Source of the DNA: Chamaelirium japonicum
Lineage: Eukaryota; Streptophyta; Magnoliopsida; Liliales; Melanthiaceae
Reading direction: 5' to 3'
Assembly: GCA_947650365.1 (NCBI GenBank)
Contig: OX393551.1
Span: 91,858,697 to 91,922,696, forward strand
DNA: 64,000 nucleotides
The notes beneath the pieces were generated by a model. The model did no database searches. It was not told where the DNA came from and worked only from the letters and a program-made list of their open reading frames with translations. Below, one piece after another: positions 1-64,000 of the stretch (position 1 is its first letter; each line of letters starts with the position of its first letter). The position numbers and the translations under genes are program-made.

Positions 1-645
1 TAATGAATTAGAATGGATCGTACGAATGAATTAGAGTGGATACATTCATACAAATGAATTAGAATGGATACATTTGTACGAATGAATTAGAATGGATCGT
101 ACGAATGAATTAGAATGGATACATTCGCACGAATTAGAATAGATCGTACGAATGAATTAGAATGGATACATTCGCACGAATTAGAATGGATCGTACGAAT
201 GAATTAGAATGGATCGTACGAATGAATTAGAATGGATCGTATGAATGAATTAGATTGGATCGTATAAATGAATTAGAATGGATCGTACGAATGAATTAGA
301 ATGGATCGTGCTAATGAATTAGAATGGATCGTACGAATGAATTAGAGTGGATAAATTCGTACAAATGAATTAGAATGGAAACATTCGTGCGAATGAATTA
401 GAATGGATCGTGCGAATGAATTAGAATGGATCGTACGAATGAATTAGAATAGATTGTGCTAATGAATTAGAATGGATCGTATGAATGAATTAGAATGGAT
501 CATACGAATGAATTAGAATGGATTGTACGAATGAATTAGAATGGATCGTACGAATGAATTAGAATGGATCGCATGAATGAATTAGAATGGATCGTGCGAA
601 TGAATTAGAATGGATCGTACGAATGAAATAGAATGGATTCGCACG
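1..645 (+). repeat. Satellite block F1
   Basis: Head-to-tail F monomers, continuing from outside the window. Several 28-bp type-B units lie in the first 200 bases. The block ends at a J1 junction in the GGATTCGCACGAATGTATC form, preceded by a GAAATAG-type core as at most J1 copies of this form. Confidence 0.93.
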
Positions 646-1678
646 AATGTATCCATTCTAATTCATTCGTACGATCCATTCTAATTCATTCGTACAATCC
701 ATTCTAATTCATTCGCACGATCCATTCTTACTCATTCGTACGATCCATTCTAATTCATTCGCACGATCCATTCTAATTCAATAATACGATCCATTCTAAT
801 TCATTCGCACGATCCATTCTAATTAATTCACACTCATACGATCCATTCTAATTCATTCGCATGAATGTATACTTTCTAATTCATTAGTACGATCCTTTCT
901 AATTCATTCGCACAATCTATTCTAATTCATTCGAACGATCCATTCTAAGTCATTCGTACGATCCATTCTAATTCATTCGCACAATCCATTCTAATTCATT
1001 AGCACGATCCATTCTAATTCCTTCATATGATCTATTCTAATTCACAATTCTAATTCATTCGCACGTATCCATTCTAATTCATTCATACGATCCATTCTAT
1101 TTCATTCGTACGATCCATTCTTACTCATTCATACGATCTATTCTAATACATTCGTACGATCCATTCTAATTCATTCGTACGATCCATTCTAATTCATTTG
1201 TACGAATGTATCCACACTAATTCATTCATACGATCCATTCTAATTCATTCGCACGAATGTATCCATTCCAATTCATTCGTACGATCCATTCTAATTCATT
1301 CGCACAATCTATTCTAATTCATTCGTACGATCAATTCTAATTCCTTCGTACGATCCATTCTAATTCATTCGTACGATCCATTCTAATTCATTCGTACGAT
1401 CCATTCTAATTCATTCGCACGATCTATTCTAATTCATTCGTACGATCCATTCTAATTCATTCGCACGATCCATTCTAATTCATTCATACGATCCATTCTA
1501 ATTCATTCGTATGATCCATTCTAACTCATTCGTACGATCCATTCTAATTCCTTCGTACGATCCATTCTAATTCATTCATACGATCCATCCTAATTCATTC
1601 GCACGAATGTATCCATTCTAATTCATTCGTACAATCCATTCTATTTCATTCGTACGATCCATTCTTACACATTCGTAC
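646..1678 (-). repeat. Satellite block R1
   Basis: R monomers of the same satellite. The CACTCATACGATCC marker near 828 is the reverse complement of the ATGAGTGTGAATG variant seen in F blocks. The block ends in the perfect 14-bp palindrome CATTCGTACGAATG, where the orientation returns to F. Confidence 0.93.
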
Positions 1679-4645
1679 GAATGAATTAGAATGGATCGTA
1701 TTAATGAATTAGAATGGATCGTGCGAATGAATTAGAATGGATCGTACGAATGAATTAGAATAGATTGTGCGAATCAATTAGAATGGATCGTACGAATGAA
1801 TTAGAATGGATCGTACGAATGAATTAGACTAGATTGTACGAATGGATTAGAATGGATCATACGATTGAGTAAGAATGGATTGTACGAATGAAATAGAATA
1901 GATCGTACGAATGAATTAGAATGGATCGTATGAATGAATTAGAATGGATTGAATTAGAATGAATCGTACAAATGAATTAGAATGGATCGTACGAATGAAT
2001 TAGAATGGATCGTACGAATGAATTAGAATGGATTGAATTAGAATGAATCGTACGAATGAATTAAAATGAATCATAACGTATGAATGAATTAGAATGGATC
2101 ATACAAAGGAATTAGAATGGATCGTGCAAATAAATTAGAATGGATCGTACGAATGAATTAGAATGGATCGTACGAATGAGTAAGAATGGATCGTGCGAAT
2201 GAATTAGAATGGATCGTACGAATGAATTAGAATGGATCGAATGAATGAATTAGAATGGATACATTCGTGCAAAAGAATTAGAATGGATTGTATGAATGAA
2301 TTAGAATGGATCGTGCGAATGAATTAGAATGGATCGTACGAATGAATTAGAATGGATACATTCGTGCGAAAGAATTAGAATAGATCGTATGAATGAATTA
2401 GAATGGATCGTATGAATGAAATAGAATGGATCGTACGAATGAATTAAAATGGATCGTGCGAATGAATTAGAATGGATCGTACGAATGAATTAGAATGGAT
2501 CGTATGAATGAATTAGAGTGGATACATTCGTACAAATGAATTAGAATGGATCGTACGAATGAATTAGAATGGATACATTCGTGCGAATGAATTAGCATGG
2601 ATCGTACGAATGAAATAGATAGGATCGTACGAATGAATTAGAATGGATCGTGCGAATAAATTAGAATGGATCATACGAAGGAATTAGAATGGATCATTCG
2701 AATGAATTAGAATGGATCGTAGTAATGAATTAGAATGGATCGTATGCATGAATTAGAATGGATCGTGCGAATGAATTAGAATGGATCGTACGAATGAATT
2801 AGAATGGATCGTATGAATGAATTAGAATGGATCGTGCGAATGAATTAGAATGGATCGTACGAATGAAATAGAATGGATTCGCACGAATGAATTATAATGG
2901 ATCGTACGAATGAATTAGAATGGATACATTGTTGCGAATGAATTAGAATGGAACGTACGAATGAATTAGAATGGATCGTAGAATGGATCGTAAGAATGAA
3001 TTAGAATGGATCGTACGAATGAGTAAGAATGGATCGTACGAATGAATTAGAATGGATTGAATTAGAATGAATCGTATGAATGAATTAGAATGGATCGTAC
3101 GAATGAATTAGAATGGATCGTACGAATGAATTAGAATAGATTGCGCGAATGAATTAGAATGGATCGTGCGAATGAATTAGAATGGATCGTACGAATGAAT
3201 TGGAATAGATTGTGCGAATGAATTAGAATGGATCGTACGAATGAATTAGAATGGATCGTACGAATGAATTAGAATGGATCGTGCAAATGAATTAGAATTG
3301 GATCGTACGAATGAATTAGAATAGATTGTGCGAATGAATTAGAATGGATCGTACGAATGAATTAGAATGTATCGTACGAATGAATTAGAATGGATCGTAT
3401 GAATGAATTAGAATGGATTGTGCGAATGAATTAGAATGGATCGTACGAATAAGTTAGAATGGATCGTACGAATGAATTAGAATAGATTGTGCGAATGAAT
3501 TAGAATGGATCGTACGAATGAATTAGAATGGATCGTACGAATGAATTAGAATGGATCGTATGAATGAATTAGAATGGATCGTGCGAATGAATTAGAATGG
3601 ATCGTACGAATGAAATAGAATGGATTCGCACGAATGTATCCGAATGGATCGTACGAAGGAATTAGAATGGATCGTACGAAGGAATTAGAATGGATAGTAC
3701 GAATGAATTAGAATGGATACCTTCGTGCAAATGAATTAGAATGGATCGTACGAATGAGTAAGAATGGATCGTACGAATGAAATAGAATGGATCGTATGAA
3801 TGAATTAGAATGAATCGTGCGAATGAATTAGAATGGATCGTACGAATGAATTAGAATAGATTGTGCGAATGAATTAGAATGGATCGTACGAATGAATTAG
3901 AATGGATCGTACGAATGAATTAGAACGGATCGTACGAAGGAATTAGAATTGATCGTACGAATGAATTAGAATAGATTGTGCGAATGAATTAGAATGGATC
4001 GTACGAATGAATTGGAATGGATACATTCGTGCGAATGAATTAGAATGGATCGTATGAATGAATTAGAGTGGATACATTCGTACAAATGAATTAGAATGGA
4101 TCGTACGAATGAATTAGAATGGATCGTACGAATGAATTAGAATGGATCGTATGAATGAGTAAGAATGGATCGTACGAATGAAATAGAATGGATCGTATGA
4201 ATGAATTAGAATGGATACGTGCGAATGAATTAGAATTGTGAATTAGAATAGATCATATGAAGGAATTAGAATGGATCGTGCTAATGAATTAGAATGGATT
4301 GTGCGAATGAATTAGAATGGATCGTACGAATGACTTAGAATGGATCGTTCGAATGAATTAGAATAGATTGTGCGAATGAATTAGAATGGATCGTACGAAT
4401 GAATTAGAAAGGATACATTCGTGCGAATGAATTAGAATGGATCGTATGAGTGTGAATGAATTAGAATGGATCGTGCGAATGAATTAGAATGGATCGTATT
4501 AATGAATTAGAATGGATCGTGCGAATGAATTAGAATGGATCGTACGAATGAGTAAGAATGGATCGTGCGAATGAATTAGAATGGATTGTACGAATGAATT
4601 AGAATTAATCGTACGAATGAATTAGAATGGATACATTCGTGCGAA
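1679..4645 (+). repeat. Satellite block F2, 3 kb
   Basis: One of the longest F runs. It includes 15-bp short units (GGATTGAATTAGAATG) near 1,950, 2,030 and 3,055. It also holds two relics of junction J1 near 2,878 and 3,630 at which orientation does not change, and an ATGAGTGTG variant near 4,445. It ends at a J1 junction (GATACATTCGTGCGAATCC form). Confidence 0.93.
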
Positions 4646-6026
4646 TCCATCCTATTTCATTCGTACGATCCATTCTAATTCATTCGCACGATCCATTCTA
4701 ATTCATTCATACGATCCATTCTAATTCATTCGTACGATCCATTCTAATTCATTCGTACAATCCATTCTAATTCATTCGTACGATCCATTCTAATTCATTC
4801 ATACGATCCATTCTAATTCATTAGCATAATCTATTCTAATTCATTCATACGATCCATTCTAATTCATTCGCACGATCCATTCTAATTTATTCGCACGAAT
4901 GTATCCATTCTAATTCATTTGTACGAATATATCCACTCTAATTCATTCGTACGATCCATTCTAATTCATTAGCACGATCCATTCTAATTCATTCGTACGA
5001 TCCATTCTAATTCATTTATACGATCCAATCTAATTCATTCATTCGATCCATTCTAATTCATTCGTAGGATCCATTCTAATTCATTCGTACGATCCATTCT
5101 AATTCGTGCGAATATATCCATTCTAATTCATTCGTACGATCCATTCTAATTCATTCGTACGAATGTATCCATTCTAATTCATTTGTACGAATGTATCCAC
5201 TCTAATTCATTCGTACGATCCATTCTAATTCATTAGCACGATCCATTCTAATTCATTCGTACGATCCATTCTAATTCATTTATACGATCCAATCTAATTC
5301 ATTCGCAAGATCCATTCGCATTCACTCAAACGATCCATTCTAATTCATTCATATGATCCATTCTAATTCATTCGCACGAATGTATCCATTCTAATTCATT
5401 CGTACGATTCATTCTAATTCATTCGTACAATCCATTCTTACTCATTCGTACGATCCATTCTTACTCATTCGTACGATCCATTCTAATTCATTCGTACGAC
5501 CCATTCTAATTCATTCGTACGATCCATTCGCATTCACTCAAATGATCCATTCTAATTCATTCATATGATCTATTCTAATTCATTCACATGAATGTATCCA
5601 TTCTAATTCATTTGTAAGATCCATTCTATTTCATTCGTACGATCCATTCTTACTCATTCGTATGATCCATTCGTATCCTTTCTAATTCATTCGTACGATC
5701 TATTCTAATTCATTCGTACGATCCATTCTAATTCATTCGCACGATCCATTGAATTAGAATGGATACATTCGTGCGAATCCATTCTATTTCATTCGTACGA
5801 TCCATTCTAATTCATTCGCACGATCCATTCTAATTCATTCGTACGATCCATTCTAATTCATTCATACGATCCATTCTAATTTATTCGCACGATCCATTCT
5901 AATTCATTCATACGATCCATTCTAATTCATTCATATGATCCATTCTAATTCCTTCGTACGATCCATTCTAATTCATTCATACGATCCATCCTAATTCATT
6001 CGTACGATCTATTCTATTTCATTCGT
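4646..6026 (-). repeat. Satellite block R2 with a tiny F insert
   Basis: R monomers interrupted at about 5,749-5,784 by a single F unit that runs straight into a J1 junction. The same miniature arrangement occurs at 20,270-20,300. GCATTCACTCAAACGATCC markers lie near 5,328 and, with one base different, 5,529. The block returns to F inside the CGTACG palindrome. Confidence 0.9.
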
Positions 6027-6147
6027 ACGAATGAATTAGAATGGATCGTGCGAATGAATTAGAATGGATCGTAGTAATGAATTAGAATGGATCCTACGAA
6101 TGAATTAGAATAGATTGTGCGAATGAATTAGAATGGATCTGGATCGT
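6027..6147 (+). repeat. Short satellite block F3
   Basis: About five F monomers ending in junction J2 (GGATCTGGATCGTGTATCC), the first of nine J2 copies in the window. Confidence 0.9.
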
Positions 6148-6849
6148 GTATCCATTCTAATTCATTCGTACGACCCATTCTAATTCATTCACACGATCCA
6201 TTCTAATTCATTCGTACGATCCATTCTAATTCCTTCGTACGATCCATTCTAATTCATGCGCACAATCTATTCTAATTCATTCGCACAATCCATTCTAATT
6301 CATTCGCACGAAGGTATCCATTCTAATTCATTCGTACTATCCATTCTAATTCCTTCATACGATCCATTCTAATTCATTCGCACGATCCATTCTAATTCAT
6401 TAATACGATCCATTCTAATTCATTCGCACGATCCATTCTATCTCATTCGTACAATCCATTCTATTTCATTCGTACGATCCATTCTAATTCATTCGTATGA
6501 TCCATTCTAATTCATTCGCACGATCCATTCTAATTCCTTCGTACGATCCATTCTAATTCATTCGCATGAATGTATCCATTCTAATTCATTCGTACGATCC
6601 ATTCTATCTCATTCGTACAATCCATTCTATTTCATTCGTACGATCCATTCTAATTCATTCGTATGATCCATTCTAATTCTAATTCATTCGTACGATCTAT
6701 TCTAATTCATTCGTATGATCCTTTCTAATTCATTCGTACGATCCATTCTAATTCATTCGCATAATCTATTCTAATTCATTTGTACGATCCATTCTAATTT
6801 ATTCGTACATCCATTCTAAATCATTAGCACGATCCAAATTCATTTATCC
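6148..6849 (-). repeat. Satellite block R3
   Basis: R monomers with a tandem slip near 6,675, where a fragment of one unit is doubled. Two nearby stretches (about 6,420 and 6,600) carry the same CTATCTCATTCGTACAATCC variant, indicating a local duplication of about 180 bp. The block ends at TTCATTTATCCGTATGAATG. Confidence 0.9.
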
Positions 6850-7127
6850 GTATGAATGAATTAGAATGGATACATTCGTACGATCAAATTAGAATGGATC
6901 GTACGAATGAAATAGAATGGATCGTGCGAATGAATTAGAATGGATCGTACGAATGAATTAGAATGGATCGTACGAATGACTTAGAATGGATCGTTCGAAT
7001 GAATTAGAATAGATTGTGCGAATGAATTAGAATGGATCGTACGAATGAAGTAGAATGGATCTGGTTCGTACGAATGATTCATTCTATGAATGGATCGTAC
7101 GAATGAATTAGAATAGATCTGGATCGT
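6850..7127 (+). repeat. Irregular satellite block F4
   Basis: F monomers with damage around 7,060-7,090, where a partial monomer in mixed orientation (CGAATGATTCATTCTATGAA) sits between normal units. The block ends at a J2 junction. Confidence 0.88.
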
Positions 7128-7696
7128 GTATCCATTCAAATTCCTTCGTACGATCCATTCTAATTCATTCATACGATCCATTCTAATTCATTCGCACGAT
7201 CCATTCTAAATCATTCGCACGAATGTATCCATTCTAATTCATACGTACGATCTATTCTAATTCATTCGTACGATCCATTCTAATTCATTCGCACAATCCA
7301 TTCTAATTCATTTGCACGATCCATTCTAATTCATTCATACAATCCATTCTAATTCTTTTGCACGAATGTATCCATTCTAATTCATTCGCACGAATGTATC
7401 CTTTCTAATTCATTCGTACGATTCATTCTAATTCATTCGCACAATCTATTCTAATTCATTCGAACGATCCATTCTAAGTCATTCGTACGATCCATTCTAA
7501 TTCATTCGTACGATCCATTCTAATTCATTCGCACGATCCATTCTATTTCATTTGTACGATCCATTCTAATTCATTCGTACGAATGTATCCATTCCGATTC
7601 ATTCGTACGATCCATTCTAATTCATTCGCACAGTCTATTCTAATTTATTCGTACGATCAATTCTAATTCATTCGCACGTATCCATTCAAATTCATA
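7128..7696 (-). repeat. Satellite block R4
   Basis: R monomers with several reverse-complement type-B units (CACGAATGTATCC). Return to F occurs at TTCATACGAATGAATTAG, with a shortened palindromic centre. Confidence 0.9.
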
Positions 7697-7893
7697 CGAA
7701 TGAATTAGACTGGATCGTACGAATGAATTAGAATGGATTGAATTAGAAAGGATACATTCGTGCAAAAGAATTAGAATGGATTGTATGAATGAATTAGAAT
7801 GGATCGTGCGAATGAATTGGAATGCGAATGAATTAGAATGGATCGTACGAATGAATTAGAATGGGTCGTACGAATGAATTAGAATGGATACAC
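7697..7893 (+). repeat. Short satellite block F5
   Basis: F monomers ending in J2 in its other form, GGATACACGATCCAGATCC. Together with the following R block, this stretch is repeated about 9.5 kb downstream at about 17,240-17,391. Confidence 0.9.
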
Positions 7894-9631
7894 GATCCAG
7901 ATCCATTCTAATTCATTCGTACGATCCATTCTAATTCATTCGCGCGATCCATTCTAATTCATTAATACGATCCAATCTAATTCATTCATACGATCTATTC
8001 TAATTCATTCGCACGAATATATCCTTTCTAATTCATTCGTACGATCCAAATTCATTTATCCGTACGATCTATTCTATTTCATTCGTACGATCCATTCTTA
8101 TCGTACGATCCATTCTAATTCAATCCATTCTAATTCATTCGTACGATCCATTCTATTTCATTCGTACGATCCATTCTAATTCATTCGCACGATCCATTCT
8201 AATTCATTCATACGATCCATTCGTACGACCCATTCTAATTCATTCGTACGATCCATTCTAATTCATTCATACGATCCATTCTATTTCATTCGTACGATCC
8301 ATTCTTACTCATTCGTACGATCAATTCTAATTCATTAGCATGATCCATTCTAATTCATTCGTACGATCTATTCTATTTCATTCGTACAATCCATTCTTAC
8401 TCAATCGTACGATCCATTCTAATTCATACGATCCATTCTAATTCATTCGCACGAATGTATCCATTCCAATTCATTCGTACGATCCATTCTAATTCATTCG
8501 CACAATCTATTCTAATTCATTCGTACGATCAATTCTAATTCATTAGCATGATCCATTCTAATTCATTCGTACGATCTATTCTATTTCATTCGTACAATCC
8601 ATTCTTACTCAATCGTATGATCCATTCTAATTCATTCGCACAATCTATTCTAATTCATTCATACGATCCATTCTATGTCATTCGTAAGATCCATTCTAAT
8701 TCATACGATCCATTCTATTTCATTCATACGATCCATTTTACTTCATTCGCACGATCCATTCTAATTCATTCGTACTATCCATTCTAATTCATTCGTACTA
8801 TCTGTTCTAATTCCTTCGTACGATCCATTCTAATTCCTTCGTACGATCCATTCTAATTCATTCGCACGATCCATTCTAATTCATTCGTACGATCCATTCT
8901 AATTCATTCATACGATCCATTCTAATTCATTCGTACGATCCATTCTAATTCATTCGTACGATTCATACTAATTCAATCCATTCTAATTCATTCATATGAT
9001 CCATTCTAATTCATTCGCACGAATGTATCCATTCTAATTCATTCGTACGATCCATTCTAATTCATTCGTACAATCCATTCTAATTCATTCGCACGATCCA
9101 TTCTATTTCATTCGTACGATCCATTCTATTTCATTCGTACGATCCATTCTTACTCATTCGTACGATCCATTCTTACTCATTCGTACGATCCATTCTAATT
9201 CATTCATAAGACCCATTCTAATTCATTCGTACGATCCATTCTAATTCATTCGCACGATCCATTCTTATTCATTCGCACGATCCATTCTAATTCTTTCATA
9301 CGATCCATTCTAATTCATTCGTACGATCCATTCTAATTCATTCGTACTATCCATTTTAATTCATTCATACGATCCATTCTAATTCCTTCGTACGATCCAT
9401 TCTAATTCATTCGTACGATCCATTCTAATCTATTCGCACGATCCATTCTAATTCATGCATACGATCCATTCTATTTCATTCGTACGATCCATTATTACTC
9501 ATTCGTACGATCCATTCTAATTCATTTGCACGAAGGTATCCATTCTAATTCATTCGTACTATCCATTCTAATTCCTTCGTACGAACCATTCTAATTCCTT
9601 CGTACGATCCATTCTATTTCATTCATACGAT
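7894..9631 (-). repeat. Satellite block R5, 1.7 kb
   Basis: Long R run. Its first ~950 bases match 17,392-18,360 monomer by monomer, including the odd join GATCCAAATTCATTTATCCG near 8,045. The stretch 8,548-8,787 is the R copy of the 240-bp module that recurs at 18,066, 35,385 and 50,567 and, in F, at 49,326, 53,098 and 55,109. Confidence 0.92.
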
Positions 9632-10055
9632 CATATGAATGAATTAGAATGGATCGTATGAATGAAATAGAATGGATCGTACGAATGAATTAGAATGGAT
9701 CGTGCGAATGAATTAGAATGGATCGTACGAATGAATTAGAATGGATCATACGAAGGAATTAGAATGGATCGTACGAAGGAATTAGAATGGATAGTACGAA
9801 TGAATTAGAATGGATACCTTCGTGCAAATGAATTAGAATGGATCGTACGAATGAGTAAGAATGGATCGTACGAATGAAATAGATTGGATCATATGCATGA
9901 ATTAGAATGGATCGTGCGAATGAATTAGAATGGATCGTACGAATGAATTAGAATGGATCGTACGAAGGAATTAGAATGGATCGTATGAATGAATTAGAAT
10001 GGATCGTGCGAATGAATTAGAATGGATCGTACGAATGAAATAGAATGGATTCGCA
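9632..10055 (+). repeat. Satellite block F6
   Basis: F monomers containing the GATAGTACGAATG / GATACCTTCGTGCAAATG pair typical of the ~0.6-kb higher-order unit. It ends at J1 (GGATTCGCACGAATGTATC form). Confidence 0.9.
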
Positions 10056-10709
10056 CGAATGTATCAATTCTAATTCATTCATACGATCCATTCTAATTCA
10101 TTCATACGATCCATTCTATTTCATTCGTACGATCCATTCTTACTCATTCGTACGATCCATTCTAATTCATTTGCACGAAGGTATCCATTCTAATTCATTC
10201 GTACTATCCATTCTAATTCCTTCGTACGATCCATTCTAATTCATTCATACGATCCATTCTAATTCATTCGCACGAATGTATCCATTCTAATTCATTCGTA
10301 CGATCCATTCTTATTCATTCATACGATCCATTCTAATTCTACGTTCCATTCTTACTCATTCGTATTATCCATTTTAATTCATTCACACGAATGTATCAAC
10401 TCTAATTCATTCGTACGATTCATTCTAATTCAATCCATTCTAATTCATTCGTACGATCCATTCTAATTCATTCGTATGATCCATTCTAATTCATTCATAC
10501 GATCCATTCTAATTCATTCATACGAACCATTCTAATTCATTCGTACAATCCATTCTAATTCATTCGCACGATCCATTCGCATTCACTCAAACGATCCATT
10601 CTAATTCATTTATATGATCCATTCATTCGTACGATCCATTCTTACTCATTCGTATGATCCATTCTAATTCATTTGCATGAAGGTATCCATTCTAATTCAT
10701 TCGTACTAT
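10056..10709 (-). repeat. Satellite block R6
   Basis: R monomers with the GCACGAAGGTATCC variant near 10,172 and the GCATTCACTCAAACGATCC marker near 10,577. Return to F occurs at CGTACTATTCGTGCGAATG, an imperfect palindrome. Confidence 0.9.
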
Positions 10710-11382
10710 TCGTGCGAATGAATTAGAATGGATCATACGGTTGAGTAAGAATAGATTGTACGAATGAAATAGAATAGATCGTACGAATGAATTAGAATGG
10801 ATCATGCTAATGAATTAGAATTGATCGTACAAATAAATTAGAATAGATTATGAGAATGAATTAAAATGGATACATTCGTGCGAATGGATTAGAATGGATC
10901 GTATGAATGAATTAGAATGGATCGTATGAATTAGAATGGATCGTATGAATGAATTAGAATGGATCGTATGAATGAAATAGAATGGATCGTACGAATGAAT
11001 TAGAATGGATCGTGCGAATGAATTAGAATGGATCGTGCGAATGAGTAAGAATGGATCGTACGAATGAAATAGAATGGATCGTATGAATGAATTAGATTGG
11101 ATCGTATTAATGAATTAGAATGGATCGTACGAATGAATTAGAATAGATCGTACGAATGAATTAGAATGGATACGAATGGATCGTATGAATGAATTAGAAT
11201 GGATCGTACGAATGTGTTAGAATGGATCATACGAATGAATTAGAATGGATTGAATTAGAATGAATCGTACGAATGAATTAGAATGAATCATACCGTACGA
11301 ATAAATTAGAATGGATCATATGAATAAATTAGAATGGATCGTATGAATGAATTAGAATGGATCGTACGAATGAATTAGAATG
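10710..11382 (+). repeat. Satellite block F7
   Basis: F monomers. It includes the AATCATACCGTACG higher-order marker near 11,287 and an abrupt unit GGATACGAATGGATCG near 11,170 in which most of a core is missing. It ends in an F-to-R switch of its own kind (AGAATGTATCCATTC), which is none of J1-J3. Confidence 0.9.
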
Positions 11383-12143
11383 TATCCATTCTAATTCATT
11401 CGTACGATCCATTCTAATTCATTCGTATGATCTATTCTAATTCATTCGCATGATCCATTCTAATTCCTTCGTACGATCCATTTTAATTCATTCGCACGAT
11501 CCATTCTAATTCATTCATACGATCCATTCTAATTCATTCGTACGATCCATTCTAATTTCTTCGTACGATCTATTCTAATTCCTTCGTACGATCCATTCTA
11601 ATTCATTCGCACGATCCATTCTAATTCATTCGTACGATCCATTCTAATTCATTCGTACGATCCATTCTAATTCATTCGTACGATCCATTCTAATTCATTC
11701 GCACAATCTATTCTAATTCATTCGTACGATCCATTCTAATTCATTCGCACGATCCATTCTAATTCATTCGCACAATCTATTCTAATTCATTCGTACGATC
11801 CATTCTAATTCATTCACGATCCATTCTAATTCATTCATATGATCCATTCTATTTCATTCGTACGATCCATTCTAATTCATTCGTACGATCCATTCTAATT
11901 CATTCGTACGATCCATTCTAATTCATTCGCACAATCTATTCTAATTCATTCGTACGATCCATTCTAATTCATTCGCACGATCCATTCTAATTCATTCATA
12001 CGATCCATTCTATTTCATTCGTACGATCCATTCTTACTCATTCGTACGATCCATTCTAATTCATTTGCACGAAGGTATCCATTCTAATTCATTCGTACTA
12101 TCCATTCTAATTCCTTCGTACGATCCATTCTAATTCCTTCGTA
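11383..12143 (-). repeat. Satellite block R7
   Basis: Regular R monomers. Three close copies of a 4-5 monomer group containing GCACAATCTATTC (near 11,700, 11,767 and 11,930) indicate a small tandem amplification. Confidence 0.9.
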
Positions 12144-12490
12144 CGAATGAAGTAAAATGGATCGTATGAATGAAATAGAATGGATCGTATGTATCCATTC
12201 TAATTCATTCGAACTATTCGTGCGATCCATTCATTCGTACGAAAGAATTAGAATGGATTGTATGAATGAATTAGAATGGATCGTGCGAATGAATTAGAAT
12301 GTGAATGAATTAGAATGGATCGTACGAATGAATTAGAATAGATTGTGCGAATGAATTAGAATGGATCTGGATCGTGTATCCATTCTATTTCATTCGTACG
12401 ACCCATTCTAATTCATTCGTACGATCCATTCTAATTCATTCGCATTCTAATTCATTCGCACGATCCATTCTAATTCATTTATACAATCCA
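12144..12490. repeat. Shuffled satellite zone (F/R/F/R)
   Basis: Four very short blocks: F about 12,144-12,190, R to about 12,240, F to about 12,375 ending in J2, and R to about 12,490. The stretch 12,190-12,240 is degenerate, holding partial monomers with lost cores. Confidence 0.85.
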
Positions 12491-13417
12491 ATGAATTAGA
12501 ATGGATCGTACGAATGAATTAGAATGGATCGTACGAATGAATTAGAATAGATTGTGCGAATGAATTAGAATGGATCGTACGAATGAATTAGAATGGATCG
12601 TACGAATGAATTAGAATGGATCGTATGAATGAATTAGAATGGATCGTGCGAATGAATTAGAATGGATCGTACGAAGGAATTAGAATAGATCATACGAAGA
12701 AATTAGAATGGATCATACGAATGAATTAGAATGGATCGTATGAATGAATTAGAATGGATCGTGCGAATGAATTAAAATGGATCGTACGAAGGAATTAGAA
12801 TGGATCATGCGAATGAATTAGAATAGATCATACGAATGAATTAGAATGGATCGTACGAATGAATTAGAATGGATACATTCGTGCAAAAGAATTAGAATGG
12901 ATTGTATGAATGAATTAGAATGGATCGTTTGAGTGAATGCGAATGGATCGTATGAATGAATTAGAATGGATCGTACGAATGAATTAGAATGGATTGTACG
13001 AATGAAATAGATTGGATCGTATGAATGAATTAGAATGGATCGTTTGAGTGAATGCGAATGGATCGTGCGAATGAATTAGAATGGATTGTACGAATGAAAT
13101 AGAACTGATCGTATGAATGAATTAGAATGGATTGAATTAGAATGAATCGTACGAATGAATTAGAATGAATCATACCGTACGAATGAATTAGAAAGGATCG
13201 TACGAATGAATTAGAATGGATCGTACGAATGAATTAGAATGGATCGTATGAATGAATTAGAATGGATCGTGCGAATGAATTAGAATGGATCGTACAAATG
13301 AATTAGAATAGATTGTGCGAATGAATAAGAATAGATCATACGAAGAAATTAGAATGGATCGTACGAATGAATTAGAATGGATCGTATGAATGAATTAGAA
13401 TGGATACATTCGTGCGA
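12491..13417 (+). repeat. Satellite block F8
   Basis: F monomers with two GTTTGAGTGAATGCGAATGG markers near 12,928 and 13,048, one AATCATACCGTACG marker near 13,169, and a J1 junction at the end. Confidence 0.92.
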
Positions 13418-13813
13418 ATCCATTCTATTTCATTCGTACGATCCATTGTAATTCATTCGCAAGATCCATTCTTACTCATTCGTACGATCCATTCTAATTC
13501 ATTCGTACGATCCATTCTAATTCATTCGTACGATCCATTCTAATTCAATCCATGCGAATGAATACGAATGGATTAGAATGGATGGTACGAATGAATTAGA
13601 TTGGATCCTACGAATGAATTAGAATATATTGTGCGAATAAATTAGAATGGATCTGGATCGTGTATCCATTCTAATTCATTCGTACGACCCATTCTAATTC
13701 ATTCGTACGATCCATTCTAATTCATTTGCACAATCCATTCTAATTCATTTGCACGATCCATTCTAATTCATTCATACGATCCATTCTAATTCATTCATAC
13801 AATCCATTCTAAT
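13418..13813. repeat. Shuffled satellite zone (R/F/R)
   Basis: R about 13,418-13,553, F about 13,554-13,661 ending in J2, and R about 13,662-13,813. The first R-to-F change, near 13,553, joins partial monomers (CAATCCATGCGAATGAATAC). The second returns to F at CATTCTAATGGATTG without a CGTACG centre. Confidence 0.86.
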
Positions 13814-14555
13814 GGATTGTGCGAATGAATTAGAATGGAGCGTACGAATGAATTGGAATGGATACATTCGTGCGAATGAATTAGAATGGATCGTGCGAAT
13901 GAATTAGAATGGATCGTACGAATGAATTAGAATGGGTCGTACGAATGATGGATCGTACGAATGAGTAAGAATGGATCGCACGAATGAGTAAGAATGGATC
14001 GTACGAATTAAATAGAATGGATCGTATGAATGAATTAGAATGGATCGTGCGAATGAATTAGAATGGATTGTACGAATGAATTAGAATGGATCGTACGAAT
14101 GAATTAGAATGGATACATTCGTGCGAGTGAATGCGAATGGATCGTGCGAATGAATTAGAATGGATTGTACGAATGAATTAGAATGGATCGCACAAATGAA
14201 TTAGAATGGATACATTCGCACGAATTAGAATGAATTAGAATGGATCGTACGAATGAGTAAGAATGGATCGTACGAATGAAATAGAATGGATCGTATGAAT
14301 GAATTAGAATGGATCGTACGAATGAATTAGAATGGATTGTACGAATGAATTAGAATGGATCGTACGAATGAAATAGAATGGATCGTACGAATGAAATAGA
14401 ATGGATCGTACGAATGAATTAGAATGGATTGTACGAATGAATTAGTATAGATACCTTCGTGCAAATGAATTAGAATGGATCGTACGAATGAGTAAGAATG
14501 GATCGTGCGAATGAATTAGAATGTATCGTACGAATGAAATAGAATGGATTCGCAC
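13814..14555 (+). repeat. Satellite block F9
   Basis: F monomers rich in GAGTAAG and GAAATAG cores. Slipped joins lie near 13,945 (CGAATGATGGATCG) and 14,220-14,235. It ends at J1 (GGATTCGCACGAATGTATC form). Confidence 0.9.
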
Positions 14556-16252
14556 GAATGTATCCATTCTAATTCATTCATACGATCCATTCTAATTCAT
14601 TCGTACGATCCATTCTAATGATTCGTACGAATGAATTAGAATGGATCGTACGAATGAATTAGAATGGATCGTACGAAGGAATTAGAATGGATCGTACGAA
14701 GGAATTAGAAAGGATAGTACGAATGAATTAGATTGGATCGTACGAATGAATTAGAATGGATCGTGCGAATGAATTAGAATGGATCATACGAATGAATTAG
14801 AATGGATCGTACGAAGGAATTAGAATGGATCGTACGAATGAATTAGAAAGGATACATTCGAATTCATTCGTACGATCCATTCTAATTCCTTCATACGATC
14901 CATATTCTAATTCATTCGCACGATCCATTCTAATTCATTCATACGATCCATTCTAATTTATTCGCACGATCCATTCTAATTCATTCGTACGATCTATTCT
15001 AATTCATTCGAACGATCCATTCTAATTCATTCGCACGATCCATTCTAATTCATTCATACGATCCATTCTATTTCATTCGTACGTAGGAATTAGAAAGGAT
15101 CGTACGAATGAATTAGAATGGATCGTGCGAATGAATTAGAATATAGATCGTACAAATGAATTAGAATGGATCGTACGAATGAATTCGAATGTATCCTTTA
15201 TAATTCATTCGTACGATCCATTCTAATTCATTCGTACGATCCTTTCTAATTCCTTCGTACGAATGAAATAGAATGGATCTTATGAATGAATTAGAATGGA
15301 TCGTGCGAATGAATTAGAATGGATCGTTCGAATGAATTAGAATAGATTGTGTGAATGAATTAGAATGGATCGTACGAATGAATTAGAATGGATCGTGCGA
15401 ATAAATTAGAATGGATCGTATGAATGAATTAGAATGGATCGTGTGAATGAATTAGAATATGGATCGTACGAAGGAATTAGAATGGATCGTACGAATGAAT
15501 TCGAATGTATCCTTTCTAATTCATTCGTACGATCCATTCTAATTCATTCGTACGATCCATTCTAATTCATTCGTACGATCCATTCTAACTCATTCGCACG
15601 ATCCATTCTAATTCATTTGCACGATCCTACGAATGAATTATAATAGATTGTGCGAATGAATTAGAATGGATCAGGATCATGTATCCATTCTAACTCATTC
15701 GTACGATCCAGATCCATTCTAATTCATTCGCACAATCTATTCTAATTCATTCGTAGGATCGTGCGAATGAATTAGAATGGATCGTGCGAATGAGTTAGAA
15801 TGGATCGTAGGAATGAATTAGAATGGATCGTACGAATGAATTAGAATGGATCGTACGAATGAATTAGAAAGGATACATTCGAATTCATTCGTACGATCCA
15901 TTCGAATTCCTTCGTACGATCCATATTCTAATTCATTCGCACGATCCATTCTAATTCATTCGTACGATTCATTCTAATTCAATCCATTCTAATTCATTCG
16001 TACGATCCATTCTAATTCATTCGTACGATCCATTCTAATTCATTCTAATTCAATCGCACAATCCATTCTAATTCATTCGTACGAAGGTATCCATTCTAAT
16101 TCATTCGTACTATCCATTCTAATTCCTTCGTACGATCCATTCTAATTCCTTCGTACGATCCATTCTAATTCATTCGCACGATCCATTCTAATTCATTCGT
16201 ACGATCCATTCTATTTCATTCATACGATCCATTCTAATTCATTCATACGATC
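14556..16252. repeat. Densely shuffled satellite zone, ~10 blocks
   Basis: R 14,556-14,625; F to 14,860; R to 15,085; F to 15,189; R to 15,262; F to 15,503; R to 15,627; F to 15,682; R to 15,756; F to 15,880; R to 16,252. Four of the F-to-R changes are J3: GATACATTCGAATTCATTCG near 14,860 and 15,882, and its reverse complement near 15,188 and 15,500. One is J2, near 15,680. ATATGGATCG / CGATCCATATTC units mark the J3 flanks in both orientations. Confidence 0.87.
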
Positions 16253-17391
16253 GTATGAATGAAATAGAATGGATTGTATGAAGGAATTAGAATGGATCGT
16301 ACGAAGGAATTAGAATGGATAGTACAAATGAATTAGAATGGATACCTTCGTGCAAATGAATTAGAATGGATCGTACGAATGAGTAAGAATGGATCGTACG
16401 AATGAAATAGAATGGATCGTATGCATGAATTAGAATGGATCGTGCGAATGAATTAGAATGGATTGTACGAATGAATTAGAATGGATCGTACGAAGGAATT
16501 AGAATGGATCATATGAAGGAATTAGAATGGATAGTACGAATGAATTAGAATGGATCGTACGAATGAATTAGAATGGATTGTATGAATGAATTAGAATGGA
16601 TCGTGCGAATGAATTAGAATGGATCGTGCGAATGAATTAGAATGGATCGTACGAATGAATTAGAATGGGTCGTACGAATGAATTCGAATGGATCGTACGA
16701 ATGAGTAAGAATGGATCGTACGAATGAGTAAGAATGGATCGTACGAATGAAATAGAATGGATCGTATGAATGAATTAGAATGGATCGTGCGAATGAATTA
16801 GAATGGATGGTACGAATGAATTAGAATGGATCGTACGAATGAATTAGAATGGATACATTCATGCGAATGAATTAGAATGGATCATATGAATGAATTAGAA
16901 TGGATCGTTTGAGTGAATGCGAATGGATCGTGCGAATGAATTAGAATGGATCGTACGAATGAATTAGAATAGATTGTGCGAATGAATTAGAATGGATCTT
17001 ACGAATGAATTAGATTGGATCGTACGAATGAATTAAAATGGATCGTACGAATGAGTAAGAATGAATTGAATTAGATTGAATTAGAATGGATACATTCGTG
17101 CAAAAGAATTAGAATGGATCGTACGAATGAAATAGAATGGATCGTACGAATGAATTAGAATGGATTGAATTAGAATGGATCATACGATAAGAATGGATCG
17201 TACGAATGAAATAGAATAGATCGTACGGATAAATGAATTTGGATCATACGGATGAATTAGAAAGGATACATTCGTGCAAAAGAATTAGAATGGATTGTAT
17301 GAATGAATTAGAATGGATCGTGCGAATGAATTAGAATGGATCGTACGAATGAATTAGAATGGGTCGTACGAATGAATTAGAATGGATACAC
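16253..17391 (+). repeat. Satellite block F10
   Basis: F monomers with one GTTTGAGTGAATGCG marker near 16,907. A shortened unit ACGATAAGAATGG near 17,195 is followed by GGATAAATGAATTTGG, as also seen near 33,000, 40,700 and 52,740. It ends at J2 (GGATACACGATCCAGATCC form). Confidence 0.92.
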
Positions 17392-18596
17392 GATCCAGAT
17401 CCATTCTAATTCATTCGTACGATCCATTCTAATTCATTTGCACGATCCATTCTAATTCATTAATACGATCCAATCTAATTCATTCATACGATCTATTCTA
17501 ATTCATTCGCACGAATATATCCTTTCTAATTCATTCGTACGATCCAAATTCATTTATCCGTACGATCTATTCTATTTCATTGGTACGATCCATTATTATC
17601 GTACGATCCATTCTAATTCAATCCAGTCTAATTCATTCGTACGATCCATTCTAATTCATTCGTACTATCCATTCTATTTCATTCGTACGATCCATTCTAA
17701 TTCATTCGTACGATCCATTCTAATTCATTCATACGATCCATTCGTACTACCCATTCTAATTCATTCGTACGAATTCTAATTCATTCATACGATCCATTCT
17801 ATTTCATTCGTACGATCCATTCTTACTCATTCGTACGATCAATTCTAATTCATTAGCATGATCCATTCTAATTCATTCGTACGATCTATTCTATTTCATT
17901 CGTACAATCCATTCTTACTCAATCGTACGATCCATTCTAATTCATACGATCCATTCTAATTCATTCGCACGAATGTATCCATTCCAATTCATCCGTACGA
18001 TCCATTCTAATTCATTCGCACAATCTATTCTAATTCATTCGTACGATCAATTCTAATTCATTAGCATGATCCATTCTAATTCATTCGTACGATCTATTCT
18101 ATTTCATTCGTGCAATCCATTCCTACTCAATCGTATGATCCATTCTAATCGATTCGCACAATCTATTCTAATTCATTCGTACGATCCATTCTATTTCATT
18201 CGTACGATCCATTCTAATTCATACGATCCATTCTATTTCATTCATACGATCCATTTTACTTCATTCGCACGATCCATTCTAATTTATTCGCACTATCCAT
18301 TCTAATTCATTCGTACTATCCATTCTAATTCCTTCGTACGATCCATTCTAATTCCTTCGTACGATCCATTCTAATTCCTTCGGACGATCTATTCTAATTC
18401 ATTCGTACGATCCATTCTAATTCATTCATACGATCCATTCTAATTCATTCATACGATCCATTCTAATTCATTCGTACGATCCATTCTAATTCAATCCATT
18501 CTAATTCATTCGTACGATCCATTCTTACTCATACGTACGATCCATTCTAATTCATTCATACGATCCATTCTAATTCATTCGTACTATCCATTCTAA
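17392..18596 (-). repeat. Satellite block R8
   Basis: Repeats the first part of block R5 at an offset of about 9.5 kb, including the GATCCAAATTCATTTATCCG join near 17,545 and the 240-bp module at 18,066-18,305. Return to F is at CCATTCTAATGGATCG. Confidence 0.92.
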
Positions 18597-19765
18597 TGGA
18601 TCGTACGAATGAATTAGAATAGATCGTACGAATGAATTAGAATGGATCATGCTAATGAATTAGAATAGATCGTACGAATGAATTAGAATGGATCGTATGA
18701 AGGAATTAGAATGGATCGTACGAATGAATTAGAATGGATCGTACGAATGAATTAGAATGGATTGAATTAGAATGAATCGTACGAATGAATTAGAATGAAT
18801 CATACCGTACGAATGAATTAGAATGGATCATACGAATGAAATAGAATGGATCGTATGAATGAATTAGAATGGATCGTGCGAATGTATTAGAATGGATCGT
18901 ACGAATGAATTAGAATAGATCGTACGAATGAATTAGAATGGATCATGCTAATGAATTAGAATTGATCATACGAATGAATTAGAATAGATTGTGCGAATGA
19001 ATTAGAATGGATCGTACGAATGAATTCGAATGGATACATTCGTGCGAATGAATTAGAATGGATCGTATGAATGAATTAGAGTGGATACATTCGTACAAAT
19101 GAATTAGGATGGATCGTATGAATGAATTAGAGTGGATACATTCGTACGAATGAATTAGAATAGATTGTGCGAATGAATTAGAATGGATCGTACGAATGAA
19201 TTAGAATGGATCCTACGAATGAATTAGAATGGATCGTACGAATGAATTAGAATGGATCGTGCGAATGAATTAGAATGGATCGTACGAATGAAATCGAATG
19301 GATCGTATGAATGAATTAGAATGGATCGTGCGAATGAATTAGAATGGATCGTACGAATGAATTAGAATAGATCGTACGAATGAATTAGAATGGATCATGC
19401 TAATGAATTAGAATTGATCGTATGAATGAATTAGAATAGATTGTGCGAATGAATTAGAATGGATCGTACGAATGAATTGGAATGGATACATTCGTGCGAA
19501 TGAATTAGAATGGATCGTATGAATGAGTTAGAGTGGATACATTCGTACAAATGAATTAGGATGGATCGTATGAATGAATTAGAGTGGATACATTCGTACG
19601 AATGAATTAGAATAGATTGTGCGAATGAATTAGAATGGATCGTATGAATGAATTAGAATGGATCGTACGAATGAATTAGAATGGATCGTATGAATGAATT
19701 AGAATGGATCGTGCGAATGAATTAGAATGGATCGTACGAATAAAACAGAATGGATTCGCACGAAT
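18597..19765 (+). repeat. Satellite block F11
   Basis: F monomers holding two similar ~450-bp groups (about 18,840-19,280 and 19,270-19,720), both with GATCATGCTAATGAATTAG followed by an AATTCG or AATTGG core and a type-B unit. This is a local tandem duplication. It ends at J1. Confidence 0.9.
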
Positions 19766-20361
19766 GTATCCATTCTAATTCATTCGTACGATCCATTCTA
19801 ATTCATTCGCACGATCCATTCTAATTCATTCGCACGAATGTATCCATTCTAATTCATTCGTATGATCCATTCTAATTCATTCATACGAATGAATTAGAAT
19901 GGATACATTCTTGCGAATGAATTAGAATGGATCGTGCGAATGAATTAGACTGGATCGTACGAATGAATTAGAATGGATACATTCGTGCGAATCCATTCTA
20001 TTTCATTCGTACGATCCATTCTAATTCATTCGCACGATCCATTCTAATTCATTCATACGATCCATTCTATTTCATTCTTATGATCCATTCTAATTCATTC
20101 GTACGGTATGATTCATTCTAATTCATTCGTACGATTCATTCTAATTCAATCCATTCTAATTCATTCGTACGATCCATTCTAATTCATTCGTACGATCCAT
20201 TCTAATTCCTTCGTACGACCCATTCTAATTCATTCGTACAATCTATTCTAATTCATTCGCACGATCCATTGAATTAGAATGGATACATTCGTGCGAATCC
20301 ATTCTATTTCATTCGTACGATCCATTCTAATTCATTCGCACGATCCATTCTAATTCATTCG
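19766..20361. repeat. Shuffled satellite zone (R/F/R/F/R)
   Basis: R to about 19,887; F to about 19,995 (J1); R to about 20,270, with the GTACGGTATGAT marker near 20,101; a single F unit to about 20,300 (J1); R to about 20,361. Two J1 junctions of the same form within 300 bp. Confidence 0.87.
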
Positions 20362-21815
20362 AATGAATTAGAATGGATCGTACGAATGAATTAGAATGGA
20401 TCGTATGAATGAATTAGAATGGATCGTATGAATGAATTAGAATGGATTGTGACAATGAATTAGAATGGATCATACGAATGAATTAGAAAGGATACATTCG
20501 TGCGAATGAATTAGAATGGATCGTATGAGTGTGAATGAATTAGAATGGATCGTCCGAATGAATTAGAATGGATCGTACGAATGAATTAGAATGGATCGTA
20601 CGAATGAAATAGAATGGATCGTATGAATGAATTAGAATGGATCGTACGAATGAAATAGAATGGATTCGCACGAATGAATTAGAATGGATCGTTCGAATGA
20701 ATTAGAATAGATTGTGCGAATGAATTAGAATGGATCGTACGAATGAATTAGAAAGGATATATTGGTGCGAATGAATTAGAATAGATCGTATGAATGAATT
20801 AGATTGGATCGTATTAATGAATTAGAATGGATTGTGCGAATGAATTAGAATGGATCGTACGAATGGATTAGAATGGATACATTCGTGCGAATGAATTAGA
20901 ATGGATCGTATGAATGAATTAGAATCGATCGTACGAATGAATTAGAATGGATCATGCGAATGAATTAGAATGGATCGTGCGAATGAATTAGAATGGATCG
21001 TACGAATGAAATAGAATGGATTGTACGAATGAGATAGAATGGATCGTACGAATGAATTAGAATGGATACATTCTTGCGAATGAATTAGAATGGATCATAC
21101 GAATGAATTAGAATGGATTCATTCGTGCGAATGAATTACAATGGATCGTACGAATGAGTAAGAATGGATCGTACGAATAAATTAGAATGGATTGAATCAG
21201 AATGAATCGTACGAATGAATTAGAATGGATCGTACGAATGAATTAGAATGGATCGTACGAATGAATTAGAATGGATCGTACGAATGAATTAGAATGGATT
21301 GAATTAGAATGAATCGTACGAATGAATTAGAATGAATCATACGAATGAATTAGAATGGATCGTATGAATGAATTAGATTGGATCGTATTAATGAATTAGA
21401 ATGGATCGTGCGAATGAATTAGAATGGATCGTACGAATGAATTAGAATGGATCGTACGAATGACTTAGAATGGATCGTTCGAATGAATTAGAATAGATTG
21501 TGCGAATGAATTAGAATGGATAGTACGAATGAATTAGAATGGATACCTTCGTGCAAATGAATTAGAATGGATCGTACGAATGAGTAAGAATGGATCATAC
21601 GAATAAAATAGAATGGATCGTATGAATGAATTAGAATGGATCGTACGAAGGAATTAGAATGGATAGTATGAATGAATTAGAATGGATACCTTCGTGCAAA
21701 TGAATTAGAATGGATCGTGTGAATGAATTAGAATGGATCGTATGAATGAATTAGAATGGATCGTGCGAATGAATTAGAATGGATCGTACAAATGAAATAG
21801 AATGGATTCGCACGA
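20362..21815 (+). repeat. Satellite block F12
   Basis: F monomers. A J1 relic near 20,668 (GGATTCGCACGAATGAATTA) shows no strand change. The group GAATCGATCG ... GAGATAGAATGG (20,925-21,050) recurs near 34,805, 37,475, 58,983 and 60,738. It ends at a true J1. Confidence 0.92.
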
Positions 21816-22116
21816 ATGTATCCATTCTAAATCATTCGGACGATCCATTCTATCTCATTCGTACAATCCATTCTATTTCATTCGTACGATCCATTCCAAT
21901 TCATTCATACGATCCATTCTAATTTATTCGCACGATCCATTCTAATTCATTCATACGATCGATTCTAATTCATTCATATGATCCATTCTAATTCATTCGC
22001 ACGATCCATTCTAATTCATTCATACGATCCATTCTAATTCATTCGCATGATCCATTCTAATTCATTCGCACGATCCATTCTAATTCATTCATACGATCCA
22101 TTCTAATTCATTCGTA
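21816..22116 (-). repeat. Satellite block R9
   Basis: About thirteen R monomers returning to F through the CATTCGTACGAATG palindrome. Confidence 0.9.
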
Positions 22117-23548
22117 CGAATGGATTAGAATGGATCGTATGAATGAATTAGAATGGATACGAATGGATCGTATGAATGAGTAAGATTGGATCGTACGAAT
22201 GAAATAGAATGGATTGTACGAATGAATTAGAATGGATCAGACGAATGAATTAGAATGGATTCATTCGTGCGAATGAATTAGAATGGATCGTACGAATGAG
22301 TAAGAATGGATCATACGAATGAAATAGAATGGATCATACGTATCAATTAGAATGGATACATTCATGGGAATGAATTAGAATGGATCGTACGAAGGAATTA
22401 GAATGGATCGTACGAAGGAATTATAATGGATCGTGCGAATGAATTAGAATGGATTCATTCGTGCGAATGAATTAGAATGGATCGTACGAATGAGTAAGAA
22501 TGGATCGTACGAATGAATTAGAATGGATTGAATTAGAATGAATCGTACGAATGAATTAGAATGGATCATACGAATGAATTAGAATGGGTCGTACGAATGA
22601 ATTAGAATGGATTGAATTAGAATGAATCGTACGAATGAATTAGAATGAATCATACCGTACGAATGAATTAGAATGGATCGTACGAATGAATTAGAATGGA
22701 TCGTACGAATGAATTAGAATGGATCGTACGAAGGAATAAGAATGGATAGTACGAATGAATTAGAATGGATACCTTCGTGCAAATGAATTAGAATGGATCG
22801 TACGAATGAGTAAGAATGGATCGTACGAATGAAATAGAATGGATCGTGCGAATGAATTAGAATGGATCGTACGAATGAATTAGAATAGATTGTGCGAATG
22901 AATTAGAATGGATCGTACGAATGAATTAGAATGGATCGTACGAATGAATTAGAATGGATCGTATGAATGAATTAGAATGGATCGTGCGAATGAATTAGAA
23001 TGGATCGTACGAATGAAATAGAATGGATTCGCACGAATGAATTAGAATGGATCGTTCGAATGAATTAGAATAGATTGTGCGAATGAATTAGAATGGATCG
23101 TACGAATGAATTAGAAATGATATATTCGTGCGAATGAATTAGAATAGATCGTATGAATGAATTAGATTGGATCGTATTAATGAATTAGAATGGATCTTGC
23201 GATCGAATTAGAATGGATCGTACGAATGAATTAAAATAGATAGATTCGTGCGAATGAATTTGAATGGATCGTACGAAGGAATTAGAATGGATACATTCGT
23301 GCGAATGAATTAGGATGGATCGTATGAATGAATTAGAATAGATTGTGCGAGTAAGAATGGATCGTACGAATGAATTAGAATGGATTGAATTAGAATGGAT
23401 CGTACGAATGAATTAGAATGGATCGTATGAATTAGAATGGATCGTGCGAATGAATTAGAATGGATTGTACGAATGAATTTGAATGGATTGTACGAATGAA
23501 TTAGAATGGATCGTACGAATGAATTGGAATGGATACATTCGTGCGAAT
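22117..23548 (+). repeat. Satellite block F13
   Basis: F monomers. A higher-order ~0.6-kb unit starts near 22,510, with its AATCATACCGTACG marker near 22,649, and ends near 23,035 in a J1 relic without strand change. The block itself ends at J1 near 23,547. Confidence 0.92.
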
Positions 23549-24174
23549 CCATTCTATTCCATTCGTACGATCCATTCTAATTCATTCGCACGATCCATTC
23601 TAATTCATTCATACGATCCATTCTGATTCCTTCGTACGATCCATTCTAATTCATTCGCACGATCCATTCTAATTCATGCATACGATCCATTCTAATTCAT
23701 TCGTACGATCCATTCTAATTCATTCGTACGATCCATTCTAATTCATTCGCACAATCTATTCTAATTCATTCGTACGATCCATTCTAATTCATTCGCACGA
23801 TCCTTTCTAATTCATTCATACGATCCATTCTAATTCATTCATACGATCCATTCTATGATCGATTCTAATTCATTCGTACGTTACATTCTAATTCATTAGC
23901 ACGATCAATGCTAATTCATTCGTATGATTCATTCTAATTCAATCCATTCTAATTTATTCGTACGATCCATTCTAATTCATTCGTACGATCCATTCTAATT
24001 CATTCGTACGATCCATTCTAATTCATTCGTACGATCCATTCTTATTCATTCGCACAACCCATTCTAATTCATTCGTATGATCCTTTCTAATTCATTCGCA
24101 CGAATGTATCCATTCTAATTCATTCGTACGATCCATTCTAATTCCTTCGTACGATCCATTCTAATTCCTTCGTA
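23549..24174 (-). repeat. Satellite block R10
   Basis: R monomers, with a partial-monomer join near 23,855 (CATTCTATGATCGATTC). Return to F is at CCTTCGTACGAATG. Confidence 0.9.
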
Positions 24175-25436
24175 CGAATGAATTTGAATGGATACCTTCG
24201 TGCGAATGAATTAGAATGGATCGTATGAATGAAATAGAATGGATCATACGAATGAATTAGAATGGATCGTGCGAATGAATTAGAATGGATCGTACGAATG
24301 AAATAGAATGGATACATTCGTGCGAATGAATTAGAATGGATCATATGAATGAATTAGAATGGATCGTTTGAGTGAATGCGAATGGATCGTGCGAATGAAT
24401 TAGAATGGATCGTACGAATGAATTAGAATGGATCGTGCGAATGAATTAGAATGGATCGTGCGAATGAATTAGAATAGATCGTATTAATGAATTAGAATGG
24501 ATCGTGCGAATGAATTAGAATGGATCGTACGAATGAGTAAGAATGGATCGTGCGAATGAAATAGATTGGATCGTATGAATGAATTAGAATGGATCGTGCG
24601 AATGAATTAGAATGGATCGTACGAATGAATTAGAATGGATTGAATTAGAATGAATCGTACGAATAAATTAGAATGAATCATACCATACGAATGAATTAGA
24701 ATGGATCATACGAAGGAATTAGAATGGATCGTACGAATGAATTAGAATGGATCGTACGAATGAATTAGAATGGATCGTACGAAGGAATTAGAATGGATCG
24801 TACGAAGGAATTAGAATGGATAGTACGAATGAATTAGAATGGATACCTTCGTGCAAATGAATTAGAATGAATCGTACGAATGAGTAAGAATGGATCGTAC
24901 GAATGAAATAGAATGGATCGTATGAATGAATTAGAATGGATGATACGAATGAATTAGAATGGATACATTCGTGCGAATGAATTAGAATGGATCATACGAA
25001 TGAATTAGAATGGATTCATTCGTGCGAATGAATTAGAATGGATCGTACGAATGAGTAAGAATGGATCGTACGAATGAATTAGAATGGATTGAATTAGAAT
25101 GAATCGTACGAATGAATTAGAATGGATCATACGAAGGAATTAGAATGGATCGTACGAATGAATTAGAATGGATCGTATTAATGAGTTAGAATGGATCGTC
25201 CGAATGCATTAGATTGTATCGTGCGAATGAATTAGAATGGATCGTACGAATGAATTAGAATGGATCGAACGAATGAATTAGAATGGATACATTCGTGCAA
25301 AAGAATTAGAATGGATTGTATGAATGAATTAGAGTGGATCGTGCGAATGAATTAGAATGGATCGTACGAATGAATTAGAATGGATACATTCGTGCGAAAG
25401 AATTAGAATAGATCGTATGAATGAATTAGAATGGAT
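24175..25436 (+). repeat. Satellite block F14
   Basis: F monomers with a GTTTGAGTGAATGCG marker near 24,365 and a higher-order unit whose marker near 24,677 reads AATCATACCATACG. The F-to-R change near 25,436 (GGATCCAATCTAATTC) is a type seen only once. Confidence 0.9.
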
Positions 25437-25715
25437 CCAATCTAATTCATTAGTACGATCGATTCTAATTTATTCATACGATCCATTCTAATTCATTCGC
25501 ACGAATGTATCCATTCTAATTCATTCGTACGATCCATTCTAATTCATTCGCACGATCCATTCTAATTCATTCATACGATCCATTCTATTTGATTCGTACG
25601 ATCCATTCTTACTCATTCGTACGATCCATCCTAATTCATTTGCACGAAGGTATCCATTCTAATTCATTCGTACGATCCATTCTAATTCATTCGCACGATC
25701 CATTCTAATTTATTC
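25437..25715 (-). repeat. Satellite block R11
   Basis: About twelve R monomers leading into the T-run insert at 25,716. Confidence 0.88.
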
Positions 25716-25746
25716 GTATGTGAGTGGATCGTGTTTTTTCGTGCTA
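25716..25746 (+). repeat. T-run junction insert, copy 1
   Basis: A ~30-bp element at an R-to-F switch that is not a normal monomer: GTGAGTGGATCG followed by TGTTTTTTCGTGC. It carries the T6 run. Same orientation as the copy at 36,798 and inverted relative to those at 39,258 and 45,201. Function unknown. Confidence 0.85.
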
Positions 25747-27855
25747 ATGAATTAGAATGGATCGTACGAATGAATTAGAATGGATACATTCGTGCGATAG
25801 AATTAGAATGGATCGTATGAATGAATTATATTGGATACATTCGTGCAAATGAATTAGAATGGATACATTCATGGGAATGAATTAGACTGGATCGTACAAA
25901 GGAATTAGAATGGATCATACGAATGAAATATAATGGTTCGTACAAAGGAATTAGGATGGATCGTACGAATGAATTAGAATGGATTGTACGAATGAATTAG
26001 AATGGATTGAATTAGAATGAATCGTACGATTGAATTAGAATGAATCGTACGAATGAATTAGAATGGATCGTACGAATGAATTAGAATGGATCGTACGAAT
26101 GAATTAGAATGGATTGAATTAGAATGAATCATACGAATGAATTAGAATGAATCATACCGTACGAATGAATTAGAATGGATCATACGAAGGAATTAGAATG
26201 GATCGTACGAATGAATTAGAATGGATCGTACGAATGAATTAGAATGGATCGTACGAAGGAATTAGAATGGATCATACGAAGGAATTAGAATGGATAGTAC
26301 GAATGAATTAGAATGGTTACCTTCGAGCAAATGAATTAGAATGGATCGTACGAATGAGTAAGACTGGATCGTACGAATGAAATAGAATGGATCGTATGAA
26401 TGATTTAGAATGGATCGTGCGAATGAATTAGAATGGATCGTACGAATGAATTAGAATAGATTGTGCGAATGAATTAGAATGGATCGTACGAATGAATTAG
26501 AATGGATCGTACGAATGAATTAGAATGAATCGTATGAATGAATTAGAATGGATCGTGCGAATGAATTAGAATGGATCGTACGAATGAAATAGAATGGATA
26601 CATTCGTGCGAATGAATTAGAATGGATCGTATGAATGAATTAGAATGGATCGTTTGAGTGAATGCGAATGGATCGTGCGAATGAATTAGAATGAATTAGA
26701 ATGGATCGTACGAATGAATTAGAATGGATCGTGCAAATGAATTAGAATGGATCGTGCGAATGAATTAGAATGGATCGTATTAATGAATTAGAATGGATCG
26801 TGCGAATGAATTAGAATGGATCGTACGAATGAGTAAGAATGGATCGTGCGAATGAAATAGAATGGATCGTGCGAATGAATTAGAATGGATCGTGCGAATG
26901 AATTAGAATGGATCGTACGAATGAATTAGAATGGATTGAATTAGAATGAATCGTACGAATGAATTAGAATGAATCATACCGTACGAATGAATTAGAATGG
27001 ATCATACGAAGGAATTAGAATGGATCGTACGAGTGAATTAGAATGGATCGTATGAAGGAATTAGAATGGATCGTACGAAGGAATTAGAATGGATAGTATG
27101 AATGAATTAGAATGGATACCTTCGTGCAAATGAATTAGAATGGATCGTACGAATGAGTAAGAATGGATCGTACGAATGAAATAGAATGGATCGTATGAAT
27201 GAATTAGAATGGATTGTGCAAATGAATTAGAATGGATCGTACGAATGAATTAGAATAGATTGTGCGAATGAATTAGAATGGATCGTACAAATGAATTAGA
27301 ATGGATCGTACGAATGAATTAGAATGGATCGTATGAATGAATAAGAATGGATCGTGCGAATGAATTAGAATGGATCGTACGAATGAAATAGAATGGATTC
27401 GCATGAATGTATCCGAATGGATCGTACGAAGGAATTAGAATGGATCGTACGAAGGAATTAGAATGGATAGTACGAATGAATTAGAATGGATACCTTCGTG
27501 CAAATGAATTACAATGGATCGTTCGAATGAAATAGAATGGATCGTATGAATGAATTAGAATGGATCGTGCGAATGAATTAGAATGGATCGTACGAATGAA
27601 TTAGAATAGATTGTGCGAATGAATTAGAATGGATCGTACGAATGAATTAGAATGGATCGTACGAATGAATTAGAATGGATCGTATGCATGAATTAGACTG
27701 GATCGTGCGAATGAATTAGAATGGATCGTACGAATGAATTAGAATGGATCGTACGAAGGAATTAGAATGGATCGTATGAATGAATTAGAATGGATCGTGC
27801 GAATGAATTAGAATGGATCGTACGAATGAAATAAAATGGATTCGCACGAATGTAT
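25747..27855 (+). repeat. Satellite block F15 with two tandem higher-order units
   Basis: Two higher-order units lie head-to-tail, with AATCATACCGTACG markers near 26,151 and 26,973 (822 bp apart). The second unit ends in a J1 relic near 27,413 where a fresh F run starts instead of an R run. The block ends at a true J1 near 27,855. Confidence 0.92.
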
Positions 27856-29578
27856 CCATTCTAATTCATTCGTACGATCCATTCTAATTCATTCGTACAA
27901 TCCATTCTAATTCATTCGCACGATCCATTCGCATTCACTCAAACGATCCTTTCTAATTCATTCATATGATCCATTCTAATTCATTCGCACGAATGTATCC
28001 ATTCTAATTCATTCGTACGATCCATTCTAATTCATTTGTACGAATGTATCCACTCTAATTCATTCATACGATCCATTCTAATTCATTTGTACGAATGTAT
28101 CCACTCTAATTCATTCGTACGAATGAATTAGAATGGATCGTATGAGTGTGAATGAATTAGAATGGATCGTGCGAATGAATTAGAATGGATCGTATTAATT
28201 AATTAGAATGGATCGTATGAATGGATCGTACGAATGAAATAGAATGGATCGTATGAATGAATTAGAATGGATCGTGCGAATGAATTAGAATGGATCGTAC
28301 GAATGAATTAGAATAAATTGTGCGAATGAATTAGAATGGATCGTACGAATGAATTAGAATGGATCGTACGAATGAATTAGAATGGATCGTATGCATGAAT
28401 TAGAATGGATCGTGTGAATGAATTAGAAAGGACCATACGAATGAATTAGAATGGATCGTACGAAGGAATTAGAATGGATCGTACGAATGAATTAGAAAGG
28501 ATACAGTCGAATTCATTCGTACGATCCATTCTAATTCCTTCGTACGATCCATATTCTAATTCATTCGCACAATCCATTCTAATTCATTCGCACGATCCAT
28601 TCTAATTCATTCATACGATCCATTCTAATTCATTCACACAATCCATTCTAATTCATTCTAATTTATATGAATGAATTAGAATGGATCGTGCGAATGAATT
28701 AGAATGGATCGTACGAATGAATTAGAATAGATTGTGCGAATGAATTAGAATGGATCGTACGAATGAATTAGAATGGATCGTACGAATGAATTAGAATGGA
28801 TTGTATGCATGAATTAGAATGGATCGTGCGAATGAATTAGAATGGATCGTACGAATGAATTAGAATGGATCGTACGAATGAATTAGAATGGATCGTACGA
28901 ATGAATTAGAAAGGATACATTCGAATTCATTCGTACGATCCATTCTAATTCCTTCGTACGATCTATATTCTAATTCATTCGGACGATCCATTCTATTTCA
29001 TTCGCACGATCCATTCTAATTCATTCGTACGATCCATTCTTACTCATCGTATGCATGAATTAGAATGGATCGTGCGAATGAATTAGAATGGATCGTACGA
29101 ATGAATTAGAAAGGATCGAACGAATGAATTAGAATGGATACATTCGTGCAAAAGAATTAGAATGGATTATATGCATGAATTAGAATGGATTGTGCGAATG
29201 AATTAGAATGGATCGTACGAATGAATTAGAATGGATACATTCGTGCGAAAGAATTAGAATAGATCGTATGAATGAATTAGAATGGATCGTATGAATGAAA
29301 TAGAATGGATCGTACGAATCTATTAGAATGGATCGTACGAAGGAACTAGAATGGATCGTACGAATGAATTCGAATGTATCCTTTCTAATTCATTCGTACG
29401 ATCCATTCTAATTCCTTCGTACGATCCACTCTAATTCATTCGCACTATCCATTCTAATTCATTCGTACGATCCATTCTATTTCATTCATACGATCCATTC
29501 TAATTCATTCATATGATCTATTCTAATTCTTTCGCACGAATGTATCCATTCTAATTCATTCATACGATCCATTCTAAT
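27856..29578. repeat. Densely shuffled satellite zone, 7 blocks
   Basis: R to 28,122; F to 28,511; R to 28,667; F to 28,921; R to 29,048; F to 29,373; R to 29,578. All three internal F-to-R changes are J3 or a one-base variant (near 28,512, 28,920 and 29,372). The R block 28,512-28,667 ends in the flank that elsewhere leads into the T-run insert (CATTCTAATTTAT), but here the insert is absent. Confidence 0.87.
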
Positions 29579-30335
29579 TAGAATAGATCGTATGAATGAA
29601 TTAGAATGGATCGTGCGAAAGAATTAGAATGGATCATACGAATGAATTAGAATGGATTCATTCGTGCGAATGAATTAGAATGGATCGTACGAATGAGTAA
29701 GAATGGATCGTACGAATGAATTAGAATGGATTGAATTAGAATGAATCGTACGAATGAATTAGAATGGATCGTACGAATGAATTAGAATGGATTGAATTAG
29801 AATGAATCGTACGAATGAATTAGAATGAATCATACCGTACAAATGAATTAGAATGGATCATACGAAGGAATTAGAATGGATCGTACGAATGAATTAGAAT
29901 GGATCGTACGAATGAATTAGAATGGATCGTACGAATGAATTAGAATAGATCGTACGAATGAATTAGAATGGATCGTACGAATGAATTACAATGGATACAT
30001 TCGTGCGAATGAATTAGAATGGATAGTACGAATGAATTAGAATGGATACCTTCGTGCAAATGAATTAGAATGGATCGTACGAATGAGTAAGAATGGATCG
30101 TACGAATGAAATAGAATGGATCGTATGAATGAATTAGAATGGATCGTGCGAATGAATTATAATGGATGGTACGAATGAATTAGAATAGATTGTGCGAATG
30201 AATTAGAATGGATCGTACGAATGAATTAGAATGGATCGTACGAATGAATTAGAATGGATCATCGAATGAATTAGAATGGATCGTGCGAATGAATTAGAAT
30301 GGATCGTACGAATGAAATAGAATGGATTCGCACGA
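29579..30335 (+). repeat. Satellite block F16
   Basis: Contains a complete higher-order ~0.6-kb unit (marker near 29,829) running to J1 near 30,335. Two 15-bp short units lie near 29,728 and 29,791. Confidence 0.92.
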
Positions 30336-31465
30336 ATGTATCCATTCTAATTCATTCGTACGATCCATTCTAATTCATTCGCACGATCCATTCTAATTCA
30401 TTTGCACGAATGTATCCATTCTAATTCATTCGTACGATCCATTCTAATTCATTCGTACGTTCCATTCTAATTCATTCGTAAGATCCATTCTAATTCATTC
30501 ATACGATCTATTCTAATTCATTCATACAATCCATTCTAATTCCTTCGTACGATCCATTCTAATTCATTCCTACGATCCATTCTAATTCATTCGTACTATC
30601 CATTCTTACTTATTCGTATGAAGGAATTAGAATGGATCGTACGAAGGAATTAGAATGGATCGTACGAAGGAATTAGAATGGATACCTTCGTGCAAATGAG
30701 TTAGAATGGATCGTACGAATGAGTAAGAATGGATCGTACGAATGAAATAGAATGGATCGTATGAATGAATTAGAATGGATCGTGCGAATGAATTAGAATG
30801 GATCGTACGAATGAATTAGAATAGATTGTGCGAATGAATTAGAATGGATCGTACGAATGAATTAGAATGGATCGTACGAATGGATTAGAATGGATCGTAT
30901 GAATGTATTAGAATGGATCGTGCGAATGAATTAGAATGGATCGTACGAATGAAATAGAATGGATTCACACGAATGTATCCATTCTAATTCATTCGTACGA
31001 TCCATTCTAATTCATTCGTACAATCCATTCTAATTCATTCGCACGATCCATTCGCATTCACTCAAACGATCCATTCTAATTCATTCATATGATCCATTCT
31101 AATTCATTCGCACGAATGTATCCATTCTAATTCATTCGTACGATCCATTCTAATTCATTTGTACGAATGTATCCACTCTAATTCATTCATACGATCCATT
31201 CTAATTCATTCGCACGAATGTATCCATTCCAATTCATTCGTACGATCCATTCTAATTCATTCGCACAATCTATTCTAATTCATTCGTACGATCAATTCTA
31301 ATTCATTAGCATGATCCATTCTAATTCATTCGTACGATCTATTCTATTTCATTCGTACAATCTATTCTTACTCAATCGTATGATCCATTCTAATCCATTC
31401 GCACAATCTATTCTAATTCATTCGTACGATCCATTCTATTTCATTCGTACGATCCATTCTAATTA
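30336..31465. repeat. Satellite blocks R/F/R
   Basis: R 30,336-30,618, F 30,619-30,974 ending in J1, R 30,975-31,465. The last R block includes the CGCATTCACTCAAACGATCC marker near 31,050 and the start of the recurrent module (TTAGCATGATCC near 31,305). Confidence 0.9.
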
Positions 31466-31687
31466 GAATGGATAGTACGAATGAATTAGAATGGATACCT
31501 TCTTGCAAATGAATTAGAATGGATTGTACGAATGAGTAAGAATGGATCGTACGAATGAAATAGAATGGATCGTATGAATGAATTAGAATGGATCGTACAA
31601 ACGAATTAGAATGGATCGTATGAATCAAATAGAATAGATCGTACGAATGAATTAGAATGGATCGTATGAATGAATTAGAATGGATCG
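31466..31687 (+). repeat. Satellite block F17, left flank of the LTR
   Basis: About ten F monomers. The last one is cut after GAATGGATCG by the LTR insertion and resumes on the other side at 32,577 in register, so this block and the one at 32,577 were once continuous. Confidence 0.95.
31683..31687. repeat. Target-site duplication, left copy
   Basis: GATCG directly before the LTR. It matches GATCG at 32,577-32,581 directly after it. Counting it once restores an intact satellite monomer. Confidence 0.92.
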
Positions 31688-31726
31688 TGTGGGTGCAAAT
31701 TTTGGCAGAAGTTTACCGACTACCAC

Positions 31727-32060
31727 GGGACCCACCAGTCCTGCCTGGTGGGCCCACGAGGACCACAGCGGGACCCACCGGCCCTGCCTGGTGGGCCCAC
31801 GAGGACTACCACGGGACCCACCGGCCCCGCCTGGTGGGCCCACGGGGACCACCACATGACCCACCAGTCCTGCCTGGTGGGCCCACGAGGACCACAGCGG
31901 GACCCACCGGCCCTGCCTGGTGGGCCCACGAGGACTACCACGGGACCCACCGGCCCCGCCTGGTGGGCCCACGAGGACCACCGCGGGACCCACCGGCCCT
32001 GCCTGGTGGGTCCACGAGGACCACCACAGGACCCACTGGCCCTGCCTGGTGGGACCAAGA
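31727..32060 (+). repeat. 43-bp GC-rich tandem repeat inside the LTR
   Basis: About eight units starting at 31,727, 31,770, 31,813, 31,856, 31,899, 31,942, 31,985 and 32,028, the last one incomplete. Each unit has the shape GGGACCCACC ... GGTGGGCCCACG, an imperfect inverted repeat. Units 1-3 closely resemble units 4-6, so a 129-bp triplet was duplicated. Composition contrasts sharply with the AT-rich satellite. Most units carry two matches to GGNCCCAC, the class I TCP-factor consensus of plants. An enhancer-like role in U3 is inference. Confidence 0.9.
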
Positions 32061-32160
32061 GCCTGTGGAGTCCCCTAGAAGACGATAGTGGGGCCCGCCA
32101 GCTTTACCTGGAGGATCCCTAGATGCTGCAGCAGAAACCGGTATTTACCATCAGAAAATC

Positions 32161-32170
32161 CTATAAATAG
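32161..32170 (+). promoter_or_regulatory. TATA box of the solo LTR
   Basis: CTATAAATAG matches the plant TATA consensus and lies about 474 bases into the LTR, which fits the U3/R boundary of a + strand LTR. Transcription would be expected to start about 30 bp downstream, near 32,195-32,200, and run towards the satellite block at 32,577. Whether the box is active is unknown. Confidence 0.7.
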
Positions 32171-32576
32171 TAGAGCCTTCGAATGTAAAAGGATCAAAAT
32201 CTAAGATCCAGAATCTGATTTCCAGTTCTGATTTTCAGAAGCCAGAGCTCTGAAATTTCTATCTTCTCACCCTTCACCTCTCCTTGATCATCTTCTTGTC
32301 TTTGAAGAGATCAAAGAGGCTGTAGTAACACTCGGCCTGTCGAGGTTACTTCGAGATAAGTGTTAGTGAATTCGGGTTGCTCCCTATAGCACGGAGACGT
32401 AGGCTTCGGCTGAACTCCGAGATCACCTCTCATGTCTACTCTCTGAATGCGTCTCTCTCTGCTTGTGTATTGAGAGCTCCAACTCCAATCAACAGATCGA
32501 ACAACGATCTTCGACTCCAACTTCAATTGACTGGTGAGGCGAAGTCTTCGGGTCGGCACGAAGATTTTCCCCCACA

Positions 32577-32581
32577 GATCG
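32577..32581. repeat. Target-site duplication, right copy
   Basis: GATCG directly after CCCACA, identical to the left copy at 31,683-31,687. The satellite monomer continues as TATGAATGCATTAG. Confidence 0.92.
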
Positions 32582-35138
32582 TATGAATGCATTAGAGTGG
32601 ATATATTCGTACAAATGAATTAGAATGTATCATACGAATGAAATAGAATGGATCGAACGAATGAATTAGAGTAGATACATTCGTACAAATGAATTAGAAT
32701 GGATCGTACGAATGAATTAGAATGGATACATTCGTGCAAATGAATTAGAATGGATCGTACGAATGAAATAGAATGGATCGTACGAATGAATTAGAATGGA
32801 TACATTCATGCGAATGAAATAGAATGGATCGTATGAATGAATTAGAATGGATCGTATGAGTGAATTAGAATGGATACGAAGGAATTAGAATGGATCGTAC
32901 GAAGGAATTAGAATGGAGAATGGATCGTGCGAATGAATTAGAATAGATCGTGCGATAAGAATGGATCGTACGAATGAAATAGAATAGATCGTACGGATAA
33001 ATGAATTTGGATCGTGCTAATGAATTAGAATGGATCGTACGAATGAATTAGAATGGATCGTACTAATGAATTAGAATAGATTGTGCGAATGAATTAGAAT
33101 GGATCGTACGAATGAATTAGAACGGATATATTCGTGTGAATGAATTAGAATAGATCGTATGAATGAATTAGATTGGATCGTATTAATGAATTAGAATGGA
33201 TCGTGCGAATGAATTAGAATGGATCATACGAATGAATTAGAATGGATAGATTCGTGCGAATGAATTTGAATGGATCGTACGAAGGAATTAGAATGGATCG
33301 TACGAAGGAATTAGAATAGATCATACGAAGAAATTAGAATGGATCGTACGAATGAATTAGAATGGATCGTGCGATAAGAATGGATCGTACGAATGAAATA
33401 GAATAGATCGTACAGATAAATGAATTTGGATCGTGCTAATGAATTAGAATGGATCGTACAAATGAATTAGAATTAGAATGGATCGTACGAAGGAATTAGA
33501 ATAGATCGTATGAATGAATTAGAGTGGATACATTCGTGCGAATGAATTCGAATAGATCGTGCGAATGAATTCGAATAGATCGTGCGAATGAATTAGAATG
33601 GATTGTACGAATGAATTAGAATAGATCGTACGAATGAATTAGAATGGATCATGCTAATGAATTAGAATTGATCGTACGAATGAATTAGAATAGATTGTGC
33701 GAATGAATTAGAATGGATCGTACGAATGAATTAGAATGGATCATACGAATGAAATAGAATGGATCGTATGAATGAATTAGAATGGATCGTACGAAGGAAT
33801 TACAATGGATCGTACGAAGGAATTAGAATGGATAGTACGAATGAATTAGAATGGATACCTTCGTGCAAATGAATTAGAATGGATCGTACGAATGAGTAAG
33901 AATGGATCGTACGAATGCAATAGAATGGATCATATGAATGAATTAGAATGGATTAGAATGGATCGTATGCATGAATTAGAATCGATCGTACGAATGAATT
34001 AGAATAGATTGTGCGAATGAATTAGAATGGATCGTACGAATGAATTGGAATGGATACATTCGTGCGAATTCATTAGAATGGATCGTACGAATGAGTAAGA
34101 ATGGATCGTGCGAATGAATTAGAATAGATCGTGCGAATAAATTAGAATGGATCGTACGAATGAATTAGAATGGATCGTATGAAAGAATTAGAAATGATCG
34201 TGCGAATGAATTAGAATGGATCATGCGAATGAATTAGAATAGATCGTACGAATGAATTACAATGGATCGTATGAATGAATTAGATTGGATCGTATTAATG
34301 AATTAGAATGGATCGTACGAATGAATTAGAATAGATCGTACGAATGAATTAGAATGGATACGAATGGATCGTACGAATGAATTAGAATGGATCGTTCGAA
34401 TGAATTAGAATAGATTGTGCGAATGAATTAGAATGGATCGTACGAATGAATTAGAAAGGATACATTCGTGCGAATGAATTAGAATGGATCGTATGAGTGT
34501 GAATGAATTAGAATGGATCGTGCGAATGAATTAGAATGGATCGTATTAATGAATTAGAATGGATCGTGCGAATGAATTAGAATGGATCGTATGAGTAAGA
34601 ATGGATCGTGCGAATGAATTAGAATGGATCATATGAATGAATTAGAATGGATCGTATGAATGAATTAGAATGGATCGTGCGAATAAATTAGAATGGATCG
34701 TATGAATGAATTAGAATAGATTGTGCGAATGAATTAGAATGGATCGTACGAATGAATTAGAATGGATACATTCGTGCGAATGAATTAGAATGGATCGTAT
34801 GAATGAATTAGAATCGATCGTATGAATGAATTAGAATGGATCATGCGAATAAATTAGAATGGATCGTGCGAATGAATTAGAATGGATCGTACGAATGAAA
34901 TAGAATGGATTGTTCGAATGAGATAGATTGGATCGTGCGAATGAATTAGAATGGATCGTGCGAATGAATTAGAATGGATCGTACGAATGAATTAGAATGG
35001 ATCGTATGAATGAATTAGAATGGATCATACGAATGAATTAGAATGGATACATTCGTGCGAATGAATTAGAATGGATCGTGCGAATGAATTAGAATGGATC
35101 GTACAAATGAATTAGAATGGATACATTCGTGCGAATCC
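32577..35138 (+). repeat. Satellite block F18, right flank of the LTR, 2.6 kb
   Basis: Long F run. The group with GGAGAATGGATCG, GCGATAAGAATGG and GGATAAATGAATTTGG near 32,915-33,010 recurs near 40,615-40,710 and 52,650-52,750, with a shortened echo near 33,370-33,430. An ATGAGTGTG variant lies near 34,493. It ends at J1. Confidence 0.93.
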
Positions 35139-35995
35139 ATTCTATTTCATTCGTACGATCCATTCTAATTCATTCGCACGATCCATTCTAATTCATTCAT
35201 ACGATCCATTCTAATTCATTCGTACGATCCATTCTAATTCATTCGTACGATCCATTCTAATTCATTCGCACAATCTATTCTAATTCATTCGTACGATCCA
35301 TTCTAATTCATTCGCACGATCCATTCTAATTCATTCATACGATCCATTCTATTTCATTCGTACGATCCATTCTAATTCATTCGCATGAATGTATCGATTC
35401 TATTTCATTCGTACAATCCATTCTTACTCAATCGTATGATCTATTCTAATCCATTCGCACAATCTATTCTAATTCATTCGTACGATCCATTCTATTTCAT
35501 TCGTACGATCCATTCTAATTCATACGATCCATTCTATTTCATTCATACGATCCATTTTAATTCATTCGCACGATCCATTCTAATTCATTCATACGATCCA
35601 TTCTAATTCATTCGTACGATACATTCTAATTTCTTCGTATGATCTATTCTAATTCCTTCGTACGATCCATTCTAATTCCTTCGTACGATCCATTCAAATT
35701 CATTCGCACAAATCTATCCATTCTAATTCATTCGTACGATCCATTCTAATTCATTCGCACGATCCATTCTAATTCATTCATATGATCCATTCTAATTCAT
35801 TCGTACGATCCATTCTAATTCATTCGTACGATCCATTCTAATTCATTCGTACAATCTATTCTAATTCATTCGTACGATCCATTCTAATTCATTCGCATGA
35901 TCCATTCTAATTCATTCATACGATCCATTCTATTCCATTCTAATTCCTTCGTATGATCCATATTCAAATTCATTCGTACGATCCATTCGCACGAA
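35139..35995 (-). repeat. Satellite block R12
   Basis: R monomers starting from J1 with the usual J1 arm, then the 240-bp module at about 35,385-35,606. The return to F near 35,995 passes through GCACGAATGGATTG. Confidence 0.92.
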
Positions 35996-36640
35996 TGGAT
36001 TGTACGAATGAAATAGAATAGATCGTACGAATGAATTAGAATGGATCATGCTAATGGATTAGAATTGATCGTATGAATGAATTAGAATAGATTGTGCGAA
36101 TGAATTAGAATGGATCGTACGAATGAATTGGAATGGATACATTCGTGCGAATGAATTAGAATGGATCGTATGAATGAATTAGAGTGGATACATTCGTACA
36201 AATGAATTAGAATAGATCGTACGAAAGAATTAGAATGGATACATTCGTGCGAATGAATTAGAATGGATCATATGAATGAATTAGAATGGATCATTTGAGT
36301 GAATGCGAATGGATCGTGCGAATGAATTAGAATGGATTGTACGAATGAATTAGAATGGATCGTACGAATGAATTAGAATGGATCGTATGAATGAATTAGA
36401 ATGGATCGTGCGAATGAATTAGAATGAATCGTACGAATGAAATAGAATGGATCGTATGAATGAATTAGAGTGGATACATTCGTACAAATGAATTAGAATG
36501 GATTGAATTAGAATGAAACGTACGAATGAATTAGAATGGATCGTGCGAATGAATTAGAATGGATCGTACGAATGAATTAGAATGGATCGTACGAAGGAAT
36601 TAGAATAGATCGTACGAATGAATTAGAAAGGATACATTCG
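35996..36640 (+). repeat. Satellite block F19
   Basis: F monomers with the GATCATGCTAATGGATTAG start and a TTTGAGTGAATGCG marker near 36,293. It ends at J3 near 36,640. Confidence 0.9.
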
Positions 36641-36797
36641 AATTCATTCATACGATCCATTCTAATTCCTTCGTACGATCCATATTCTAATTCATTCGCA
36701 CGATCCATTCTAATTCATTCGCACGATCCATTCTAATTCATTCATACGATCCATTCTAATTCATTTACACAATCCATTCTAATTCATTCTAATTTAT
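36641..36797 (-). repeat. Short satellite block R13
   Basis: About seven R monomers between a J3 junction and the T-run insert. The same order (J3, CGATCCATATTC unit, CACAATCC unit) occurs at 28,512-28,667. Confidence 0.9.
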
Positions 36798-36829
36798 TCG
36801 TATGTGAGTGGATCGTGTTTTTTCATGCT
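36798..36829 (+). repeat. T-run junction insert, copy 2
   Basis: GTGAGTGGATCG followed by TGTTTTTTCATGC at an R-to-F switch. Very close match to the copy at 25,716. Confidence 0.87.
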
Positions 36830-38670
36830 AATGAATTAGAATGGATCGTACGAATGAATTAGAATGGATACATTCGTGCGAAAGAATTAGAATGGATCGT
36901 ATGAATGAATTAGATTGGATCGTATAAATGAATTAGAATGGATCGTACGAATGAATTAGAATGGATCGTGCTAATGAATTAGAATGGATCGTGCGAATGA
37001 ATTAGAATGGATCGTGCGAATGAATTAGAATGGATCGTACGAATGAATTAGAATGGATCGTACGAATGAATTAGAATAGATTGTGCGAATGAATTAGAAT
37101 GGATCGTATGAATGAATTAGAAAGGATACATTCGTGCGAATGAATTAGAATGGATCGTATGAGTGTGAATGAATTAGAATGGATCATGCGAATGAATTAG
37201 AATGGATCGTATTAATGAATTAGAATGGATCGTGCGAATGAATTAGAATGGATCGTACGAATGAGTAAGAATGGATCGTGCGAATGAATTAGAATAGATC
37301 ATATGAATGAATTAGAATGGATCGTATGAATGAGTTAGAATGGATCGTGCGAATAAATTAGAATGGATCGTATGAATGAATTAGAATAGATTGTGCGAAT
37401 GAATTAGAATTGATCGTACAAATGAATTAGAATGGATACATTCGTGCGAATGAATTAGAATGGATCGTATAAATGAATTAGAATCGATCGTACGAATGAT
37501 TTAGAATGGATCATGCGAATGAATTAGAATGGATCGTGCGAATGAATTAGAATGGATCGTACGAATGAAATAGAATGGATTGTACGAATGAGATATAATG
37601 GATCGTACGAATGAATTAGAATGGATACATTCATGCGAATGAATTAGAATGGATCATACGAATGAATTAGAATGGATTCATTCGTGCGAATGAATTAGAA
37701 TGGATCGTACGAATGAGTAAGAATGGATCATACGAATGAATTTGAATGGATTGAATTAGAATGAATCGTACGAATGAATTAGAATGGATCGTACGAATGA
37801 ATTAGAATGGATCGTACGAATGAATTAGAATGGATTGAATTAGAATGAATCGTACGAATGAATTAGAATGAATCATACCGTACGAATGAATTAGAATGGA
37901 TCATACGAAGGAATTAGAATGGATCGTATGAATGAATTAGAATGGATCGTACGAATGAATTAGAATGGATCGTACGAAGGAATTAGAATGGATAGTACGA
38001 ATGAATTAGAATGGATACCTTCGTGCAAATGAATTAGAATGGATCGTACGATTGAGTAAGAATGGATCATACAAATGAAATAGAATGGATCGTATGAATT
38101 AATTAGAATGGATCGTGCGAATGAATTAGAATGGATCGTACGAATGAATTAGAATAGATTGTGCGAATGAATTAGAATGGATCGTACGAATGAAATAGAA
38201 TGGATTGTACGGATGAATTAGAATGGATCGTGCGAATGAATTAGAATGGATCGTACGAATGAGTAAGAATGGATCGTATGAATGAATTAGAATGGATCGT
38301 GCGAATGAATTAAAATGGATCGTATGAATGAAATAGAATGGATCGTATGAATTAGAATGGATCGTACGAATGAAATAGAATGGATCGTACGAATGAATTA
38401 GAATAGATTGTGCGAATGGATTAGAATCGATCATACGATTGAGTAAGAATGGATTGTATGAGTGAAATAGAATAGATCGTACGAATGAATTAGAATGGAT
38501 CGTAAGAATGAATTAGAATGGATCGTGCGAATGAATTAGAATGGATCGTACGAATGAATTAGAATGGATCGTATGAATGAATTAGAATGGATCGTAGTAA
38601 TGAATTAGAATGGATCCTACGAATGAATTAGAATAGATTGTGCGAATGAATTAGAATGGATCTGGATCGT
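36830..38670 (+). repeat. Satellite block F20
   Basis: F run with an ATGAGTGTG variant near 37,158, the GAATCGATCG ... GAGATATAATGG group near 37,475-37,600, a higher-order marker AATCATACCGTACG near 37,872 and an F copy of the 240-bp module (38,200-38,434). It ends at J2. Confidence 0.92.
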
Positions 38671-39257
38671 GTATCCATTCTAATTCTTTTGTACGACCCA
38701 TTCTAATTCATTCGCACGATCCATTCTAATTCATTCGTACGATCTAATCTATTTCATTCGTACAATCCATTCTAATTCATTCATACGATCCATTCTAATT
38801 CATTCATATGATCCATTCTAATTCATTCGCACGATCCATTCTTACTCATTCGTACGATCCATTCTAATTCATTCGCACGATCCATTCTAATTCATTAATA
38901 CGATCCATTCTAATTCATTTGCACGATCCATTCTAATTCATTCACACTCATACGATCCATTCTAATTCATTCGCACGAATGTATCCTTTCTAATTCATTC
39001 GTACGATCCATTCTAATTCATTCGCACAATCTATTCTAATTCATTCGAATGATCCATTCTAATTCATTCGTACGATCCATTCTAATTCATTCGTACGATC
39101 CATTCTAATTCATTCGCACGATCAATTCTAATTCATTCGCACGATCCATTCTAATTCATTTATACGATCCAATCTAATTCATTCATACGATCCATTCTAA
39201 TTCTTTCGCACGAATGTATCCTTTCTAATTCATTCATACGATCCATTCTAATTCATT
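38671..39257 (-). repeat. Satellite block R14
   Basis: R monomers with a CACACTCATACGATCC marker near 38,941. From about 39,000 to 40,150 the sequence parallels about 44,900-46,020. Confidence 0.92.
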
Positions 39258-39290
39258 AGCATGAAAAAACACGATCCACTCACATATGAA
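39258..39290 (-). repeat. T-run junction insert, copy 3 (inverted)
   Basis: GCATGAAAAAACACGATCC followed by ACTCACATA, the reverse complement of the inserts at 25,716 and 36,798, again at an R-to-F switch. Confidence 0.87.
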
Positions 39291-39447
39291 TAAATTAGAA
39301 TGAATTAGAATGGATTGTGTGAATGAATTAGAATGGATCGTATGAATGAATTAGAATGGATCGTGCGAATGAATTAGAATGGATCGTGCGAATGAATTAG
39401 AATATGGATCGTACGAAGGAATTAGAATGGATCGTACGAATGAATTC
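39291..39447 (+). repeat. Short satellite block F21
   Basis: About seven F monomers between the T-run insert and J3 (CGAATGAATTCGAATGTATC). This is the mirror arrangement of 36,640-36,797. Confidence 0.9.
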
Positions 39448-39905
39448 GAATGTATCCTTTCTAATTCATTCGTACGATCCATTCTAATTCCTTCGTACGA
39501 TCCATTCTAATTCATTCGTACGATCCATTATAATTCATTCGCACGATCCATTCTAATTCATTCGTACGATCCATTCTATTTCATTCATACGATCCATTCT
39601 AATTCATTCATACGATCTATTCTAATTCTTTCGCACGAATGTATCCATTCTAATTCATTCGTACGATCCATTCTAATTCATTCGCACGATCCATTCTAAT
39701 TCATTCATACAATCCATTCTAATTCTTTTGCACGAATGTATCCATTCTAATTCATTCGTTCGATCCATTCTAATTCATTCGTACGATCCATTCTAATTCA
39801 TTCGCACGATCTATTCTAATTCATGCATACGATCCAATCTAATTCATTCATACGATCCATTCTAATTCATTAGCACGAATGTATCCATTCTAATTCATTC
39901 GTACA
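39448..39905 (-). repeat. Satellite block R15
   Basis: R monomers, many of type B. It returns to F at CGTACATGTATGAATG, a junction found again only at about 45,800. Confidence 0.9.
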
Positions 39906-42273
39906 TGTATGAATGAATTAGAATGGATCGTACGAATGAATTAGAGTTGATATATTCGTGCGAATGAATTAGAATGGATCGTACGAATGAATTAGATTGG
40001 ATCGTATGAATGAATTATAATGGATCATACGAATGAATTAGAATAGATCATACGAATGAATTAGAATGGATCGTACGAATGAATTAGAATGGATACATTC
40101 GTGCAAAAGAATTAGAATGGATTGTATGAATGAATTAGAATGGATCGTATGAATGAATTAGAATGGATCGTGCGAATGAATTAGAATGGATCGTGCGAAT
40201 GAATTAGAATGGATCGTACGAATGAATTAGAATGGATTGTATGAATGAATTAGATTGGATCGTATTAATGAATTAGAATGGATCGTACGAATGAATTAGA
40301 ATAGATCGTACGAATGAATTAGAATGGATACGAATGGATCGTACGAATGAGTAAGAATGGATCGTACGAATGAAATAGAATGGATTGTACGAATGAATTA
40401 GAATGGATACATTCGTGCGAATGAATTAGGATGGATCGTATGAATGAATTAGAATAGATTGTGCGAATGAATTAGAATAGATCGTACGAATGAATTAGAA
40501 TGGATACATTCATGCGAATGAATTAGAATGGATCGTATGAATGAATTAGAATGGATCGTATGAGTGAATTAGAATGGATATGAAGGAATTAGAATGGTTC
40601 GTACGAAGGAATTAGAATGGAGAATGGATCGTGCGAATGAATTAGAATGGATCGTGCGATAAGAATGGATCGTACGAATGAAATAGAAAAGATCGTACGG
40701 ATAAATGAATTTGGATCGTGCTAATGAATTAGAATGGATCGTACGAACGAATTAGAATGGATCGTACTAATGAATTAGAATAGATTGTGCGAATGAATTA
40801 GAATGGATCGTATGAATGAATTAGAAAGGATATATTCGTGCGAATGAATTAGAATAGATCGTATGAATGAATTAGATTGGATCGTATTAATGAATTAGAA
40901 TGGATCGTGTGAATGAATTAGAATGGATCGTACGAATGAATTAGAATGGATAGATTCGTGCGAATGGATTTGAATGGATCGTACGAAGGAATTAGAATGG
41001 ATCGTACGAAGGAATTAGAATAGATCATACGAAGAAATTAGAATGGATCGTACGAATGAATTAGAATGGATCATATGAATGAATTAGAATGGATCGTGCG
41101 AATGAATTAAAATGGATCGTATGAATGAAATAGAATGGATCGTATGAATTAGAATGGATCGTACGAATGAAATAGAATGGATCGTACGAATGAATTAGAA
41201 TAGATTGTGCGAATGGATTAGAATGGATCATACGATTGAGTAAGAATGGATTGTACGAATGAAATAGAATAGATCATACGAATGAATTAGAATGGATCAT
41301 GCTAATGAATTAGAATTGATCGTACGAATGAATTAGAATAGATTGTGCGAATGAATTAGAATGGATCGTACCAATGAATTGGAATGGATACATTCGTGCG
41401 AATGAATTAGAATGGATCGTATGAATGAATTAGAGTGGATATATTCGTACAAACGAATTAGAATGGATCGTACGAATGAATTAGAATGGATACATTCGTG
41501 CGAATGAATTAGAATGGATCGTTTGAGTGAATGCGAATGGATCGTGCGAATGAATTAGAATGGATTGTACGAATGAATTAGAATGGATCGTACGAATGAA
41601 TTAGAATAGATTGTGCGAATGGATTAGAATGGATCATACGATTGAGTAAGAATGGATTGTACGAATGAAATAGAATAGATCATACGAATGAATTAGAATG
41701 GATCATGCTAATGAATTAGAATTGATCGTACGAATGAATTAGAATAGATTGTGCGAATGTATTAGAATGGATCGTACGAATGAATTGGAATGGATACATT
41801 CGTGCGAATGAATTAGAATGGATCGTATGAATGAATTAGAGTGGATACATTCGTACAAATGAATTAGAATGGATCATACGAATGAATTAGAATGGATACA
41901 TTCGTGCGAATGAATTAGAATGGATCATACGAATGAATTAGAATGGATTGTACGAATGAAATAGAATAGATCGTACGAATGAATTAGAATGGATCATGCT
42001 AATAAATTAGAATTGATCGTACGAATGAAATAGAATGGATCGTACGAAGGAATTAGAAAGGGTCGTACAAACGAATTAGAATGGATCGTATGAATGAAAT
42101 AGAATAGATCGTACGAATGAATTAGAATGGATCGTATGAATGAATTAGATTGGATCGTATGAATGAATTAGAATGGATTGTACGAATGAAATAGAATAGA
42201 TCGTACGAATGAATTAGAATGGATCGTGCGAATGAATTAGAATGGGTCGTACGAATGAATTAGAATAGATACA
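39906..42273 (+). repeat. Satellite block F22, 2.4 kb
   Basis: Long F run. About 40,250-41,590 parallels about 52,290-53,640 (offset about 12.0 kb). Within the block, about 41,190-41,430 is repeated at about 41,600-41,850, a tandem copy of the TTGAGTAAGAATGG ... GCTAATGAATTAG group. It ends at J2. Confidence 0.93.
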
Positions 42274-42552
42274 CGATCCAGATCCATTCTAATTCATTCG
42301 CACAATCTATTCTAATTCATTCGTAGGATCCATTCTAATTCATTACTACGATCCATTCTAATTCATTCATACGATCCATTCTAATTCATTCGTACGATCC
42401 ATTCTAATTCATTCGCATGATCCATTCTAATTCATTCATACGATCCATTCTAATTCATTCGTATGTATCCATTCTAATTCATTCATACGATCCATTCTAA
42501 TTCTACGATCCATTCTTACTCATTCGTATTATCCATTTTAATTCATTCACAC
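42274..42552 (-). repeat. Satellite block R16
   Basis: About twelve R monomers. It includes the join CTAATTCTACGATCC near 42,505, also present near 10,335, and the CGTATTATCCATTTTAATTC unit that follows in both places. Confidence 0.88.
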
Positions 42553-42850
42553 GAATGAATTAGAATAGATTGTGCGAATGAATTAGAATGGATCGTACGA
42601 ATGAATTGGAATGGATACATTCGTGCGAATGAATTAGAATGGATCGTATGAATGAATTAGAGTGGATACATTCGTACAAATGAATTCGAATGGATCGTAC
42701 GAATGAATTAGAATGGATACATTCGTGCGAATGAATTAGAATGGATCATATGAATGAATTAGAATGGATCGATTGAGTGAATGCGAATGGATCGTGTTAA
42801 TGAATTAGAATGGATTGTACGAATGAATTAGAATGGATACATTCGTGCGA
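42553..42850 (+). repeat. Satellite block F23
   Basis: F monomers repeating the tail of the preceding F module (AATTGG core, type-B units, GATTGAGTGAATGCG marker near 42,770). It ends at J1. Confidence 0.9.
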
Positions 42851-45203
42851 ATCCATTCTATTTCTTTCGTACGATCCATTCTAATTCATTCGCACGATCC
42901 ATTCTAATTCATTCATACGATCCATTCTAATTCATTCGTACGATCCATTCTAATTCATTCGTACGATCCATTCTAATTCATTCGTACGATCCATTCTAAT
43001 TCATTCGCACGATCCATTCTAATTCATTCATACGATCCATTATATTTCATTCGTACGATCCATTCTTACTCATTCGTACGATCCATTCTAATTCATTTGC
43101 ACGAAGGTATCCATTCTAATTCCTTTGTACGATCCATTCTAATTCCTTCGTACGATCCATTCTAATTCATTCATACGATCCATTCTAATTCCTCCGTATG
43201 ATCCATTCTAATTCATTCGTACGGTATGATTCATTCTAATTCATTCGTACGATTCATTCTAATTCAATCCATTCTAATTCATTCGTACGATCCATTCTAA
43301 TTCATTCGTACGATTCATTCTAATTCAATCCATTCTAATTCATTCGTACGATCCATTCTTACTCATTCGTACGATCCATTCTAATTCATTCGCACGAATG
43401 AATCCATTCTAATTCATTCGTATGATCCATTCTAATTCATTCGCATGAATGTATCCATTCTAATTCATTCGTACGATCCATTCTATCTCATTCGTACAAT
43501 CCATTCTATTTCATTCGTACGATCCATTCTAATTCATTCGCACGATCCATTCTAATTCATTCGTATGATCCATTCTAATTCATTCATATGATCGATTCTA
43601 ATTCATTCATACGATCCATTCTAATTCATTCGCACGAATGTATCCATTCTAATTCATTCGTACGATCCATTCTAATTCATTCACACAATCTATTCTAATT
43701 CATTCATACGATCCATTCTAATTTATTCGCATGATCCATTCTAATTCATTCATACGATCCATTCTAATTCATTCATATGATCCATTCTAATTCATTCGCA
43801 CGATCCATTCTTACTCATTCGTACAATCCAATCTAATTCATTCGCACGATCCATTCTAATTCATTAATACGATCCATTCTAATTCATTCGTACGATCCAT
43901 TCTAATTCATTCGTACGATCCATTCTAATTCATTCGTACGATCCATTCTAATTCATTCGTACGATCCATTCTAATTCATTCATACGATCCATTCTATTTC
44001 ATTCGTACGATCCATTCTTACTCATTCGTACGATCCATTATAATTCATTTGCACGAAGGTATCCATTCTAATTCATTCGTACTATCCATTCTAATTCCTT
44101 CGTACGATCCATTCTAATTCCTTTGTACGATCCATTCTAATTCATTCGTACGATCCATTCTAATTCATTCGTACGGTATGATTCATTCTAATTCATTCGT
44201 ACGATTCATTCTAATTCAATCCATTCTAATTCATTCGTACGATCCATTCTAATTCATTCGTACGATCCATTCTAATTCATTCGTAAGATTCATTCTAATT
44301 CAATCCATTCTAATTCATTCGTACGATCCGTTCTTACTTATTCGTAAGATCCATTCTAATTCATTCGCACGAATGAATCCATTCTAATTCATTCGTATGA
44401 TCCATTCTAATTCATTCGCATGAATGTATCCATTCTAATTCATTCGTACGATCCATTCTATCTCATTCGTACAATCCATTCTAATTCATTCGCACGATCC
44501 ATTCTAATTCATTCGCATGATCCATTCTAATTCATTCGTACGATCGATTCTAATTCATTCATACGATCCATTCTAATTCATTCGCACGAATATATCCATT
44601 CTAATTCATTCGTACGATCTATTCTAATTCATTCGCACAATCTATTCTAATTCATTCATACGATCCATTCTAATTTATTCGCACGATCCATTCTAATTCA
44701 TTCATACGATCCATTCTAATTCATTCATATGATCCATTCTAATTCATTCGCATGATCCATTCTTACTCATTCGTACGATTCATTCTAATTCATTCGCACG
44801 ATCCATTCTAATTCATTAATATGATCCATTCTAATTCATTCGCACGATCCATTCTAATTCATTCACACTCATACGATCCATTCTAATTCATTCGCACGAA
44901 TGAATCGTTTCTAATTCATTCGTACGATCCATTCTAATTCATTCGCACAATCTATTCTAATTCATTCGTACGATCCATTCTAATTCATTCGTACGATCCA
45001 TTCTAATTCATTCGCACGATCCATTCTAATTCATTCCCACGATCCATTCTAATTCATTAGCACGATCCATTCTAATTTATTCGTACGATCCATTCTAATT
45101 CATTTATACCATCCAATCTAATTCATTCATACGATCCATTCTAATTCTTTCGCACGAATGTATCCATTCTAATTCATTCGTACGATCCATTCTAATTCAT
45201 TAG
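42851..45203 (-). repeat. Satellite block R17, longest R run (2.4 kb)
   Basis: Two tandem copies of a ~0.95-kb R unit. The GTACGGTATGAT marker is at 43,219 and 44,171, and the GCATGAATGTATCC ... CTATCTCATTCG group at 43,441 and 44,416. A third copy of the markers lies near 54,121-54,400. A CACACTCATACG marker near 44,864 precedes the T-run insert. Confidence 0.93.
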
Positions 45204-45233
45204 CACGAAAAAACACGATCCACTCACATACGA
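45201..45233 (-). repeat. T-run junction insert, copy 4 (inverted)
   Basis: GCACGAAAAAACACGATCC followed by ACTCACATA. Part of the 39.0-40.2 / 44.9-46.0 kb duplicate pair. Confidence 0.87.
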
Positions 45234-45389
45234 ATAAATTAGAATGAATTAGAATGGATTATGTGAATGAATTAGAATGGATCGTATGAATGAATTAGAA
45301 TGGATCGTGCGAATGAATTAGAATGGATCGTGCGAATGAATTAGAATATGGATCGTACGAAGGAATTAGAATGGATCGTACGAATGAAT
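45234..45389 (+). repeat. Short satellite block F24
   Basis: Counterpart of block F21: F monomers between the T-run insert and a J3 junction. Confidence 0.9.
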
Positions 45390-45803
45390 TCGAATGTATC
45401 CTTTCTAATTCATTCGTACGATCCATTCTAATTCCTTCGTACGATCCATTCTAATTCATTCGTACGATCCATTCTAATTCATTCGCACGATTCATTCTAA
45501 TTCATTCGTACGATCCATTCTATTTCATTCATACGATCCATTCTAATTCTTTCGCACGAATGTATCCATTCTAATTCATTCGTACGATCCATTCTAATTC
45601 ATTCGCACGATCCATTCTAATTCATTCATACAATCCATTCTAATTTTTTGCACGAATGTATCCATTCTAATTCATTCGTACGATCCATTCTAATTCATTC
45701 GCACGATCCATTCTAATTCATGCATACGATCCAATCTAATTCATTCATACGATCCATTCTAATTCATTCGCACGAATGTATCCATTCTAATTCATTCGTA
45801 CAT
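45390..45803 (-). repeat. Satellite block R18
   Basis: Counterpart of block R15 but about two monomers shorter. It has an ATTTTTTGCACG variant near 45,643 and returns to F at CGTACATGTATGAATG. Confidence 0.9.
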
Positions 45804-46727
45804 GTATGAATGAATTAGAATGGATCGTACGAATGAATTAGAGTTGATACATTCGTGCGAATGAATTAGAATGGATCGTACGAATGAATTAGATTGGATC
45901 GTATGAATGAATTATAATGGATCATGCGAATGAATTAGAATAGATCATACGAATGAATTAGAATGGATCGTACGAATGAATTAGAATGGATACATTCGTG
46001 AAAAAGAATTAGAATGGATTGTATGAATGAATTAGAATGGATCGTGCGAATGAATTAGAATGGATACATTCGTGCGAATGTATTAGAATGGATCGTATGA
46101 ATGAATTAGATTGGATCGTATGAATGAATTAGAATGGATCGTACGAATGAATTAGAATGGATCGTACGAATGAATTAGAATGGATCGTATGAATTAGAAT
46201 GGATCGTACGAAGGAATTAGAATGGATTGTATGAATGAATTAGATTGGATCGTATTAATGAATTTGAATGGATCGTATGAATGAATTAGATTGGATCGTA
46301 TGAATGAATTAGATTGGATCTTGCGAGTGAATTAGAATAGATCGTACGAATGAAATAGAATGGATTGTATGAATGAATTAGAATAGATCGTGCGAATGAA
46401 TTAGAATGGATCATACGAATGAATTAGAACGGATCATATGAATGAATTTGAATGGATCGTACGTATGAATTTGAATGGATCGTGCGAATGAATTAGAATG
46501 GATCGTATGAATGAATTAGAGTAGATATATTCGTACGAAGGAATTAGAATGGATCGTACGAATGAATTAGAATGGATTATATGAATGAATTAGAATGGAT
46601 CGTACGAATGAATTAGAATGGATACATTCGTGCGAATGAATTAGAATGGATTGTACGAATAAATTAGAATGGATCGTACGAATGAATTAAAATAGATTGT
46701 ACGAATGAATTAGAATGGATCATACGT
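45804..46727 (+). repeat. Satellite block F25
   Basis: F monomers matching 39,906-40,150 at the start, then diverging into a run rich in GATTGGATCG and AATTTGAATGG cores. The F-to-R change near 46,727 (GGATCATACGTCTAATTC) is unique in the window. Confidence 0.9.
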
Positions 46728-47155
46728 CTAATTCATTCGTACGATCCATTCTAATTCATTCATACAATCCATTCTACTTCTTTTGCACGAATGTATCCAT
46801 TCTAATTCATTCGTACGATCCATTCTAATTCCTTCGTACGATCCATTCAAATTCCTTCGTACGATCCTTTCTAATTCATTCCCATGAATGTATCCATTCT
46901 AATTGATACGTACGATCCATTCTATTTCATTCGTATGATCCATTCTTACTGATTCGTATGATCCAATCTAATTCATTCATACGATCCATTCTACGATCCA
47001 TTCTAATTCATTCGTACGTTCTATTCTAATTCATTAGCACGATCAATGCTAATTCATTCGTACGATCCATTCTAATTCATTCGTACAATCCATTCTATAT
47101 CATTCGTACGATCCATTCTTACTCATTCGTATGATCCATTCTTACTCATTCGTAA
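46728..47155 (-). repeat. Satellite block R19
   Basis: R monomers with a partial-monomer join near 46,995 (CATTCTACGATCC). Return to F is at CATTCGTAAAGAATTAG. Confidence 0.9.
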
Positions 47156-47816
47156 AGAATTAGAATGGATAGATTCGTGCAAAAGAATTAGAATGGATTG
47201 TATGAATGAATTAGAATGGATCGTGCAAATGAATTAGAATGGATCGTGCGAATGAATTAGAATGGATCGTACAAATGAATTAGAATAGATTGTGCGATTG
47301 AATTAGAATGGATCGTACGAATGAATTAGAATGGATACATTCGTGCGAATGAATTAGAATTAGAATGAATTGGAATGGATCGTACGAATGAATTAGAGTG
47401 GATCGTACGAATGAATTAGAATGGATACATTCGTGCCAATGAATTAGAATGGATCTTACGAATGAGTAAGAATGGATCGTACGAATGAAATAGAATGGAT
47501 CATATGAATCATACGAATGAGTAAGAATGGATCGTATGAATGAATTAGAATGGATTGAATTAGAATGAATCGTACGAATGAATTAGAATGGATCGTACGA
47601 ATGAATTAGAATGAATTAGAATGGATCGTGCGAATGAATTAGAATGGATCGTACGAATGAATTAGAATAGATTGTGCGAATGAATTAGAATGGATCGTAC
47701 GAATGAATTAGAACGGATCGTACGAATAAATTAGAATGGATCGTATGAATGAATTAGAACGGATCGTGCGAATGAATTAGAATGGATCGTACGAATGAAA
47801 TAGAATGGATTTGCAC
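47156..47816 (+). repeat. Satellite block F26
   Basis: F monomers with slipped joins near 47,360 and 47,610 (AATTAGAATTAGAATG and GAATGAATTAGAATGAATTA). It ends at J1, here GGATTTGCACGAATGTATC. Confidence 0.9.
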
Positions 47817-48481
47817 GAATGTATCCATTCTAATTCATTCGTACGATCCATTCTAATTCATTCGTACGATCCATTCTAATTCATTCGCACAATCTATTCT
47901 AATTCATTCGTACGATCCATTCTAATTCATTCATATGATCCATTCTAATTCATTCATACGATCCATTCTAATTCATTCATATGATCCATTCTAATTTATT
48001 CGCACGAATGTATCCATTCTAATTCATTCGTATGATCCATTCTAATTCATTCACACGATCCATTCTAATTCATTCATACAATCCATTCTATTTCTTTTGC
48101 ACGAATGTATCCATTCTAATTCATTCGTACGATCCATTCTATTTCATTCGTACGATCCATTCTAATTCATTCGTACAATCCATTCTAATTCATTCGCACG
48201 ATCTATTCGAATTCATTCGCACGAATGTATCCACTCTAATTCATTCATACGATCCATTCTAATTCCTTCGTACGATCCATTCTATTTCATTCGTATGATC
48301 CATTCTATTTCATTCATATAATCGATTCTAATTCATTCGCACGATCCATTCTAATTCATTCATACAATCCATTCTAATTCATTCGTATGATCCATTCTAA
48401 ATCATTCGTTCGATCCATTCTAATTTATTCGCACGATCCATTCTAATTCTTTCATACGATCCATTCTTACTCATTCGTACG
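47817..48481 (-). repeat. Satellite block R20
   Basis: R monomers with three type-B units (about 48,005, 48,100 and 48,220). Return to F is in CATTCGTACGAATG, followed by a doubled AATTA. Confidence 0.9.
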
Positions 48482-49911
48482 AATGAATTAATTAGAATGG
48501 ATCGTACGAATGAATTAGAATGGATACATTCGTGCGAATGAATTAGAATGGATCATACGAAGGAATGGATCGTATGAATGAAATAGAATAGATCGTACGA
48601 ATGAATTAGAATGGATCGTATGAATGAATTAGAATGGATCGTACGAAGGAATTAGAATGGATTGTATGAATGAATTAGAATGGATTGTAAGAATGAATTA
48701 GAATGGATCGTGCGAATGAAATAGAATAGATCGTACGAATGAATTAGAATGGATCGTATGAATGAATTAGAATGGATCGTACGAAGGAATTAGAGTGGAT
48801 TGTATGAATGAATTAGAATAGATCGTATGAATGAATTAGAATGGATCTTACGAATGAATTAGAATGGATTGAATTAGAATGAATTGTACGAATGAATTAG
48901 AATGAATCATACCGTACGAATGAATTAGAATGGATCATACGAAGGAATTAGAATGGATCGTACGAATGAATTAGAATGGATCGTATGAATGAATTAGAAT
49001 GGATCGTACGAAGGAATTAGAATGGATCGTACGAAGGAATTAGAATGGATAGTACGAATGAATTAGAATGGATACCTTCGTGCAAATGAATTAGAATGGA
49101 TCGTACGAATGAGTAAGAATGGATCGTACGAATGAAATAGAATGGATCGTATGAATGAATTAGAATGGATCTTGAGAATGAATTAGAATGGATCGTACGA
49201 ATGAATTAGAATGGATAGATTCGTGCGAATGAATTAGAATGGATCGTACGAAGGAATTAGAATGGATCGTACGAAGGAATTAGAATAGATCATACGAAGA
49301 AATTAGAATGGATCGTACGAATGAATTAGAATGGATCGTATGAATGAATTAGAATGGATCGTGCGAATGAATTAAAATGGATCGTATGAATGAAATAGAA
49401 TGGATCGTATGAATTAGAATGGATCGTACGAATGAAATAGAATGGATCGTACGAATGAATTAGAATAGATTGTACGAATGGATTAGAATGGATCATACGA
49501 TTGAGTAAGAATGGATTATACGAATGAAATAGAATAGATCGTACGAATGAATTAGAATGGATCATGCTAATGAATTAGAATTGATCGTACGAATGAATTA
49601 GAATAGATTGTGCGAATGAATTAGAATGGATCGTACGAATGAATTGGAATGGATACATTCCTGCAAATGAATTAGAATGGATCGTATGAATGAATTAGAG
49701 TGGATACATTCGTACAAATGAATTAGAATGGATCGTACGAATGAATTAGAATGGATACATTCGTGCGAATGAATTAGAATGGATCATATGAATGAATTAG
49801 AATGGATCGTTTGAGTGAATGCGAATGGATCGTGCGAATGAATTAGAATGGATTGTACGAATGAATTAGAATGGATCGTATGAATGAATTATAATGGATA
49901 CATTCGTGCGA
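48482..49911 (+). repeat. Satellite block F27, left arm of a large inverted repeat
   Basis: Higher-order marker AATCATACCGTACG near 48,906, then an F copy of the recurrent module (about 49,195-49,870, including the 240-bp part at 49,326-49,565). It ends at J1. The module is repeated inverted at about 50,290-50,930. Confidence 0.93.
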
Positions 49912-51634
49912 ATCCATTCTATTTCATTCGTACGATCCATTCTAATTCATTCGCACGATCCATTCTAATTCATTCATACGATCCATTCTAATTCATTCGT
50001 ACGATCCATTCTAATTCATTCGTACGATCCATTCTAATTCATTCGCACAATCTATTCTAATTCATTCGTACGATCCATTCTAATTCATTCGCACGATCCA
50101 TTCTAATTCATTCATACGATCCATTCTATTTCATTCGTCGATCCATTCTTACTCATTCGTATGATCCATTCTAATTCATTTGCACGAAGGTATCCATTCT
50201 AATTCATTCGTACTATCCATTCTAATTCCTCCGTACGATCCATTCTAATTCGTTCGTACGATCCATTCTAATTCATTCGTACGATCCATTCTAATTCATT
50301 CGTACAATCCATTCTAAATCATTCGCACGATCCCTTCGCATTCACTCAAACGATCCATTCTAATTCATTCATATGATCCATTCTAATTCATTCGTACGAT
50401 CCATTCTAATTCATTTGTACGAATGTATCCACTCTAATTCATTCATACGATCCATTCTAATTCATTCGCACGAATGTATCCATTCCAATTCATTCATATG
50501 ATCCATTCTAATTCATTCGCACAATCTATTCTATTTCATTCGTACGATCAATTCTAATTCATTAGCATGATCCATTCTAATTCATTCGTACGATCTATTC
50601 TATTTCATTCGTACAATCCATTCTTACTCAATCGTATGATCCATTCTAATCCATTCGCACAATCTATTCTAATTCATTCGTACGATCCATTCTATTTCAT
50701 TCGTACGATCCATTCTAATTCATACGATCCATTCTATTTCATTCATACGATCCATTTTAATTCATTCGCACGATCCATTCTAATTCATTCATACGATCCA
50801 TTCTAATTCATTCGTACGATCCATTCTAATTTCTTCGTATGATCTATTCTAATTCCTTCGTACAATCCATTCTAATTCCTTCGTACGATCCATTCAAATT
50901 CATTCGCACGAATCTATCCATTCTAATTCATTCGTACGATCCATTCTAATTCATTCGCACGATCCATTCTAATTCATTAATACGATCCAATCTAATTCAT
51001 TCATACGATCTATTCTAATTCATTCGCACGATCTAATCTATTTCATTCGCACAATCCATTCTAATTCATTCATACGATCCAATCTAATTCATCCATACGA
51101 TCCATTCTAATTCATTCGTATGATCTATTCTATTTCATTCATACGATCCATTCTAATTCGTTTGTACGATCCTTTCTAATTCCTTCGTACGATCCATTCT
51201 ATTTCATTTGTATGACCCATTCTAATTCATAAGTACGATCCATTCTAATTCATTCAAACGATCCATTCTAACTCATTCGTACGATCCATTCTAATTCATT
51301 CGCACGATCCATTCTAATTCATTCGTACGAATGTATCCACTCTAATTCATTCATACGATCCATTCTATTTCATTCGTATGATCCATTCTATTTCATTCGT
51401 ATGATCCATTCTAATTCCTTCGTACGATCCATTCTTATTCATTCCCAAGAATGTATCCATTCTAATTCATACGTAAGATCCATTCTAATTCATTTATACG
51501 ATCCAATGTAATTCATTCATACAATCCATTCTAATTCATTCGCACGAATTTATCCATTCTAACTCGTTCGTACGATCCATTCGAATTCATTCGCACGAAT
51601 GTATCCATTCTAATTCATTCGTACGACCCATTCC
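49912..51634 (-). repeat. Satellite block R21, right arm of a large inverted repeat
   Basis: R monomers from J1, then the inverted module copy (about 50,290-50,930; 240-bp part at 50,567-50,806). The rest has irregular cores and, at the end, a broken unit (CGACCCATTCCGTGCGAATG) where the array returns to F. Confidence 0.93.
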
Positions 51635-53686
51635 GTGCGAATGAATTAGAATGCATCGTACGAATGAATTAGAATGGATATATTCGTGTAAATGAATAAG
51701 AATAGATCGTACGAATGAATTAGAATAGATCGTACGAATGAATTAGAATGGATTGTATGAATGAATTAGATTAGATCGTATAAATGAATTAGAATGGATC
51801 GTACGAATGAATTAGAATGGATTATATGAATAAAATAGAATGGATCATACGAATGGAATAGAATGGATCGTACGAAGGAATTAGAATGGATCGTATGAAT
51901 GAATTAGAGTGGATACATTTGTGCGAATGAATTCGAATAGATCGTGCGAATGAATTAGTATGGATCGTACGAATGAAATAGAATGGAACGTACGAATAAA
52001 TTAGAATGGATACATTCGTGCTAAAGAAATAGAATGGATTGTATGAATGAATTAGAATGGATCGTGTGAATGAATTAGAATGGATCATACGAATGAATTA
52101 GAATGGATACATTCGTGCGAATGAATTAGAATGGATCGTGCGAATGAATTAGAATGGATCGTACGAATGAATTAGAATGGATCGTATGAATGAATTAGAA
52201 TGGATCGTGCGAATGAATTAGAATGGATCGTGCGAATGAATTAGAATGGATCGTATGAATGAATTAGAATGGATCGTACGAATTAATTAGATTGGATCGT
52301 ATTAATGAATTAGAATGGATCGTACGAATGAATTAGAATAGATCGTACGAATGAATTAGAATGGATACGAATGGATCGTACGAATGAGTAAGAATGGATC
52401 GTACGAATGAAATAAAATGGATTGTACGAATGAATTAGAATAGATACATTCGTGCGAATGAATTAGGATGGATCGTATGAATGAATTAGAATAGATTGTG
52501 CGAATGAATTAGAATGGATCGTACGAATGAATTAGAATAGATACATTCATGCGAATGAATTAGAATGGATCGTATGAATGAATTAGAATGGATCGTATGA
52601 GTGAATTAGAATGGATACGAAGGAATTAGAATGGATCGTACGACGGAATTAGAATGGAGAATGGATCGTGCGAATGAATTAGAATGGATCGTGCAATAAG
52701 AATGGATCATACGAATGAAATAGAATAGATCGTACGGATAAATGAATTTGGATCGTGCTAATGAATTAGAATGGATCGTACGAATGAATTAGAATGGATC
52801 GTACTAATGTATTAGAATAGATTGTGCGAATGAATTAGAATGGATCGTACGAATGAATTAGAAAGGATATATTCGTGCGAATGAATTAGAATAGATCGTA
52901 TGAATGAATTAGATTGGATCGTATTAATGAATTAGAATGGATCGTGTGAATGAATTAGAATGGATCGTACGAATGAATTAGAATGGATAGATTCGTGCGA
53001 ATGAATTTGAATGGATCGTACGAAGGAATTAGAATGGATCGTACGAAGGAATTAGAATAGATCATACGAAGAAATTAGAATGGATCGTACGAATGAATTA
53101 GAATGGATCGTATGAATGAATTAGAATGGATCGTGCGAATGAATTAAAATGGATCGAATGAATAAAATAAAATGGATCGTATGAATTAGAATGGATCATA
53201 CGAATGAAATAGAATGGATCGTACGAATGAATTAGAATAGATTGTGCGAATGGATTAGAATGGATCATACGATTGAGTAAGAATGGATTGTACGAATGAA
53301 ATAGAATAGATCGTACGATTGAATTAGAATGGATCATGCTAATGAATTAGAATTGATCGTACGAATCAAATAGAATAGATTGTGCGAATGAATTAGAATG
53401 GATCGTACGAATGAATTGGAATGGATACATTCGTGCGAATGAATTAGAATGGATCGTATGAATGAATTAGAGTGGATACATTCGTACAAATGAATTAGAA
53501 TGGATCGTATGAATGAATTAGAATGGATACATTCGTGCGAATGAATTAGAATGGATCATATGAATGAATTAGAATGGATCGTTTGAGTGAATGCGAATGG
53601 ATCGTGCGAATGAATTAGAATGGATTGTACGAATGAATTAGAATGGATCGTACGAATGAATTAGAATGGATACATTCGTGCGAATC
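51635..53686 (+). repeat. Satellite block F28, 2 kb
   Basis: F run. About 52,290-53,640 parallels about 40,250-41,590 and carries the module with the 240-bp part at 53,098-53,337. GTTTGAGTGAATGCG lies near 53,580. It ends at J1. Confidence 0.93.
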
Positions 53687-54922
53687 CATTCTATTTCATT
53701 CGTACGATCCATTCTAATTCATTCGCATGATCCATTCTAATTCATTCATACGATCCATTCTAATTCATTCGTACGATCCATTCTAATTCATTCGTACGAT
53801 CCATTCTAATTCATTCGTACAATCTATTCTAATTCATTCGTACGATCCATTCTAATTCATTCGCACGATCCATTCTAATTCATTCATACGATCCATTCTA
53901 TTTCATTCGTACGATCCATTCTTACTCATTCGTACGATCCATTCTAATTCATTTGCACGATGGTATCCATTCCAATTCATTCGTACTATCCATTCTAATT
54001 CCTTCGTACGATCCATTCTAATTCCTTCGTACGATCTATTCTAATTAATTCATACGATCCATTCTAATTCATTCGTACGATCCATTCTAATTCCTTCGTA
54101 TCATCCATTCTAATTCATTCGTACGGTATGATTCATTCTAATTCATTCGTACGATTCATTCTAATTCAATCCATTCTAATTCATTCGTACGATCCATTCT
54201 AATTCATTCGTACGATCCATTCTAATTCATTCGTACGATTTATTCTAATTCAATCCATTCTAATTCATTCGTACGATCCATTCTTACTCATTCGTACGAT
54301 CCATTCTAATTCATTCGCACGAATGAATCCATTCTAATTCATTCGTATGATCCATTCTAATTCATTCGCATGAATGTATCCATTCTAATTCATTCATACG
54401 ATCCATTCTATCTCATTCGTACAATCCATTCTATTTCATTCGTACGATCCATTCTAATTCATTCGCACGATCCATTCTAATTCATTCGCATGATCCATTC
54501 TAATTCATTCGTACGATCGATTCTAATTCATTCATACGATCCATTCTAATTCATTCGCACGAATGTATCCATTCTAATTCATTCGTACGATCCATTCTAA
54601 TTCATTCGCACAATCTATTCTAATTCATTCATACGATCCATTCAAATTTATTCGCACGATCCATTCTAATTGATTCATACGATCCATTCTAATTCATTCA
54701 TATGATCCATTCTAATTCATTCGCACGATCCATTCTTACTCATTCGTACAATCCATTCTAATTCATTCGCACGATCCATTCTAATTCCTTAATACGATCC
54801 ATTCTAATTCATTCGCACGATCCATTCTAATTCATTCACACTCATACGATCCATTCTAATTCATTCACACGAATGTATCCTTTCTAATTTATTCATACGA
54901 TCCATTCTAATTCATTCACACG
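53687..54922 (-). repeat. Satellite block R22
   Basis: R monomers parallel to the second ~0.95-kb unit of block R17: GTACGGTATGAT at 54,121, GCATGAATGTATCC near 54,369 and CACACTCATACG near 54,838. Return to F is at TCACACGAATTAGAATGG. Confidence 0.93.
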
Positions 54923-55694
54923 AATTAGAATGGATCGTACGAAGGAATTAGAAAGGATCGTACAAACGAATTAGAATGGATCGTATGAATGAAATAGAAT
55001 AGATCGTACGAATGAATTAGAATGGATCGTATGAATGAATTAGATTGGATCGTATGAATGAATTAGAATGGATTGTAGGAATGAAATAGAATAGATCGTA
55101 CGAATGAATTAGAATGGATCGTGCGAATGAATTAGAATGGGTCGTACGAATGAATTAAAATGGATCGTATGAATGAAATAGAATGGATCGTATGAATTAG
55201 AATGGATCGTACGAATGAAATAGAATGGATCATACGAATGAATTAGAATAGATTGTGCGAATGGATTAGAATGGATCATACGATTGAGTAAGAATGGATT
55301 GTACGAATGAAATAGAATAGATCGTACGAATGAATTAGAATGGATCATGCTAATGAATTAGAATTGATCGTACGAATGAATTAGAATAGATTGTGCGAAT
55401 GAATTAGAATGGATCGTACGAATGAATTGGAATGGATACATTCGTGCGAATGAATTAGAATGGATCGTATGAATGAATTAGAGTGGATACATTCGTACAA
55501 ATGAATTAGAATGGATCATACAAATGAATTAGAATGGATACATTCGTGCGAATGAATTAGAATGGATCATATGAATGAATTAGAATGGATCGTTTGAGTG
55601 AATGCGAATGGATCGTGCGAATGAATTAGAATGGATTGTACGAATGAATTAGAATGGATCGTACGAATGAATTAGAATGGATACATTCGTGCGA
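54923..55694 (+). repeat. Satellite block F29
   Basis: F monomers. Its first half is close to 42,030-42,270. From about 55,130 it carries a module copy (240-bp part at 55,109-55,348) running to J1 at 55,694. Confidence 0.92.
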
Positions 55695-56251
55695 ATCCAT
55701 TCTATTTCATTCGTACGATCCATTCTAATTCATTCGCACGATCCATTCTAATTCATTCGCACGAACCATTCTTACTCATTTGTACGATCCATTCTAATTC
55801 ATTTGCACGAAGGTATCCATTCTAATTCATTCGTACTATCCATTCTAATTCCTTCGTACGATCCATTCTAATTCCTTCGTACGATCCATTCTAATTCATT
55901 CGTACGATCCATTCTAATTCCTTCGTACGATCCATTCAAATTCATTCGCACGAATCTATCCATTCTAATTCATTCGTACGATCCATTCTAATTCATTCGC
56001 ACGATCCGTTCTAATTCATTAATACGATCCAATCTAATTCATTCATACGATTTATTCTAATTCATTCGCACGAATATATCCTTTCTAATTCATTCGTACG
56101 ATCCATTCTAATTCATTCGCACAATCTATTCTAATTCATTAGTACGATCCATTCTAATTCATTCGTATGATCCATTCTAATTCATTAGCACGATCCAAAT
56201 TCATTTATCCGTACGATCTATTCTATTTCATTCGTACGATCCATTCTAATT
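55695..56251 (-). repeat. Satellite block R23
   Basis: R monomers. The GATCCAAATTCATTTATCCG join near 56,193 is shared with blocks R5 and R8. Return to F is at CATTCTAATTGAATTAG. Confidence 0.9.
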
Positions 56252-56836
56252 GAATTAGAATGGATTGAATTAGAATGAATCGTACGAATGAATTAGAATG
56301 GATCGTACGAATGAATTAGAATGGATCGTACGAATGAATTAGAATGGATTGAATTAGAATGAATCGTACGAATGAATTAGAATGAATCATACCGTACGAA
56401 TGAATTAGAATGGATCATACGAAGGAATTAGAATGGATCGTACGAATGAATTAGAATGGATCGTACGAATGAATTAGAATGGATCGTACAAAGGAATTAG
56501 AATGGATCGTACGAAGGAATTAAAATGGATAGTACGAATGAATTAGAATGGATACCTTCGTGCAAATGAATTAGAATGGATCGTGCGAATGAATTAGAAA
56601 GGATACATTCGTGCGAATGAATTAGAATGGATCGTATGAGTGTGAATGAATTAGAATGGATCGTGTGAATGAATTAGAATGGATCGTAATAATGAATTAG
56701 AATGGATCGTGCGAATGAATTAAAATGGATCGTACGAATGAGTAAGAATGGATCGTGCGAATGAATTAGAATGGATAGTACGAATGAATTAGAATGGATC
56801 GTTAGAATGAATTTGAATGGATACATTCGTGCGAAT
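56252..56836 (+). repeat. Satellite block F30
   Basis: Starts with short 15-bp units and a higher-order marker near 56,386, then an ATGAGTGTG variant near 56,637. It ends at J1. Confidence 0.92.
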
Positions 56837-57729
56837 CCATTCTATTTCATTCGTACGATCCATTCTAATTCATTCGCACGATCTATTCTAATTCATTCAT
56901 ACGATCCATTCTAATTCATTCGTACGATCCATTCTAATTCATTCGTACGATCCATTCTAATTCATTCGCACAATCTATTCTAATTCATTCGTACGATCCA
57001 TTCTAATTCATTCACACGATCTATTCTAATTCATTCATACGATCCATTCTATTTCATTCGTACGATCCATTCTTACTCATTCGTACGATCCATTCTAATT
57101 CATTTGCACGAAGGTATCCATTCTAATTCATTCGTACTATCCATTCTAATTCTTTCGTACGATCCATTCTAATTCCTTCGTACGATCCATTCTAATTCAT
57201 TCGTACGATCCATTCTAATTCATTCGTACGATCCATTCTAATTCCTTCGTATGATCCATTCTAATTCATTCGTACGATTCATTCTAATACAATCCATTCT
57301 AATTCATTCGTACGATCCATTCTAATTCATTCGTACGATCCATTCTAATTCATTCGTGCGATTCATTCTAATTCAATCCATTCTAATTCATTCGTACGAT
57401 CCATTCTTACTTATTCGTACGATCCATTCTAATTCAATCGTACGAATGAATCCATTCTAATTCATTCGTATGATCCATTCTAATTCATTCGCATGAATGT
57501 ATCCATTCTAATTCATTCGTACGATCCATTCTATCTCATTCGTACAATCCATTCTATTTCATTCGTACGATCCATTCTAATTCATTCGCACGATCCATTC
57601 TAATTCATTCACATGATCCATTCTAATTCATTCGTACGATCGATTCTAATTCATTCATACGATCCATTCTAATTCATTCGCACGAATGTATCCATTCTTA
57701 TTCATTCGTACGATCCATTCTAATTCATT
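56837..57729 (-). repeat. Satellite block R24
   Basis: R monomers from the J1 arm through the GCACGAAGGTATCC variant (57,107) to the GCATGAATGTATCC ... CTATCTC group (near 57,490). It parallels 53,687-54,590 and ends at CATTAATGAATTAG. Confidence 0.92.
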
Positions 57730-58451
57730 AATGAATTAGAATGGATACATTCATGCGAATGAATTAGAATGGATCATACGAATGAATTAGAATGGATTCA
57801 TTCGTGCGAATGAATTAGAATGGATCGTACGAATGTGTAAGAATGGATCGTACGAATGAATTAGAATGGATTGAATTAGAATGAATCGTACGAATGAATT
57901 AGAATGGATCGTACGAATGAATTAGAATGGATCGTACGAATGAATTAGAATGGATTGAATTAGAATGAATCGTACGAATGAATTAGAATGAATCATACCG
58001 TACGAATGAATTAGAATGGATCATAAGAAGGAATTAGAATGGATCGTACGAATGAATTAGAATGGATCGTACGAATGAATTAGAATGGATCGTACGAAGG
58101 AATTAGAATGGATCGTACGAAGGAATTAGAATGGATAGTACGAATGAATTAGAATGGATACCTTCGTGCAAATGAATTAAAATGGAGCGTACGAATGAGT
58201 AAGAATGGATCGTACGAATGAAATAGAATGGATCGTATGAATGAATTAGAATGGATCATGCGAATGAATTAGAATGGATCGTACGAATGAATTAGAATAG
58301 ATTGTGCGAATGAATTAGAATGGATCGTACGAATGAATTAGAATGGATCGTACGAATGAATTAGAATGGATCGTATGAATGAATTAGAATGGATCGTGCG
58401 AATGAATTAGAATGGATCGTACGAATGAAATAGAATGGATTCGCACGAATG
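57730..58451 (+). repeat. Satellite block F31, reference higher-order unit
   Basis: Holds a clean complete higher-order unit of about 585 bp from the short unit near 57,866 to J1 at 58,450: AATCATACCGTACG (57,992), two AAGGAATTAG cores, GATAGTACG, GATACCTTCGTGC, GAGTAAG, GAAATAG and the J1 arm. Confidence 0.93.
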
Positions 58452-58837
58452 TATCCATTCTAATTCATTCGTACGATCCATTCTAATTCATTCATACGAT
58501 ACAATCTAATTCATTCATACGATCCATTCTAATTCATTCGCACGAATGTATCCATTCTAATTCATTCGCACGATCCATTCTAATTCATTCATACAATCCA
58601 TTCTAATTCATTCGTACGATCCATTCTAATTCATTCGCACAATCTATTCTAATTCATTCATACGATCTATTCTAATTCGTTTGTACAACCCTTTCTAATT
58701 CCTTCGTACGATCCATTCTATTTCATTCGTATGACCCATTCTAATTCATAAGTACGATCCATTCTAATTCATTCAAACGATCCATTCTAATTCATTCGTA
58801 CGATCCATTCCAATTCATTCGCACGATCCATTCTAAT
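58452..58837 (-). repeat. Satellite block R25
   Basis: About seventeen R monomers with low-quality cores near 58,680-58,760, similar to 51,150-51,240. Return to F is at CCATTCTAATGAATTAG. Confidence 0.9.
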
Positions 58838-61600
58838 GAATTAGAATAGATCGTATTACTGAATTAGAATGGATCGTGCGAATGAATTAGAATGAATCGT
58901 ACGAATGAGTAAGAATGGATCGTGCGAATGAATTAGAATGGATCATATGAATGAATTAGAATAGATCGTATGAATGAATTAGAATCGATCGTACGAATGA
59001 ATTAGAATGGATCATGCGAATGAATTAGAATGGATCGTGCGAATGAATTAGAATGGATCGTACGAATGAAATAGAATGGATTGTACGAATGAGATAGAAT
59101 GGATCGTACGAATGAATTAGAATGGATACATTCATGCGAATGAATTAGAGTGGATCATACGAATGAATTAGAATGGATTCATTCGTGCGAATAAATTAGA
59201 ATGGATCGTATGAATGAATTAGAATGGATCGTATGAATGAATTAGAATGGATCGTACGAAGGAATTAGAATGGATTGTATGAATGAATTAGAATAGATCG
59301 TATGAATGAATTAGAATGGATCTTACGAATGAATTAGAATGGATCGTATGAAGGAATTAGAATGGATCGTATGAATGAATTAGATTGGATCGTATTAATG
59401 AATTTGAATGGATCGTATGAATGTATTAGATTGGATCGTATGAATGAATTAGAATGGATCTTGCGAATGATTTAGAATGGATCGTACGAATGAAATAGAA
59501 TGGATTGTATAAATGAATTAGAATAGATCGTGCGAATGAATTAGAAGGGATCGTACGAATGAATTAGAATGGATCATACGAATGAATTAGAATGGATCGT
59601 ATGAATGAATTAGAATGGATCGTGCGAATAAATTAGAATGGATCATATGAATGAATCAGAATGGATCGTATGAATGAATTAGAATGGATCGTACGAATGA
59701 ATTAGAATGGATCGTACGAATGAATTAGAATGGATCGTGAATTAGAATGGATCGTACGAATGAATTAGAATGGATCGTGAATTAGAATGGATCGTACGAA
59801 TGAATTAGAATGGATCGTGCGAATGAATTAGAATGGATCGGGCGAATGAATTAGAATGGATCGTACAAATGAATTAGAATGGATCGTACGAATGAATTAG
59901 AATGGATCGTATGAATGAATTAGAATGGATCGTGCGAATGAATTAGAATGGATCGTACGAATGAATTAGAATGGATCGTATGAATGAATTAGAATGGATT
60001 GTGCGAATGAATTAGAATGGATCGTGCGAATGAATTAGAATGGATCGTACGAATGAATTAGAATGGATCGTACTAATGAATTAGAATAGATTGTGCGAAT
60101 GAATTAGAATGGATCGTACGAATGAATTAGAAAGGATATATTCGTGCGAATGAATTAGAATAGATCGTATGAATGAATTAGATTGGATCGTATTAATGAA
60201 TTAGAATGGATCGTGCGAATGAATTAGAATGGATCGTACGAATGAATTAGAATAGATAGATTCGTGCGAATTAATTTGAATGGATCGTACGAATGAATTA
60301 GAATGGATAGATTCGTGCGAATGAATTTGAATGGATCGTACGAAGGAATTAGAATGGATCGTACGAAGGAATTAGAATAGATCATACGAAGAAATTAGAA
60401 TGGATCGTACGAATGAATTAGAATGGATCGTATGAATGAATTAGAATGGATCGTGCGAATGAATTAAAATGGATCGTATGAATGAAATAGAATGGATCGT
60501 ATGAATTAGAATGGATCGTACGAATGAAATAGAATGGATCGTACGAATGAATTAGAATAGATTGTGCGAATGGATTAGAATGGAAGGAATTAGAATGGAT
60601 CGTACGAAGGAATTAGAATGGAGAATGGATCGTCTTAATGAATTAGAATGGATCGTGCGAATGAATGAGAATGGATCGTACGAATGAGTAAGAATGGATC
60701 GTGCGAATGAATTAGAATGGATCGTATGAATGAATTAGAATCGATCGTACGAATGAATTAGAATGGATCATGCGAATGAATTAGAATGGATCGTGCGAAT
60801 GAATTAGAATGGATCGTACGAATGAAATAGAATGGATTGTACGAATGAGATAGAATGGATCGTACGAATGAATTAGAATGGATACATTCATGCGAATGTA
60901 TTAAATGGATCATACGAATAAATTAGAATGGATTCATTCGTGCGAATAAATTAGAATGGATCGTATGAATGAATTAGAATGGATCGTATGAAGGAATTAG
61001 AATGGATTGTATGAATGAATTAGAATAGATCGTATGAATGAATTAGAATGGATCTTACGAAAGAATTAGAATGGATCGTATGAATTATAATGGATCGTAC
61101 GAAGGAATTAGAATGGATCGTATGAATGAATTATATTGGATCGTATTAATGAATTTGAATGGATCGTATGAATGAATTAGATTGGATCGTATGAATGAAT
61201 TAGAATGGATCTTGCGAATGAATTAGAATGGATCGTACGAATGAAATAGACTGGATTGTATGAATGAATTAGAATAGATCGTGCGAATGAATTAGAATGG
61301 ATCGTATGAATGAATTAGAATGGATCGTGCGAATGAATTGGAATGGTTCGTACGAATGAATTAGAATGGATCGTGCGAATGAATTAGAATGGATCGTACG
61401 AATGAATTAGAATAGATTGTGCGAATGAATTAGAATGGATCGTATGAATGAATTAGAATGGATCGTACGAATAAATTAGAATGGATCATATGAATGAATT
61501 AGAATGGATCGTATGAATGAATTAGAATGGATCGTACGAATGAATTAGAATGGATCGTGAATTAGAATGGATCGTACGAATGAATTAGAATGGATACATT
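58838..61600 (+). repeat. Satellite block F32, 2.8 kb, with a 1.75-kb tandem duplication
   Basis: About 58,860-59,550 is repeated at about 60,640-61,300 (offset 1,750-1,756 bp; compare GAATCGATCG at 58,983 and 60,739). Shortened units CGTGAATTAG near 59,737, 59,778 and 61,556 form a local 39-bp period. Around 60,300-60,590 lies a truncated copy of the recurrent module. The F-to-R change near 61,600 (ACATTCGTACGATCC) is none of J1-J3. Confidence 0.93.
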
Positions 61601-62003
61601 CGTACGATCCATTCTAATTCATTCGCACGATCCATTCTAATTCATTCATACGATCCATTCTAATTCATTCGTACGATCCATTCTAATTCATTTGTACGAT
61701 CCATTCTAATTCATTCGCACAATCTATTCTAATTCATTCGTACGATCCATTCTAATTCATTCGCACGATCCATTCTAATTCATTCATACGATCCATTCTA
61801 TTTCATTCGTACGATCCATTCTTACTCATTCGTACGATCCATTCTAATTCATTTGCACGAAGGTATCCATTCTAATTCATTCGTACTATCCATTCTAATT
61901 CCTTCGTACGATCCATTCTAATTCCTTCGTACAATCTATTCTAATTCATTCGTACGATCCATTCTAATTCCTTCGTACGATCCATTCTAATTCATTCGTA
62001 CGA
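61601..62003 (-). repeat. Satellite block R26
   Basis: R monomers equal to the J1 arm of other blocks with the first unit missing. It returns to F in CATTCGTACGAAGG. Confidence 0.9.
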
Positions 62004-62369
62004 AGGAATTAGAATAGATCGTGCGAATGAATTAAAATGGATCGTATGAATGAAATAGAATGGATCGTATGAATTAGAATGGATCGTACGAATGAATTGG
62101 AATAGATTGTGCGAATGAATTAGAATGGATCATGCGAATGAGTTAGAATGGATCGTATGAATGAATTAGAATAGAGTGTGCGAATGAATTAGAATGGATC
62201 GTACGAATGAATTAGACTGGATCGTACGAATGAATTAGAATGGATCGTATGAATGAATTAGAATGGATCGTGCAAATGAATTAGAATGGATCGTACGAAT
62301 GAATTAGAATAGATTGTGCGAATGAATTAGAATGGATCGTACGAATGAATTAGAATGGATACATTTGTG
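62004..62369 (+). repeat. Satellite block F33
   Basis: About sixteen F monomers, ending at J1 (GATACATTTGTGCGAATCC). Confidence 0.9.
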
Positions 62370-63055
62370 CGAATCCATTCTATTTCATTTGTACGATCCA
62401 TTCTAATTCATTCGCAAGATCCATTCTAATTCATTCATACGATCCATTCTAATTCATTCGTACGATCCATTCTAATTCATTCATACGATCCATTCTAATT
62501 CATTCGTACGATCCATTCTAATTCATTCGCACAATCTATTCTAATTCATTCGCACGAATGTATCCATTCTAATTCATTCGTACGATCCATTCTAATTCAT
62601 TCGCACGATCTATTCTAATTCATTCGTACGATCCATTCTAATTCTTTCGCATGATCCATTCTAATTCATTCATACGATCCATTCTAATTCATTCGTACGA
62701 TCCATTCTAATTCATTCGTACGATCCATTCTAACTCATTCGCACAATCTATTCTAATTCATTTCTACGATCCATTCTAATTCATTCGCACGATCCATTCT
62801 AATTCATTCATACGATCCATTCTATTTCATTCGTACGATCTATTCTTACTCATTTGTACGATCCATTCTAATTCATTTGCACGAAGGTATCCATTCTAAT
62901 TCATTCGTACTATCCATTCTAATTCCTTCGTTCGATCCATTCTAATTCCTTCGTACGATCCATTCTAATTCATTCGTATGATCCATTCTAATTCATTCGT
63001 ACGATCCATTCTAATTCCTTCGTATGATCCATTCTAATTCATTCGTACGGTATGA
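62370..63055 (-). repeat. Satellite block R27
   Basis: R monomers with two J1-arm-like groups (near 62,370 and 62,640). It ends with the GTACGGTATGAT marker near 63,045 directly at the switch. Confidence 0.9.
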
Positions 63056-63881
63056 TGAATTAGAATGGATCGTACGAATGAATTAGAATGGATCGTACGA
63101 ATGAATTAGAATGGATTGAATTAGAATGAATCGTATGAATGAATTAGAATGAATCATACCGTACGAATGTATTAGAATGATCGTTCGAATGAATTAGAAT
63201 GGATTGTGCGAATGAATTAGAATGGATCGTACGAATGAATTAGAATGGATCGTGCGAATAAATTAGAATGGATCGTATGAATGAATTAGAATGGATCGTG
63301 CGAATGAATTAGAATGAATCATATGAATGAAATAGAATGGATCGTATGAATTAGAATGGATTGTACGAATGAATTAGAATGGATCGTGCGTCGTACGAAT
63401 GAATTAGAATGGATCATATTAATGAATTAGAATGGATCGTATGAATGAATTAGAATGGATCGTGCGAATGAATTAAAATGGATCGTATGAATGAAATAGA
63501 ATGGATCGTATGAATTAGAATAGATCGTACGAATGAAATAGAATGGATCGTACGAATGAATTAGAATAGATTATGCGAATGGATTAGAATGGATCATACG
63601 ATTGAGTAAGAATGGATTGTACGAATGAAATAGAATAGATCGTACGAATGAATTAGAATGGATCCTATGAATCAATTAGAATAGATCGTACGAATGAATT
63701 AAAATGGATCGTATAAATGAATTAGAATGGATCGTATTAATGAATTAGAATGGATCGTATGAATGAATTAGAATAGATCGTACGAATGAATTAGAATGGA
63801 TCGTATGAATGAATTAGAATGGATCGTGCGAATGAATTAGAATGGTTCGTACGAATGAAATAGAATGGATTCGCACGAATG
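63056..63881 (+). repeat. Satellite block F34
   Basis: F monomers with the higher-order marker AATCATACCGTACG near 63,153, the inverted mate of the marker at 63,045. A doubled linker (CGTGCGTCGTACG) lies near 63,385, and the module echo TTGAGTAAGAATGG near 63,602. It ends at J1. Confidence 0.9.
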
Positions 63882-64000
63882 TATCCATTCTAATTCATTC
63901 GTACGATCCATTATAATTCATTCGTACAATCCATTCTAATTCATTCGCACGATCCATTCGCATTCACTCAAACGATCCATACTAATTCATTCATATGATC
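63882..64000 (-). repeat. Satellite block R28, runs off the window
   Basis: R monomers with a CGCATTCACTCAAACGATCC marker near 63,959. It parallels 30,975-31,090, and the array continues past the window edge. Confidence 0.9.

Follow-up and report, generated by a model that had tools for sequence, protein, structure and literature searches.

Multicopy head-to-head joins and mostly single-copy tail-to-tail joins in a 23-bp satellite array of Chamaelirium japonicum

A 23-bp satellite array with frequent orientation switches

The stretch of DNA analysed (hereafter the window; 64,000 nucleotides of contig OX393551.1) is an array of a 23-bp satellite, consensus GAATGAATTAGAATGGATCGTAC, in which the strand flips throughout. 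Switches were located by a wrap-around decode covering both orientations, independent of the preliminary description of this DNA, which gave 95 switches in 64 kb, or one every ~670 bp on average. The features at this scale are:

1..64000, no strand: satellite array with 48 F-to-R and 47 R-to-F switches, broken by one solo LTR (sequence decode)
31688..32576, +: solo LTR with TG...CA ends and target duplication GATCG at 31683-31687 and 32577-32581 (read from sequence)

The short head-to-tail unit, high copy number and tandem arrays spanning 64 kb are those of satellite DNA, although a single orientation per array, which is usual but optional for this class, is not found here. At the scale of junction units within the window, neighbours are random and no multi-monomer unit in fixed order, such as defines a higher-order repeat, was found. 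Exact monomers number 2,267,507 across the genome, are balanced between both strands and by themselves total ~52 Mb; if the density in the window (~7.6 per kb) applies everywhere, the satellite makes up ~0.3 Gb, or one fifth of the genome. A literature search with monomer sequence strings gave no match, and a search for 23-bp satellites found none such in titles or abstract openings. The ends and 5-bp target duplication of the solo LTR are those of an LTR retrotransposon. Copies of it exist elsewhere, and because the same insertion is present in the paralogous stretches described below, it is older than the duplication of the stretch.

Three families of F-to-R junctions

The preliminary description had counted 48 F-to-R switches and assigned about 43 of them to three junction sequences (J1, J2 and J3), each in both mirror forms. 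The independent decode returned the same number, and all 43 listed sites, whose coordinates proved accurate to ~20 bases, fall at decoded switches. All 24 listed J1 sites were recovered: the listed form has 12 exact core matches and one (62358) with a mismatch, and the mirror form has nine exact matches and two (30961, 47807) with one mismatch each. J2 has six core matches plus three in mirror form (at most two mismatches), and J3 five plus five (at most one mismatch). Each line below is a core match at a decoded switch, unless marked otherwise:

4630..4648, +, J1
5762..5780, +, J1, F arm just 14 bp
13403..13421, +, J1
19976..19994, +, J1
20282..20300, +, J1, F arm just 14 bp
23532..23550, +, J1
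35120..35138, +, J1
42836..42854, +, J1
49897..49915, +, J1
53669..53687, +, J1
55680..55698, +, J1
56820..56838, +, J1
62358..62376, +, J1, one mismatch
635..653, -, J1 mirror form
3622..3640, -, J1 mirror core (exact), second arm a few bases, no decoded switch
10047..10065, -, J1 mirror form
14546..14564, -, J1 mirror form
19752..19770, -, J1 mirror form
21804..21822, -, J1 mirror form
27838..27856, -, J1 mirror form
30324..30342, -, J1 mirror form
30961..30979, -, J1 mirror form, one mismatch
47807..47825, -, J1 mirror form, one mismatch
58437..58455, -, J1 mirror form
63867..63885, -, J1 mirror form
6135..6153, +, J2
7115..7133, +, J2, one mismatch
12363..12381, +, J2
13649..13667, +, J2
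15668..15686, +, J2, two mismatches
38658..38676, +, J2
7886..7904, -, J2 mirror form
17384..17402, -, J2 mirror form
42267..42285, -, J2 mirror form, one mismatch
14851..14870, +, J3
15872..15891, +, J3
28500..28519, +, J3, one mismatch
28914..28933, +, J3
36631..36650, +, J3, one mismatch
15176..15195, -, J3 mirror form
15492..15511, -, J3 mirror form
29361..29380, -, J3 mirror form
39437..39456, -, J3 mirror form
45381..45400, -, J3 mirror form

Further cores, with one mismatch each, lie away from decoded switches (J1-like at 27395 and 34053; J3-like at 3354, 14508, 16675 and 51574). The F-to-R switches outside the 43 are at 11382, 12191, 25434, 46727 and 61595; of these, 11382 looks like a J3 variant and 61595 like a J1 variant. 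Genome-wide there are 13,068 exact copies of J1, 4,404 of J2 and 4,459 of J3, and a reversed-control sequence has no genome match. The sum of monomer phases across the join, read 8 bp out, takes four values for the 48 F-to-R switches, 46 of which fall in two (five values at 12 bp out, seven at 4 bp out); the 47 R-to-F switches take 15-17, and ~20 would be expected from 48 uniform draws. F-to-R tips have 12-bp stems (at most two mismatches) with loops mostly of 4-11 nt, and R-to-F switches have similar tips. A perfectly symmetric F-to-R core occurs at 5,655 sites in the genome, which rules out a general ban on symmetric F-to-R joins; it often adjoins an F run of just 16 bp, in stretches from another chromosome (C1).

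The preliminary description held that each inversion arose once and was then copied in both orientations, and proposed to compare flanks: same-class flanks no more alike than random monomers would point to repeated inversion at a hotspot. That outcome is not what is seen near the joins. Within the first 100 bp, where random in-phase flanks have an identity of 0.773, J1 copies (n=25) reach 0.925 on the R side and 0.815 on the F side, J2 copies 0.804/0.844 and J3 copies (n=12) 0.888/0.863, with 61595, 11382 and 46727 taken in. From 100 bp outwards the J2 and J3 means drop to the random value or lower, partly because their arms stop there. Non-consensus variants visible beside the joins are held in common within classes, and the trees mix the mirror forms, that of J1 having 11 orientation changes, the maximum possible for 11 minus rows. 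The flanking variants shared near the join lend support to a common descent of each class; with J1 this support comes chiefly from the R side.

The F side of J1 is less uniform. Several groups can be told apart among its flanks, less than 40 bp is shared there by 76 of 276 J1 pairs at high stringency (partly owing to the two units with a 14-bp F arm), and the median sharing at that stringency is 74 bp for the F arm and 221 bp for the R arm; J1 F arms have been exchanged, or attached on more than one occasion. This grouping would also fit a hotspot at which the same joins recur since variant monomers provide long microhomology. In favour of such recurrence, the F variant ...GGATTCGCACGAATGAATTA and a reversed 28-bp variant, which is common in the window (37 + 22), have TTCGCACGAATG in common, and a monomer resembling the un-switched half of J1 has 568 exact copies, although these may be scars instead of progenitors. 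We nevertheless regard recurrence as unlikely, as the R-side variants are present in nearly all J1 copies and J2 and J3 copies have rare variants near the join in common on both sides.

We also considered a snap-back origin of the copies, with one arm templated on the other. It is not supported, as the arms are not special mates by identity: own-arm versus cross-copy identity is 0.866 versus 0.869 for J1 (n=20), 0.874 versus 0.850 for J2 (n=7) and 0.819 versus 0.820 for J3 (n=10). Such an inverted-arm signal could have eroded in old units.

Copy number and stability of the two kinds of switch

The multicopy state is confined to the head-to-head half of the switches, a point that the preliminary description overlooked. 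In a gapless count, which misses copies with indels, 80-bp pieces that span F-to-R switches average 10.6 near-identical copies each in the window, and those that span R-to-F switches 0.38. The corresponding means are 8.67 versus 0.98, 9.82 versus 1.51 and 8.28 versus 1.13 in stretches A, B and C (Mann-Whitney p from 7e-13 to 1e-10), which are paralogues of the window and hence non-independent. No copy in the window exists for 68% of R-to-F joints, and two window R-to-F 28-mers (2/47 counted) have genome-wide exact counts of 2 and 39. The single origin proposed earlier is supported near the joins, but the copying of whole inversions is not: since R-to-F partners are mostly unique, the copied thing is the head-to-head joint plus its arms. 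Single-linkage clusters (6 F-to-R and 16 R-to-F in the window; 9 and 14 when pooled with A, B and C) were not used, as in the window they chained unlike R-to-F joints, 22 in one cluster. Eleven to twelve of the 47 R-to-F joints are in CGTACG phase, where ~2 would be expected if phases were uniform. The fully symmetric R-to-F core AATTCATTCGTACGAATGAATT occurs at 4,823 sites genome-wide; these could belong to a single family, have formed independently many times, or be a mixture.

Duplicated blocks within the window follow the same asymmetry. None of 72 block pairs, 35 of them inverted, has an R-to-F switch inside (18.2 +- 5.6 expected from circular shifts), and of the 288 block ends, 57 are no more than 25 bp from one (10.7 +- 5.4 expected). 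An F-to-R switch lies inside eight of the 72 high-identity pairs, below the expected 18.5 +- 6.0, and 60 of 288 ends are at F-to-R switches, a number without a shifted control; the few pairs containing such a switch and the many ends there indicate that plain runs are copied more often. Block comparison also revealed a complete unit:

30620..31460, -: whole F-J1-R unit, inverted copy (98%) of segments within 49412-50261 and 53184-54034

It ends at R-to-F switches 30620 and 31461. At high stringency, homology between same-class units continues past the R-to-F switch in 14 of 734 pair-sides (a low-stringency version registered only background satellite similarity and was set aside). When homology ends at such a switch, the unit beyond agrees in class and orientation in 24/116 cases (random 0.204) and is homologous in 11/116 (random 0.097); these counts omit pair-sides whose homology is shorter than 100 bp or whose neighbour has no class.

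Ordinary unequal exchange with drift, in which chance alone made three F-to-R joins common and direction was irrelevant, would give three founders of one type in 1 of 4 cases at equal odds, by simple reasoning. Exchange copies both kinds alike, yet most R-to-F joints are copyless in the window and no block contains one, so we consider this explanation quite unlikely. Unequal exchange by itself does not satisfy the sharp, countable constraint that the asymmetry sets. The asymmetry is not universal, as a 9-kb stretch on C1 (L049) repeats both switch kinds with a 5.55-kb period, and 3,375 exact copies exist of a compound motif of this type, in which an R-to-F is combined with an F-to-R switch; the asymmetry is established for window-like arrays only.

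Stretches A, B and C are collinear with the window wherever aligned, at 98-99% identity. Only four reverse-anchor segments, all short (~75-330 bp), occur between them and the window, and inverted copying was not seen at this identity scale. One window switch differs from all three:

6023..6024, no strand: R-to-F switch, most readily explained by a 411-bp deletion over an older R-to-F centre (paralogue comparison)

The older centre is still present in A, B and C, and the deletion is asymmetric (291 + 120 bp). R-to-F switches of unchanged length at 98% identity number 18/21 against A, 19/20 against B and 14/16 against C, the remainder of the 47 being not assessable. Such switches are common to separate copies, which speaks against fold-back chimaeras arising in reads or assembly. 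Palindromes are hard to assemble and most R-to-F joints are copyless within the window, but J1-J3 recur thousands of times while the reversed control does not, and we think an artefact very improbable. No unit insertion between paralogues was caught; the sole differing switch-pair block, 1.3 kb at C 22111-23416, could equally be explained by deletion in A and B.

The difference at 6023 raised instability of R-to-F centres as the sole cause of the asymmetry. This was demoted to an alternative, because two F-to-R centres have been replaced too and neighbours are random. In its fuller form, multi-unit blocks would be copied with both switches, after which near-palindromic R-to-F centres are repeatedly revised by centre-break deletion and the asymmetric-tip J1-J3 survive. 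Best tip loops are indeed shorter at R-to-F (31/47 at most 6 nt, median 4) than at F-to-R switches (11/48, median 8), which mostly form three families and are hence non-independent, and deletions at symmetric palindrome centres are known from human PATRRs in the cited account (PMC4255720). Among the four paralogous stretches there are three centre-spanning deletions at R-to-F switches, but also two such changes at F-to-R switches, where at least two new switches stand in a paralogue in place of J1 and J2, so the two kinds seem to change at similar rates. Length differences of 30 bp or more affect 9/181 R-to-F, 5/187 F-to-R and 39/2,204 mid-run sites, whereas those of 8 bp or more affect 10/181, 10/187 and 114/2,204 (tallied over six stretch pairs, a single event counting up to three times). 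As units past R-to-F switches are random and the symmetric F-to-R core persists, though often beside the 16-bp F run, unequal decay seems rather unlikely.

Origin of the array and comparison with known systems

We see an even chance that the array is a patchwork of F-J-R units set independently in both orientations, with the R-to-F switches as fresh joints. Three illegitimate head-to-head joins would have formed, most likely once each, and join-centred pieces, each with an F arm, a J core and an R arm and between a few hundred bp and ~2 kb long, would have been copied repeatedly in either orientation, landing in or beside other satellite DNA. With every placement an R-to-F joint would have had to form anew, in many cases at the palindrome CGTACG, so that the F-to-R switches make up few families while most R-to-F switches are one of a kind. 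Stretches of ~64 kb or longer were later duplicated whole, and occasional deletions over switch centres renew both kinds. Against this reading stand the low number of F-to-R switches inside duplicated blocks, the short sharing of J1 F arms and the C1 stretch in which both kinds repeat.

The most likely mechanism, we infer, is strand-polar repair or replication synthesis, in which an F-sense 3' end is extended across the F-to-R join, continues along the R arm and re-enters the array via microhomology. The sequence itself shows common descent near the joins, the copy-number asymmetry, random neighbours and duplication of whole blocks; the role of R-to-F joints as placement scars, the polarity and the enzyme route are inferred, and no polarity signal beyond the asymmetry itself was found. 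More tentatively, and as a doubtful but possible generalisation, the satellite may spread by strand-polar copying that starts in F sense, so that head-to-head joins are copyable, tail-to-tail joins are not, and a single new tail-to-tail scar is left behind each time. Either DNA, copied from a 3' end of a single sense such as a strand-specific nick would provide, or an F-sense transcript copied into a DNA break could serve as template. The spread of satellites inside arrays and from one array to another is a long-standing problem, and in uniform arrays the copying events are hidden. The switches here are natural markers, in that common head-to-head joins indicate descent and unique tail-to-tail joins may record the moment at which a piece was placed; if copying is strand-polar, they would be a readable log of each copying event.

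Several known systems share parts of this pattern. In the cited description of oyster Helentron-borne satellite-like arrays (PMC7492417), short tandem-repeat blocks also spread as units, whereas the unit borders here are satellite-to-satellite and no mobile-element ends were seen at the 47 R-to-F borders, read 26 bp each side. Palindromic AT-rich repeats likewise undergo deletions over palindrome centres, rejoined with little homology, but the cited account concerns single-locus, non-satellite palindromes with deletions reported as symmetric (PMC4255720), unlike the deletions in this array, of which the one at 6023 is an example. Yeast ODIRA, or hairpin-capped inverted amplification, resembles the array in its inverted junctions at short interrupted inverted repeats, as also found at F-to-R switches, and in inverted copies arising by template switching (PMC10766183). 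There, as far as that source describes, junctions lie at pre-existing repeats per amplicon and the model derives both arms from a single segment copied in inverted form; in the present array, thousands of sites have the same three joins, and the two arms are not special mates (own-arm identity for J1 no higher than cross-copy). Human alpha-satellite shares the megabase tandem arrays, nested duplication and transposable-element insertions, and few inversions are reported within its higher-order arrays in the cited parts of the literature (PMC9859433, PMC9549924), whereas in the window orientation switches about every 670 bp, and exact monomers are strand-balanced genome-wide.

Strand switches in the satellite array

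The window (C3:91858697-91922696, in a genome of 1.52 Gb whose 28 chlorophyll a/b-binding matches mark it as a plant's) consists of a single satellite with the unit GAATGAATTAGAATGGATCGTAC, except for an 889-bp solo LTR that contains a 43-bp GC-rich minisatellite at 31718-32061:

31688-32576: solo LTR, target duplication GATCG

The same solo LTR is found in three paralogous stretches (A, B and C), and at least five other places in the genome share with it, at 98%, the searched part of the LTR together with some 190 bp of the adjoining satellite. Genome-wide, exact copies of the 23-mer AATTAGAATGGATCGTACGAATG number 1,126,489 on one strand and 1,141,018 on the opposite one; their density is 7.5-7.8 per kb in the four decoded stretches. 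Among the matches listed, the satellite or its junctions are spread over several distinct places instead of being confined to a single site on each chromosome; these places are on large contigs (C1, C2, C3, C6, C7, C9, C11 and C12 among them) as well as smaller ones.

Strand switches were called by a decode with forward (F) and reverse (R) states, which yielded 48 F-to-R (head-to-head) and 47 R-to-F (tail-to-tail) switches in the window. The preliminary description had assigned 43 sites to three recurrent F-to-R junction classes, J1, J2 and J3; all 43 are present, each at a decoded switch. Five F-to-R switches fall outside these classes, with that at 11382 resembling a J3 variant and that at 61595 a J1 variant. 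One exact J1 core (3622) lies away from any decoded switch, as do six one-mismatch J1 or J3 cores (27395, 34053, 3354, 14508, 16675 and 51574).

The J1 tip GGATTCGCACGAATG was also observed within F runs at 2875, 3622, 20662 and 23025 with no lasting switch, and one 26-mer of this type has 568 exact copies genome-wide. Such tips represent either J1's ancestor before the switch or scars left where an inverted arm was lost. In a region of C2 (1652905-2188985), 77 of the 77 exact J1 sites among the matches listed are on one strand, J2 and J3 there being mixed; this one-strandedness may be a listing artefact, as the listed monomer matches are likewise one-stranded.

Copy number of the two kinds of switch

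The pattern of orientation switches is real and clear. Counting as near-identical those copies with 95% identity over 80 bp spanning the switch, without gaps, we found means within the window of 10.6 for F-to-R switches (n=48), 0.38 for R-to-F switches (n=47) and 44.7 for mid-run positions (n=428), and 68% of the R-to-F switches had no such copy. The corresponding F-to-R and R-to-F means in the three paralogous stretches were 8.67 vs 0.98, 9.82 vs 1.51 and 8.28 vs 1.13. Genome-wide, J1, J2 and J3 have 13,068, 4,404 and 4,459 exact copies, and the two R-to-F joints counted, out of 47 in the window, have 2 and 39.

The monomer-phase sum across F-to-R joins takes 4 values at 8 bp, 5 at 12 bp and 7 at 4 bp; across R-to-F joints it takes 15-17 values, where about 20 are expected under uniform joining, and 11-12 of the 47 joints are in the CGTACG phase (about 2 expected). 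The R-to-F switches at 25718, 36802, 39282 and 45229 sit at a non-monomer T-run piece, ATGTGAGTGGATCGTGTTTTTT, which occurs in both orientations.

Duplicated units and their joints

Non-redundant pairs of duplicated blocks in the window (at least 250 bp, at least 95.5% identity) number 72, with 35 inverted and 37 direct, and were compared with expectations from circular shifts. None of the 72 has an R-to-F switch inside (18.2 +- 5.6 expected), and 8 have an F-to-R switch inside (18.5 +- 6.0 expected). Of the 288 block ends, 57 fall within 25 bp of an R-to-F switch (10.7 +- 5.4 expected) and 60 near an F-to-R switch. Of 116 cases in which homology between two units breaks off at an R-to-F switch, 24 have a following unit that agrees in class and orientation; the random rate is 0.204. 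The cleanest copy of a unit ends at R-to-F switches on both sides, and its relatives at 49899 and 53671 run on:

30620-31460: inverted copy, J1 flanked by arms of 485 bp and about 340 bp

Homologous exchange duplicates both kinds of switch alike, and insertion of arbitrary pieces creates both joints equally often. To fit the data, the copied pieces would have to start in F, finish in R and so be centred on an F-to-R join; placed in either orientation, such a piece would keep its own join and leave a fresh R-to-F joint behind. The preference of R-to-F joints for the CGTACG phase is what microhomology joining would be expected to give. Such copying of F-J-R units, each placement adding a fresh R-to-F joint, is the most probable account; its route is inferred, and we give the account about an even chance of being correct.

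Recent change is visible in the paralogous stretches (C3:73.51-73.58, 73.74-73.81 and 71.06-71.12 Mb), which match the window at 98.3-98.5% over 44,666, 40,591 and 33,607 aligned columns and one another at 98.7-99.2%. Alignments to the window are collinear with large indels; reverse matches elsewhere amount to four short segments of about 75-330 bp, and unaligned parts could conceal more. A stretch of about 9.5 kb with dense small units (8993-18556; 13 switches of each kind) is missing by alignment from all three paralogues, the alignment just outside it being loose. Across the six pairs, 74 indels of 30 bp or more lie in good context, and 17 of them touch a switch. Five distinct differences across a switch centre yield a new junction:

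Window 6023: R-to-F centre, longer form in A, B and C
B 15517: R-to-F centre, longer form in A and C
A 29719: R-to-F centre, longer form in B and C
A 46015 vs C: F-to-R centre, J2 lost, one pair
A 287 vs B: F-to-R centre, J1 lost, one pair

The two F-to-R differences are read as probable deletions rather than gains because the founder core is lost. Since such differences occur at both kinds of switch, centre deletion can create new switches of both kinds. The asymmetry might reflect unequal decay, with R-to-F centres revised by centre-spanning deletion more often than J1-J3. Length changes of at least 30 bp are indeed somewhat commoner at R-to-F switches (9/181) than at F-to-R switches (5/187) or mid-run sites (39/2,204), but those of at least 8 bp are not (10/181 and 10/187; mid-run 114/2,204). 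These numbers are small, and we retain this explanation as an unlikely rival.

Descent of the junction classes and extent of the asymmetry

Close to the joins, the flank comparison proposed in the preliminary description did not give its refuting outcome: in the first 100 bp, same-class flanks surpass random in-phase ones (identity 0.773) on all sides. Identity is highest on the J1 R side (0.925), J3 F side (0.888) and J3 R side (0.863), and lowest on the J2 F side (0.804) and J1 F side (0.815). Farther out than 100 bp, J2 and J3 no longer exceed the random value, which is partly due to the many arms that stop at that distance. Past 200 bp the J1 R side is still above random (0.798 and 0.790 vs 0.735 and 0.731) and the J1 F side slightly so (0.759 vs 0.723); at high stringency, the median reach of J1 homology is 221 bp on the R side, against 74 bp on the F side. 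Rare variants common to same-class flanks were seen by eye.

Trees built on 319-332 columns mix the two orientations, with few well-supported inner branches (3/21, 3/6 and 3/8). The J1 tree has 11 orientation changes (shuffled mean 8.2; 500 of 500 shuffles as low or lower), and the J2 and J3 trees, with 2 and 4, are the same as shuffles. Flank identity, common rare variants and mixed orientation together support J1-J3 as probable single founders, followed by arm exchange that would have affected chiefly the F arm of J1. The earlier proposal of founders thus stands for head-to-head joins, and its statement that each inversion was copied does not.

A 9-kb stretch on C1 (2355001-2364000) carries a 5.55-kb higher-order repeat that is built from the same 23-bp unit and changes strand internally. 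Both kinds of switch recur there at 5.55 kb, and a symmetric F-to-R join adjoins a 16-bp F run, a compound motif with 3,375 exact copies. Symmetric cores of both kinds exist in the genome (5,655 F-to-R and 4,823 R-to-F sites). The copy-number asymmetry has thus been demonstrated for arrays resembling the window rather than for the satellite as a whole.
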